Shown piece after piece: positions 1 to 45,907 of a stretch of 45,907 nt of DNA. The stretch spans positions 1 through 45,907 of the IMG/VR virus record IMGVR_UViG_3300032304_001403; one strand, written 5' to 3'. The position numbers and the translations under genes were made by a program. Source of the stretch: a virus. Under the pieces are notes generated by a model, which worked only from the letters and a program-made list of their open reading frames with translations, did no database searches and was not told where the DNA came from. Each line of letters begins with the position of its first letter. Position 1 is the stretch's first letter.

Positions 1-8
1 AATAGTAT

Positions 9-16
9 GCTAAATA
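9..16 (+). promoter_or_regulatory. Late-type promoter box upstream of the sheath gene
   Basis: GCTAAATA resembles the T4 late -10 box TATAAATA. The expected +1 is near position 22, giving a leader of about 28 nt that contains AGGAGA at 35-40, 9 nt before the sheath ATG. It lies at the window edge, so upstream context is missing. Confidence 0.4.
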
Positions 17-49
17 TTATGAGCAACTATTACCAGGAGAATAGGCGAT

Positions 50-3000
50 ATGGCACTAACATCACCAGGCGTACAAGTTACGGTAATCGACGAGAGTTTT
101 TATACACCAGCAGAACCTGGTACCGTTCCTCTTATCGTCGTAGCTTCCGGCCAAGACAAAACCAATGGAGCTGGTACAAGCACAGCTTCGGCAACAACCA
201 AAGCTAATGCTGGCAAAGCATTTAAAATCACCAGTCAACGAGATCTTGTAGATCTGTTTGGTATACCGTTCTTTGAGCAGACAGCGAGTTCAACTCCTAT
301 CCATGGCTCGGAACGCAACGAGTATGGACTTTTAGCAGCATACAGTCTGCTAGGAGTTAGTAATGCTGCATTTATTGTTCGTGCTGATGTGAATCTAGAC
401 GAACTTGCAGCAGAAGTTGATGCCCCGGGAGCGAATCCTTTAAACGGCAAATGGTGGATGGACACACAGGCCACAACCTGGGGTATCCAAGAGTGGAACA
501 GCCAAGCAGCTTCGGTTGCAGGCGGACAAAAATTCACTAACAAACTGCCTATCATATTGACAGATGCAGACAGTCCGGCTAAAATTACAAACAATGCTCC
601 TAAGGCATCTGTAGGACAAATAGGTGACTATGCAGTAGTGTTTGAAACAGTAGGAGACGCTACATACACACATGCCAACGATCTAGCAAGAATCTACTAC
701 AAGTCACCAGGCAATGGCGGTGTTGCAGGCGGAGCAACGGCTGTTGCTGCAGGAGAATGGGTATTGGTTGGATCTCCAGCATGGAAAGCCAGTTGGCCTG
801 TGGTTTCTGAAATAGTGTCAGCTGTAACTGGAACACTGTTTATTAACAATGTTCAATTAGGTGCAGCATTCACTGCCGCTTCAGCTGCTACAATAGCCAC
901 ACGTATTCAGCAAACCGGAATTGAGGGAATCACCGCACAGGCAATAGATGGTAGACTATACATTTATTCGAACGGATACACATCTGATACCGCAGATAGC
1001 ACATTAGGTCAAGGTAACATAACCCTAACTGATGGTACTGGAGCATGGGCTACCAGCACTGCATCAATTGTAGGCACATATCTTGCACCTAAAATACAAC
1101 AATCTCCGCATACTTCTGTACCTGCCTACAAGAGTTCAGAAAATGCAGGCACTGTAAATGGAGTAGCAACTGGCAGTGTGTGGATCAAAACCACTGAACC
1201 CAATGCAGGAGCTCGTTGGAGAACCAAGCGTTGGAGTTCAGCCACTCAATCCTGGGTGGCTGCAGAAGCTCCTATATATGCATCTACCAATGCAGCACTG
1301 TTTAACTTGGATCGCAGCGGAGGTGGCGCAGGCATTTCAGCAGATGCATTGTTTGTACAAAGTAATGCACAAGAAAACAGTGGATTTGATCCTAGCCCAG
1401 AAACTGCAGAGTTCCGTATGTGGTACAGACATCTTGCAGCCGGCCAAAGCACCAGTATCACATCTAATATCATCAAGAGCGGCACACTGACAGGAGCAAA
1501 AACATTTACACTGGCAGAATCGCTGGTCGGTACACTGGCACTAGACACTGCTAAACCTTTGTCATTTACCGCAGCAGGTACCACAGCTGATGCCGACACA
1601 ATCGCTGCTGCTATCAATGCAGCTGGATTTACAAATATTGTAGCTTCGGTGATAACAATCAGCAGTACAGCTCCTACTTCTGCTAGACTAGTGATCACAC
1701 ACACCAAAGGCGGTGATTTTAGACTAACAGACGGTACCGGTACTCCATTGAACACTCTGTTCACAGTCTATAATCTCAGCACAAGACAAGGCACAGAAAA
1801 TTTTTATAATCTTTCATTAGGCAGCGGCGCAACAGGAGCAGCAGATCTCGCCACAGGCGCTGCACAGGATTATTTGGTATCAGGTTGGAAACCCCTAGCT
1901 GCCGAAGATCCAAGATTTGCAGCTGGCCCAAATGCACCTCTCAACGAACCAGCAGATCAACAGTTGTGGTATAATCCCAACTTTGCTGATGTAGATATCA
2001 TGGTTCACAACGGTAACACCTTTGTAGGTTACAGACATTCTTCAGCACCGTTTTATGAAGCTGCAACGGCTACACTGAGAACAGGATATCTACCTATTGT
2101 TGCTGCCAGCAATCCATATATTGCCAACACTACAGTGACAGGTGATCTGTGGATCAGTACAGCTGATCTAGATAATTATCCAACAATCTACAGATACAAC
2201 AATAACCTCACAGACATAGGTGACGTTACACTACGTTGGGAATTAGTAGACAAGACCGATCAAACCACAGAAGAAGGTGTGTTGTTTGCAGATGCTCGTT
2301 GGAATACCACAGGCACAGGCACAGCACAATCCACCCTCGAGGATCTCATAACCAACAACTTCTTAGATCCAGATGCACCTGATGCAGCATTGTATCCCAA
2401 AGGTATGTTACTGTGGAATCTAAGACGCAGTGGTGGAAATGTCAAACAGTATCAAAACAATTACATAGACACTGCCAGCAACAACCCAAGAACCAGTGCA
2501 GATACACTAGCAGGTTCAGCTTTTGTCAGTGGGTCAGGTGTAAGTATGTCCGGCTACTATCCAGATCGTTGGGTTACTGCTTCAGGTAACAATGAAGACG
2601 GTTCAGGCAGTTTCGGTCGCAAGGCACAGCGCAAAGTAGTCACACAGGCTCTAAAATCAGTGATTGATACCAGCCAAGAGATCCGTGATGAGGAACGCAG
2701 AAACTTCAATATCATAGCCTGCCCCGGATATCCAGAAGCAATGAGCAATTTGGTTAACCTTAACATTGACCGAGGCATTACTGCATTTGTCGTAGGCGAC
2801 ACACCATTGAGACTGCCTGCAGATGCTACTTCACTGACCAACTGGGGAACTAATGCAGAATTAGTCACAGACAACAGCGATAACGGTATTGTGACCTATG
2901 ATGAATATTTGGCCACATATTATCCAAATGGATTTACCACAGACCTAAGTGGAGCTAACGCAGTGGTTCCAGCAAGTCATATGATGCTGAAGACTATCGC

Positions 3001-3550
3001 ACTCAGCGACAATGTCAGTTTTCCATGGTTTGCACCAGCAGGTACACGACGTGGCGGTATTACCAATGCCACAGCAGTGGGTTACATTGATGCAGCTACG
3101 GGTGAATTCCAAACAGTGGCACTGAACGAAGGACAGCGTGATACGCTGTATGATCTCAAGGTCAACCCAATTCCATTCTTCAATGGCGTGGGACTAGTAG
3201 CATACGGCCAAAAGACTCGTGCAAGAAATGCATCAGCATTAGATCGTATTAACGTAGCACGTTTGGTAGTGTATCTACGCAGCCAGTTGAACAAGTTGGC
3301 TCGTCCATATCTGTTTGAACCCAACGACAAAATCACCAGAGACGAAATCAAACAGGCCGTAGAAAGTTTATTACTAGAATTGGTAGGATTGAGAGCACTC
3401 TACGACTTTGCAGTTGTGTGTGATGAAAGCAATAATACTCCAGCTCGTATCGATCGCAATGAATTGTATGTTGACATTGCCATTGAGCCAGTGAAAGCCA
3501 TTGAATTCATCTATATTCCATTGCGTATCAAGAACACAGGAGAAATTTAA
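50..3550 (+). CDS. 18: Tail sheath protein, gp18-like, unusually long
   Basis: This is the contractile tail sheath subunit, which polymerises around the tail tube and shortens on infection. The N-terminus (SPGVQVTVIDESFYTP) and the last 350 residues (NPIPFFNGVGLVAYGQKT, then the RINVARLVVYLRSQLNKLARP region and a C-terminal IEPVKAIEFIYIPLRI strand) are typical of T4-like gp18. At 1166 aa it is far longer than T4 gp18 (about 659 aa). The extra length is in the middle, roughly residues 190-850, which is Ala/Gly/Thr-rich. That insert holds two copies of a 65-66 residue module, at about 261-328 and 494-562, each running from a GTL strand through an AATIA-type helix to LTDGTG. The start is fixed by AGGAGA 9 nt upstream. 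The tube gene follows 2 nt after the stop. Confidence 0.93.
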   Translation: MALTSPGVQVTVIDESFYTPAEPGTVPLIVVASGQDKTNGAGTSTASATTKANAGKAFKITSQRDLVDLFGIPFFEQTASSTPIHGSERNEYGLLAAYSLLGVSNAAFIVRADVNLDELAAEVDAPGANPLNGKWWMDTQATTWGIQEWNSQAASVAGGQKFTNKLPIILTDADSPAKITNNAPKASVGQIGDYAVVFETVGDATYTHANDLARIYYKSPGNGGVAGGATAVAAGEWVLVGSPAWKASWPVVSEIVSAVTGTLFINNVQLGAAFTAASAATIATRIQQTGIEGITAQAIDGRLYIYSNGYTSDTADSTLGQGNITLTDGTGAWATSTASIVGTYLAPKIQQSPHTSVPAYKSSENAGTVNGVATGSVWIKTTEPNAGARWRTKRWSSATQSWVAAEAPIYASTNAALFNLDRSGGGAGISADALFVQSNAQENSGFDPSPETAEFRMWYRHLAAGQSTSITSNIIKSGTLTGAKTFTLAESLVGTLALDTAKPLSFTAAGTTADADTIAAAINAAGFTNIVASVITISSTAPTSARLVITHTKGGDFRLTDGTGTPLNTLFTVYNLSTRQGTENFYNLSLGSGATGAADLATGAAQDYLVSGWKPLAAEDPRFAAGPNAPLNEPADQQLWYNPNFADVDIMVHNGNTFVGYRHSSAPFYEAATATLRTGYLPIVAASNPYIANTTVTGDLWISTADLDNYPTIYRYNNNLTDIGDVTLRWELVDKTDQTTEEGVLFADARWNTTGTGTAQSTLEDLITNNFLDPDAPDAALYPKGMLLWNLRRSGGNVKQYQNNYIDTASNNPRTSADTLAGSAFVSGSGVSMSGYYPDRWVTASGNNEDGSGSFGRKAQRKVVTQALKSVIDTSQEIRDEERRNFNIIACPGYPEAMSNLVNLNIDRGITAFVVGDTPLRLPADATSLTNWGTNAELVTDNSDNGIVTYDEYLATYYPNGFTTDLSGANAVVPASHMMLKTIALSDNVSFPWFAPAGTRRGGITNATAVGYIDAATGEFQTVALNEGQRDTLYDLKVNPIPFFNGVGLVAYGQKTRARNASALDRINVARLVVYLRSQLNKLARPYLFEPNDKITRDEIKQAVESLLLELVGLRALYDFAVVCDESNNTPARIDRNELYVDIAIEPVKAIEFIYIPLRIKNTGEI

Positions 3551-3552
3551 AA

Positions 3553-4203
3553 ATGGCAATTACATCGCTTAACAATATTGGTATTCCAACTACCAACGCA
3601 GCAGGCAGCACTCAGGTGCTGTTAATGCCAAAACTAAAATATCGTTTTAGAGTTACACTGTTGGGATTTGGAGTTGCCGCAGCCACTGAACTTACCAAGC
3701 AAGTACAGGATGTTACTAGACCTAAGGTGTCATTCGAAGAAATGACACTAGATGTTTATAACTCCAAGGTAAAATTGGCAGGCAAACATTCGTTAGAACC
3801 AGTGACCCTAACACTGCGTGATGATGCCAGTGGTCAAGTACAGAAATTAGTTGGACAACAGATCCAGAAACAGTATGACTTCATGGAACAGGCGTCTGCA
3901 CGTTCAGGCATTGACTATAAATTTACCATGCGTATTGAAGTGCTTGACGGCGGTAACGGTGCATTAGTGCCAAACACACTAGAGACATTCGAACTCTACG
4001 GTTGCTTCGTGCAAAACGCAGATTATGGTGATGCCAATTATGCAACCAACGAGCATATGACTGTGGCACTGTCTATTGTCTATGATAACTTGGCACAGTT
4101 TGCAGCAGGTGCAGCATCTGTAAGCCCAATTGGCGGAATTGGTGCAGCAGTAGGCAGAACTATCGGTGCAGCTACTACAGGTGCTTCTACAGCACAGGGT
4201 TAA
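3553..4203 (+). CDS. 19: Tail tube protein, gp19-like
   Basis: This is the major tail tube subunit, forming the inner tube through which DNA passes. Residues 20-165 have the gp19 beta-barrel pattern: KLKYRFRVTLLGFG near the start, KVSFEEMTLDVYNSKVKLAGKH in the middle and a LETFELYGCFVQ strand. The protein is 216 aa against 163 in T4; the excess is a Gly/Ala-rich tail from about residue 185. Its position directly after the sheath gene, with a Shine-Dalgarno AGGAGA in the end of that gene, is the classic 18-19 order. A strong terminator lies 14 nt after the stop. Confidence 0.9.
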   Translation: MAITSLNNIGIPTTNAAGSTQVLLMPKLKYRFRVTLLGFGVAAATELTKQVQDVTRPKVSFEEMTLDVYNSKVKLAGKHSLEPVTLTLRDDASGQVQKLVGQQIQKQYDFMEQASARSGIDYKFTMRIEVLDGGNGALVPNTLETFELYGCFVQNADYGDANYATNEHMTVALSIVYDNLAQFAAGAASVSPIGGIGAAVGRTIGAATTGASTAQG

Positions 4204-4217
4204 TAATACCCTCATCC

Positions 4218-4246
4218 AAAGCCCGACTAATAATCGGGCTTTTTTT
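4218..4246 (+). terminator. Rho-independent terminator after the tail tube gene
   Basis: A 9-bp stem AAAGCCCGA/TCGGGCTTT with a 7-nt loop runs into a T tract ending at 4246. It closes the 18-19 transcription unit just before the late box of the next gene. Confidence 0.9.
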
Positions 4247-4251
4247 GTGGC

Positions 4252-4258
4252 ATAAATA
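4252..4258 (+). promoter_or_regulatory. Late promoter box, leaderless geometry
   Basis: ATAAATA ends exactly 5 nt before the ATG at 4264. In T4 the late box TATAAATA occupies about -13 to -6, so +1 would be the A of ATG. There is no Shine-Dalgarno site in the gap. It sits directly after a terminator, as expected for a new transcription unit. Confidence 0.75.
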
Positions 4259-4263
4259 TTTGT

Positions 4264-5388
4264 ATGGCAAATAAATTCACAAGATATCTATCAGAATTCG
4301 GATCCGGCTTGATCGAAGGGTTGACTAAACCCAAAGGTCAAATGGCAGACTATCGCCACGCTACTAGATTATTTGTAGACAATGGCCTGCGACTATCTCC
4401 TAAGACTAAATTTTTGTTTTATGTGAGATTTGAGTTCGACAACACTGTTAGAGGCATGAGTCAGTTCACTGCCAAACATCAAAACGAAGCAGGCCTATTA
4501 GTAAAGTCTGTGGACCTACCAAAATTTAATTTTGATTCTGTGATAAAGAATCAATATAATCGTAAAAAAATCTTATACAAGCAAATCAATTATGATCCTG
4601 TAAACATCACTATGCATGACGACAGCAATGCAGTGATTAATGCCATGTGGGCCCTGTATTATGGTTATTACATAGCAGACAGACATTTACCCGATGCTGC
4701 ATACGGTGCCACACATCTAAGAGCAACCAGCACTCCTCAGGATAATTTTACCTACGGCATGGACAACAAGATATCTCCTCCTTTTTTCACGTCGGTGACT
4801 ATCTATACCATGAGTCGGCGACGATTTGTAGGATACACCTTAGTTAATCCTAGGATCAAAACATGGAGCCACGGTGATATGAATTATTCTGTGTCTGAGT
4901 TCAACGAAAGTACCATGACATTGGAATATGAAGCAGTGAAATACAGTACTGGAAATGTATCTGTAGGCACCCCTAAAGGGTTTGCAACTTTGCACTACGA
5001 TACTGTACCAAGTCCATTGAGTGTAGCAGGCGGTGGTGTTGCAACACTCACAGGACAGGGCGGGGTATTAGATGGTATACAGCAGATATTCGGTGAAGTA
5101 GGCTCTGGAGCCTCATTCAAAACTCCTGGAGGATTTTTAGGTACCGTGGCTAAAACTATAAACACTTATAAAAATTTCCAAGGACTGTCATCAGATCAAT
5201 TAGCCAGTGAGGCTGTCAACATTCTCAGTAACCCTGCTAACATCACAGCAGCAGCCAGTTCAGTTTCGGGATTAGTAGGGGCAAGGTTTCCAAAAAATTC
5301 CGGCACTGAAACTACGACAAAGGCCACACAAAAAAATGTGGTAAGTCGACCAGGTGGAATAGCATTCAATCAAGATGCAGGCAGATGA
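4264..5388 (+). CDS. Baseplate/tail-tube junction protein, gp48/gp54-like
   Basis: This 374-aa protein probably sits where the tail tube starts on the baseplate. It has tube-protein-like features: the LLVKSVDLPKFNFD segment (about 77-90), a QINYDPVNITMHDDSN segment (about 107-122) matching the strand pattern of tube proteins, and SRRRFVGYTLVNPRI at about 185-200. Its length is close to T4 gp48 (364 aa) and gp54 (320 aa), and the C-terminal third is Gly/Ser-rich. The sequence alone does not separate gp48 from gp54. It follows gp19 and has its own late-type promoter with no leader. Confidence 0.7.
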   Translation: MANKFTRYLSEFGSGLIEGLTKPKGQMADYRHATRLFVDNGLRLSPKTKFLFYVRFEFDNTVRGMSQFTAKHQNEAGLLVKSVDLPKFNFDSVIKNQYNRKKILYKQINYDPVNITMHDDSNAVINAMWALYYGYYIADRHLPDAAYGATHLRATSTPQDNFTYGMDNKISPPFFTSVTIYTMSRRRFVGYTLVNPRIKTWSHGDMNYSVSEFNESTMTLEYEAVKYSTGNVSVGTPKGFATLHYDTVPSPLSVAGGGVATLTGQGGVLDGIQQIFGEVGSGASFKTPGGFLGTVAKTINTYKNFQGLSSDQLASEAVNILSNPANITAAASSVSGLVGARFPKNSGTETTTKATQKNVVSRPGGIAFNQDAGR

Positions 5389-5403
5389 TTAAGAGGATAA
5401 CAT

Positions 5404-5769
5404 ATGGCTAGTAATTTACCAAGTAGTATTATAGAAGACAGCGCCGCAGGCACTAAATTGTATTTTGAACGATACGGTGAAACAGCCTTAGAATTTGGTG
5501 CCAACGACGTGACCGCCGCCGTGAGTTTTTTTCGTAAAGCAGGTTTCGATATTGATGCTGCCAATACTTCTGCGATGATACTGTTGAGACAGGCCAAGAT
5601 TGACGGTACACCCATTGGTCAAATATTGGGCGTTTTTAAAAATTACTCATCCGCAGAACTAAATGAAATTGTTATAGAAATACTTAACAATAATCGCGTG
5701 CCAACTTCACTGTTGGGATTTAGAACACAAGATGTTAAACCTAATCAACTTAGAAACATAGCCGCATAA
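5404..5769 (+). CDS. Conserved phage protein of unknown function
   Basis: This is a 121-aa soluble, mostly helical protein of unknown function. It starts 15 nt after the tube-junction gene with an AGAGGA ribosome site 6 nt before the ATG. Its stop overlaps the gp4 start by one base. Similar small proteins occur near virion genes in marine T4-like phages (from memory, not checked). Position between tail and head-completion genes suggests a minor virion or assembly role. No catalytic motif or membrane segment is visible. Confidence 0.6.
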   Translation: MASNLPSSIIEDSAAGTKLYFERYGETALEFGANDVTAAVSFFRKAGFDIDAANTSAMILLRQAKIDGTPIGQILGVFKNYSSAELNEIVIEILNNNRVPTSLLGFRTQDVKPNQLRNIAA

Positions 5770-6209
5770 TGCCTAAATTTGCACAGGGACGATTTGAAAT
5801 GAAAAACCCCAGCAAGTATGTGGGTAAAAAAACTCCGTTGTCTCGCAGCTCGTGGGAATTTGTGTTCATGCGCATGTTAGATGAGCATCCCGGTGTAGAA
5901 AATTGGGCCAGTGAAAGTATACAGATTCCGTATCGTGATCCACTTACTGGCAAGTACACCATATATGTTCCGGATTTTTTCATTGTATACAAAGACAAAA
6001 TTGGCAAAAAACATGCAGAAGTAGTAGAAGTTAAACCACAGAGTCAAACTCTACGGGAATCAGTAGGTAAAAGCAGATACAATCAAGAACAGTATATTAA
6101 AAATATGGCCAAATGGGAAGCTGCAACTGCTTGGTGCAAGCAACAGGGAATTAGATTTCGAGTGGTAAACGAAGGCGATATTTTCCATCAAGGCGCTAAA
6201 CGGAAATAA
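5769..6209 (+). CDS. 4: Head completion protein, gp4-like (gp50/65)
   Basis: This gp4-type protein of 146 aa is close to T4 gp4 (about 150 aa). In T4 gp4 is needed to finish packaged heads before tails join. It has the TnsA/PD-(D/E)xK-like core: an SSWEFVFMRMLDEHPGVENW helix near residues 25-45, then YIPY...TIYVPDFFI (D at about residue 68) and EVVEVKP (E and K near 83-88), which fits the PD...ExK nuclease pattern. It is translationally coupled to the gene before it and lies 7 nt before the small-terminase gene. Confidence 0.8.
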   Translation: MPKFAQGRFEMKNPSKYVGKKTPLSRSSWEFVFMRMLDEHPGVENWASESIQIPYRDPLTGKYTIYVPDFFIVYKDKIGKKHAEVVEVKPQSQTLRESVGKSRYNQEQYIKNMAKWEAATAWCKQQGIRFRVVNEGDIFHQGAKRK

Positions 6210-6216
6210 GTAATGT

Positions 6217-6687
6217 ATGACCAAAAAATTAGAAGACCTGTTTGATCTCGAATCTCAATCTGAGCCAGTCCCACAGCCAGTTCCTGTTCACGAAGAAATC
6301 ACTAGTCTTGATGATCAATATCAAGCAGTGCAAAAGATAGTACAGACACTGCCACAGATACAAGAACTAGATAATCTCGACGAACAAGAACTAGATAATC
6401 TTGCCAAAAAATCAGAGAAAGCCTACGACGAGCTTATGGATCTAGGAATGAATGTAGAAGTGAGATATTCAGGTAGGATATTTGAAGTAGCTAGCTCAAT
6501 GATGGGCAACGCTATCACTGCTAAAAGTAATAAGATAGAAAAGAAACTCAAGGCAGTGGATCTACAATTGAAAAAACTGAAAATAGACAACGATGCAGGG
6601 GTTGATTCTAACAATGTGATCAACGGGCAGGGCTATGTGATTACAGATCGCAATGAGCTGCTGAAAAAATTAAGCGGAAAAGCATAA
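6217..6687 (+). CDS. 16: Terminase small subunit, gp16-like
   Basis: This is the probable small terminase, which forms the ring that regulates the gp17 packaging motor. At 156 aa it is near T4 gp16 (164 aa). It has an acidic N-terminus (LEDLFDLESQ), two predicted helices in the middle with a VRYSGRIFEVASSMMGNAITAKSN segment (about 82-108) typical of phage gp16, then a Lys-rich coiled segment. The neighbours gp4 and gp17 support the call. No clear Shine-Dalgarno site precedes it, so it may be translated by coupling. Confidence 0.72.
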   Translation: MTKKLEDLFDLESQSEPVPQPVPVHEEITSLDDQYQAVQKIVQTLPQIQELDNLDEQELDNLAKKSEKAYDELMDLGMNVEVRYSGRIFEVASSMMGNAITAKSNKIEKKLKAVDLQLKKLKIDNDAGVDSNNVINGQGYVITDRNELLKKLSGKA

Positions 6688-6690
6688 ATA
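6684..6690 (+). promoter_or_regulatory. Late promoter box, leaderless geometry
   Basis: ATAAATA overlaps the TAA stop of the gp16-like gene and ends exactly 5 nt before the ATG at 6696, with no Shine-Dalgarno site between. Predicted +1 is the A of the start codon. Confidence 0.72.
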
Positions 6691-6695
6691 CTCAT

Positions 6696-7262
6696 ATGAA
6701 AACTTTTAAAGAATATCTCGTCGAAAACAAAAAAATCTACAGCTTCAAGATCAAAGTTGCGGGCGATGTTCCTGAAAAATTCCAAGAAGCACTAAAATCA
6801 CGCTTGGATAGCTGCAAGGTCATGACCTTTGAAAAACTCATGACCACTCCTATTCAGAAGCTGCCTCTGGATTTTCCAGGCAAAGAGAATATGCAGGTCA
6901 CTGTGTTTGAGGTAGTTTGTGAATATCCTACAACACCTCCTGAAATCGCCACACATGTCAAAGCCATGGGCATAGACGAAGACTGTTTTCGTGTAAGGAA
7001 CAGCAGTGAACCCACAGAAGCAGATCAAGTGTTGCTGGACAACGAACCCAGCGGTGAAGCTATGTTAGATGAACAGGACATGGATAAAAATGTCGGTAAA
7101 ATCAAACACAAAGATTATTTTGGTGACGACTTCAACAAGGGATTTCTAAAAGATCTAGACAAGGCTGCAAAGACACGCAAGAAGGACGGAGTGCAGACAG
7201 AATATAAGCTGCCTAAGGCCAAAACAGATAAAGTCGGTGCTAAAAGCGCCTTAGGGAGTTAA
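6696..7262 (+). CDS. Probable prohead core protein with capsid-targeting N-terminus
   Basis: This 188-aa protein is of unknown exact function. Its first ten residues, MKTFKEYLVE, match the T4 internal-protein capsid-targeting sequence MKTYQEFIAE in pattern, including the LxE that fits cleavage by the gp21 prohead protease. That suggests it enters the prohead and is trimmed. The middle (about 15-95) looks like an alpha/beta domain with KIYSFKIKVAGDVPEKF; the C-terminal half is acidic then Lys-rich (DDFNKGFLKDLDKAAKTRKK). It lies between the small and large terminase genes and has its own late-type promoter. The targeting role is inferred from the motif. Confidence 0.6.
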   Translation: MKTFKEYLVENKKIYSFKIKVAGDVPEKFQEALKSRLDSCKVMTFEKLMTTPIQKLPLDFPGKENMQVTVFEVVCEYPTTPPEIATHVKAMGIDEDCFRVRNSSEPTEADQVLLDNEPSGEAMLDEQDMDKNVGKIKHKDYFGDDFNKGFLKDLDKAAKTRKKDGVQTEYKLPKAKTDKVGAKSALGS

Positions 7263-7265
7263 TAA

Positions 7266-7982
7266 ATGAATTTCAATGATTTAATGCAGAAAATGAGAGA
7301 GCTGGATCAGCCAGTTGTACAGGCCGAAGCATGTGGCGATCCAATGCCACCTATGCCACCGATGTCTAGCCCTATGAGTACAAAGCCAGATACTCCTCCA
7401 CCTAGTCTTAGTATCAATCTAAATGCTCAGGGCATGGACAACATCGAAAGCATCATGAAGCTGATGACCAAAGTCAATCCAGATATGATCAATCAACCAC
7501 CGAGCATGCCTATGAGCATGCCTATTAGTATTTCTAAACCGTCGCCTATCAGCATGGGGCCGTTGGGAAATCTAGATGCTGGTCCTTTGAAGATGTTGCC
7601 AGACATGGACAGTGATAACGATGACATGCCAGGTGACAAAATGAATCTACCACCAGATCACGATAAAGATCACGCTATGGTTAAAGCATTAGATAAGGAT
7701 GACGACGGCGATCATGATATGGATGATCACGATATTGAAAAGAAAGACAAAGAAGAAGCGTTTGGCAACAGTTTAAATGGATCAGAACCAGAGTATGCAG
7801 ACATAAGTGCTGCCATACCAGACGGTAACGATATGCATAAGCCTAAGAAAAGCTTCAGCGGTAAGCCTTATCGCGGTGATAATCCCATGGCAGCTGGCGC
7901 TTATGAAAGCAAAGATCAACTACGTGCCAGTATACGAGAAGAACTTCTTCAGAGATTGGCAGAAGCTAAAGGAGCGAAATAA
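7266..7982 (+). CDS. Met/Pro-rich acidic protein, possible prohead scaffold component
   Basis: This 238-aa protein of unknown function has low-complexity composition. Residues 25-50 and 75-100 are Met/Pro/Ser-rich (PMPPMPPM), residues 115-165 are strongly Asp/Glu/Lys-rich with His, and the C-terminus is an amphipathic helix (LRASIREELLQRLAEAKGAK). Disordered acidic proteins with a helical tail are common in phage cores and scaffolds. It has GGGAG upstream, and its stop overlaps the next ATG. No enzyme motif is seen. Confidence 0.55.
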   Translation: MNFNDLMQKMRELDQPVVQAEACGDPMPPMPPMSSPMSTKPDTPPPSLSINLNAQGMDNIESIMKLMTKVNPDMINQPPSMPMSMPISISKPSPISMGPLGNLDAGPLKMLPDMDSDNDDMPGDKMNLPPDHDKDHAMVKALDKDDDGDHDMDDHDIEKKDKEEAFGNSLNGSEPEYADISAAIPDGNDMHKPKKSFSGKPYRGDNPMAAGAYESKDQLRASIREELLQRLAEAKGAK

Positions 7983-8638
7983 TGTCAGGATTTAAAATTT
8001 CAACTGAGTCACTAAGACCAGAATTTTATCAAGTAGTAATTACATTATCTGGTGGTGCAGGCACATATCCTACAGCAGACGGCAACGATAACGGAGCAGT
8101 ATGCCCACAAGATCACAGCGCATTTGCTACCAAGCCAACCACATTGGCAATTGGTCGTCGTGTGGCTAGAGGTCATCAACGTTTCTTGGCCATTGTGGAA
8201 AATCTACAAAAATATGCTGATGCACAAATTCAAGACGTGCAGTTTACCAGTGCCGGTGTAACAGTAGCAGCTAATCAAGCAACAGCAGTTACATTTACAG
8301 TGCGGTATGATAGAGGCGGTAATGCAGATGCAACCACAGCCTCCACACTAGATAATCTAATCTTAGCAGGAACTAGATTAGAAATAGGAACCCCATTCCA
8401 ATTTACAGCTACCACAGACGGTACAATTACAGTTGATACAACAGCCAAAGCTCTGCGCTATCAAGTTGCGCAGGCCATTGGAAGAACCAATCATGTTAAA
8501 AGCATGAGAGTGTATGATGGCAGTCAAGGTGCCGAAATTCAAGAATCGTTGACTGTCACATTGCCCGACTCACTTGCAGATATTTACAAAGATGTGGCTG
8601 TGACACTGGTTGATGCAGCAGAAACCATAGACAGTTAA
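7982..8638 (+). CDS. Probable virion structural protein
   Basis: This 218-aa protein is rich in Thr, Ala and Val with alternating hydrophobic strands, for example VQFTSAGVTVAANQATAVTFTVRYDRGG, suggesting a beta-sandwich head or neck decoration protein. It has no recognised family. AAAGGAG precedes the ATG, which overlaps the previous stop. A strong terminator follows, so it ends the unit that begins at 6696. Confidence 0.5.
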   Translation: MSGFKISTESLRPEFYQVVITLSGGAGTYPTADGNDNGAVCPQDHSAFATKPTTLAIGRRVARGHQRFLAIVENLQKYADAQIQDVQFTSAGVTVAANQATAVTFTVRYDRGGNADATTASTLDNLILAGTRLEIGTPFQFTATTDGTITVDTTAKALRYQVAQAIGRTNHVKSMRVYDGSQGAEIQESLTVTLPDSLADIYKDVAVTLVDAAETIDS

Positions 8639-8654
8639 TACAAACTTACAAACC

Positions 8655-8682
8655 AAATAGGCTCTTCGGAGCCTATTTTTTT
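8655..8682 (+). terminator. Rho-independent terminator with TTCG loop
   Basis: A 10-bp perfect stem AAATAGGCTC/GAGCCTATTT closes on a TTCG tetraloop and is followed by Ts. It separates the structural gene from gp17. Confidence 0.93.
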
Positions 8683-8684
8683 CA

Positions 8685-8691
8685 GTAAATA
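8685..8691 (+). promoter_or_regulatory. Late promoter box of the large terminase gene, leaderless geometry
   Basis: GTAAATA ends exactly 5 nt before the gp17 ATG at 8697 and only 2 nt after the T tract of the preceding terminator. There is no Shine-Dalgarno site in between. Confidence 0.65.
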
Positions 8692-8696
8692 AACAT

Positions 8697-10283
8697 ATGT
8701 CAAAATCCTTAGACGGCAATCTAATTAAGAAAGCCCATGCACAGATACGATATAATCTCGATGAAGTCAAGCATCTAGAAGCCTGCATGGATCCAGTTAG
8801 CGGTCCGTTATACTTTGCCAAAAACTTTATCAAGATACAACATCCTACCCGAGGATCGATACCGTTCGAACCCTACGGATTTCAAGAACTGCTGATTAAC
8901 GCATATCACACAAACAAAGAATGCATAGCCATGCTGCCACGACAGATGGGCAAGACCACATGTGCAGTAGCGTACCTACTATGGTATACTCAGTTCATGC
9001 CAGATGTGCAGGTGTTGATCGCTGCACACAAGTATGAAGGTGCTCGGGACATCATGGATCGTTATAGATATGCCTATGAAAATTTACCAGATTTCATTCG
9101 AGCTGGGGTGTATTCATACAACAGAAATACCATCGAATACGACAACGGATCACGTATACAAGCAACCACCACAACTGAAAACACAGGACGTGGTAAATCT
9201 CTTTCATTGATATATTGTGATGAGTTTGCGTTTGTGCAACCACCAGAAAAAGCCAAAGAGTTCTGGACAGCGTTATCGCCAACATTGGCCACAGGCGGTA
9301 AAGCTATTATCACATCGACACCTAACAGTGATGAAGATCAATTTGCCATGATTTGGTTAGAAGCCAACAAGAGATTTGATGACTTCGGCAATGAAACTAA
9401 ACTAGGTGTTAACGGATTTTTCCCCTTCTTTGCACATTGGAAGGAACATCCAGACAGAGATGAAGAATGGGCTAGATTAGAACGGGCCAAGATCGGCGAA
9501 GAACGATTCCGTAGAGAGTTTGAATGTGAATTCTTGATCTATGACGAAACTCTAATCAACTCTGTGAAGTTAGTTGAACTTGCGGGCATGGATCCCATAA
9601 TGAATATGGGGCAGACACGTTGGTACAAAGAAATAAATCCTAAAGCTACATATCTAATAGCTCTCGATCCCAGCTTGGGCACAGGCGGAGACTACGGCGC
9701 CATACAAGTCTATGAAATGCCTGAAATGGTACAAGTGGCAGAGTGGCATCACAATACCACTCCTGTGCAGCAACAGGTCAGAGTCTTGAGAGAAATACTA
9801 AAATACATTCATGACAGAGGCGAAGAACGAGGCGGTGCACCCATCATATATTACAGTGTTGAAAACAACACCATAGGCGAATCTGCTCTGATAGTGATCA
9901 ACGACATAGGCGAAGAAAACTTTCATGGCCTGTTTCTAAGTGAGCCTATACGCAAAGGACACATACGCAAGTTCCGTAAAGGATTTAATACCACGCATAG
10001 AAGTAAGATATCCGCTTGCAGCCAGCTAAAAAACATGATCGAAAATCACAAGATGACCATCAACAGCAAACCGTTAATATCTGAGCTAAAAACATACATT
10101 GCGTCGGGACTGGGCTTTAAAGCTAAGAGCGGAGAACATGACGATTTAGTCAGTTCAACACTGCTGATTATGCGCATGGCGGATGTATTGGCAGATTGGG
10201 ATCCGCAGATCTACGACAGGATGACAGAAAAAATAACTGATGAATCCATGCCTATGCCGATCTTTGTCAGTATGGGTCTTTGA
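8697..10283 (+). CDS. 17: Terminase large subunit, gp17-like
   Basis: This is the packaging ATPase and headful nuclease. At 528 aa it is somewhat shorter than T4 gp17 (610 aa). The ATPase domain shows a Walker A variant MLPRQMGKTT (about 79-88), Walker B LIYCDEF (about 171-177) and the coupling motif ITSTPN (about 205). The RNase-H-like nuclease domain shows YLIALDPSLGTGGDYGA (about 322), a YYSVENN strand (acidic residue near 384) and EHDDLVSS (about 480). All key motifs are present. It begins directly after a terminator with its own late-type box. Confidence 0.96.
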   Translation: MSKSLDGNLIKKAHAQIRYNLDEVKHLEACMDPVSGPLYFAKNFIKIQHPTRGSIPFEPYGFQELLINAYHTNKECIAMLPRQMGKTTCAVAYLLWYTQFMPDVQVLIAAHKYEGARDIMDRYRYAYENLPDFIRAGVYSYNRNTIEYDNGSRIQATTTTENTGRGKSLSLIYCDEFAFVQPPEKAKEFWTALSPTLATGGKAIITSTPNSDEDQFAMIWLEANKRFDDFGNETKLGVNGFFPFFAHWKEHPDRDEEWARLERAKIGEERFRREFECEFLIYDETLINSVKLVELAGMDPIMNMGQTRWYKEINPKATYLIALDPSLGTGGDYGAIQVYEMPEMVQVAEWHHNTTPVQQQVRVLREILKYIHDRGEERGGAPIIYYSVENNTIGESALIVINDIGEENFHGLFLSEPIRKGHIRKFRKGFNTTHRSKISACSQLKNMIENHKMTINSKPLISELKTYIASGLGFKAKSGEHDDLVSSTLLIMRMADVLADWDPQIYDRMTEKITDESMPMPIFVSMGL

Positions 10284-10289
10284 TAAATA
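10283..10289 (+). promoter_or_regulatory. Late promoter box, leaderless geometry
   Basis: ATAAATA starts on the last base of the gp17 stop codon and ends exactly 5 nt before the ATG at 10295. The geometry argues for that ATG rather than an in-frame TTG at 10280, which lies upstream of the box. Confidence 0.72.
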
Positions 10290-10294
10290 TACTT

Positions 10295-12178
10295 ATGGAC
10301 GCAACAAACAATATAGCCACCGATTTATTCTATAAAGTACGCAGCCGCTTCGCTGGGTTGAAACTAGGCGCAGAAACCGGTGAGATCACTATCAATCCGG
10401 AACAGGCAAGATTTTTTGATTTTGACTACACAGAGGGCGAAACTCCTATGGGTCATGTCAGTATTAGCCTTGCAGAACCTAACAGTATGAAAGTGTATTT
10501 TTCAAACGGAATCACCGAAGCTATGGATGACGGGCAGAAAACAAGTTGGTACAGCTTCTTGAAAGAACTACGACTATTTGCCAAACGAAGATTGTTGAGT
10601 TTTGACACTAGAGACATCGCCAAAGATAATTTGGATAAAAGAGATTACGAGTTTCTCAGTCAAAATGCAAAACCTAAACCACAGATGAATAAAATTCAAA
10701 CCCCAGTTGGAGAAAGCACAATGAGTGAAAACATGATGAGTGAAAGCTCGATGTACGGTAGCAAAACAATGAGCTATCAAAAATTAATGGACACACGTTT
10801 AATTATTAAACACAGCCATGCAGTAATGGATGACACACAACCGGGTGCCAGAACAAGAAATATCAGTGCATTATTTGTAGAGAATCAAGACGGCGAAAGA
10901 TTTAAATATCCTTTTATTCATCTAGCTGGAGCTCGAGCCATGCAACGACACGTGGCTAACGGCGGTCTGCCTTATGATGAAATAGGCGAAAGTATTACTA
11001 AAATGAGTGAAGAAATTGCTCAGCTTAAAAGTTTCGGCAACTATGTAGTACGCAATGACCTAATGAATTCAGAAACAAATTCAGTTGTAGAACGTTCTTC
11101 CGAATACTTAAATCATCTCAGAGAACAGATCAAGGCTCTAAGCAAACAACGCAACTATGAATCCTATAGAGAATCATTTCAGGCAAACCCCAATCAAGAA
11201 ATTCCTCAAGATGTAGTTGAAGATTTCAAACAAAAATTTACAGTTAGATCGTTCAAAGAAGATATCGCAACTGTGTTTCCGGTCTTGTACAGACTGATGA
11301 AAGAAGGAAATACCATAGGCTATGACGACATAGTCGCTATGACACAAGAAGAAATCAGCAACGAAGACCTTACGGTTGAAACAGAAGACAATGACCTATT
11401 TGCTCAATTTGAGAATTGGGTAATGGCGCTAGGCGAAGAAAGTGCAGTGACCAGTGAAGATCCTGACGAACAGGCAGCAGCACTACAAGGACTACAAGAA
11501 CTAGTAGGACAACACTTTCCAGCAGGCGTCGATGGAACTAATGCCATTGAAAGTCTTAAAGGCCTAATTGAAGATCCTGAACTATACAAGCGAATCAAAG
11601 AACAGGCAGCGCAAGATCCAGATGCATGTGTAAGACCATTGATCAAAGACTGGCTTGAACTCAACGCACCTGAAGCATTAGAACAGTTAGATTTTGGTGA
11701 CATGGTGGATGACCAGGAAGCAGCCCAGGCAGATGACCAAACTGCTCCCGAAGCGGAACCGGCACCGGCTGAACCAGTAGCAGCGGCTGTACCTGCAGAA
11801 GAACCAGTACCGCAGGAAGCCATTGACCCTGATAATCCTAGAGATTATGAGAGGCCAGCGATTGACCGCAAGAAATCAGGCCAACCACCGTTGACTATGA
11901 AAGATGTAGAATACAAAGACGACAAGCCCAAACGTGATTTTGAAAAAAGAAAACAAAGGCTCAATACCGAAGAATTAGCAGAATTCATTCACAGTTTCTA
12001 TGATCGTAATTCAGGCACATTCCCCAAAGGTCCAGAAGGCGTTTGCACAATGGTAGGCAAGAAGTTTGGCGAACAGGCAGAACACGTTGCTCGTAAGATG
12101 GTAGAAAGAATGGCCCCACAACAACAAGCACCAGAACTATCAGAATTATCACGTATTAGAGAACTAGCAGGTTATTAA
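10295..12178 (+). CDS. Large acidic protein of unknown function, probable virion or core component
   Basis: This 627-aa protein is not recognised as a T4 gene product. Parts visible are an N-terminal region with FDFDYTEGETPMGHVSISL (about 35-60); a central mixed region including TRNISALFVENQDGERFKYPFIHLAGARAMQRH (about 185-220); an acidic Ala/Pro/Glu linker (about 475-520); and a C-terminal helical module (LNTEELAEFIHSFYDRNSGTFPKG and AEHVARKMVERM, about 560-610). I place it in the packaging group because it follows gp17 and ends at a strong terminator. No catalytic motif was identified. The ATG at 10295 was chosen because the promoter box ends 5 nt before it. Confidence 0.6.
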   Translation: MDATNNIATDLFYKVRSRFAGLKLGAETGEITINPEQARFFDFDYTEGETPMGHVSISLAEPNSMKVYFSNGITEAMDDGQKTSWYSFLKELRLFAKRRLLSFDTRDIAKDNLDKRDYEFLSQNAKPKPQMNKIQTPVGESTMSENMMSESSMYGSKTMSYQKLMDTRLIIKHSHAVMDDTQPGARTRNISALFVENQDGERFKYPFIHLAGARAMQRHVANGGLPYDEIGESITKMSEEIAQLKSFGNYVVRNDLMNSETNSVVERSSEYLNHLREQIKALSKQRNYESYRESFQANPNQEIPQDVVEDFKQKFTVRSFKEDIATVFPVLYRLMKEGNTIGYDDIVAMTQEEISNEDLTVETEDNDLFAQFENWVMALGEESAVTSEDPDEQAAALQGLQELVGQHFPAGVDGTNAIESLKGLIEDPELYKRIKEQAAQDPDACVRPLIKDWLELNAPEALEQLDFGDMVDDQEAAQADDQTAPEAEPAPAEPVAAAVPAEEPVPQEAIDPDNPRDYERPAIDRKKSGQPPLTMKDVEYKDDKPKRDFEKRKQRLNTEELAEFIHSFYDRNSGTFPKGPEGVCTMVGKKFGEQAEHVARKMVERMAPQQQAPELSELSRIRELAGY

Positions 12179-12200
12179 TAAGTTTCGTCGCAGTTAGATC

Positions 12201-12224
12201 GGGCACTTCGGTGCCCTTTCTTTT
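12201..12224 (+). terminator. Rho-independent terminator with TTCG loop
   Basis: The stem GGGCAC/GTGCCC closes on TTCG and is followed by TTTCTTTT. It ends the packaging block before gp32. Confidence 0.92.
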
Positions 12225-12257
12225 GGCAAAACAAAATTAAAAATACGTAGATAATCA

Positions 12258-12286
12258 TTGACCTTGATAAATAAAAAGCGCATAAT
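12258..12286 (+). promoter_or_regulatory. Composite gp32 promoter: sigma70 pair with a late box in its spacer
   Basis: TTGACC (12258-12263) and CATAAT (12281-12286) are 17 bp apart, giving a good sigma70 promoter. The spacer contains ATAAATA (12267-12273), a T4-late-type box. Early/middle and late polymerase forms could both drive gp32, with +1 near 12293 or 12279. Confidence 0.6.
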
Positions 12287-12300
12287 AAAACATGTGCATA

Positions 12301-12338
12301 AGGCATATAAACATTTTAGGCATAACACAAGGAGGCAT
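12301..12338 (+). repeat. Three AGGCAT repeats in the gp32 leader
   Basis: AGGCAT occurs at 12301, 12318 and 12333; the third overlaps the Shine-Dalgarno site AAGGAGG (12329-12335). Regular spacing of 17 and 15 nt in an unstructured AU-rich leader suggests an operator, by analogy with T4 gp32 repressing its own translation. The analogy is inference. Confidence 0.45.
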
Positions 12339-12343
12339 TTAAA

Positions 12344-13324
12344 ATGGCAACTCTCGCAGAAATCCGTGCTAAACTTCAAGAAGCACAATCAAAGTCCACA
12401 GGACAATCCACTGGCGGTGGAGACAACGCAATTTACCCACACTGGAATATGCAAGAAGGCAAGGAAGCGGTTATTCGTTTGCTACCCGATGGTAATACCA
12501 ACAACACATTTTTCTGGGTAGAACGTGCAATGATTAAATTGCCGTTTGCAGGTATCAAAGGTGAAACTGATTCACGTCCAGTGCAGGTACAAGTTCCCTG
12601 CGTTGAAATGTACAACGACGGTACAGCATGCCCTATCTTATCTGAGGTGCGTGGCTGGTTCAAGGACAAGAGTCTTGAAGAAATGGGTCGTAAGTATTGG
12701 AAGAAGCGTAGTTATATTTTCCAAGGTTTTGTTGTTGAAGATCCTATCAAAGAAGATAAGATTCCAGAAAACCCAATCCGTAGATTTATCATCGGACCTC
12801 AAATTTATCAACTAATTCGCGGTGCGTTGATGGATCCAGAATTAGATGAATTGCCAACAGACTATTTGAAAGGTCTTGACTTCCGTATTGCTAAGACATC
12901 AAAAGGTGGCTTTGCTGATTACTCTACTTCAAAGTGGAGCCGACGTGAACGTGCATTGTCAGATCAAGAAAAGGCAGCTATCGAAGCACATGGCTTGTTT
13001 GATCTTTCTAGCTTCCTTCCAAAGAAACCAAGCGATGTTGAGCTTAAGGTTATGAAGGAAATGTTTGAAGCTTCAGTTGATGGTGAAGCATATGACATGG
13101 ATCGTTGGGGTCAATACTTCAAACCAGCAGGTATGGGTCAAGCAACAGGCGATCCTAATAGACCAGCAGCAGCAGCCGTTCCTGCAGCAGAAGCAGACGA
13201 TGAGCCAGCTCCGATGGCTAAAGAAGAAACTGCAAAAACAGTTTCAGCACCAGCAGCCAATACTGACTCTGCTAGTCGTGCGCAAGACATTCTTGCCATG
13301 ATTCGCAATCGTCAAAAGCAATAA
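12344..13324 (+). CDS. 32: Single-stranded DNA-binding protein, gp32-like
   Basis: This is the T4-type ssDNA-binding protein that coats replication and recombination intermediates. The 326-aa length is close to T4 gp32 (301). It has the basic N-terminal LAEIRAKLQEAQSK region, then the OB-fold core (HWNMQEGKEAVIRLLPDG near 33-50; FFWVERAMIKLPFAGIKG near 56-73) and an acidic Ala/Glu C-terminal tail used for protein contacts. The zinc-loop spacing C-x9-C (PCVEMYNDGTACP, about residues 86-96) matches T4 C77 and C87, but the third Cys position holds Leu, so the zinc site looks incomplete. A strong AAGGAGG site sets the start. Confidence 0.92.
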   Translation: MATLAEIRAKLQEAQSKSTGQSTGGGDNAIYPHWNMQEGKEAVIRLLPDGNTNNTFFWVERAMIKLPFAGIKGETDSRPVQVQVPCVEMYNDGTACPILSEVRGWFKDKSLEEMGRKYWKKRSYIFQGFVVEDPIKEDKIPENPIRRFIIGPQIYQLIRGALMDPELDELPTDYLKGLDFRIAKTSKGGFADYSTSKWSRRERALSDQEKAAIEAHGLFDLSSFLPKKPSDVELKVMKEMFEASVDGEAYDMDRWGQYFKPAGMGQATGDPNRPAAAAVPAAEADDEPAPMAKEETAKTVSAPAANTDSASRAQDILAMIRNRQKQ

Positions 13325-13338
13325 GACTAAACTAGAGT

Positions 13339-13363
13339 AGTGCGAGCAGGTCTCGCACTCTCT
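13339..13363 (+). terminator. Hairpin terminator after gp32
   Basis: The stem AGTGCGAG/CTCGCACT with a 5-nt loop is followed by CTCTTT. The pyrimidine tail is weaker than in the other terminators, so it may be partial. Confidence 0.7.
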
Positions 13364-13384
13364 TTCATATCTCTGGAGAAAAAT

Positions 13385-13585
13385 ATGGTAAATATGGCAA
13401 AACTAACTAAACTATCGAAAGTAAATGAAAACATCAGTATCAATCGTTACGACAACGGTTGGATGGTAGAAATTGGTGGACGAGATAAAAAAGAAGATTG
13501 GAAAAATACCAAAACTCTTTGCAATACTGAAGAAGAACTTATTGCATTAATCAAAGAATACAATTCAATGGATCTCGACAACTGA
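13385..13585 (+). CDS. Small conserved protein of unknown function
   Basis: This 66-aa protein lies between gp32 and uvsX. The ATG at 13385 has GGAG 6 nt upstream; an open frame extending back to 13340 would run through the gp32 terminator hairpin and is rejected. It contains a short beta hairpin pattern (ISINRYDNGWMVEIGGRDKKEDW) and an acidic C-terminal helix (TEEELIALIKEYNSMD). It is unrecognised, with a possible replication accessory role from position only. Confidence 0.6.
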   Translation: MVNMAKLTKLSKVNENISINRYDNGWMVEIGGRDKKEDWKNTKTLCNTEEELIALIKEYNSMDLDN

Positions 13586-13586
13586 T

Positions 13587-14666
13587 ATGGCCAAAGCATT
13601 TGATATTTCTAAATTCAGAAAGTCAATTACTAAATCTATTGATGGATTGAGTATTGGCTTCAATGATCCAACAGACTGGGTTAGTACAAACAACTACGCA
13701 TTGAACTATCTTATCAGCGGTGACTTCCAACGAGGTATTCCACTAGGCAAGGTTACTGTGTTTGCCGGCGAAAGTGGTGCAGGCAAATCATTTATCTGTT
13801 CAGGCAATCTAGTTAAGAACGCACAAGCAGCAGGTATTTTTCCAATCTTAATTGATACAGAAAACGCACTTGATGAAGCATGGTTACATGCACTCGGTGT
13901 TGACACAAGCCCAGACAAGTTGTTGAAACTTAATATGGCCATGATTGATGACGTGGCAAAGACTATTACAGAATTTGTTGCAGAATACAAAACAATGTCT
14001 GAAGATGAGCGTCCTAAAGTATTGTTTGTTATTGACAGTTTAGGAATGTTACTGACCCCCACTGACGTTAATCAGTTTCAAGCCGGGGATCTTAAAGGCG
14101 ACATGGGTCGTAAACCTAAAGCACTTACAGCACTTGTTCGTAACTGTGTAAACATGTTTGGTAGTCTAGGCATTGGTCTAGTAGCAACTAATCACACATA
14201 CGCTTCACAAGACATGTTTGATCCAGACGACAAAATTTCAGGCGGCCAAGGCTTTATCTACGCCAGCTCTATTGTGGTAGCTATGCGTAAGCTGAAGTTG
14301 AAACTTGATGCTGACGGCAATAAGACCACAACTGTGCAAGGTATTCGTGCCGCTTGCAAGATCATGAAAACTCGGTATGCGAAACCGTTTGAAAGTGTGC
14401 AGGTTGAGATTCCTTATGAAACAGGTATGAGTCCATATAGTGGATTAGTCGACTTGTTCGAAGCCAAAGGCATGCTCAAGAAAGAAGGAAACAGCCTTGT
14501 ATACACTACCAAAGACGGCGAGATTATCAAGCAGTTCCGCAAGGCTTGGGAACGCAACGAGAAAGACGGCTTAGACATTGCTATGGAAGATATTTCCAAA
14601 CATGGTGAAATTTCCACATCTGAGATAACTACTACAGTTGAACCAGACTTGGAGGAAGCTCAATGA
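13587..14666 (+). CDS. uvsX: UvsX, RecA-like recombinase
   Basis: This is the strand-exchange ATPase of T4-type recombination-dependent replication. The 359-aa length is near T4 UvsX (391). It has Walker A GESGAGKS (about 60-67), the acidic FPILIDTENALDEAWL stretch, Walker B VLFVIDSLGML (about 146-156), and DNA-binding loop segments NQFQAGDLKGDMGRKPKA (about 162-180) and DDKISGGQGFIYASS (about 212-226). It starts 1 nt after the preceding gene, and its end overlaps the next ATG by 4 nt. Confidence 0.95.
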   Translation: MAKAFDISKFRKSITKSIDGLSIGFNDPTDWVSTNNYALNYLISGDFQRGIPLGKVTVFAGESGAGKSFICSGNLVKNAQAAGIFPILIDTENALDEAWLHALGVDTSPDKLLKLNMAMIDDVAKTITEFVAEYKTMSEDERPKVLFVIDSLGMLLTPTDVNQFQAGDLKGDMGRKPKALTALVRNCVNMFGSLGIGLVATNHTYASQDMFDPDDKISGGQGFIYASSIVVAMRKLKLKLDADGNKTTTVQGIRAACKIMKTRYAKPFESVQVEIPYETGMSPYSGLVDLFEAKGMLKKEGNSLVYTTKDGEIIKQFRKAWERNEKDGLDIAMEDISKHGEISTSEITTTVEPDLEEAQ

Positions 14667-14896
14667 AAGAAGATTTAATTGCTGACCTTTGGCATGTGGT
14701 GATTGGACATATACCGGAAAAACAAAGAGCAGATGTAGCTAGCGATTTCGTAAACACCTTGTTAGATTATGGGATCAAAGAAAGTGTATTAGATAGTCTT
14801 CAAGGAGTAGATCCTTATCTTGATGAAGCTATTGCGTATGCTATCGATGGCGAAGAAATCGAAGATGACGAAGACAGCTACGATGAAGAGGAATAA
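14663..14896 (+). CDS. Small acidic protein between uvsX and the uvsY-like gene
   Basis: This 77-aa protein is strongly acidic at its C-terminus (EEIEDDEDSYDEEE). The body is helical, with an ADVASDFVNTLLDYGIKESVLDSL segment. The ATGA overlap with uvsX plus GGAGGA upstream implies tight coupling. It is unrecognised; a recombination accessory role is suggested by location alone. Confidence 0.6.
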   Translation: MKEDLIADLWHVVIGHIPEKQRADVASDFVNTLLDYGIKESVLDSLQGVDPYLDEAIAYAIDGEEIEDDEDSYDEEE

Positions 14897-15352
14897 ATGA
14901 ATTGGTATGATCGAGTTTCAAAGGATATTAGCAATATCCCAGATGCTGTGGCCTATTATGAAGCTGAATTAATTCAAGCAAAACAAGATGTCCGTGTAGC
15001 GGGAAACATTGAAAAGGCCTCTGCGCAAATGCCCGGCATCGTTGAAAATCGATTCAACCAACTTCAAGAGATCGAAGGTATTTTAGAATATCTCAACATC
15101 GAATTACGTAGACTACGTAGTCAACACTTTCGCAAATATCTTGAAAACTATCAACGTAGCCTCTCTTCTAGGGACTGTGAAAAGTTTGTAGAAGGCGAAG
15201 CTGACGTTGTAGACTTTGAAAAGATCATCAACGACTTTGCTCTATTACGTAATAAATGGTTAGGAATAATCAAAGCACTTGATATCAAACAGTGGCAGTT
15301 AAGCAATATTGTTAAACTGCGCACTGCTGGATTAGAAGATGCCACTCTTTGA
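14897..15352 (+). CDS. uvsY: UvsY-like recombination mediator, probable
   Basis: UvsY loads UvsX onto gp32-coated ssDNA. This 151-aa protein matches the family in size (T4 137 aa), all-helical character with a coiled segment (RFNQLQEIEGILEYLNIELRRLR, about 53-75) and a C-terminal helix (LGIIKALDIKQWQLSNIVKLR) resembling the LDAIKSRGFAIKHIQDMRA end of T4 UvsY. It starts directly after the preceding stop with GAGG upstream. Homology is weak by eye, so position next to uvsX carries much of the call. Confidence 0.55.
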   Translation: MNWYDRVSKDISNIPDAVAYYEAELIQAKQDVRVAGNIEKASAQMPGIVENRFNQLQEIEGILEYLNIELRRLRSQHFRKYLENYQRSLSSRDCEKFVEGEADVVDFEKIINDFALLRNKWLGIIKALDIKQWQLSNIVKLRTAGLEDATL

Positions 15353-15369
15353 GTATTTTTATAATATAC

Positions 15370-15385
15370 GCAGATAAATATCTGC
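15370..15385 (+). promoter_or_regulatory. Late promoter box inside a perfect inverted repeat, leaderless geometry
   Basis: GCAGATA-AA-TATCTGC is a perfect 7-bp inverted repeat that contains the late-type box ATAAATA (15374-15380), ending exactly 5 nt before the ATG at 15386. A TATAAT lies just upstream at 15360-15365. It heads the plus-strand arm of the glycan island. Confidence 0.65.
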
Positions 15386-16150
15386 ATGAAAAAGATTGTT
15401 CTAATTACTGGAGGATTTGATCCTCTACATTCCGGGCATATTGCCTATATCAAAGCAGCTAAAGCATTAGGTGAAACCCTAGTAGTAGGTGTGAATTCTG
15501 ATGCCTGGCTTACTCGTAAGAAAGGCGCAGCCTTTATGCCATTTTACGAAAGACTTAACATAGTAAAAAATATCCAAGAGGTCGATTACGTAATAGAGTT
15601 TAATGATGATGATAATAGTGCTAAATTAGCAATCAAACTTGCACGTCAGACTTGGCCAGATCACAAAATTATATTTGCTAACGGCGGTGATCGAACACAG
15701 GCTAATATTCCAGAAATGGATAGTGGTATAGACAATGTGGAGTTTGTGTTCGGAGTCGGTGGTGAGGATAAGAAGAATTCTAGTTCTTGGATTTTACAAG
15801 AATGGAAGGCTCCGAAGACTGAAAGATCGTGGGGATACTATCGTGTATTACACGAAAATGGTAAAGAAGTTAAAGTAAAAGAATTAACAGTAGACCCAGG
15901 ACAATGTTTGAGTATGCAAAAACATGAACATAGAGCAGAACATTGGTTTATAGTAGAAGGTACTGCTGAAATTTATACAATCAATAGAAGCACTGACCAA
16001 GAATTAATCGGAGTGTTTCACAAGCATCAAAGTTTACATATTGCTAAAACCCAATGGCATCAATTATGCAATCCAGGAAATGTACCTTTAAAAATTGTAG
16101 AAATACAATACGGAGAAGATTGTAAAGAAGAGGACATAGAAAGAAAATGA
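15386..16150 (+). CDS. Cytidylyltransferase-like / cupin fusion
   Basis: This is a two-domain protein. Residues 1-145 are a nucleotidyltransferase of the TagD/RfaE-C type with GGFDPLHSGH (HxGH, about 8-17) and the conserved VVGVNSD strand, expected to transfer CMP or AMP to a phosphorylated sugar or alcohol. Residues 150-250 are a cupin like the C-terminal mannose-6-phosphate isomerase domain of GDP-mannose pyrophosphorylases: ERSWGYYRVL, then MQKHEHRAEHWFIVEGTAEI with metal-binding His, and the downstream IAKTQWHQLCNPG. It is the first gene of the island. The substrate cannot be told. The second ISTT-type nucleotidyltransferase motif is not obvious. Confidence 0.8.
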   Translation: MKKIVLITGGFDPLHSGHIAYIKAAKALGETLVVGVNSDAWLTRKKGAAFMPFYERLNIVKNIQEVDYVIEFNDDDNSAKLAIKLARQTWPDHKIIFANGGDRTQANIPEMDSGIDNVEFVFGVGGEDKKNSSSWILQEWKAPKTERSWGYYRVLHENGKEVKVKELTVDPGQCLSMQKHEHRAEHWFIVEGTAEIYTINRSTDQELIGVFHKHQSLHIAKTQWHQLCNPGNVPLKIVEIQYGEDCKEEDIERK

Positions 16151-16953
16151 AAGATTGGGTTTTCTTAAGTAAAGATGGCACAGACGAATACATAGAAAAA
16201 TTAGCAAGATCCTGCAGAGGAAAAATAACATCAACAGACGATTTTGTCTACGAAGACTCGAATCAACCCATTGTGTTACGTGGCATATTAAAACACAAAA
16301 TAATGAAACGCTGTTGGGAAGATGGCCGCGATTTCTATTATATGGATACTGGGTATTTTGGCAATGAAGTTAATTCAAAAAATCCCAACGGATGGAAATA
16401 TTGGCACCGCATTGTAAAAAATAATCTGCAACACGATGAAATTATATCTAGGCCAGACGATCGATGGAAACAATTTAATAAAACTGTAGAACCTTGGAAA
16501 AAATCAGGAAGAAAGATTTTAATAGCCAAACCCGATGAAAAGCCCTGCAAGTTCTACGGGATAGACTTAGAACAATGGACTAATGATACTATTGAAACAA
16601 TTAAAAAATACACAGATAGACCCATAGAAATACGCGAACGTGCTCCTAAGCGTATTGATCGTACAGTCAGTAACACACTAAAACAAGCTCTTGACGATGA
16701 TGTATTCGCATTAGTAACTTTTAACTCCAATGCTGCTACAGAATCTGTTATGTATGGTTATCCTGTGTTTGTACTAGCACCCTGTAATGCTGCCAAACCG
16801 GTAGCAGCTACTGACTTAAGTCAAATTGAAAAACCCTACTACCCAGATCAAGATAAACTATATAGTTGGGTCTGCCACTTGGCTTATGGTCAATTTCATA
16901 ATGATGAATTACGAACTGGTGCTGCATTAACAATGATACAAGGAAATTTATGA
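16147..16953 (+). CDS. KpsC/KpsS-like capsule-type glycosyltransferase module
   Basis: This 268-aa protein probably acts in surface polysaccharide synthesis. It has a GRDFYYMDTGYFGN segment (about 60-73), an IETIKKYTDRPIEIRERA strand-helix, and the characteristic LVTFNSNAATESVMYGYPVFVL (about 197-218) seen in capsule Kdo-transferase-type domains, where a conserved NS and a Pro-containing loop form the nucleotide-sugar site. It is clearly paralogous to the C-terminal half of the next gene. The ATGA overlaps the preceding stop. Sugar donor and acceptor are unknown. Confidence 0.65.
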   Translation: MKDWVFLSKDGTDEYIEKLARSCRGKITSTDDFVYEDSNQPIVLRGILKHKIMKRCWEDGRDFYYMDTGYFGNEVNSKNPNGWKYWHRIVKNNLQHDEIISRPDDRWKQFNKTVEPWKKSGRKILIAKPDEKPCKFYGIDLEQWTNDTIETIKKYTDRPIEIRERAPKRIDRTVSNTLKQALDDDVFALVTFNSNAATESVMYGYPVFVLAPCNAAKPVAATDLSQIEKPYYPDQDKLYSWVCHLAYGQFHNDELRTGAALTMIQGNL

Positions 16954-18602
16954 AAGTTTTTGTTGGATATGATCCACGAGAAGATATCGCTTATCGAGTA
17001 TGCGAATACAGTATTAAGGCTAGAAGCCTTGGTGTCGAAGTTATTCCCCTCAAACAATCCGAATTAAGAGAAGCAGGAATTTATACTAGACCTCCAGATG
17101 CACTGAGCTCAACAGAATTTACATTTACTCGATTTCTAGTTCCTTATCTAACAGGATATAAAGGATGGGCAATTTTTGTTGATTGCGACTTTCTATTCCA
17201 ATGTGATGTTACAGAAATATTTAATTCAGCTAACGATCAATATGCTGTCATGTGTGTGAAACATGATTATACTCCACAGGAAGGTGAAAAAATGGATGGC
17301 TGTAAACAAATGCCGTATCCAAGAAAAAACTGGAGTTCGATGATTTTATGGAATTGTGGCCATCCAGCCAATGCTGAACTAACTCCTGAGGTAATTAATA
17401 AAGAAGAGAATCTTGGACAATATTTTCACAGATTTATGTGGTTAACTGACGACCTAATCGGTGAGCTGTCCTATGAATTCAATTGGCTAGTAAACTGGTA
17501 CCACGAACCTCAAGATGGCCGCGCCAAGGCTATTCATTACACAGAAGGAGGGCCGTGGTTTGATAATTGCAAACACTGTGAATATGGTTATCAATGGGCT
17601 GTTGAACATGCAGCAATGGTAGAATCGTTGAAGAAGGCGCCTGCGCCTGGACCGTTCGATCACATACCCAAAGATATTGAAACGGTTTTTAAAAAGATAT
17701 TAAAGTATCGAGTTGATCCATCCGGAAAAATTTATAACACCACCGTTGATGATGTAATTGAGGATATTAAAATGTTAGACAATAATGCAGCAGTAGCCGT
17801 TGACGGCGGCAGAGATGCCAATGACGGTAAAGGCGTGGGTTGGGATCCGTACATGGAATCTTTTATTCTTGGCTGTGGCGGCACAATCACAAACTACGAT
17901 AAAATTGAAAATTCAATGACTCCGGTGGTATTTAGAGGCATCACTAAAGCCAAACACATGCGGGCTTGTGAAGAAAAAGGGAGAGATTATTATTATATCG
18001 ATACCGGATATTTTGGTAATGTTCGTAAAAAATTCTTTCATAGGATCACTAAGAATGCTATGCAGAACACCGGCCCTGTTATTGAAAGGCCGTTTGATCG
18101 ATTAGAAGCAACTGGATGGCACCGAAGCAAGTTTAGAAAAGGCAGTAATATTTTATTATGTCCCCCAAGTGCCAAGGCTATGAGTGCGTTTGGGCTTGAT
18201 CTCGAAACATGGATGGAAGAAACTATCGCTACAATTAAAATGTATAGCGATCGTCCGATCGTTGTTAGAAATAAGGTTAGCCGTCGAGAAAGAACAGCTA
18301 CCGATACTATGGAAATGGCTCTGTCCAAGGATGTTCATTGTTTAGTGACATTCAATAGCATTGCTGCAACTGAGGCAGTATTGCTAGGTAAGCCAGCGTT
18401 TACTCTCGGACCTAATGCTGCACATGCTGTTAGTTTATCAGATCTATCACAGATCGAAAATCCAAAAATTCCAACAGCTGAAGAAGTTGAAGCCTGGGCC
18501 GCTCATCTATCATACTGCCAGTTCTCGGAGGCAGAAATGAGAGACGGTACTGCTTGGCGAATCTTAAATGACGATGATGTAACACCATGGCAACCTAAAT
18601 AA
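16950..18602 (+). CDS. Bifunctional glycosyltransferase: GT-A domain fused to KpsC/KpsS-like domain
   Basis: This is a 550-aa fusion. Residues 1-225 look like a GT-A glycosyltransferase: MKVFVGYDPREDIAYRV, then WAIFVDCDFLFQCDV (DxD metal motif near residue 76) and a conserved HYTEGGPWFDNC near 195. Residues 300-550 repeat the module of the previous gene: GRDYYYIDTGYFGN, RPIVVRNKVSRRE and LVTFNSIAATEAVLLGKPAFTL, followed by SLSDLSQIENPKIP. The linker is about 70 residues. Coupled start (ATGA) with AAGGA upstream. It may add two sugars or act at a branch point; this is inference. Confidence 0.75.
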   Translation: MKVFVGYDPREDIAYRVCEYSIKARSLGVEVIPLKQSELREAGIYTRPPDALSSTEFTFTRFLVPYLTGYKGWAIFVDCDFLFQCDVTEIFNSANDQYAVMCVKHDYTPQEGEKMDGCKQMPYPRKNWSSMILWNCGHPANAELTPEVINKEENLGQYFHRFMWLTDDLIGELSYEFNWLVNWYHEPQDGRAKAIHYTEGGPWFDNCKHCEYGYQWAVEHAAMVESLKKAPAPGPFDHIPKDIETVFKKILKYRVDPSGKIYNTTVDDVIEDIKMLDNNAAVAVDGGRDANDGKGVGWDPYMESFILGCGGTITNYDKIENSMTPVVFRGITKAKHMRACEEKGRDYYYIDTGYFGNVRKKFFHRITKNAMQNTGPVIERPFDRLEATGWHRSKFRKGSNILLCPPSAKAMSAFGLDLETWMEETIATIKMYSDRPIVVRNKVSRRERTATDTMEMALSKDVHCLVTFNSIAATEAVLLGKPAFTLGPNAAHAVSLSDLSQIENPKIPTAEEVEAWAAHLSYCQFSEAEMRDGTAWRILNDDDVTPWQPK

Positions 18603-18610
18603 GGATTCGA

Positions 18611-19510
18611 ATGTTTGACGTTGTTGTTTATCTAAGTTCCTTGCATAAGCAAACACCCGGTAGAAAGGTAGATACCCTCACTGCATTTGCCGATGGTGCG
18701 AAATCTCAAGGTGCTCGTGTGCATATTGAAACTACATATGTGATACAACCTGCAAAATTAGCGGTAATTCTTGGCTGGCCAAGTCCAATTCAAACAACAG
18801 AAAATATTAAACTACGTGCTAAGATAGTCGAACATCAACGTCGACAGAACAATCATATCATGGCCATTGACGCTAACTGTTTTAAATTTAAAGATCTCGA
18901 CAGTAAATATTTACGATACAGCGTCAACGGTGTTGATTACGATTCCAGCGAGTATGCTAATAAAAATTCTGACTCCACTCGTTGGAATATTTTATCTAAT
19001 GATATTGGCCTTAATATGAAAGACTGGAAGCGAGACGGCGAATATATTTTATTCTTAGTACAACGAGATGGCGGTTGGAGCATGAAAGGTCTGAGTCCCG
19101 TAGAATGGACAAGACAAAAAATAGAAGCGGTGAGGAAAGTATCTAATCTTCCGATTGTGCTTAGACCACATCCTGGAAAGATAGCAGACCTAAGACCACT
19201 ACTGCAGACCGGAGTAACAATCAGCGACAGCACCAAGGTTCCAATAGAACATGATCTAAGACGAGCCAAGGCAGCATTTGTGTTTAACAGCAGTAGCGGA
19301 GTTGCATCAATCTTAGAAGGTGTTCCGTTATGGGTTGATGACAGCAGTAGTGTGTGTTGGGATGTTGCCAATTATAATATTGGGGATATCAATTATCCTA
19401 AGTTAAATGATAGAAGTCAGTGGATTAATGATCTTGCTGCGTGTCATTGGACTGATCAAGAAAGTCGACAGGGTCTTGTTTATAAACAGTTCTTGCCCTA
19501 TATCAAATGA
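18611..19510 (+). CDS. KpsC/KpsS-like protein, diverged third copy
   Basis: This 299-aa protein has the same C-terminal layout as its two upstream neighbours: RQKIEAVRKVSNLPIVLRPHPG (about 172-193), then AAFVFNSSSGVASILEGVPLWV (about 220-241) and DINYPKLNDRSQWINDLAACHW. The HPG and NSSSG elements are typical of Kdo-transferase-like capsule proteins. The N-terminus is different from the paralogues, with a Rossmann-like start and VIQPAKLAVILGWPS. AAGGA lies before the ATG. Substrate unknown. Confidence 0.65.
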   Translation: MFDVVVYLSSLHKQTPGRKVDTLTAFADGAKSQGARVHIETTYVIQPAKLAVILGWPSPIQTTENIKLRAKIVEHQRRQNNHIMAIDANCFKFKDLDSKYLRYSVNGVDYDSSEYANKNSDSTRWNILSNDIGLNMKDWKRDGEYILFLVQRDGGWSMKGLSPVEWTRQKIEAVRKVSNLPIVLRPHPGKIADLRPLLQTGVTISDSTKVPIEHDLRRAKAAFVFNSSSGVASILEGVPLWVDDSSSVCWDVANYNIGDINYPKLNDRSQWINDLAACHWTDQESRQGLVYKQFLPYIK

Positions 19511-20190
19511 TGTCAAAAGTTATATCTTGTTTCGGTTGTAGTTTTACAGGCGGTGTTTTTACTGATTCTGAACCTAGAGAATCGTGGCCTTACCAACTAT
19601 CATTGTCTAGACCAGATTTAAAAGTCTATAATTTTGGAAAACAAGCGACTAGCGCATTATTTTCATTAAACATGATTGATCAAGTGTCCGAACAATTAAA
19701 ATCAGATTTAGTCATAACACAACTCACTGAGCCAACAAGAATGACGTTTTATGATCCAGGATTTAAATTAAATCTTAAACAAGACTTATTACAAATTTCA
19801 GATAATTATTGGGTATTACCGATGGGCATCAAAGGCATTTGGCCCTTTAATGGTGTCAGCGGAAAAAGACAAACCAGAGAAAACTTCTCTAATCCTTTCA
19901 CGGCAGAAAAATATCAGTTACTAAAAAATCTTATGGTTATGCATGAAGATCAAAATCATTTTGATCCCGAGTATAGAGCATTTTCTCACAGAGCAAAATC
20001 TTTATCCGATCTAGTATTCTTTCACAGAAAACTTTATAGAGAAGTACCGGGATTAGAAAATATACCGTGTGTGGAGAAACTATTAGGTACTGAAAAATTT
20101 TTAGATCTAGTCATAGACAAAGGATTTCATTTCGGGACTGATGGAGCACAGTGGATTTCAAACTGGGTGACCGAAGAATTAAAATTATAA
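19507..20190 (+). CDS. SGNH/GDSL-hydrolase-like protein
   Basis: This 227-aa protein starts with VISCFGCSFTGGVFTDS, matching block I of SGNH esterases (G-x-S, candidate nucleophile Ser12). LVITQLTEPTRM (about 78) may be the oxyanion/N block region, but the usual late DxxH is not certain; FHFGTDGAQWISNW near the C-terminus may supply the His. Such proteins often acetylate or deacetylate glycans. It overlaps the previous gene by 4 nt and ends 2 nt from a convergent gene. Confidence 0.6.
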   Translation: MMSKVISCFGCSFTGGVFTDSEPRESWPYQLSLSRPDLKVYNFGKQATSALFSLNMIDQVSEQLKSDLVITQLTEPTRMTFYDPGFKLNLKQDLLQISDNYWVLPMGIKGIWPFNGVSGKRQTRENFSNPFTAEKYQLLKNLMVMHEDQNHFDPEYRAFSHRAKSLSDLVFFHRKLYREVPGLENIPCVEKLLGTEKFLDLVIDKGFHFGTDGAQWISNWVTEELKL

Positions 20191-20192
20191 AT

Positions 20193-20975
20193 TTAACGTA
20201 GTTTACTAATAGCGGTATCTAATGCATCACCGATATCTTGTATCGGAAATACTGAAAATAATTTATCAACATTCATTACACAATTAGACCTTGGAGCAAC
20301 AGTTGCAGCTCTAAATTCATCTCTAGTGAACCATTCTTTATCTAATTTAAGTTGATCCGCAACCTGTTTAGTAGTAACAGATCCCGGATTACAAACATTA
20401 TAAATCCCACCAGCTGGTTTGTTTAATGCAAAATATACCGCTACCTTGGCTACATCAACTACATAACTAAATGAATTTTCATAGTCGATTAGTTTTTGGT
20501 AGTTTGATAGTTTTGTAAAAATGTTCTTAGGTTCATGCGTGTCACCAAATGGCATGCGGATTCTCAGCAGATATGATTTATCAAGATAAGGTGCCATTAA
20601 AGTTTGGAACAATGCTTTTGATCCACTATAAAAAGATCCGTTGTTAAAATCAAAATTAGGAGCATCTTCCTCAGTCCACCCACCCGGCTTATACCCAGTA
20701 TATACACACCCACTGGTAATATGTACAATGGGAGTAGAAGGATTTGCTGATTCTAACTGCAACGGAAATACTACATTGCCGTCGATAGTTTCTTGTTTGT
20801 ATTGTTCACAAGCATCAACATTCGGAGAACCTGTATAACCAGCAGCATTGATAATTACGGTTGTGCTAGTCGGTACTGACTGAGCATGAGTGATCCATTC
20901 GTGATGAATATTTTGATGTTCTAATTCTTTTTTAATCTGTTTGCCAATATAGCCGTGGCCAATTAATGTAATCAT
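20193..20975 (-). CDS. RmlD-like NAD(P)-dependent sugar reductase/epimerase
   Basis: This is an extended SDR protein of 260 aa. It has the nucleotide-binding LIGHGYIGKQI (about 3-13), VIINAAGYTG (about 40-49), the catalytic TSGCVYTGY region and YSGSK (YxxxK, about 115-119), then RIRMPFGD and YNVCNPGSVTT. It most resembles dTDP-4-dehydrorhamnose reductase (RmlD), so it probably makes an activated deoxysugar. It is the last gene of the minus-strand island arm and ends almost stop-to-stop against the plus-strand arm without a visible terminator. Confidence 0.78.
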   Translation of the reverse strand: MITLIGHGYIGKQIKKELEHQNIHHEWITHAQSVPTSTTVIINAAGYTGSPNVDACEQYKQETIDGNVVFPLQLESANPSTPIVHITSGCVYTGYKPGGWTEEDAPNFDFNNGSFYSGSKALFQTLMAPYLDKSYLLRIRMPFGDTHEPKNIFTKLSNYQKLIDYENSFSYVVDVAKVAVYFALNKPAGGIYNVCNPGSVTTKQVADQLKLDKEWFTRDEFRAATVAPRSNCVMNVDKLFSVFPIQDIGDALDTAISKLR

Positions 20976-20977
20976 TA

Positions 20978-21460
20978 TTAATCTCTTGATTTTATCAGTT
21001 CTGGAGAATACTGCGGCAATGCCTTAGAATTGTCGGAATCTTTAGCGTTTTCTAATTTAGCAGTTCTTGATCTTAACTCGCTGGAAGAATACTTATGACC
21101 ACGTTTATGATAATGTAATTCAATTCCGTTGTCCATACAATACTGCTTACCTGTAAAATCTCTATTTAGGTATTCTTCACTTATAAATCTAATATGAATT
21201 GTCTGCGTTTGTAATAGCTGTAATAAATCAAACTCTGTTTCGTAAATTAAAATTTCATCAACATACTTACATGCTTGAAGCTGAACAAATCGTTCGTATG
21301 CACTTTGTACTGGTTTATTTTTAATTCCAGGACGATCGACGGTCGGGTCAATCTGTAGTGCAACTACGAGATAGTCGCACAATTCCTTCTCCATCTTTAA
21401 CATAGTTACATGACCTGCATGTAGCAGATCGAAACTACTGCAATTAAATCCTACTTTCAT
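20978..21460 (-). CDS. TagD-like cytidylyltransferase
   Basis: This 160-aa protein is close in size to glycerol-3-phosphate cytidylyltransferase (TagD, about 130 aa). FNCSSFDLLHAGHVTML carries the HxGH motif (about 15-18), IKNKPVQSAYERFVQLQACKYVDEI matches the family's activated-substrate helix, and KYSSSELRSR replaces the usual RTxGISTT. It probably activates an alcohol phosphate or sugar phosphate with CTP. It overlaps the neighbouring methyltransferase gene by 17 nt. Confidence 0.8.
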   Translation of the reverse strand: MKVGFNCSSFDLLHAGHVTMLKMEKELCDYLVVALQIDPTVDRPGIKNKPVQSAYERFVQLQACKYVDEILIYETEFDLLQLLQTQTIHIRFISEEYLNRDFTGKQYCMDNGIELHYHKRGHKYSSSELRSRTAKLENAKDSDNSKALPQYSPELIKSRD

Positions 21461-22073
21461 CTGCGAGACCTCCTTTTTCTATTGAATACCAATCATTGGC
21501 CGGATGCACGGTATCTCTAAACCACCAATATAAGTCCGGACCAGTCCAATTAGCAAATTGTTCTTGATACCATTCTATGCTTCTAGGATATGTTATCCAG
21601 TTAGCATCGTACATTCGTTTTTTAGATTTTACAGGTTTGTCTGGTTTATGTAGACCTATGAATACAAATTTAGTAGCATAGTTCATTAACTTATCACTCA
21701 ACCAGAGCATATCAACATCGGGAATGCTGCCTAATACCTGTGTGCAAATAACAGCATCGAATGTCTGTCCTATGGGTTCTATTTCAAATTCTTTTACGCA
21801 GGGATCAAACTTATAAACACTTTCTGCATTTATCCTAGTTTGAAATGTCATTGGTTCTGTTACTTGATCGTGCGGCATTCCATATGAAACTATATTTGTA
21901 TATTGTCTACCTTTGCCGCAGCCGTAGTCTAGTACAGTTTTAGCATTGTATTTGTCCATCAGGACTCTAATCTGATTGTGATAATTTTTACAATCGTCAC
22001 CACCCCAACTGCTGTTATTCAGTTGGAATTGTTTTCCTAGTTCTACACTTTGTAAGTAATATGCACTCGGCAT
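21444..22073 (-). CDS. SAM-dependent methyltransferase
   Basis: This 209-aa class I methyltransferase has motif I TVLDYGCGKGRQY (about 45-57), an acidic residue after FEIEPIGQ and motif IV FDAVICTQVLGSIPD. The target is unknown; the operon suggests a sugar or a lipid-linked glycan. The ATG shares one base with the preceding stop (TAATG). Confidence 0.75.
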   Translation of the reverse strand: MPSAYYLQSVELGKQFQLNNSSWGGDDCKNYHNQIRVLMDKYNAKTVLDYGCGKGRQYTNIVSYGMPHDQVTEPMTFQTRINAESVYKFDPCVKEFEIEPIGQTFDAVICTQVLGSIPDVDMLWLSDKLMNYATKFVFIGLHKPDKPVKSKKRMYDANWITYPRSIEWYQEQFANWTGPDLYWWFRDTVHPANDWYSIEKGGLADESRI

Positions 22074-22756
22074 TAAAAACTCCTAATTGTATCTGCATTA
22101 TTCTTTACCCAATCTTGAGCTACTGGAGATTTTCGGTACTGACTGCACCAGTCCCAGTATATTTGCCAATTGTCACATTCTGAGTATTCTTTTCTAAGAA
22201 TATAAATTTGGGTACTGACTTTCTTGGCTATAGCATCATGGGTTAAAATTAAATTATATGTTTTATTCCCACTTTTATCTTTAACACTATGACTTAATAA
22301 ATCTATAATTTCATCAGTATCGGCAACCTTATCTTTTCTAGCCACTACTACAAAGTCTGTAACTTTGTGACCGTGAACAGTTCTAGCATCTTCTCGTTTA
22401 TGTATTTCGGCATAGTCATTCATAAAATCAATACCCATAAACACAATGTCGGATTCACCTGCAATTACATTATCGATTTCTTTGCATATGATGTCTATAG
22501 AGGTACGAGTAAAGTATGCATCAGATCTAACTTTGATAAAAACTTCTTCTTTGACATGATTTTTTGCTTTCAAAAAATCATATACCTGTACCTTACCACT
22601 TTGATAAAATGGACACTTAGGATCGACTGTATCACGATAAAAATCGTATACTGTTATTCCGTATCTTTTATTGAGAGTATCATATAATTTTTTATGATTT
22701 GGTTTAGCAGTAGCATAAAATCTTTTAAGACCTATCTGAATTATTCCGATTGCCAT
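22073..22756 (-). CDS. Glycan-cluster protein, tandem paralogue A (putative glycosyltransferase)
   Basis: This protein of about 227 aa (start at MAIGIIQIG) is clearly related to the next gene upstream: both have NHKKL[YF]D near the start, [KR]VR[ST]D followed by F-T-x-[ST]SI[DE]IIC-[KN]EI, then GESDI or GNGDI and a D-x-V/M-N motif. The VRSDAYF segment may be the DxD-like metal site of a GT-A enzyme. The start is ambiguous between ATGs at 22756 and 22765; both overlap the preceding gene. Function unproven. Confidence 0.55.
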   Translation of the reverse strand: MAIGIIQIGLKRFYATAKPNHKKLYDTLNKRYGITVYDFYRDTVDPKCPFYQSGKVQVYDFLKAKNHVKEEVFIKVRSDAYFTRTSIDIICKEIDNVIAGESDIVFMGIDFMNDYAEIHKREDARTVHGHKVTDFVVVARKDKVADTDEIIDLLSHSVKDKSGNKTYNLILTHDAIAKKVSTQIYILRKEYSECDNWQIYWDWCSQYRKSPVAQDWVKNNADTIRSF

Positions 22757-23595
22757 GACCGCCATTCTCCTAACGTGATTTCTTTTTTGTCCCAACCCTG
22801 TTGTGCTCGCCACCAATTTACAGCATCTTGCATGGGGTGAGGGAATATTAAATTCTTCTTACCCACTTTTGCTTTATCATCTGCAATATAACTTTGAATG
22901 TAATCTTTACAAACTTCGTCGTCGGTGGGGTATTCGGTATAAGTTTTTCTTACCAACCATATTTGACAAAGAATCCTAAATGGGTTTGAATACTGAATTC
23001 GTGGCATTGAAGACCCTTCATCAACGAGAACTAGATATCTAAACATTTTATTCCCGCTTCTTCTTTTATTAGGCACTACCTTGTTTATATTTTCTATGCA
23101 TAGATCAAAAGGAACTAATTTATCTCTACTTGCCAAGATCATAAAGTCTTGTATAGTCTTATCTAAATCAATATTCACAGGTGATTTATTATAAATCAAA
23201 CCGGCATTCTGATTAACCCAGTCGCTGCCAAAGTAAAAGATATCTCCGTTGCCTGCAACCAATTCTTTAATCTCATTACAAATTATTTCTATTGAAGAGT
23301 CGGTGAACCATAAATCTGTACGAACACGCATAACATAAGGTTCGTTGGTCCTTTGTACGCCTCTTAAAAAATCCCAAAGTTGTACAGCACCTCCTTGACC
23401 TCTTCTATAGGCATTATCATGATCTATTTGTTCAGGAGGATCGTAGGGACATACGCCTCTTTCGGGATCATCTCTTGTAAAAAAATACACGTTGACAGGT
23501 ACTATTTTTTCAATCTCGTCAAATAATTTTTTATGATTTGCATAGGTAATTTCAGTATTATGTCTTACATCACCAGTATAAAAAATAGCTAACAT
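22741..23595 (-). CDS. Glycan-cluster protein, tandem paralogue B (putative glycosyltransferase)
   Basis: This 284-aa protein is a diverged duplicate of the gene downstream of it. It has MLAIFYTGDVRHN, NHKKLFDEIEKIVPVNVYFFTRDD, YVMRVRTDLWFTDSSIEIICNEI (about 90-115) and GNGDIFYFGSDWVNQNAG. The RTDLWF element could be a DxD variant. It carries an extra C-terminal portion (HPMQDAVNWWRAQQGW) not found in the copy. The pattern fits phage-encoded GT-A-type proteins, but I do not recognise a named family. Confidence 0.6.
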   Translation of the reverse strand: MLAIFYTGDVRHNTEITYANHKKLFDEIEKIVPVNVYFFTRDDPERGVCPYDPPEQIDHDNAYRRGQGGAVQLWDFLRGVQRTNEPYVMRVRTDLWFTDSSIEIICNEIKELVAGNGDIFYFGSDWVNQNAGLIYNKSPVNIDLDKTIQDFMILASRDKLVPFDLCIENINKVVPNKRRSGNKMFRYLVLVDEGSSMPRIQYSNPFRILCQIWLVRKTYTEYPTDDEVCKDYIQSYIADDKAKVGKKNLIFPHPMQDAVNWWRAQQGWDKKEITLGEWRSWQSE

Positions 23596-24620
23596 TACAA
23601 ATAATCTCCTAGAGTTTCATGATCACGTTTGATATTCACAGCAATAGCTCTTGGAAAAGGATTAGCTTCATTGTAATCATTTATTAGTATTCTTTTGGTA
23701 TTCGGTAATCCAGAGATTAATTGAAAATTTTCAAATCCAAGACCTGTTAACATTTGACGAGTTCTTTCTTCTATGTGTTTAGGTCTTGCCGTAGTAAAAA
23801 TAACAACACTACCATTCTCTATCATCTTTTTAATACGTTGTACGTTTTTTGTAAGAGGCTCGGGATCTTCAAAATATGCATGTCTAGGCTGAGCTTTTAC
23901 TATAGTTCCATCTATATCACAAAATATAACTGCTTTGTCGTTGTACTCAAACCACTCTTCAGCAGTACCAACATCAACATAATCACTGACAATACTTTCT
24001 TTAAATATGTGCTTGTTATTTAAGCATTCTTCAATAATGTGACTAACAAATATTTCTTTAACATGGGCATTGGTTAATTTTTCAAAAGTATTAACGAATA
24101 AGTCTGCACTTTCAAATTTATAACCACCTACACAAAATTTATCAGATACCACCTGCTTTTCGATTATAGAATTAATAATACCCTGATCGTTGGTAATTAC
24201 AAAACTTTTTGATCCTAGACGTTTTAAAATTTCATGATCTTTTATATTCGATACACAAACATAATTTCCTTCTTGATAATCATGTTCAAAGAAACTATCG
24301 CAGTCTTTAATTAAAATTTCTTCTGTAGGATCTAGATTGATTTTTTTAAGGATTTGATACACAGTATCAGCAGGGCCAGCAGTTTTGTTATCTAATATCA
24401 CTACTGATATTTGATTACCGTACTCTTGTTCAGCATATTTCCCCACATGATATTTGTCTTCATGTTCTTTTAAAACACCTATAGTGATATGGTGTTTACC
24501 TATAAAAGGAGCAATTGATTTTTCAAACATCATCTTACCTGTAAAATCAGTCAGTGTATATTTAGGTCGCATATTAGGGAATCTAGTTGATAACCCTGCC
24601 GCAGGCATTATTATTTCCAT
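23595..24620 (-). CDS. Sugar-nucleotide transferase fused to HAD phosphatase
   Basis: This is a 341-aa fusion. Residues 1-225 are an NTP_transferase: IIMPAAGLSTRF, then PKYT (signature GLSTRF...PK), and ILIKDCDSFFEHDY (catalytic Asp near 106). Residues 228-341 are a HAD-family phosphatase with IFCDIDGT (DxD, about 232-239), VVIFTTARP (motif II, about 275) and RILINDYNEANP (motif IV). It would make an NDP-sugar or CDP-alcohol and hydrolyse a phosphate in the same pathway. It overlaps a choline-kinase-like gene by 10 nt, reminiscent of LicC and LicA pairing. Confidence 0.8.
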   Translation of the reverse strand: MEIIMPAAGLSTRFPNMRPKYTLTDFTGKMMFEKSIAPFIGKHHITIGVLKEHEDKYHVGKYAEQEYGNQISVVILDNKTAGPADTVYQILKKINLDPTEEILIKDCDSFFEHDYQEGNYVCVSNIKDHEILKRLGSKSFVITNDQGIINSIIEKQVVSDKFCVGGYKFESADLFVNTFEKLTNAHVKEIFVSHIIEECLNNKHIFKESIVSDYVDVGTAEEWFEYNDKAVIFCDIDGTIVKAQPRHAYFEDPEPLTKNVQRIKKMIENGSVVIFTTARPKHIEERTRQMLTGLGFENFQLISGLPNTKRILINDYNEANPFPRAIAVNIKRDHETLGDYL

Positions 24621-25354
24621 AATTTATTAATCCAATCTAAAAGGAATTGTCTTTCAAATGTTTCGGGTTTTGAATATCTATAAACACGTAACAACATCAT
24701 TATTAATAGATAATCGTTATTTGCTTCTGGAAATCGTTTTAATAATTCCTGCTGAATATGTTTGATTTTAACATCTAACATGGTATTATCTTTACGAGTA
24801 AACCACCCGCATTCTAAGTCTTGTCGTAATTTTGCAATGTCAAATATATGCGAATCGTATTCAGTTGTTTGACAGTCTATTAATAAAAATCCTCGGTCTT
24901 CAGAATATAAGATATTTTCTAATGTAAGGTCTCCGTGATATTCTGTACAGGGAAGCATCTTAGGTAATTTATCTAATAACTCTTCTTTGGTAAACGGCAT
25001 TTCTAAAAGATCGATTGCTGTTAATTTATCTATATAAACCTGTGTGTAATCTTTAACCGTCGACCGCTCAGACAATGATTCTAAAAAATTAACTATGAAT
25101 TGCAAAAGTTTTTCGTAGTGATGTGTTTTTAAATATGTCTTAATATCTAAACTGTGTATGTACTCCATGTCAAAGTTATTTTTAGAATATCCATAAATTT
25201 TAGGCAACGGATATTTTTCTGAAAGGGCATACATACGCTCAACATTGCGTTGAACATCTCCAGTTTTTCTCACAAACATCCTATCATGCTTTTTCATTAA
25301 CAAGATTTGGGTACCAGAAAACCCATATAATTCTTTAACAATACGAGCAGCCAT
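24611..25354 (-). CDS. Choline-kinase/aminoglycoside-phosphotransferase-like kinase
   Basis: This is a protein-kinase-fold small-molecule kinase of about 247 aa. It has the ATP-binding QILLMKKHDRMFVRKTG (Lys), the catalytic loop TEYHGDLTLENILY (HGDLxxxN, near residue 145) and FLLIDCQ (DFG-equivalent, DCQ). The start is taken as ATG at 25354, just after the preceding stop (TAATATG); a longer reading would overlap the methyltransferase. It is adjacent to a nucleotidyltransferase/HAD fusion, so a LicA-like phosphorylation of choline, ethanolamine or a sugar is plausible. Confidence 0.72.
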   Translation of the reverse strand: MAARIVKELYGFSGTQILLMKKHDRMFVRKTGDVQRNVERMYALSEKYPLPKIYGYSKNNFDMEYIHSLDIKTYLKTHHYEKLLQFIVNFLESLSERSTVKDYTQVYIDKLTAIDLLEMPFTKEELLDKLPKMLPCTEYHGDLTLENILYSEDRGFLLIDCQTTEYDSHIFDIAKLRQDLECGWFTRKDNTMLDVKIKHIQQELLKRFPEANNDYLLIMMLLRVYRYSKPETFERQFLLDWINKLWK

Positions 25355-25355
25355 A

Positions 25356-25913
25356 TTACTTAAATGCCACCACTCTGCTGTCAATACTAGTTTTAGCATG
25401 AAGATTAGCTTCAATTTGCACTCTAGTAAACCCTGCCTCGCGGAATATCTTACTCATGCTTTCTGCGCTATATCCCCACTTGTGTAACATAGTCGGATCT
25501 GGATATCTAACACTATCGCCGTATATGCCTGCTACAGTTCTTTTATGTAGACGCTTGTCATGCGACCAAAAACAGTCTGGATTATTAACAACTTCTTGAC
25601 ACATTTTTAATAAGTCGGGCCATTCGGTAGCTGCTGCACCACCCGGTCTAAGAATTCTATAAAACTCTTTATACATAACAGGAATGTGTTGACGACTAAT
25701 ATGTTCTACTACGTGAACACTTAATATTTCATCTACACAGTTGTCCGGTAAGGGAAAAGGTTTAGTAATATCGTGGATCATTACATTCGGATCGTGTGAC
25801 ATGTACTCGCCGTCAATGTTTAGATAGCTATCAAACAATCGACTACCGCAACCAAGATGTAACCGTACTTTTTGTCCGCTGTTTGTTAATTCATTTACTT
25901 TTTCATTAAGCAT
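25356..25913 (-). CDS. SAM-dependent methyltransferase, type 11
   Basis: This class I methyltransferase of about 185 aa has motif I VRLHLGCGSRLFD (about 18-30), LNIDGE (acidic motif II), VDEILSVHVVEHI (motif IV, about 62) and YRILRPGG (motif VI). Methyltransferases of this type are common in glycan clusters. ATG at 25913 is preferred to an upstream TTG at 25925. It overlaps the next gene upstream by 8 nt. Confidence 0.75.
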   Translation of the reverse strand: MLNEKVNELTNSGQKVRLHLGCGSRLFDSYLNIDGEYMSHDPNVMIHDITKPFPLPDNCVDEILSVHVVEHISRQHIPVMYKEFYRILRPGGAAATEWPDLLKMCQEVVNNPDCFWSHDKRLHKRTVAGIYGDSVRYPDPTMLHKWGYSAESMSKIFREAGFTRVQIEANLHAKTSIDSRVVAFK

Positions 25914-26484
25914 TTTTAGTTCCAAACATATTAATCATCGAATAAGGAAGATATTTTTTCATAGAGCCATCTTCACAGGTTTCAATAAAAGCTCTTCTTC
26001 GATCAAAGTCGCTGTCTTTCTCTACAAACTCTATACTATCAGACAGTTCAGTTGAATACGCAAAGTTGTCCCATTGAAATTCTGGAAATAGGAATTCAAT
26101 GGCCTTAAAACTGTACCTGTAGTAATCATCTGGGTATTTATGGTATTTCCAAACCCAGGGACTGTTGATGTACAACTTTCCACCGGGTTTAACTAAATCA
26201 GATAATACTTTGGCCATTAGCCAGGGTGTCGGGGTGTGTTCAAGTACACTACAACAAATAATCAAATCAAAATAATTTTTAGGTAACGGATTATCTTCCT
26301 TGGTTAAATCGCATACAACATCTACACCGGCACCTTCTTCGAGATCAACACCGACATATTCTACATCTGTGTAATTTTCTCTAAATTCAGATACACTAAC
26401 AATTTTACTGCCTATTTCAAGAACAGGGCCTTTGGCTTTAGGATATACTGTTTTTAAATAAACTATATCGTTGGGGCTACCCAT
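25906..26484 (-). CDS. SAM-dependent methyltransferase
   Basis: This 192-aa methyltransferase has motif I GPVLEIGSKI (GxG incomplete), VEYVGVDLEEG (motif II), DLIICCSVLEHTP (motif IV) and LVKPGGKLYINSPW (motif VI). SPW and YHKYPDDYYRYS resemble phage and bacterial sugar-cluster methyltransferases. The glycine-rich loop is EIGSK rather than the usual GxGxG, so activity should not be assumed. Confidence 0.7.
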   Translation of the reverse strand: MGSPNDIVYLKTVYPKAKGPVLEIGSKIVSVSEFRENYTDVEYVGVDLEEGAGVDVVCDLTKEDNPLPKNYFDLIICCSVLEHTPTPWLMAKVLSDLVKPGGKLYINSPWVWKYHKYPDDYYRYSFKAIEFLFPEFQWDNFAYSTELSDSIEFVEKDSDFDRRRAFIETCEDGSMKKYLPYSMINMFGTKNA

Positions 26485-27439
26485 ATTGCATACCTAATTG
26501 ACGCCTAACTTCTTCTATGAATTGTTTAGATAATACTCGTGCTGAATATTTTTCTTCTGTGTATTTTTGACCAGCACGGATCCTTTCTAATGCCTTACCA
26601 GGATGAGCCAGAGCCCATTTAATACCGCCAATATAATCTTCCTGCCAAGTGTATGGTGCAAATTCTTCGTAGCTAGCCAATGCTGTTGTGATAACAAATT
26701 TACCGGACATCAAACTATCGATTAATCTATTTGCACTTTTGGTATCAGTTCTTGGATTATCTGTTTGCACAGGCATCAATACAATATCGCACTCGGATAA
26801 CAATTGACCTTGTCGTTCCCAAGTCCATTCTTGCATATCGAGTTTGTCAAAATTGATTCCGCTGATCTGTCCTTTGGACTGTCGAAGGCTCATTTTGCTT
26901 ATCAGTCTATCTGTTTTAGCACTGATCATAGTGTATTTGTAATTGCCAACTTCCTTTTCTAAACGCTGCCAAATTTCTACAACAGGCAAAAATTTAAAAC
27001 TTGATTGACTACCAAACCATAGCAATTTAATTTCTTTGCCAGGGGCAAATGTTGGCTCAAGTTTAGGACGTTCAAATGGATCCGGCATAACAATACTGTC
27101 TCGACCGGTATGATGTTTGGTACTTACGCCCATTTGAACACTGTTGACCGACACAAGATCTGCCAATTGACAACATGGTTCATACTCTTCTTTTTCTTCA
27201 AATTTATTATCGCAAAGATCGTAGATAGTTTTTGCACCTAGATCCTTAGCCCTTTGAATGCTGGCAGGCTGGCTGCGTTTTAAAAATATCACAATGGTAG
27301 TGTTGTCTACTTCTGACCAGTCAGTTAGAATTTTAGCATCGTAGCCTTGATCAGCCAATGCCTGGCAAGTGACTTCGCCGCGTAATCTATGACTGGCACG
27401 TTTTGGTTTGTAGGCATCACTGAAGAATCTAATTTTCAT
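26477..27439 (-). CDS. GT4-type glycosyltransferase
   Basis: This 320-aa GT-B glycosyltransferase lacks an obvious long N-terminal domain. It has FFSDAYKPKRASHRLRGEVTCQAL at the N-terminus, SIVMPDPFERPKLEPTFAPG as linker, KLLWFGSQSSFKFLPVVEIW (start of the second Rossmann domain, about 137-157), and DIVLMPVQTDNPRTDTKSANRLIDSLMSGKFVITT (about 225-258), which carries the conserved nucleotide-sugar-binding pattern of family GT4. It overlaps both neighbours by a few nt. Confidence 0.72.
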   Translation of the reverse strand: MKIRFFSDAYKPKRASHRLRGEVTCQALADQGYDAKILTDWSEVDNTTIVIFLKRSQPASIQRAKDLGAKTIYDLCDNKFEEKEEYEPCCQLADLVSVNSVQMGVSTKHHTGRDSIVMPDPFERPKLEPTFAPGKEIKLLWFGSQSSFKFLPVVEIWQRLEKEVGNYKYTMISAKTDRLISKMSLRQSKGQISGINFDKLDMQEWTWERQGQLLSECDIVLMPVQTDNPRTDTKSANRLIDSLMSGKFVITTALASYEEFAPYTWQEDYIGGIKWALAHPGKALERIRAGQKYTEEKYSARVLSKQFIEEVRRQLGMQYG

Positions 27440-28101
27440 TTTATTATCCTAATTGCACACTGAAAGTAGTTGTTCCTATGAAGAATTTCAAAGGTCCTAT
27501 CGAATTTTTCAATCCAATGTTGTAACGCAAGATATTCGCCATCTTGCCATTTGGTAAATTCGTCCGGATTGCCCCAACAATAAAAATCATCAAAATGGAT
27601 AATTGTTCCAGGAACTATTTGATTATTAAGTAAAGTCAAGACTGTTTCAGTACTAGAACATAAATCACAATCTATATGAATAAACTTTATAACACTAGAA
27701 TTTTTATCAATCCACCCGGGCAGAGTTTGATCATACCAACCTACTACTAATTTTACATTAGGCAAAACATCAGGAAGATTCCCTCCAAGATTCATTTGTC
27801 CTTTTGGGAATACTCGATCATCAGTCAAATGCCAGGCTTCCGGCAATCCTTCAAAGCTATCAAATCCGTATACATTTTCATTTTTAAAAAAATCTGCTAT
27901 TTGATTTAACGTTCGGCCTTTTAGTACACCGAATTCGCAGATGTATCCACTTCCTGCAGTTTGTTCAAGAGAATATTTGATTAGATTGGCTCTGTGAAAT
28001 TTTTGCCAATAACCTGACATTGGTAAAACCGGCATTTCTCCAATTATCTTACTGTTGTGGAACCAATCAATAGAGTAGTTATTTTTGTTTATTTGATCCA
28101 T
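27436..28101 (-). CDS. TylF/MycF-like O-methyltransferase
   Basis: This protein of about 221 aa matches the TylF/MycF family: YICEFGVLKGRTLNQIA (motif I), VYGFDSFEGLPEAW (typical FDSFEGLP), KFIHIDCDLCSSTETVL (metal/SAM region with DxD), and GTIIHFDDFYCWG (second acidic pair). Family members methylate sugar hydroxyls, usually on glycosylated products. ATG at 28101 is preferred to a TTG at 28113. The FkbM gene overlaps by 13 nt. Confidence 0.8.
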   Translation of the reverse strand: MDQINKNNYSIDWFHNSKIIGEMPVLPMSGYWQKFHRANLIKYSLEQTAGSGYICEFGVLKGRTLNQIADFFKNENVYGFDSFEGLPEAWHLTDDRVFPKGQMNLGGNLPDVLPNVKLVVGWYDQTLPGWIDKNSSVIKFIHIDCDLCSSTETVLTLLNNQIVPGTIIHFDDFYCWGNPDEFTKWQDGEYLALQHWIEKFDRTFEILHRNNYFQCAIRIIK

Positions 28102-28739
28102 TTCATTATCCAATCCTTTTTATGTTGATCTACTACTTTATAACCCCAAGACTCTAATATTTTAATAGATGGCTTGTCGGTCATTGCGTCTTTGTACTCA
28201 TGTTTTTGCTGTTCAACAACAATTACTGGTTTATTTTTAAGAATAGTCTGCATTGCGCCGGCAAGGATTTCTTCTTCAAATCCTTCTACATCAATTTTTA
28301 TTAAATCAATATTTTCATAGTTGTAACTATCCAGTGTTCTTAAAGGAATAGAACCTTTGCCTACTGATGTGGGATCGATATGACTATGTCCGGTATTCCC
28401 CTGAACAATATTCATTTCTATCAGTGATTCAGTGCGCCCAAGTGCTACTGATTCAATTATATAATTACTGTCTGTTACGTTTTTCTTAAAACATTCTCTA
28501 AATTCATGAACTGGTTCAAAAGCAATGACTTTTTCAAACTGTTTTACAAGATCGCAAGACCATAGACCTACGTTTGCACCGATATCAATGCAGATTCTTT
28601 TGTTATCACAAAATGAAATTGCAGAATCTCTAGCCCTCCATTGATATCGAACCACTCCGTCATTCTTAAGGCTTTTTGCAAGCATCCTAGGAAAATGATC
28701 ATCATAATCCGGAAACCAAAATCCATGACTTTCTCTCAT
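28089..28739 (-). CDS. FkbM-family methyltransferase
   Basis: This 216-aa protein matches FkbM-type methyltransferases: RICIDIGANVGLWSCDL (motif I), VIAFEPVHEFRECFKKN, the SLIEMN...IPLRTLDSY segment, and NIDLIKIDVEGFEEEILAGA (IDVEG signature, about 145-155). FkbM enzymes methylate sugars in glycans or natural products. The start overlaps the previous stop by 4 nt. Confidence 0.85.
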   Translation of the reverse strand: MRESHGFWFPDYDDHFPRMLAKSLKNDGVVRYQWRARDSAISFCDNKRICIDIGANVGLWSCDLVKQFEKVIAFEPVHEFRECFKKNVTDSNYIIESVALGRTESLIEMNIVQGNTGHSHIDPTSVGKGSIPLRTLDSYNYENIDLIKIDVEGFEEEILAGAMQTILKNKPVIVVEQQKHEYKDAMTDKPSIKILESWGYKVVDQHKKDWIMKWIK

Positions 28740-29578
28740 TTAAATGTACTCCAATATTTTTCTGATCTATTAACTTTGAGATCTGTTTTTAAACTATGAC
28801 CGTGATCTTTGCGATCACCTTTGAGATGGTCGAGATACCCGCCCCATTCACAATTAATCAAAGGATGCCCCTCTCCTACTGAATTTGTTTTTGACGGGCG
28901 TAGGTCTCCAAGCTGCTGACTCCAGTTTAATTGTTTTAATTCCGGCACTGTTTTTCTCACAGCATCAAACACAAAACTGTCATGCCATTCGCCGAGTGTA
29001 AAAATTCCATTTTCTGCATCATCGTAATACTTTTGAAAGATTTCTAAGAATTTTCTTGTTGCAGGACTCCTAAGATTCATGGCATACAGGCCGCATTCAC
29101 TGTATTTCCCCTCTCTGCCAAGGTAACATAAATCAAAAGACGGTGAACATAATTCTAAAACTTTTTCACGGGTAATTGCACTGTGACAAACCATATCAGC
29201 ATCCATCCATAACAAGATATCAGCATCAGTTGTTCTAGCACAGTGAAAAATTGCATAAACTTTATGTGCGAATCTCACAGCATGCCACTTGAACTCTTTT
29301 TTTGAATCCTTGCGACCGCCTCTAACAGGATCACCGCTGACATCACCGTTGGCCTTGGGCACATCCTTCCACCGGTTTTTAAATTCTGTTAATTCTTGAA
29401 CATCGTCGAGACTGAATAGGGTCACATGATTATGATTTCTAACGATAGGATTACATTTTTCTGGGTATATGTGCAGAGTAATTTCCTCTGGCCAGTTTTC
29501 ACAGAATCCGTTGATCATTCGTTGTGCATATTTTTTTAAACCTTCTTCGTGAAAGGTTGTAACTACTGCAATTTTCAT
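28736..29578 (-). CDS. Glycosyltransferase-like protein with DxD
   Basis: This 280-aa protein starts with MKIAVVTTFHEEGLKKYAQRMI. It has ADILLWMDADMVCHSAI (DxD near residue 130), ECGLYAMNLRSP (about 165-180) and LGEWHDSFVFDAV (about 205), which together resemble GT-A glycosyltransferases acting on surface glycans. The ATG at 29578 overlaps the upstream stop (ATGA); a longer in-frame reading to 29629 lies wholly inside the upstream gene and was not used. Confidence 0.68.
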   Translation of the reverse strand: MKIAVVTTFHEEGLKKYAQRMINGFCENWPEEITLHIYPEKCNPIVRNHNHVTLFSLDDVQELTEFKNRWKDVPKANGDVSGDPVRGGRKDSKKEFKWHAVRFAHKVYAIFHCARTTDADILLWMDADMVCHSAITREKVLELCSPSFDLCYLGREGKYSECGLYAMNLRSPATRKFLEIFQKYYDDAENGIFTLGEWHDSFVFDAVRKTVPELKQLNWSQQLGDLRPSKTNSVGEGHPLINCEWGGYLDHLKGDRKDHGHSLKTDLKVNRSEKYWSTFK

Positions 29579-29973
29579 TTTTGTTGTTCCCATACATGAA
29601 AGATTCCTTGAAGACTGGTACATCTCCATCCGGATTGGTATAACGGTAGAGAGACTTCTCTAGGTATCACAGAATCACCTTCTATGAATACCGATGAATT
29701 GTTTTTTTGCCATACTGTCATTAATGATTCCAATTTGTCAAGTTCATTTAGATCCAAAAAGATTGCCCCTATATCTGAGACACTGGTTAATCTATCTATG
29801 CTTTCCCTATATATGAGATTTTTAGCTTTTAATCCAGTAGAGATTTCATCAATTACAAATATATTTGCATAGACATCAAGAACTTCGGTCAGATAACCAA
29901 ATGCCTTGCCAATTACCAACGCATTGGTGTTTTTTCTAGACAATTTACTTACCCTTTTTTGAAACTTATTCAT
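29575..29973 (-). CDS. Small protein of unknown function at the head of the minus-strand arm
   Basis: This 132-aa protein has a Rossmann-like alternating pattern (ALVIGKAFGYLTEVLDVYANIFVIDE, about 18-43) and looks like a degenerate methyltransferase or NTase core lacking a clear GxGxG. It is first in the minus-strand island operon and is preceded by a late-type promoter on the minus strand (30016-30010). No Shine-Dalgarno site is apparent. Confidence 0.5.
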   Translation of the reverse strand: MNKFQKRVSKLSRKNTNALVIGKAFGYLTEVLDVYANIFVIDEISTGLKAKNLIYRESIDRLTSVSDIGAIFLDLNELDKLESLMTVWQKNNSSVFIEGDSVIPREVSLPLYQSGWRCTSLQGIFHVWEQQK

Positions 29974-29977
29974 AATC

Positions 29978-30016
29978 TATAAATATACAGCAACATTAAC
30001 TACGTAGATTATTTAT
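29978..30016. promoter_or_regulatory. Criss-crossed late promoters in the divergent gap
   Basis: TATAAATA at 29978-29985 points right, with +1 near 29991 and the plus gene ATG at 30024. TATTTAT at 30010-30016 is ATAAATA on the minus strand, pointing left, with +1 near 30004 and the minus gene ATG at 29973. Leaders of 33 and 31 nt therefore overlap on opposite strands. The palindrome CTACGTAG (30000-30007) lies between the two boxes. Confidence 0.55.
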
Positions 30017-30023
30017 CAACATT

Positions 30024-30848
30024 ATGCGCTTCAAATTATATCGAGAATACGGTGCCTTAAACAGTCCTCCAGTGTTTGATGCAGTAGAACAGGGGCTTAG
30101 GCAACAAGGACATGTCATTGTCAATGAAAATGAAGATGTAGCTGTGATTTGGTCTGTATTATGGGCCGGCCGCATGCGAGCTAACCAACAGATTTATCAA
30201 AACTGCATCAATGAAAACAAACCTGTATTGATTATAGAAGTTGGAAATTTACAAAGAGGACACACATGGAGGTTAAGCCTTAATAATATCAACAATTTAG
30301 GGTTTTTTGGCAATCACAAGGATCTAGATCATAGTCGATCAAACAAACTCGGAGTTGAATTAAAACCTTATTTGACTAAACGTCGTGGTGAAATATTAAT
30401 TGCCTGCCAACATCAAGAAAGTCTGCAATGGCAGGGTATGCCTGCCATGAAAGACTGGGTAGCCGACACTATCGAAAAAATAAAACAACATACTCATAGA
30501 AGAATTATAGTAAGGTATCATCCTCGTTCAAGTTTTCCATTCAAGCAATCTGGAGTTATGGTAGAACGACCTGCTCGGATACCAAACACATATGATGATT
30601 TTGATATTTTTTACAATTATCACTGTGTGATTAACCACAACAGCGGTCCATCCGTTCAAGCAGCCATAAATGGCGTTCCTGTGTTGTGTGATCAGTCCAG
30701 TCTAGCCACAGATATCAGCATCAAATGGTCGGAACTGGATAATCCTTATGTGCCTGACCGCACTGACTGGTTTGTGAAATTGTGTCATACCGAATGGACC
30801 GTGGAAGAAATACGTCAAGGTACTCCGATCGCACGATTATTCAGTTGA
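30024..30848 (+). CDS. KpsC/KpsS-like protein, fourth copy
   Basis: This 274-aa protein has the same module as the three island copies: RIIVRYHPRSSFP (about 166-178), then YHCVINHNSGPSVQAAINGVPVLC (about 205-228) and LDNPYVPDRTDWFVKLCHTEWTVEEIRQG. The N-terminal AVIWSVLWAGRMRANQ segment resembles capsule export/synthesis KpsS-type domains. It lies just outside the minus-strand arm, transcribed divergently. Probable role in glycan transfer; donor and acceptor unknown. Confidence 0.65.
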   Translation: MRFKLYREYGALNSPPVFDAVEQGLRQQGHVIVNENEDVAVIWSVLWAGRMRANQQIYQNCINENKPVLIIEVGNLQRGHTWRLSLNNINNLGFFGNHKDLDHSRSNKLGVELKPYLTKRRGEILIACQHQESLQWQGMPAMKDWVADTIEKIKQHTHRRIIVRYHPRSSFPFKQSGVMVERPARIPNTYDDFDIFYNYHCVINHNSGPSVQAAINGVPVLCDQSSLATDISIKWSELDNPYVPDRTDWFVKLCHTEWTVEEIRQGTPIARLFS

Positions 30849-30873
30849 CAACCGATATCTTAGGCTGTATACT
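30845..30873 (+). promoter_or_regulatory. Consensus sigma70 promoter, leaderless geometry
   Basis: TTGACA (30845-30850) and TATACT (30868-30873) have a 17-bp spacer. Exactly 6 nt separate the -10 from the ATG at 30880, so +1 would fall on or next to the start codon. The -35 overlaps the stop of the preceding gene. Confidence 0.8.
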
Positions 30874-30879
30874 TGAATA

Positions 30880-32067
30880 ATGCTACCATCAGAATTTGCC
30901 GAAGATATATTTGTTGAGTTTTATAATCTTATTAGCCAACACAAAATCTCTGTACAGGGTCAAGATTTTTCACCTATTGCAAGTTTCTATGAAAAAATCA
31001 TCAACGGAAATGAACTTACTAAAAATCAGGCAAATTTTCTCGTAAAATTATTAGAAAAATACAAAACCATGTCTGCTATGGCAGGTGTTGATTATGGACT
31101 CCGACTGCAAAATCTTAAGTGGCGCCGAGAATTCCGTGTTCTCGATCTTAGTAAAAAAATCTATGTAGAACTGCGTGAAAACAAATTAGAAATTTGTCTA
31201 AAATTTCCTTATCAGCTGAAAAAACAGTTCGAAGACGAAATTGACAACGGACAAACTACTAACTTGCATAGTTTTTGGGATCACGAACAAAAGGTCAGAC
31301 GTTTAGATTTTTATCGTTATAATCTAATCCACTTGTATGAATTTGCCTTGACACATAATTTTGAAATTGATGATACATTTATGAATGTCTTGGCGGATGT
31401 TGAAGAAATTTGGCAAAATTCAGAAGACATTATTCCTCGTAGTGAAATCACAATATATGGAGTGGCATTAAAAAACACCACTGAGGCTACACAGGAGTGG
31501 TGGGAGGCGCATAGATCCAGCGATCCTCTCAAAGACTTGTTGTTGGCAAAAAGCATGGGATTTTTATACCAAGAAAAACCCATGAATTTTGTGGAAAAAA
31601 TCGCCAGTTGCCCCGAAAACACTTTCTGGATTAAAAATTATAAAGATTTTTTTGCATTGACAAAACTATTTGCCGGAAGGATCTGTGTGCTGTTGGATCG
31701 AACAACTGCCCACACTCTACCATGGTTGCAGAATTTTGTGACAGAAGCTGATAATAGTGATATTTCACGTGAAGAAATCAAGGTGTGTTTTAGAAACAGC
31801 AAAGAATCAGATAACGGACTTAACGAATGGATTAAGGCAGCTGGAGTAGGCGGCCAAGTCGAATCAGGTAAAATATTAATTTTTGAATCAAAGCCTGCTA
31901 AATGGTTGTTTAAGTCAGATATCGATGTTACAATGTTAGTTACTAATAATATTTTTCCACCAACAAGTATCATGGCCAAGGATTGGCTCCGATCACACCC
32001 TTGTGTGATATATCTTGGAGACACTAGACCAACAGAACCCAAAGGACAAAAAATTGTTGAATTGTAA
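30880..32067 (+). CDS. Conserved protein of unknown function upstream of uvsW
   Basis: This 395-aa protein is unrecognised. The N-terminus contains NGNELTKNQANFLVKLLEKYK (about 49-69), a module seen near some SF2 helicases and DNA-repair proteins. The rest is mostly alpha/beta without Walker motifs. The C-terminus has TMLVTNNIFPPTSIMAKDWL and CVIYLGDTRPTEPKGQKI. It overlaps uvsW by about 11 nt and has its own strong promoter, which suggests an early replication or recombination partner; this is inference from position. Confidence 0.55.
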   Translation: MLPSEFAEDIFVEFYNLISQHKISVQGQDFSPIASFYEKIINGNELTKNQANFLVKLLEKYKTMSAMAGVDYGLRLQNLKWRREFRVLDLSKKIYVELRENKLEICLKFPYQLKKQFEDEIDNGQTTNLHSFWDHEQKVRRLDFYRYNLIHLYEFALTHNFEIDDTFMNVLADVEEIWQNSEDIIPRSEITIYGVALKNTTEATQEWWEAHRSSDPLKDLLLAKSMGFLYQEKPMNFVEKIASCPENTFWIKNYKDFFALTKLFAGRICVLLDRTTAHTLPWLQNFVTEADNSDISREEIKVCFRNSKESDNGLNEWIKAAGVGGQVESGKILIFESKPAKWLFKSDIDVTMLVTNNIFPPTSIMAKDWLRSHPCVIYLGDTRPTEPKGQKIVEL

Positions 32068-33508
32068 ATTGACAATCCGAGATGAAGTAAACATCAAAGT
32101 CGAAGGCCTACGTGTAGAGACACGGAGAAAAATTGTCAATAAATTAAAGTTTGATCTACCATATGCACGACACATGCCAGCTTACAAACTAGGTCGCTGG
32201 GATGGTACTAAAACATATTTTAATATAGGTGGTAGCGGATTTCTTGCACATCTTGATGTGATACTTGCGGTCATTGACGACGAAGGGTATGATATCACTG
32301 TTGAAGATCTGCGGATACCGCATGAATTAAAATTCACTGCCATTGATGAAAATTACTGGGCAGACCAAGGCAAGACTTGGCCTAAAGGGCACCAGCAGGC
32401 AGGCGAACCTATAGTGTTAAGAGACTACCAATTTGAAGTTATTAACAAGTTTTTAGAAAATCCACAAGCCTTGCAAGAAGTAGCTACAGGAGCTGGTAAG
32501 ACTATTACTACTGCTACACTTAGCCATTTATGCGAGCCGTATGGCCGTACGATGGTAATAGTGCCTAACAAGAGTCTTGTGGTGCAAACAGAAGAAGATT
32601 ACAAAAATCTAGGATTAGATGTCGGAGTTTATTTCGGCGATAGAAAAGAATTAAATCGCACACACACTGTCTGCACCTGGCAAAGTCTTAATGTACTAGA
32701 TAAAAAAAGCTATGATAACGACACAATGTCTCTGGCAGAATTCTGTGAAGGAGTATGTGCAATCATAGTTGATGAAGTACATCAAGCCAAAGCAGAGGTG
32801 TTGACTAAACTGTTGACTCAGAATTTTAAAAACTGCGCCATACGCTGGGGACTTACAGGAACCGTGCCTAAAGAAGCATGGGAATTCCAGGGTATCTTGG
32901 CCAGTATAGGACCTGTGATAAACCGAGTATCCGCATATGATCTACAACAGAAAGATGTGTTAGCTCAGCTGAACATTAATATCTTGCAAATCAATGACGT
33001 ACAGGTATTCCGCAGCTATCAAGAAGAATACAACTTCCTAGTAACTGACCCTACAAGGTTGACCTGGATAGCAAATAAAATACAGCAGTTGTCAGCTAAT
33101 GGCAACACACTGGTGTTAATTAATAGGATCGACACTGGAAATAAACTGATTGAATTAATGCCGGATGCAGTTTTCGTCAGTGGTGGGATGAAATTAGATG
33201 AAAGAAAACATGAATATGATGAAATTAAAACAAGTGATCAAAAGATTATTGTGGCGACTTATGGTGTGGCCGCTGTGGGTATTAATATTCCACGCATTTT
33301 TAATTTGGTTCTTCTTGAACCCGGAAAGAGCTTTGTCCGCGTTATACAAAGCATTGGGCGAGGCATTAGACGAGCAGAAGACAAAGACCACGTCGAGATC
33401 TGGGACATAACGTCTGCTTGCAAATATGCCAAACGTCATCTAACAGAAAGAAAAAAGTTTTACAAAGAGGCCAAGTACCCCTTTGCCATTACCAAGGTTA
33501 ATATATGA
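32057..33508 (+). CDS. uvsW: UvsW, SF2 DNA helicase
   Basis: This is a RecG-like branch-migration and R-loop helicase that in T4 switches replication from origin to recombination mode. It has the N-terminal KLTIRDEVNIKVEG and LPYARHMPAYKLGRWDG regions typical of phage UvsW, then Walker A VATGAGKTITT (about 141-151), DEVH box IIVDEVHQAKAE (about 236), LTGTVPKE (motif III), and IQSIGRGIRRAED (motif VI). About 483 aa. The start codon is probably TTG (32054 or 32057), inside the preceding gene; no ATG fits before the conserved LTIRD. Confidence 0.9.
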   Translation: MNCKLTIRDEVNIKVEGLRVETRRKIVNKLKFDLPYARHMPAYKLGRWDGTKTYFNIGGSGFLAHLDVILAVIDDEGYDITVEDLRIPHELKFTAIDENYWADQGKTWPKGHQQAGEPIVLRDYQFEVINKFLENPQALQEVATGAGKTITTATLSHLCEPYGRTMVIVPNKSLVVQTEEDYKNLGLDVGVYFGDRKELNRTHTVCTWQSLNVLDKKSYDNDTMSLAEFCEGVCAIIVDEVHQAKAEVLTKLLTQNFKNCAIRWGLTGTVPKEAWEFQGILASIGPVINRVSAYDLQQKDVLAQLNINILQINDVQVFRSYQEEYNFLVTDPTRLTWIANKIQQLSANGNTLVLINRIDTGNKLIELMPDAVFVSGGMKLDERKHEYDEIKTSDQKIIVATYGVAAVGINIPRIFNLVLLEPGKSFVRVIQSIGRGIRRAEDKDHVEIWDITSACKYAKRHLTERKKFYKEAKYPFAITKVNI

Positions 33509-34014
33509 AAAGACGTGATAGACTAACTGTTGCTATGACAGTCCCTTGGGAGGGCAAAGACTATAGAGGTTCATACCTGTTATATCTAATAGAAAAGAAT
33601 AATTTCAAAACAATAGCAGAAGTAGGTGTTAAATTTGGAAGAACAACTTTCTTTTTGTTAGACAACGTTCATGATCTAGTAATACACGCTGTTGATCGTG
33701 ATATTTCTATGTTTTACAACGAAGAAATTAAGTCGAAATACAAAGACAGATTAATACCCATTAGAGGTTATAGTTATGACGTTGCTGATCAATTACCAAA
33801 TAACTCAATGGATCTAATATTCATCGACGCTGATCATTCGTATGAGTCAGTTAAGAAAGACATTTTAGCATATACTCCTAAATTGAAGGATAACGGGATT
33901 TTATCTGGTCACGACATCGATTATCCCGGAGTTAATAAAGCAGTTCGTGAATTAATAAAAGATTTTGACGTTGGACCAAACAACGTTTGGATAAAGCATA
34001 AAGGAAATATATGA
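33505..34014 (+). CDS. SAM-dependent methyltransferase, Methyltransf_24 type
   Basis: This 169-aa methyltransferase has TIAEVGVKFGRTTFFLL (motif I, about 36-52), VIHAVDRD (motif II), MDLIFIDADHSYESVKKDI (motif IV with the characteristic IDADHSYE, about 107-125) and NGILSGHDIDYPGV. This type commonly methylates sugars or small molecules. It is coupled to uvsW (4-nt overlap) and to the next gene (ATGA). Confidence 0.78.
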   Translation: MKRRDRLTVAMTVPWEGKDYRGSYLLYLIEKNNFKTIAEVGVKFGRTTFFLLDNVHDLVIHAVDRDISMFYNEEIKSKYKDRLIPIRGYSYDVADQLPNNSMDLIFIDADHSYESVKKDILAYTPKLKDNGILSGHDIDYPGVNKAVRELIKDFDVGPNNVWIKHKGNI

Positions 34015-34517
34015 GAATACTTACACTAAACAATCAAGCATTTGACTTGAATGAATTGCCAGATCAAGTAGACGAAGACACAAGATTTTCAGTGCTGGAT
34101 AATTCAAATCCGCTGGAACCAGATTTCTTTTTCATGCCGCTGATATTTTTAGAGTCATTTAATTCGCCAGCCATAGTTCTCAACATCGGAGGATATGAAA
34201 TTCAGATGCCTCTAGATTGGTGTATGGTAGTCGGAGACAAAGAATGCGGAATGGATCCTGAAGTTTTACCATTGACTAGTATTAACGAACGAGGGTTTGA
34301 TGCGCTAATATTCAATCCAATTAAAGGATTTAGGGCAGAATTCATGCCTGTAGAAATTGTTAATATCTATCAAGATGTGCGCTGGTATTTTCCTAAAATG
34401 AAAAACGGACAATTACTGACCGTGCCATTACACGATGAAAAAAATCCACCCTGTGTATATTTTGTCAAAGAAGTATCAAGGCAAAGTGAAGTTTTACAAC
34501 TACACAAATTGATCTAA
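34011..34517 (+). CDS. Conserved phage protein of unknown function
   Basis: This 168-aa protein is unrecognised. Notable segments are LNIGGYEIQMPLDWCMVVGDKECG (about 57-80), LPLTSINERGFDALIFNPIKGF (about 86-107) and DVRWYFPKMKNGQLLTVPL (about 123-141). Similar proteins occur in marine T4-like phages (recalled, not verified). It is probably soluble and beta-rich. AAAGGA precedes the ATG. Confidence 0.5.
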   Translation: MRILTLNNQAFDLNELPDQVDEDTRFSVLDNSNPLEPDFFFMPLIFLESFNSPAIVLNIGGYEIQMPLDWCMVVGDKECGMDPEVLPLTSINERGFDALIFNPIKGFRAEFMPVEIVNIYQDVRWYFPKMKNGQLLTVPLHDEKNPPCVYFVKEVSRQSEVLQLHKLI

Positions 34518-34543
34518 TTAAATACACACATTAAGGAGTTAAT
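34517..34543 (+). promoter_or_regulatory. Late-type box and ribosome site of the cupin gene
   Basis: ATTAAATA (34517-34524) is a late-type box with +1 near 34530. The short leader contains AAGGAG (34533-34538), 5 nt before the ATG. This unit has an ordinary leader, in contrast with the leaderless ones. Confidence 0.45.
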
Positions 34544-34897
34544 ATGAAGGCAGGAAAAGTATGGGGACAAACAGAATTGCTAGAAGCCAACGGTGTATTG
34601 GAGTTTCACCGAATCGAAGCCAAAGCGGGCGGCGTATGTTCAAAACACAAACACAAATTTAAGTGGAATGGATTCTTTGTCGAATCCGGAGAGATGATCA
34701 TCCGTGTTTGGAAAAACAATTATGATCTCGTGGATGAAACATTGCTCAAAGCCGGACAATACACAAAAGTTGCCCCAGGCGAATATCATCAATTTGAAGC
34801 AGTAACCGACTGCATTGCTTTTGAGTTGTATTGGGCAGAATTTGACCACGATGATATCGAGCGTGACACGGTTGGATACTCTAAAGATAAAAAATAA
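34544..34897 (+). CDS. Small single-domain cupin
   Basis: This 117-aa one-domain cupin has SKHKHKFKWNGFFVESGEMIIRVW (about 32-55), with His residues and a Glu suiting a metal site, and GQYTKVAPGEYHQFEAV (about 75-91), the second cupin motif. Such proteins isomerise or epimerise sugars or bind small ligands. It is flanked by methyltransferase genes, so sugar or metabolite chemistry is likely. The substrate is unknown. Confidence 0.7.
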   Translation: MKAGKVWGQTELLEANGVLEFHRIEAKAGGVCSKHKHKFKWNGFFVESGEMIIRVWKNNYDLVDETLLKAGQYTKVAPGEYHQFEAVTDCIAFELYWAEFDHDDIERDTVGYSKDKK

Positions 34898-35461
34898 ATG
34901 TTCACTCCCGAATATCAAGAGAAATTAAAAAAACTGCATACCGACAGCAAATCATTTGGAAATAAATCTGTTATTCCAGAAGATATCACTCTTTTGATTG
35001 AAAAATATCAAGTTGATTCTATATTAGATTTCGGGTGTGGGAAAGGACACATGGTCCTTGCGTTAAAAGAAAAATATCCGGATATTAAAGTTTACGGATT
35101 TGATCCTGGAATAGAAAGCTTTGACAATCTTCCAGAAAATGTTGATATGATTTTTAGCTTTGATGTGTTAGAACACATCGAACCGGAACTATTGGATGAG
35201 ACAATAGTTGATCTTGCACAAAGAACTAACAAGGTTATGTATCATTTGATTGCTTGCCATCCTGCTAAAAAAAATCTCAGCGATGGCAGGAACGCACATT
35301 TAATTGTAGAAAATCCAGAATGGTGGAAACAAAAACTTCAAGCATTACCTAATTGGAAAATATACAACGATCATTCGGTGGTGTACGAGGGAAGACCTAC
35401 AACTCAGCAAGGGGTATCGTTTGATGTTGTGAAATTACTAGTCACTATGGAAAAGGTTTAA
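34898..35461 (+). CDS. SAM-dependent methyltransferase
   Basis: This 187-aa methyltransferase has motif I SILDFGCGKGHMV (about 43-55), VYGFDPG (motif II), MIFSFDVLEHIEPELLDETI (motif IV, about 85-104). The C-terminal half is HLIACHPAKKNLSDGRNAHLIVENPEWW. The ATG directly follows the cupin stop. Target unknown. Confidence 0.75.
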   Translation: MFTPEYQEKLKKLHTDSKSFGNKSVIPEDITLLIEKYQVDSILDFGCGKGHMVLALKEKYPDIKVYGFDPGIESFDNLPENVDMIFSFDVLEHIEPELLDETIVDLAQRTNKVMYHLIACHPAKKNLSDGRNAHLIVENPEWWKQKLQALPNWKIYNDHSVVYEGRPTTQQGVSFDVVKLLVTMEKV

Positions 35462-35462
35462 C

Positions 35463-35750
35463 ATGGGGTCTCTCAAGCCAGGTACAACTTACATCTACGA
35501 GCGAAATGGCGAAGAAGTATATGCTCGAGAGTTTGGTGAGACAGACCGTAAGTTGATTGGATACAAATACGAAATGGAAGACAAGCCGGATCCTCGAACC
35601 GATGACGGCCGTCCGTTAATTGAGCACATAAAAGAAAATAAACTGTGGGGCGATATTCATCGAGCAGCCAAAACAAATAGTGCTTTACAAGAAGCACTAG
35701 AACGTGTTAAAATAATATATCATTTAAGCAAAGACCATGGCAAAAAATAA
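35463..35750 (+). CDS. Small conserved phage protein
   Basis: This 95-aa protein of unknown function is a mixture of short strands (TTYIYERNGEEVYAREFGE) and charged helices at the C-terminus (ALQEALERVKIIYHL). It overlaps the clamp-loader-like gene by 14 nt, suggesting coupled translation. No motif assigned. Confidence 0.5.
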   Translation: MGSLKPGTTYIYERNGEEVYAREFGETDRKLIGYKYEMEDKPDPRTDDGRPLIEHIKENKLWGDIHRAAKTNSALQEALERVKIIYHLSKDHGKK

Positions 35751-36216
35751 ACACGTAGACCTATTCAAAGATATGATACCTTGTGTAGATCAAGGAATCA
35801 AAGAATTATGGGATGCAGTCACGGACGAAGGTAGAAAAGAAATCAAGGGCGATCTGTGGAATCTCAATCGATACATCAGCAGTGTCGCAACCTCCGATCA
35901 AGAAATACAAGAACACTATCTACTCGTAGTTAATGAATTCTATAACAAGAATTGGGCATTGATCGGGAAACATCCTAAACTACAATGGCTAACCTTAGCG
36001 GCATGTAGCCATCACAGCAAGTCTAAACAATTCCATGAATGGATTCCTCTTAAGAAAGAAAAGAATAAAAAAGAAGAACTGCTTGCAGAATTATTTCCAA
36101 CTATGAAAAGGTCCGACATTGCTACACTTGCATCCATTACCACAGATCGTGAAATCAAAGACTACTGCCAAGGACTTGGCTGGGACAAAAAACAAGTCAA
36201 TGCAATTAAACTTTAA
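35737..36216 (+). CDS. 62: Clamp-loader small subunit, gp62-like, probable
   Basis: This 159-aa protein resembles the gp62 clamp-loader subunit in layout: WNLNRYISSVATSDQEIQEHYLLVVNEFYNKNW (about 47-79) followed by HPKLQWLTLAACS and FHEWIPLKKEKNKKEELLAEL, compatible with the gp62 pattern of a conserved N(R/K)xxS core, a KxQ-WxL segment and a final basic helix. gp62 works with gp44 to load the gp45 sliding clamp; neither is in this window. Assigned from by-eye pattern and neighbours, not proof. Confidence 0.5.
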   Translation: MAKNKHVDLFKDMIPCVDQGIKELWDAVTDEGRKEIKGDLWNLNRYISSVATSDQEIQEHYLLVVNEFYNKNWALIGKHPKLQWLTLAACSHHSKSKQFHEWIPLKKEKNKKEELLAELFPTMKRSDIATLASITTDREIKDYCQGLGWDKKQVNAIKL

Positions 36217-36883
36217 ATGCGAATACTGCGGCAAATTGTTTGCCAAGGAAAAAACCTTAACAGTACATGTCTGCGAACAAAAACGCAGATATCTTAGTCG
36301 TGATGAAAAACATGTGATGATGGGATTATTGACCTTTCAGCGATTCTATCAACTCACGCAAAAAGCACAGCAGCCTAAGACATTTGACGAATTTGCTACT
36401 TCGAGTTTTTACACAGCCTTTGTAAAGTTTGGAAGTTTCTTGGTTAATACAGCACCTATCTATCCAGAGAGATTTATCGACTTCGTGGTAAAAAGTGGAA
36501 TAAAATTAGATCATTGGTGCAGAGATGAATTGTACATAAATTATATCACTGAACTTATAAAGATAGAACCCGCCGATGGCGCTATCCAACGATCTATTGT
36601 TACTATGATGTCTTGGGGAGAAAAATACGCAGCACCGTGGGAACACTATTTTGCCTACGTGCATCTTAATAGAGCCACGCATGATATTAAAGAAGGGTTG
36701 ATATCTCCATGGATGATATTAAATACTCGGTCTGGCAAGGAAATGCTACAGCGTATGAACGATGAGCAGTTAGAAATTGTTGGTCCGATTATAGATCCTC
36801 AGTTTTGGTTGCGTAGATTTAAATCTTTGCCCGCAGATCTAGAATTAGTCAAAGATGTTATAAAAGAGGCAAAAATATTGTGA
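36200..36883 (+). CDS. C2H2 zinc-finger protein of unknown function
   Basis: This 227-aa protein begins with FKCEYCGKLFAKEKTLTVHVCEQ, a C2H2-like zinc-finger motif (Cys 7 and 10, His and Cys at 23-25) unusual in phage proteins. The rest is helical with a conserved WGEKYAAPWEHYFAYVHLNRATHD-type segment. Start ATG at 36200 is preferred because it begins just before the finger; a longer frame would extend into the upstream gene. It could be a DNA- or protein-binding adaptor for replication proteins. Confidence 0.55.
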   Translation: MQLNFKCEYCGKLFAKEKTLTVHVCEQKRRYLSRDEKHVMMGLLTFQRFYQLTQKAQQPKTFDEFATSSFYTAFVKFGSFLVNTAPIYPERFIDFVVKSGIKLDHWCRDELYINYITELIKIEPADGAIQRSIVTMMSWGEKYAAPWEHYFAYVHLNRATHDIKEGLISPWMILNTRSGKEMLQRMNDEQLEIVGPIIDPQFWLRRFKSLPADLELVKDVIKEAKIL

Positions 36884-37077
36884 CAACAGAAAACAAAGAA
36901 GAATTTATTTCCAATGATGACATTGAAATCGAGGTTATGAGTACCGAAGAAGATTCACAACATTGTGTATACGTTAAATTTTCAAACTTTGCCGAAGCCG
37001 AAGATGCTGACGAATACGCTGAATTTCTAGCTGAAACATTACCTCTGTTATTGTTTGAAACTACAAGGATGCAATAA
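36880..37077 (+). CDS. Small acidic protein of unknown function
   Basis: This 65-aa acidic protein starts with GTG (GTGA overlap with the previous stop). It contains DIEIEVMSTEED and NFAEAEDADEYAEFLAETLPLL. Its stop overlaps the next ATG. Unrecognised; possible small partner of the DnaE-like protein that follows. Confidence 0.5.
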   Translation: MTTENKEEFISNDDIEIEVMSTEEDSQHCVYVKFSNFAEAEDADEYAEFLAETLPLLLFETTRMQ

Positions 37078-37655
37078 TGCCTGATATTGATATAGACTTT
37101 ATAGACAGAGATGCTGCATTGAAATTATTTAAACATATCCCTGCTAGTCGCGTTGATAACAATCGATTGACCAAACACAACACTGGGGTTTATCTACATA
37201 ATGTACCAATGAATGCTGTAGAAGCTGTTTGTAGTATACCCTATGATCATGCAGAAGCAGAAGAATATTTCAAGATTGATTTTTTAAATGTTGGAATTTA
37301 CAAAGGTGTTCGAGATGAGGCACACCTTATTCAACTCATGGAGACTGAGCCATTATGGGATCTATTACAAGACAACGATTTTGTTCAGAATCTGTTTCAT
37401 GTGAACGGACATGGATCTATACTAAGAAAGATGGAACCAAAATCTATCGAACAACTAGCAGCCGTTTTAGCGATGATTCGACCCGCGAAACGTTATCTGA
37501 TTGGGAAAGAATGGACCACTGTGATGAAGGAAGTTTGGACGAAACCTGACAATGAAGAATACTTCTTCAAGCAATCGCATGCTACTGCGTATGCTATGGC
37601 CATTGTGGTGCAGATGAATTTGATCTGTGAGCAGATCAGTTACGGGTATAGTTAA
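37077..37655 (+). CDS. Miniature DnaE (Pol III alpha) core-like protein
   Basis: This 192-aa protein carries, in order, the conserved motifs of bacterial DNA polymerase III alpha but little else: PDIDIDF at residues 2-8 (aligning with catalytic D401 and D403 of E. coli DnaE), KHNTGVYL (about 33-40; DnaE HAAGVVI), YFKIDFLNVGI (D68 aligning with D555), ETEPLWDLL, EQLAAVLAMIRPAKR (DnaE ALxRPG) and FFKQSHATAYAMAI (DnaE NKSHAAAYAL). All three catalytic Asp positions remain. PHP, fingers and C-terminal domains are absent. Whether it polymerises is unknown. It ends 4 nt into a convergent gene. Confidence 0.65.
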   Translation: MPDIDIDFIDRDAALKLFKHIPASRVDNNRLTKHNTGVYLHNVPMNAVEAVCSIPYDHAEAEEYFKIDFLNVGIYKGVRDEAHLIQLMETEPLWDLLQDNDFVQNLFHVNGHGSILRKMEPKSIEQLAAVLAMIRPAKRYLIGKEWTTVMKEVWTKPDNEEYFFKQSHATAYAMAIVVQMNLICEQISYGYS

Positions 37656-38023
37656 CCTATTTTTCTAACCAAGGTGATCGACTTACGTTTGATTCTTTTG
37701 ACAATGATGTCGTTGAGGCTGGTACAGGGACCATGCACTAGTTTAACATCTTTGGTTGAAAAATTCTTGATCACATATCTAAAATTAAAGATCTCACGTG
37801 CCAGAAAAATATTGATGGGAATTTGTCTATTTGATTCCCACCACCATGCTTCACCTAATTCTAAAAATCGTTTTTTTTCCTCGTCTGTTTTTATCATGGA
37901 GTAGTCATACATACTAGTGACCTGGGCATCTTGGTTGATAATGATTCCCACGTATTCGTGGCTAACATGCACTATAACGCTGATAAAAGGGAAATTTTCT
38001 TGTAGGTTAGTTGTTATTCTCAT
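37652..38023 (-). CDS. Conserved phage protein of unknown function
   Basis: This 123-aa protein includes LELGEAWWWESNRQIPINIFL (about 55-75), a segment recalled from marine T4-like phages. It is convergent with the mini-DnaE gene, the two stops overlapping on TTAA. The late box for the plus-strand gene 38055 sits just upstream. Function unknown. Confidence 0.5.
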   Translation of the reverse strand: MRITTNLQENFPFISVIVHVSHEYVGIIINQDAQVTSMYDYSMIKTDEEKKRFLELGEAWWWESNRQIPINIFLAREIFNFRYVIKNFSTKDVKLVHGPCTSLNDIIVKRIKRKSITLVRKIG

Positions 38024-38026
38024 TCG

Positions 38027-38033
38027 ATAAATA
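38027..38033 (+). promoter_or_regulatory. Late-type promoter box of the 360-aa structural gene
   Basis: ATAAATA with +1 near 38039 leaves a 16-nt leader containing AAAGG 11 nt before the ATG at 38055. It lies immediately upstream of a divergently oriented gene. Confidence 0.5.
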
Positions 38034-38054
38034 CTGCTAAAGGTCCGTTAGTGT

Positions 38055-39137
38055 ATGCAATTTAATCCTGTTTATTTATATGTCAACAAACTCGATGTAT
38101 TTACCACCCCAACGGACACTTGGTCAACTGAGAGGTATCGCAGAGTGTATAACAGAAATCTAAAAATATTCCGTGGTGTTGATAATCGCATCGACATTCA
38201 GGTCCGTAACAGTGATCAAAAGGCCAGCAACATCGCGGGCAGCACTTTGGTATTTAATCTCGTAAGCCAGGACACTAAAGATTTAATACTACAGAAAGAC
38301 TTCACAGCTATGGATCTTGCCACAGGCAAGGTCACTGTAATCGTAACCGCTGAAGAACTGTTGGATCTTGATATAGGTTTCTATAACTACAGCATAGTCA
38401 AAGAAGTTCGGTCTACTGTAGACAGCACAGATTACACAGTGACTTCTAAAATGCCGTTGTACATGGACAGTCAATATGACACAGTAGGCACACTAGAAAT
38501 CACTGGGGATGTGTATGGTGGAGTAGCAGACAGCGTGGTCGTGGACGCATTCAACTATACCAACCCATTTACTCAAGGTGCTATTGATCCTGCACCATTC
38601 TATACCAGTTCTATTATAGATGCCCGCCCAAAAAATTCTCCGGCTTATCCTATACACACATTTCAATTTTACTCTACCAATTACAAAGGTACGGTAGAGA
38701 TACAGGCCAGTTTAGACGATCAAGGAGCCACTCCAAGAGAAACCAAATGGATCACTGTATCTACTGTAGATCTTGCTACCGAACAGTACAAAAATATAAC
38801 TGGCAAGTATAATTGGTTTAGAATCAAACATACCCCGGGCAGTGTTTCCAGTATCGCCAGATTTACTATAGCGCAAACTATGTTACTAACATATAATGTT
38901 ACTATAGGCAATATCGGTAAAGGTTATAATGTAGGTGACATTATTGTAATCACCGGTAATAGATTGGGCGGAGAATTAGTGACCAACGATTTAACTATCA
39001 CTGTTTCTGCTGTGAATGCAGACGGCGGCATTACCGGATTTTCATATACAGGCCTTTCCTATAATGGAGTCAAAACATTTGTGTTAGATGACTCTAATAT
39101 TTCAGTTGGAACCGTTGACAAGATACTGTATAGATAG
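38055..39137 (+). CDS. Probable baseplate or fibre structural protein
   Basis: This 360-aa beta-rich protein has an N-terminal region (about 30-110) with the pattern of phage baseplate upper proteins: FRGVDNRIDIQVRNSDQKASNIAGSTLVFNLVSQDTKD, then a TGKVTVIVTAEELLDLDIGFYNYSIV hairpin. The rest consists of beta-sandwich-like repeats (GDIIVITGN, NDLTITVSAVNADGGITGFSYTGL). It has its own late-type promoter and precedes primase. A distal-tail or fibre role is inferred. Confidence 0.55.
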   Translation: MQFNPVYLYVNKLDVFTTPTDTWSTERYRRVYNRNLKIFRGVDNRIDIQVRNSDQKASNIAGSTLVFNLVSQDTKDLILQKDFTAMDLATGKVTVIVTAEELLDLDIGFYNYSIVKEVRSTVDSTDYTVTSKMPLYMDSQYDTVGTLEITGDVYGGVADSVVVDAFNYTNPFTQGAIDPAPFYTSSIIDARPKNSPAYPIHTFQFYSTNYKGTVEIQASLDDQGATPRETKWITVSTVDLATEQYKNITGKYNWFRIKHTPGSVSSIARFTIAQTMLLTYNVTIGNIGKGYNVGDIIVITGNRLGGELVTNDLTITVSAVNADGGITGFSYTGLSYNGVKTFVLDDSNISVGTVDKILYR

Positions 39138-39143
39138 TATACT
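39115..39143 (+). promoter_or_regulatory. Consensus sigma70 promoter of the primase gene, leaderless geometry
   Basis: TTGACA (39115-39120) and TATACT (39138-39143) are 17 bp apart. Exactly 6 nt separate the -10 from the ATG at 39150. The -35 lies inside the end of the structural gene, and the -10 follows its TAG stop. Confidence 0.82.
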
Positions 39144-39149
39144 TGTAGT

Positions 39150-40169
39150 ATGACTCTTGTCGTTGATAAATTTCGAACACTGCTCCCACCTCGTGCTAAA
39201 TCCAGCCCATCAGGTTGGACATCATTTAATGCACCTTGCTGTCAACATAGAGGACACAGTCCAGACACTCGCAAACGTGCCGGCATAAGATTCGACGGCA
39301 ACGGAGTGGTCTATAACTGCTTTAATTGCAAGTTTACTACTGGGTGGCAACCTGGTAGTACCATAGGCGAGAAGATGAAAACGCTGTGTAGGTGGTTAGG
39401 AGCCAGCGAGGATACCATCAAAGAACTTGTATTTGAAGCAATGAAAACAGAAGGTGATGACTACCGTCCAGAACATCACGAAACTAAACTAGAGTTTACA
39501 AACAAAGAACTACCAGAAGGTGCAATGCCTTTGTTAGAATGGGTGAACAGTAAATACTGGAAAGATATATCTTCAGAAGTAGAGATCGTGATTGCCTATG
39601 TTGTGAGTAGGGGATATGATCCGTTTGATGGAAACTTCTATTGGTCGCCTGCCTCTGGGTACGAACACCGTGTGATTATTCCGTTTAAGTGGGAAGGACG
39701 AGTTGTAGGTAATACTGCAAGGAAAGTAACCTCCGGCAAACCTAAATATCTATCGGATCAACATTCTCATTTTGTTTTCAACTTCGATCGACAAAAAGAA
39801 AATCAGAAGTATATATTCGTATGTGAAGGTCCATTTGACGCCCTGGCCATCGACGGTGTAGCACTGCTCACTAATGAGATTGCTGAACAACAAAGCAGAA
39901 TAATCAATAGTCTAGGTGCTGAAGTTATTGTTATTCCCGATCAAGATCGAGCAGGGGTAGTGTTATTTGATCGTGCAGCAGAACTTGGGTGGGCAGTGGC
40001 CATGCCAAATTGGGATGCTGATGTAAAAGATGTAGCAGATGCGGTATGTCGATATGGAAAGCTGTTTGTGCTAGTAGATGCAATAAAAACAGCACAACAA
40101 GGACAGATTAAAATTAATATGGCTAAGAAACAACAAGAACATAAATTAGAGAGGTTAGAAAATGTTTAA
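39150..40169 (+). CDS. 61: DNA primase, gp61-like
   Basis: This is the RNA-primer-synthesis primase, partner of the gp41 helicase. It has an N-terminal zinc-binding region (APCCQHRGHS near 28-37 and NCFNCKF near 56-62), and a TOPRIM domain with YIFVCEGPFDALAIDG (acidic Glu, about 222-237), VIVIPDQDRAG (DxD-type, about 258-268). The 339-aa length equals T4 gp61 (342). Its stop overlaps a small gene that leads into the carbamoyltransferase and helicase genes. Confidence 0.92.
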   Translation: MTLVVDKFRTLLPPRAKSSPSGWTSFNAPCCQHRGHSPDTRKRAGIRFDGNGVVYNCFNCKFTTGWQPGSTIGEKMKTLCRWLGASEDTIKELVFEAMKTEGDDYRPEHHETKLEFTNKELPEGAMPLLEWVNSKYWKDISSEVEIVIAYVVSRGYDPFDGNFYWSPASGYEHRVIIPFKWEGRVVGNTARKVTSGKPKYLSDQHSHFVFNFDRQKENQKYIFVCEGPFDALAIDGVALLTNEIAEQQSRIINSLGAEVIVIPDQDRAGVVLFDRAAELGWAVAMPNWDADVKDVADAVCRYGKLFVLVDAIKTAQQGQIKINMAKKQQEHKLERLENV

Positions 40170-40278
40170 AAGAATCGTAGACGTTGTGCTGTATCCCCTT
40201 AACAAATATCTCGAACATAGAAGATTTAAACGCAGGCTAGAAGAATTACGGAAACGTGATCCTTTTATTTACAAATGA
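40162..40278 (+). CDS. Small basic conserved protein
   Basis: This 38-aa open frame runs from ATG at 40162 (MFKRIVDVVLYPLNKYLEHR, then a Lys/Arg/Glu-rich end and DPFIYK) to TGA at 40278. The N-terminal half is an amphipathic or weakly membrane-associated helix. It overlaps primase by 8 nt, and its stop overlaps the carbamoyltransferase ATG (ATGA). The tight coupling at both ends argues that it is real. Function unknown. Confidence 0.6.
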   Translation: MFKRIVDVVLYPLNKYLEHRRFKRRLEELRKRDPFIYK

Positions 40279-41222
40279 TCGCTTGGGGAATAAATGCGCT
40301 AAATCACGGAAGTAGTCTTGCAGTTTTTAAAGACCAGAAACTATTGTCAAATAAATTTAGTGTTGACGATGAACTCAGTAGTGATATAATCTATAATGCC
40401 CTAGGCAGCGGAGCACCAAATCGTATCTTTTGGTATGAACAACCTTGGCTTAAAAAAGCAAGACAATTACGTGCAGGTCAATTGAATAGAGCATTTGATT
40501 TAAGTATACTTCCTAGAAGATATTTAAACAACATAGAATTACAGCATGTGCCGATCACATATACCCCGCATCATGCCAGCCATGCAGCCGCAGGCTATTA
40601 TACCAGTCCATTCAATCACTGTGCTGTTGTTGTACTTGATGCAATAGGCGAGTTTGAATGTGCTACCATATGGGAAGGCAATCACGGTGAAATGCGTAAA
40701 GTATGGAGTCGCAGCTATCCAAATAGTCTAGGATTATTTTATAGTGCATTTACACACGCTCTTGGAATGACTCCTATTCAAGACGAATATCAATTACAAC
40801 AAATGTCTGAAAAAGGCGATCCTAAGATTTTTTATCACAGAGTAAAGAAATATTTTACAGGTCTACTAGAGTTGAATTATAATTTTCATAAAGGTGTTAA
40901 CGATCAAAAATTCTACATAGATAGCATAGAAGACGAATGCAATCTTGCAGCAGCCGTGCAACTGGTATTCCAAGAACAGATTGAAATGATCATGAATAAG
41001 GCAAAAGAATTAACTAATTCTGATTGTCTAGTATACATGGGCGGTTGTGCTATGAACAGCAAAGCCAACAAGATAGTAGTTGAACCTAAATTCAAATATA
41101 TTTGGTCATTGCCTAATCCTGGAGATCCAAGCAGTTCAGTAGGTGCGGTGTTGTATCATACTAAGCAAAGAGAATGGGAATACGACTTTGGTGTTGTAAA
41201 GCATATAGCAATTAGTGTATAA
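40275..41222 (+). CDS. Carbamoyltransferase N-terminal (Kae1-like) domain only
   Basis: This 315-aa protein matches the N-terminal Kae1/TsaD-like domain of NodU/CmcH/TobZ O-carbamoyltransferases: AWGINALNHGSSLAVF, the metal-binding TPHHASHAAAGYYTSPF (HHxxHA, about 98-105), AVVVLDAIGEFECATIWEG and MGGCAMNSKANK (about 255-266). Full enzymes are about 550 aa with a C-terminal YrdC-like domain, absent here. It might carbamoylate a sugar using another protein for activation, or be a regulator. It lies between primase and helicase genes. Confidence 0.75.
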   Translation: MIAWGINALNHGSSLAVFKDQKLLSNKFSVDDELSSDIIYNALGSGAPNRIFWYEQPWLKKARQLRAGQLNRAFDLSILPRRYLNNIELQHVPITYTPHHASHAAAGYYTSPFNHCAVVVLDAIGEFECATIWEGNHGEMRKVWSRSYPNSLGLFYSAFTHALGMTPIQDEYQLQQMSEKGDPKIFYHRVKKYFTGLLELNYNFHKGVNDQKFYIDSIEDECNLAAAVQLVFQEQIEMIMNKAKELTNSDCLVYMGGCAMNSKANKIVVEPKFKYIWSLPNPGDPSSSVGAVLYHTKQREWEYDFGVVKHIAISV

Positions 41223-41223
41223 T
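41194..41223 (+). promoter_or_regulatory. Sigma70-type promoter of the helicase gene, leaderless geometry
   Basis: TTGTAA (41194-41199) and TATAAT (41218-41223) are 18 bp apart. Exactly 6 nt separate the -10 from the ATG at 41230. The -10 overlaps the carbamoyltransferase stop codon. Confidence 0.6.
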
Positions 41224-41229
41224 AGTATT

Positions 41230-42648
41230 ATGATAAAAGATTACGGATACGAAGTACAGAAATTATATCTTGAATTAATGCTAGCAGACGCTGAAGTGTT
41301 TGTTCGCTGTCAAGGTATCTTTGATCACAGCCTATTTGATCGCAAACTACAAGATGCAGCAGAATTCATACATGAGTATGCTAAAGGCTACAATGTATTG
41401 CCTGATTATGAAATGGTCAATGCCACATGCAGATTAGATTTGGCCAAGCCCAGTGAGCTCAAAGATGGTCATATGGATTGGTTCATGGATGAGTTTGAGA
41501 AGTTCACTCAGCACAAGGCCCTCGAACGTGCAATCATACAATCAGCTGATTTGTTAGAAAAACATGACTACGGTGCAGTAGAGATATTGATTAAAGAAGC
41601 TGTACAAATTGGACTTGCTCGAGATATGGGCACAGACTATTTTGCTGATCCCCGTGGGAGATTAATGGGCATCAAAGACAAGAACGGACAGGTAAGCACA
41701 GGCTGGCCTAGCATGGATCGTAGATTATTTGGCGGTTTCAATCGCGGAGAACTGAATATCTTTGCAGGTGGATCAGGTGCAGGTAAAAGTTTGTTCTTGG
41801 CTAATCTAGGTGTGAACTTTGCACTTGCAGGTTTGAATGTGGTTTATCTAACGCTGGAACTTTCGGAAGCACTGGTCTCGATGCGCATTGATGCTATGGT
41901 CACAGGAATATCCACTAAAGACATCTTTAAGGATCTTGATGATGTTGAAATGAAAGTCAAAATCATTGGTAAGAAATCTGGATTATTACAGGTCAAGTAT
42001 ATGCCCAGTGGTAAGACTGCCAATGACATTCGTGCATACCTAAAAGAATATGAAATCAAAGTAGGCAAGAAAGTTGACGTATTGTTGGTTGACTATTTGG
42101 ATTTGTTGATGCCCTTGAGCAAGAAGATTTCACCAGCAGACTTGTTTATCAAAGACAAGTATGTATCAGAAGAACTGAGAAATCTTGCAGTGGAAAAGAA
42201 CTGTGTGTTTGTCACTGCGGCACAGTTGAATCGAGGTGCTGTTGAAGAAGTAGAGTTTGATCACAGTCACATCAGTGGTGGCTTATCTAAGATTCAAACA
42301 GCGGATAATGTGTTTGGTATCTTTACCAGCCGTGCCATGCGTGAACGTGGTAGGTATCAATTACAGTTAATGAAGACTCGTTCAAGCAGTGGTGTGGGCA
42401 TGAAGATTGATCTTGAATTTAACCTCGAAAGTTTGAAGATCAGTGATCTACCCGAAGATGAACAAGAAAGTCATAATGGCGCAGCTCGAGGTGGCAGCAG
42501 TATCATCGAGCAGATCAAACGCAAGGCAGAATTAACAGCACGTGAAGAACCCAGTGAAGGACAACCTGTGGCCAAGGTACGAGCCCAAGTGGAAAGTACT
42601 AAACTGCGTGAAATCCTAAACAGCATGAACGCAGACGATGAAGAATAA
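41230..42648 (+). CDS. 41: Replicative DNA helicase, gp41-like
   Basis: This is the DnaB-type hexameric helicase of the T4 replisome. The 472-aa length is near T4 gp41 (475). It has an N-terminal primase-contact region, the STGWPSMDRRLFGGFNRGELNIF strand pattern, Walker A AGGSGAGKS (about 177-185), VVYLTLELSE (motif with Glu), VDVLLVDYLDLL (Walker B, about 280-291), and the TAAQLNRGA segment (motif III). The ATG at 41230 is chosen because the -10 hexamer sits at a fixed distance upstream; a GTG at 41215 would lie inside the promoter. Confidence 0.92.
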   Translation: MIKDYGYEVQKLYLELMLADAEVFVRCQGIFDHSLFDRKLQDAAEFIHEYAKGYNVLPDYEMVNATCRLDLAKPSELKDGHMDWFMDEFEKFTQHKALERAIIQSADLLEKHDYGAVEILIKEAVQIGLARDMGTDYFADPRGRLMGIKDKNGQVSTGWPSMDRRLFGGFNRGELNIFAGGSGAGKSLFLANLGVNFALAGLNVVYLTLELSEALVSMRIDAMVTGISTKDIFKDLDDVEMKVKIIGKKSGLLQVKYMPSGKTANDIRAYLKEYEIKVGKKVDVLLVDYLDLLMPLSKKISPADLFIKDKYVSEELRNLAVEKNCVFVTAAQLNRGAVEEVEFDHSHISGGLSKIQTADNVFGIFTSRAMRERGRYQLQLMKTRSSSGVGMKIDLEFNLESLKISDLPEDEQESHNGAARGGSSIIEQIKRKAELTAREEPSEGQPVAKVRAQVESTKLREILNSMNADDEE

Positions 42649-42874
42649 GAAAATAGAGCTATTAAAATGGTTGCCCTCTGAGGGAGAAAATATAGAAATA
42701 GATTGGCCTAAAGTACACAAAACCATAGGTATAGATCAGACTAAATGGCTACTCAAACAGCCGCAAGTATCGTGTCAGTTAATGCTGGAACGCAATGACA
42801 TGTACTGTCGATTAATTGCTGAATTCTATGACGAAAAAACATTGGTATCCTATCACCTAATGTGGGCTAAATAA
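42638..42874 (+). CDS. Small conserved protein downstream of helicase
   Basis: This 78-aa protein overlaps the end of gp41 by 11 nt. It contains LLKWLPSEGENIEIDWPKVHKTIGIDQTKWLLKQ. It is unrecognised; probably co-translated with the helicase. No motif. Confidence 0.5.
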   Translation: MKNKKIELLKWLPSEGENIEIDWPKVHKTIGIDQTKWLLKQPQVSCQLMLERNDMYCRLIAEFYDEKTLVSYHLMWAK

Positions 42875-42877
42875 TGA

Positions 42878-43270
42878 ATGCGAGCAAAAGAATTTATCAA
42901 CGAAGCGACACAAAAAGAACGCGGAAAAGCCAGTAAAGTTGGAGGTCGTGCAGACGCTGCTCTTCCGGGCATATATGTTCAGCGCCAATTGAGAAACACT
43001 GATACTTATCTGCAGATGCGTTACGGTATGGCGTTGGCTGCTGCTCGTGCAGAAAAAGCAGGCCACGTAGAATTCGCTCAAGAAACTGCATGGGCAGAAA
43101 ACTTTATCAACGGCATGTTTGTGCCTGAAGACGAAGAAACTATTATGCTAGCTTCAAAATTGATGGGTGTGACTCCCACTCGCATCACAGACAACAAGAG
43201 CCGTGAGCCAGACAGCACACATCGAGTTAGTCCTGTAGCCGCACCCAAACGCAATCGCTACGGAGTTTAA
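42878..43270 (+). CDS. Probable virion-packaged protein with capsid-targeting-like N-terminus
   Basis: This 130-aa protein begins MRAKEFINEA, which fits the T4 capsid-targeting pattern (MKTYQEFIAE), including a possible gp21-type cleavage after INE. The rest is helical with conserved RYGMALAAARAEKAGH, Ala-rich helix, and a KLMGVTPTRITDNKSREPDST segment. It sits 3 nt after the previous stop; TAAATA lies at 42868-42873 but 4 nt from the ATG, one short of the late geometry. Function unknown. Confidence 0.5.
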   Translation: MRAKEFINEATQKERGKASKVGGRADAALPGIYVQRQLRNTDTYLQMRYGMALAAARAEKAGHVEFAQETAWAENFINGMFVPEDEETIMLASKLMGVTPTRITDNKSREPDSTHRVSPVAAPKRNRYGV

Positions 43271-43271
43271 C

Positions 43272-43982
43272 GTGCGATTAAGAGAATTCTCCCAAACAGA
43301 TTTTGTCACGGTAAACACAGAACTAAATCCCAAACTATGGCAAGAAGGCAGACTAGACGGCAAAGTGCGCTTTAAGCTGTTACAGATAGCCAGAGCGTTT
43401 GTGGATTTCGTAGGTGTGGATCTGGCTGTCAAAGACTACACGATAACTGGATCTAATGCCAACTATACGTGGAGCAAGTACAGCGACCTTGATCTGCATG
43501 TGATCATTGAAGGTGAAGTATCAGATGCACAAAGAGAGCTGTTTTCTGCGAAAAAGGCACTGTGGGCAGAATACCATGACATCACTGTAAAGGGTCTGCC
43601 TGTGGAGTGTTATGTACAGGGCGAATCAGAAACACATCACAGCACAGGAGTCTACAGTGTCATGGACAGCCGTTGGTTGATCAAGCCGCAGAAGACAGAA
43701 CCCGATCTAGATGATCAAGCCGTGGAAGCCAAAAAAGACAGCATGCTCAGTCAGATGGAACAGGCCTTGTTGAGCAAAGACCTAGAAAAACTTAGATTAG
43801 TCAAAGACAAAATTACCACCATGCGCCGTGCTGGTCTCGATCGTGCTGGTGAATATTCTGTGGAAAATGTGGTGTTCAAGATACTGCGCAATCTAGGCCT
43901 GATAGATCAAATCACCGAAAAAATAAGAGAGCTGGAAGATGCAGAGCTCTCTTTGGAACAACAGACCAACGTATTAGATTAA
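43272..43982 (+). CDS. Nucleotidyltransferase-fold protein
   Basis: This 236-aa protein has the NTase signature ITGSNANYTWSKYSDLDLHVII (GS...SDLDLHV, about 57-78), where the two Asp residues would bind metal. A third acidic residue in GLPVECYVQGE (about 114) fits the family's late carboxylate. Followed by a long helical C-terminus (about 150-236). Start is GTG with GGAG upstream. Substrate unknown: the family spans tRNA-modifying, antibiotic-modifying and toxin or antitoxin NTases. Its stop overlaps a convergent gene on TTAA. Confidence 0.65.
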   Translation: MRLREFSQTDFVTVNTELNPKLWQEGRLDGKVRFKLLQIARAFVDFVGVDLAVKDYTITGSNANYTWSKYSDLDLHVIIEGEVSDAQRELFSAKKALWAEYHDITVKGLPVECYVQGESETHHSTGVYSVMDSRWLIKPQKTEPDLDDQAVEAKKDSMLSQMEQALLSKDLEKLRLVKDKITTMRRAGLDRAGEYSVENVVFKILRNLGLIDQITEKIRELEDAELSLEQQTNVLD

Positions 43983-44677
43983 TCGTTTCTAACGCCAAAT
44001 AATGATAATAGATTGATAAAGATGTTGATGAAGTTCATGTACAGACTCAATGCACCTGATATCTCCACAGCGTCTGTGGTATCCACAGAAATCATTTCAC
44101 GTATGCGTTGCGTGTCGTAGGCAGTCAATCCCAAGAATATAATAATAGCCAGGGCTGAGATCACAGTGGCCATCACACTAGAGCCAATAAAGATGTTGAC
44201 GATGCTGGCTATGACAATGGCAATCAATCCTATGAACATAAACTGCCCTAGGCTCTCTAGACTGCGTTTGGTAAAGTAACCATAGCCGCTCATCACAGCA
44301 AACAGTATGGCTGCACCCATGAATGCACTCACAATCGATCCCATGGTAAACACTGCAAAGATCATTGCAAAGCTGAGTCCCATCAAGGCAGCAAAACCAT
44401 GTAGACATAGCTGTGCAACACCTTTACTGGGATTAGTACCCAATACGTAACTGATGCCAAAGATCGCAGCCAAAGGTGCAAAGATCACGATCCATTTTAA
44501 CACACCAGTGAAAAAGAACTGTACGAGTTCTGGTGTTGTGCCTACCCAATAACTGACCAACATAGATACCAAGACTGCTAGACTCATGTGTGCATACACC
44601 CGGCCCATGGCTGCGTTGATGTCAGCAGCTGAACGATAGGCCAAGGTGCCTTGATCTGAATAATTTACTCCAAACAT
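43979..44677 (-). CDS. Bax-inhibitor-1 family membrane protein
   Basis: This 232-aa protein has seven predicted hydrophobic membrane segments and belongs to the TMBIM/YccA family: a soluble N-terminus (YSDQGTLAYRSAADINAAMGRVYAHM), then HMSLAVLVSMLVSYWVG, and the family-typical segments LGLTAYDTQRIREM (Asp in the last loops; about 190-203) and ALSLYMNFINIFINLLSLFG at the C-terminus. Bacterial members are inner-membrane proteins; a role in modulating calcium or protease activity is suggested for the family. It is probably of bacterial origin. Own sigma70 promoter and AAGGAG site. Confidence 0.88.
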   Translation of the reverse strand: MFGVNYSDQGTLAYRSAADINAAMGRVYAHMSLAVLVSMLVSYWVGTTPELVQFFFTGVLKWIVIFAPLAAIFGISYVLGTNPSKGVAQLCLHGFAALMGLSFAMIFAVFTMGSIVSAFMGAAILFAVMSGYGYFTKRSLESLGQFMFIGLIAIVIASIVNIFIGSSVMATVISALAIIIFLGLTAYDTQRIREMISVDTTDAVEISGALSLYMNFINIFINLLSLFGVRND

Positions 44678-44704
44678 TGTATACTCCTTGTGGTTAGATA
44701 TTTA

Positions 44705-44733
44705 ATTATACAGTGTAATTCATCAAAGGTCAA
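44705..44733 (-). promoter_or_regulatory. Strong sigma70 promoter of the Bax-inhibitor gene
   Basis: On the minus strand, TTGACC (44733-44728) and TATAAT (44710-44705) have a 17-bp spacer. +1 is near 44698, with AAGGAG (44689-44684) six nt from the ATG. An overlapping ATTAAATA next to the -10 could serve late transcription. Unlike the leaderless units, this has an ordinary 21-nt leader. Confidence 0.75.
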
Positions 44734-44943
44734 CTAGCTGCGTTCGCTGGGTGTGTATAATTTCACAAAGCCCTGCCATTCTGCACCAGTTCTAGCAGTC
44801 ATGCGATCAGCCAACTGCCGAGCCATGTCCTCAGCCAAAATCCTTTGTTTCTGGGTGAATCTTGTGCCAGTGAGATCCTGGGATTTGATGGTTTGCCCGG
44901 TGACTGTGCTACGGGCCATGGGTAATAGATATTGTTCGCTCAT
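44734..44943 (-). CDS. Small basic conserved protein
   Basis: This 69-aa protein is unrecognised; it begins MSEQYLLPMARSTVTGQ and has an Arg/Gln-rich helical middle (RFTQKQRILAEDMARQLADRM). Start at 44943 is chosen over an upstream in-frame ATG at 44973 because the late box lies between them, 5 nt from the chosen ATG. It may be a small virion or regulatory protein. Confidence 0.55.
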   Translation of the reverse strand: MSEQYLLPMARSTVTGQTIKSQDLTGTRFTQKQRILAEDMARQLADRMTARTGAEWQGFVKLYTPSERS

Positions 44944-44948
44944 GAAAA

Positions 44949-44955
44949 TATTTAT
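44949..44955 (-). promoter_or_regulatory. Late promoter box, leaderless geometry (minus strand)
   Basis: On the minus strand ATAAATA ends exactly 5 nt before the ATG at 44943. It is the only minus-strand member of the leaderless set and shows the geometry is not a strand artefact. Confidence 0.68.
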
Positions 44956-45800
44956 GCCAAATATCGATTCCATATGTGATCAGCGAAACGGCTGTGATGC
45001 AGCACACTGGGATGCATGTCGTTTTCTGCTGGAGGTATGTGGGGATCATGCAGTATACGTGATGATTCGTGATCCACTGAGATATCATACCACGAATCCG
45101 GGTGTGGTATCACGTAGGGATCTCGCAGTGACGGTGGCAGCTGTGATCTAGCTGTGTCCAGCTGTGACAGATACGATTCGGGTTCCACACTGAGATGTAT
45201 GACTCTGGCACCAGTATTGTCAAGAAAACCCGCGGTCATGATCTGTAAAATTAGACTGCGATAATACTGATCATACATGCCCATGGGATCCAAGTGGCTG
45301 TTCAACAGTGTGTGTATGTACTGATAGATATACTGGTCTGCGTGTTGGTCACTGTGCGAAAGTCCAAAAAACCTATTGAATCCCGGTAGTATGCGTGTGC
45401 GCCAATTTGAGTCTGGATCAACCATGTTGGCCAAGGGCACTGACGTACGAGCAGGCCACTGTAGACTGATTCTACTGAGGTATGTCCACATTACTATGAC
45501 TATGTCATCACTGTGTATGTGTTTGGCTTGAACTGCACACTGACGAGCTATCTGCTGGAAACAAGCGCCACGGCGAGCATGATTCTGTACTGGAATGCCT
45601 AGACGACGGCCCAATACCGCAGGCCATGCATATTCACTGGGTTGATATAGGTGTATGTCTTCCCACTGAAACTCAATGCGTTGCTCACGAATTTCATCAG
45701 CAGTAAGTGGTCTCCCCGAACTGTCACAGACAGGCTTGACCACATCCGGAAGTGCGAAACCCTGTGTGATAGAACAGCCAAATGCATGTAGTGTGGTCAT
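44952..45800 (-). CDS. SGNH/GDSL-hydrolase-like protein
   Basis: This 282-aa protein begins TTLHAFGCSITQGFALPD, matching SGNH block I (G-C-S, nucleophile Ser about 10). DIVIVMWTYLSRISLQW (about 99-115) may carry block III, and HPDSWYDISVDHES with PAENDMHPSVLHHSRFADHIW near the C-terminus offers the DxxH-like block V (NDMHPS). It probably hydrolyses an ester or modifies a glycan. It is a second SGNH-type gene besides the island one at 19507, but little similar to it. Confidence 0.65.
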   Translation of the reverse strand: MTTLHAFGCSITQGFALPDVVKPVCDSSGRPLTADEIREQRIEFQWEDIHLYQPSEYAWPAVLGRRLGIPVQNHARRGACFQQIARQCAVQAKHIHSDDIVIVMWTYLSRISLQWPARTSVPLANMVDPDSNWRTRILPGFNRFFGLSHSDQHADQYIYQYIHTLLNSHLDPMGMYDQYYRSLILQIMTAGFLDNTGARVIHLSVEPESYLSQLDTARSQLPPSLRDPYVIPHPDSWYDISVDHESSRILHDPHIPPAENDMHPSVLHHSRFADHIWNRYLA

Positions 45801-45837
45801 ATGCAGTAATTATTCCAAGATGGATTTGGGTGGGATT

Positions 45838-45901
45838 ATTCCTGGCGAAGCGCAGCGCAAAATTTTTTTGTGCAGAGCACTACAGCGCAGATTTTTTCAG
45901 T
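45838..45901 (+). other. GC-rich repeat next to T tracts at the window edge
   Basis: Between 45838 and the window end are three AGCGCA copies, each close to runs of A or T (AAAATTTTTTT and ATTTTTT), and a small hairpin GTGC-AGA-GCAC. It might be a terminator of a gene outside the window or a recombination or packaging signal. It does not form a single long stem. Confidence 0.35.
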
Positions 45902-45907
45902 CACTGA

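Follow-up and report, generated by a model that had tools for sequence, protein, structure and literature searches.

The window, which is the whole 45,907-nt stretch of DNA analysed (IMG/VR record IMGVR_UViG_3300032304_001403), comes from an uncultured jumbo phage, and the layout described here was also observed in many of its relatives. An earlier note on this DNA had listed six boxes, each separated from a following ATG by 5 nt. Every one of these boxes and start codons was found at the coordinates claimed, and the gap was exactly 5 nt in each case. The features considered were:

11 to 49, plus strand: late box TAAATA (11 to 16), then a 33-nt stretch with AGGAG, then the tail sheath gene (start 50); a contrasting case with a leader
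4218 to 4242, plus strand: terminator hairpin and T tract, directly 5' of the following box
4252 to 4258, plus strand: late box ATAAATA, 5 nt before ATG 4264 of a second tail-tube-like protein gene (4264-5388)
6684 to 6690, plus strand: late box ATAAATA, 5 nt before ATG 6696 (gene 6696-7262)
8655 to 8678, plus strand: terminator hairpin, directly 5' of the terminase box
8685 to 8691, plus strand: late box GTAAATA, 5 nt before ATG 8697 of the large terminase gene (8697-10283)
10283 to 10289, plus strand: late box ATAAATA, 5 nt before ATG 10295 of a virion structural protein gene (10295-12178)
15374 to 15380, plus strand: late box ATAAATA, 5 nt before ATG 15386 of a nucleotidyltransferase-like gene (15386-16150)
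30845 to 30882, plus strand: sigma70-type promoter, TTGACA-N17-TATACT-N6-ATG, with the predicted +1 on the A of ATG 30880
39115 to 39152, plus strand: sigma70-type promoter of the same form before the DNA primase gene (39150-40169)
44949 to 44955, minus strand: late box ATAAATA, 5 nt before ATG 44943 of a 69-aa gene (44734-44943)

The gene at 6696-7262 weakly resembled a virion structural family, and the 69-aa gene had no family match. In two of the six cases the upstream gene ends within the box, whose TAA serves as its stop, namely at 6684 (gene 6217-6687) and at the minus-strand box. Direct placement behind a terminator, which the note had described for several boxes, was observed for two of the six (hairpins 4218-4242 and 8655-8678) and not for the other four, using a terminator scan of positions 1-16200 together with a cruder in-house terminator test. 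The boxed sheath leader with its Shine-Dalgarno (SD) site and the two sigma70-type promoters placed as for leaderless genes (starts 30880 and 39150) had been missed.

The sequence RTAAATA showed no excess in the window, with 19 occurrences against 25.5 expected in shuffles, but an ATG followed at exactly 5 nt in seven of the 19 (binomial P 4e-8; about 1e-6 once 31 distances are allowed for). The seventh of these, at 26141 on the minus strand, lies out of frame within an ORF (25906-26484, minus strand) and is probably a chance occurrence.

Counting boxes at each distance upstream of start codons, the computational check that the note proposed, gave a peak in relatives and none in T4. TAAATA peaked sharply 4-5 nt before start codons in five longer relatives. 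A hexamer-by-distance scan of 940 ORFs from three relatives ranked TAAATA at 5 nt second of all pairs, among SD words (38 seen, 4.2 expected), with TTGACA at 29 nt ninth (12 against 0.8) and TATAAT at 6 nt also enriched (14 against 2.1). First-ATG counts at 5 nt were 13 in G001, 11 in G003 and 11 in the Pelagibacter phage HTVC008M over a background of 0.50-0.74 at each distance (P 1.7e-12 to 2.9e-10), compared with 0 in T4, 0 in CBB and 1 in PAC2. When any early ATG was allowed, the counts were 0 in Syn9, 0 in S-PM2, 0 in a 41.6-kb stretch of Phosso, and 2 in PAC2 against 1.3 in the control, which is chance level. The raw pattern outnumbered its reversed form in six clade records (17/1, 19/2, 15/2, 12/2, 10/2 and 9/0), and among a further ten records the signal was weak or absent in some (G007 9 vs 5, G011 4 vs 2, G012 4 vs 3, G013 2 vs 3). 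The corresponding raw counts for ten cultured phages were HTVC008M 10 vs 3, Atu_ph07 13 vs 8, PAC2 12 vs 10, T4 8 vs 5, S-PM2 5 vs 3, CBB 4 vs 8, Vibrio 2.275.O 3 vs 2, Syn9 2 vs 2, Phosso 2 vs 2 and KVP40 0 vs 2; of these ten, the gene-anchored counts covered HTVC008M, PAC2, T4, S-PM2, CBB, Syn9 and the 41.6-kb stretch of Phosso. An effect general to T4-like phages was rejected, since the placing was absent at called starts in T4, CBB, Syn9 and S-PM2.

The spacing was conserved across orthologs of the six window genes: in 313 of 315 entries the gap between box and ATG measured 4-7 nt, and the linker sequences varied. These entries had their start in view and came from 80 loci plus five long records that repeat five of them. 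The gap was 5 nt in 53 and 4 nt in one of 54 entries for the 4264 gene, and 5 nt in 61 and 7 nt in three of 64 for the 6696 gene. Terminase had 5 nt in 76 of 80 and 4 nt in the other four, with 13 different linkers. The 10295 gene had 5 nt in 67 of 73 entries, 4 nt in five and 7 nt in one; the 15386 gene had 5 nt in 39 of 41, the other two being without a box, and the 44943 gene had 5 nt in all three entries in view. We inspected the terminase upstream regions of 35 of the 80 relatives, and of Phosso, by eye, and the hairpin was kept in 34 of the 35 relatives, with the remaining one cut by the contig end. The sheath box, by contrast, stood 31-35 nt from its start in all 33 entries in view, each with AGGAG.

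Further from the window, among the best 80 of at least 600 relatives of the PAC2 terminase and with any in-frame upstream ATG allowed, 37 had an in-frame ATG 4-7 nt after TAAATA, 20 had an ATG exactly 5 nt after the variant box TAAGTA, and 23 had neither arrangement. In HTVC008M the box was observed at 5 nt in 11 of 107 deposited starts tested (two stretches, 108 of 198 features, one at the record start being skipped); the 11 include the genes for tape measure, DNA end protector, head completion, tube cap, baseplate wedge and tail completion, and portal and prohead protease would have leaders. Tube-cap contigs related to HTVC008M had the layout in 56 of the 59 that could be scored out of 80, HTVC008M itself included. 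A quick terminase tree, in which long branches meet, gave as a rough figure a minimum of 10 state changes among 78 rows, seven of them forced by well-supported branches.

The starts themselves differed from other starts in these genomes. As the note had held, the box-adjacent starts in the window lack an SD site: none of seven (the six plus a 4-nt case at 42878) reached an anti-SD pairing energy of -4.5 kcal/mol or lower, compared with 45% of 44 other first-ATG starts. By the same threshold, across the window, G001-G005 and HTVC008M, the share of starts with pairing was 0-18% for box-adjacent ones, 33-66% for those with a box and a leader, and 43-57% for the others. A pyrimidine preceded 70 of 77 box-adjacent starts, against 42-52% of other starts, and the called box-adjacent genes began with ATG in 77 cases, GTG in two and TTG in one. 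A gene-free count also rose for GTG at 5 nt from TAAATA, to 14 compared with 1-8 at the remaining distances; the called genes do not account for this rise, which counts against exclusive use of ATG.

Sigma70-type promoters in the clade peaked at 6 nt from the ATG, a spacing that would again put +1 on its A. Gene-anchored sites at this distance numbered two in the window, five in G001, ten in G002, four in G003, three in G004, four in G005 and one in HTVC008M, with none in PAC2, T4, CBB, Syn9 or S-PM2. The raw pattern with an ATG at 6 nt occurred in PAC2 (2), S-PM2 (3), Syn9 (1) and HTVC008M (1), with none of those in PAC2, S-PM2 and Syn9 at a called start. A looser scan, in which counts rose only slightly at 6 nt (38 compared with 13-30), was superseded by the stricter ones. 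The geometry before the primase gene was the same in all five orthologs, among them four different linkers, and that before ATG 30880 was kept in four of five, the G003 ortholog not passing. The idea that every such ATG is a start was rejected, as at least four of 28 have a second ATG with an SD just downstream (e.g. G002 70549 and 71528). These sites often carry CAT at +1, a sequence that favours A there with or without a following ATG.

Machinery that could read the late box TATAAATA or NNTAAATA, present before late genes, was found in the longer records. A gp55 homologue was observed in G001-G003 (phrog_234, the gp55-type late sigma, E about 1e-25), PAC2, Phosso (where the match runs over a stop codon), G015, G016 and HTVC008M; the 45.9-kb window, a fragment, had none. 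The gp45 clamp profile phrog_223 matched in HTVC008M and gave no match in G000-G003 or PAC2, a result from one profile that a diverged clamp could escape. The claim that late mRNAs are leaderless appears to hold, judging from promoter geometry, for a subset of genes and fails for others such as sheath, which has a box, a leader and an SD. A uniform rule was rejected: G001 has 25 box-adjacent and 33 box-with-leader starts, and in these genomes TAAATA also stands ahead of SD starts, at a distance of 14-40 nt. Among the apparently leaderless late genes with an assignable product are those for terminase and for neck and baseplate proteins, whereas an SD is retained by the genes for sheath, tube, capsid and single-strand-binding protein. 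A scan of 20 proteins of the leaderless class in G001 left 11 without a family match. An association of leaderless genes with low copy number is a tendency only, and two G001 baseplate hub genes have leaders.

The pyrimidine at -1, the near-exclusive ATG, the fixed spacing with variable linkers, the variant box and the second promoter class point to transcription starting on the A of the ATG. The promoter geometry supports the earlier interpretation of leaderless late genes, and we consider it very probable that the boxes are T4-type late promoters whose transcripts start on that A and are read leaderlessly. We take the T4 late box to lie at about -13 to -6 and have carried the +1 distance for gp55 promoters over from T4; the signature of a -1 pyrimidine and +1 A seen in the sequence would fit a transcription start some 6 nt beyond the box. 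The literature consulted places the T4-type late box at the -10 position. The box would thus act as a -10-like element read by RNA polymerase with a gp55-type sigma factor, and its placing would direct transcription to start on the A. The mRNA would then begin 5'-AUG, to be recognised by an assembled 70S ribosome with initiator tRNA, so that ribosomes would start without the usual landing signal. We infer such RNA 5' ends and 70S initiation at the box-adjacent genes. The phages appear to follow a two-mode design, with a leaderless subset of late genes beside SD-leader genes and some sigma70-type promoters, such as that of primase, placed likewise. The purpose may be compact promoters, and output is probably low or tuned to late infection.

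A different account holds that the boxes are not transcription starts, and that the genes are co-transcribed from upstream with the AU-rich box serving as an SD-less ribosome-binding or coupling element. Coupling would be feasible at 46 of 112 box-adjacent starts, where an upstream stop is no more than 25 nt away, and the box TAA is itself the upstream stop at 12 of the 83 starts at exactly 5 nt, although this is too few for upstream stop codons to be the signal, an idea we rejected. Of the other 66 starts, 21 follow a terminator and 45 are separated from any upstream same-strand stop by more than 25 nt. Coupling is no explanation for the 21 directly after a terminator or for the 35 with no same-strand gene end within 100 nt, and the promoter-like occurrence of the hexamer ahead of SD starts and the matching placement of sigma70-type promoters also argue against it; we regard it as improbable. 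It is still less probable that transcripts start near the ATG with translation beginning further downstream, at a codon preceded by an SD, leaving a short leader. That account fits the at least four sigma70-type sites with a downstream start, but the terminase protein is conserved from residue 3 on and its changes concentrate at codon position 3 (142 of 269; 18 relatives compared with the window), the conserved spacing is to the box-adjacent ATG, and the HTVC008M record annotates these same ATGs as starts. Chance or the base composition of AT-rich intergenic DNA, with which the lack of RTAAATA enrichment in the window would agree, is almost certainly not the cause, given P values that are near 1e-6 for the window by itself and reach 1.7e-12 in individual relatives (bearing out the note's statement that six exact spacings are unlikely by chance), distance histograms that contradict it, only 0.1-1.3 occurrences at 5 nt for permuted hexamers, and absence of the placing at called starts of the more AT-rich T4 and CBB.

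Beyond the reading of the boxes as leaderless late promoters, we lean slightly towards a broader one, in which leaderless initiation would be a standing, gene-specific mode of expression for a sizeable part of the uncultured T4-like phages, namely PA5oct-like jumbo phages and pelagimyophages of the HTVC008M type, with +1 on the A of AUG under both the late sigma and sigma70-type promoters. A conserved gene subset, mainly of low-copy virion parts, terminase and primase, would be set apart from the SD-leader abundant virion proteins, and promoter position would double as a translational setting suited to virion stoichiometry or to the late-infection ribosome pool. Terminase, an essential morphogenesis gene, appears to depend on leaderless initiation, with all 80 of its ortholog entries retaining the layout despite linker changes, and the efficiency and purpose of this route are therefore testable in the isolated phage HTVC008M. 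Leaderless genes are described as widespread and not dominant in bacteria (PMC3160421), and late promoters of pelagimyophages as not predictable by cyanophage-derived methods (PMC7029224). The leaderless layout is a possible reason for that failed prediction. For annotators, an ATG with a box 4-5 nt ahead of it can be a real start in such phages even when an SD is absent.

No earlier report of this layout for T4-type late promoters was found in the literature searched. T4 late promoters (gp55/gp33/gp45) have in common with those described here the box NNTAAATA, the gp55 homologue in long relatives and the position before structural genes; unlike in this clade, T4 boxes stand mostly 21-30 nt before the start and none at 4-6 nt. 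Since no T4-type gp45 was found in G000-G003, we do not file these phages as full members of the T4 system. A report on CBB and GAP32 describes an ATAAATA late motif before structural genes and a gp55-like sigma, with gp45 and gp33 not detected by its authors (PMC5259590), and CBB has the same motif as here yet no boxes at 4-6 nt. Similarly, the cyanophages S-PM2 and Syn9, for which a NATAAATA late promoter is described (PMC2984593), share the box and have none at 4-6 nt in either genome. The nearest cultured relatives are PA5oct-type jumbo phages (Arenbergviridae), represented by PAC2, with a terminase 54% identical and the gene order from sheath to primase in common with the window. In the quick terminase tree PAC2 fell among these phages on a long branch, and by eye its boxes precede leaders, unlike those of this clade. 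The S21 protein of G002 gave no host assignment, a scan of genome_contigs yielding two distant matches (46% to a Rhodobacteraceae MAG and 41% to an unclassified MAG); the C-terminus of the G002 protein presumably resembles that of Betaproteobacteria.

Phage mRNAs that start at the start codon, as predicted here, include the single leaderless mRNA of lambda cI and, reportedly, middle and late mRNAs of Thermus phage P23-45. Those phages have different promoter systems and hosts, and neither is known to use gp55 promoters. For leaderless bacterial genes, a TA-like signal has been described some 10 bp ahead of the start (PMC3160421), and the same geometric argument and lack of an SD apply to them. 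They are bacterial genes with host promoters, whereas in this clade the layout would be a genome-wide phage one, served mainly by a phage late sigma factor.

Six late boxes in the window (ATAAATA or GTAAATA) had been read in the earlier note as ending exactly 5 nt before an ATG, and this spacing from box end to start codon was confirmed at all six, none of which has a Shine-Dalgarno (SD) site. The motif itself is not enriched in the window (19 copies vs. 25.5 expected), and an ATG follows at 5 nt for 7 of the 19 copies, a spacing unlikely by chance, as the note had held (P ~1e-6, corrected for 31 distances). Its statement that several boxes directly follow terminators was borne out for two of the six. 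Two of the six boxes provide, with their TAA, the stop codon of the upstream gene. Boxes were also observed on both strands between or near two divergent gene pairs (29973-30024 and 38023-38055); in the first pair each leader contains the other gene's box in reverse-complement form, and both starts are without SD.

The window is a linear virus record of 45.9 kb encoding structural and packaging proteins (sheath, tube, head closure, terminase) along with replication and recombination proteins (gp32-like, UvsX-like, UvsY-like, helicase, primase, replicative helicase). Judged by its relatives, the source phage is T4-like and of the jumbo type. Among cultured phages, its closest relatives are the Pseudomonas PA5oct group, with a terminase 54% identical and a gene order common to both, and Sinorhizobium phage Phosso, with a terminase 51% identical. 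A terminase scan of IMG/VR gave 427 encoding stretches, and among the best 80 retained the closest terminases were 98% identical to that of the window, with three of the closest matches on contigs of 270-282 kb. Several further features were observed in these genomes:
Window 20193-29973 (-), a gene run that adjoins or includes a nucleotide-sugar epimerase-like gene (20193-20975), possibly for surface polysaccharide synthesis; the only other member scanned, ORF 29575-29973 (-), had no match in the family scan.
Window 37077-37655, a 192-aa protein matching DNA polymerase family phrog_11778; genes in the corresponding place in PAC2 (a PA5oct-group phage) and Phosso are annotated DNA polymerase III alpha.
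G001 (a longer relative) 265947-272250, 27 clustered tRNA genes.
G002 (another longer relative) 15466-15624 (-), a homologue of ribosomal protein S21 (E 4e-19), present also in PAC2 and Phosso and not found in six other records searched.

A genome-wide distance test, proposed in the earlier note, revealed a 5-nt peak in the window's relatives and none in T4, CBB, Syn9 or S-PM2. With any early ATG in called genes as the reference point, boxes at 4 and 5 nt numbered 1 and 6 in the window, 8 and 16 in G001, 5 and 17 in G002, 5 and 14 in G003, 4 and 9 in G004, and 1 and 10 in G005, while permuted hexamers gave 0.1-1.3 at 5 nt. On the same count T4 had none at 5 nt and 31 at 21-30 nt instead, CBB, Syn9 and S-PM2 had none each, Phosso had none within a 41.6-kb stretch, and PAC2 had 2 (control 1.3). 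Independently of annotation, ATG lay 5 nt past TAAATA in 54 cases and 4 nt past it in 26, vs. 2-18 cases at other distances up to 20 nt; GTG also rose slightly at 5 nt (14 vs. 1-8), an excess for which called genes do not account. The raw pattern occurred 82 times in the six clade records together vs. 9 for its reverse, and counts of the raw pattern DTAARTANNNNNATG exceeded the reversed control in nine of ten further records, if only modestly in G007 (9 vs. 5), G011 (4 vs. 2) and G012 (4 vs. 3); in G013 it fell below the control (2 vs. 3). Most of ten cultured phages were near the control, unlike Pelagibacter phage HTVC008M. Per-genome P values are not independent because the relatives are akin to each other.

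The spacing was also conserved among orthologs, counted as entries with the start in view and including five long records that repeat loci:
4264, box 4-5 nt away in all 54 entries.
6696, 61 of 64 (7 nt in the other three).
8697, large terminase, 80 of 80, with 13 different linkers.
10295, 72 of 73 (7 nt in one).
15386, 39 of 41.
44943 (-), 3 of 3.
Linker sequences differ between orthologs of the boxed genes. In contrast, the tail sheath gene had AGGAG and a box at 31-35 nt in 33 of 33 entries, and the gp32-like gene had AGGAGG in all 68 entries with no box within 45 nt upstream; the capsid gene carried an SD in G001-G003, HTVC008M and PAC2. Across 18 relatives compared with the window, the terminase protein was conserved from residue 3 onward and most changes fell at third codon positions, which indicates that the box-adjacent ATG is the true start.

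Called box-adjacent genes began with ATG (77), GTG (2) or TTG (1). A pyrimidine was present at -1 for 70 of 77 box-adjacent ATG starts at 5 nt (G001-G005 and HTVC008M), vs. 42-52% of other starts. SD pairing was rare at box-adjacent starts (0-18%) and commoner where a leader separates box from start (33-66%). A homologue of gp55, the T4-type late sigma factor, was found in G001-G003, PAC2, Phosso, G015, G016 and HTVC008M, and not in G000, G009 or G010, which are fragmentary. The search for a T4-type gp45 clamp gave no match in G000-G003 or PAC2; the authors of the CBB paper likewise did not detect gp45 in CBB (PMC5259590).

Coupled translation from the upstream gene may contribute at the 46 of 112 box-adjacent starts that lie close to an upstream stop, but it cannot explain the 21 that come straight after a terminator or the 35 for which no gene on the same strand ends within 100 nt. 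One other ATG, at window 42878, lies 4 nt past TAAATA and overlaps the end of the upstream gene, an arrangement also seen in G001, and here coupling is an equally possible explanation. For leaderless initiation, the most likely course is that the gp55-bearing polymerase would start transcription on the A of AUG and that the message would be read through direct 70S recognition of the 5'-terminal AUG, by analogy with leaderless mRNAs of E. coli, on which the 70S ribosome directly recognizes such an AUG. Translation of leaderless mRNA in E. coli is reportedly the subject of a 2008 study by Brock. We infer that the placement serves to keep promoters very compact and probably also to set the translation of low-copy virion proteins.

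A hexamer-by-distance scan of 940 mechanically called ORFs (G001, G002, G003) recovered TAAATA at 5 nt (38 vs. 4.2 expected) alongside SD words. It also brought up two unexpected pairs: TTGACA at 29 nt (12 vs. 0.8) and TATAAT at 6 nt (14 vs. 2.1). These are sigma70 promoter elements (-35 and -10, respectively), placed so that the predicted +1 falls on the A of ATG. Allowing one mismatch in each element, a 17-nt spacer and a gene-anchored ATG at 6 nt, such sites numbered 2 in the window, 5, 10, 4, 3 and 4 in G001 to G005, and 1 in HTVC008M, with none in PAC2, T4, CBB, Syn9 or S-PM2. The geometry was kept in 5 of 5 primase orthologs (window 39150), whose linkers differ, and in 4 of 5 orthologs of gene 30880. 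An SD start lies just downstream in at least 4 of 28 clade cases, CAT is frequent at +1 of sigma70 sites in these phages, and the raw pattern with ATG occurs also in PAC2 (2), S-PM2 (3) and Syn9 (1); therefore only part of this sigma70-type class is safe. At PAC2 131185-131322 a TTGACA-N17-TATAAT promoter is spaced 6 nt from an in-frame GTG that precedes the annotated primase start by 34 codons, and the sequence so added can be aligned to the window primase, beginning near residue 14; the PAC2 annotation is probably too short.

Of at least 600 terminase relatives of PAC2, the best 80 (at 53-60% identity to it) were compared: 37 had an in-frame ATG 4-7 nt past TAAATA, any in-frame upstream ATG being allowed, 20 had one exactly 5 nt past TAAGTA, the box altered and the distance kept, and 23 had neither arrangement. 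A quick tree of 78 terminases required at least 10 changes between states, seven of them forced by well-supported branches; in it PAC2 sits on a long branch amid terminases of the leaderless type. HTVC008M belongs to another lineage; of its deposited starts 107 were examined and 11 have a box at 5 nt, among them those of the tape measure, DNA end protector, head completion, tube cap, baseplate wedge and tail completion proteins. For the tube cap the 5 nt were kept in 56 of 59 scored contigs (HTVC008M included), at identities as low as 41%; in the remaining three (<35% identity) the box sits 21-26 nt upstream.

Among the matches listed from the open-licence PMC literature, none was found to describe T4-type late promoters placed for leaderless messages. 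A pelagimyophage study describes late promoter prediction as unsuccessful in that group (PMC7029224). Leaderless genes, T4 late promoters and single leaderless phage mRNAs are already known. The AR9 paper describes phage transcripts as often leaderless and gives AR9's own leaders as 26-491 nt.
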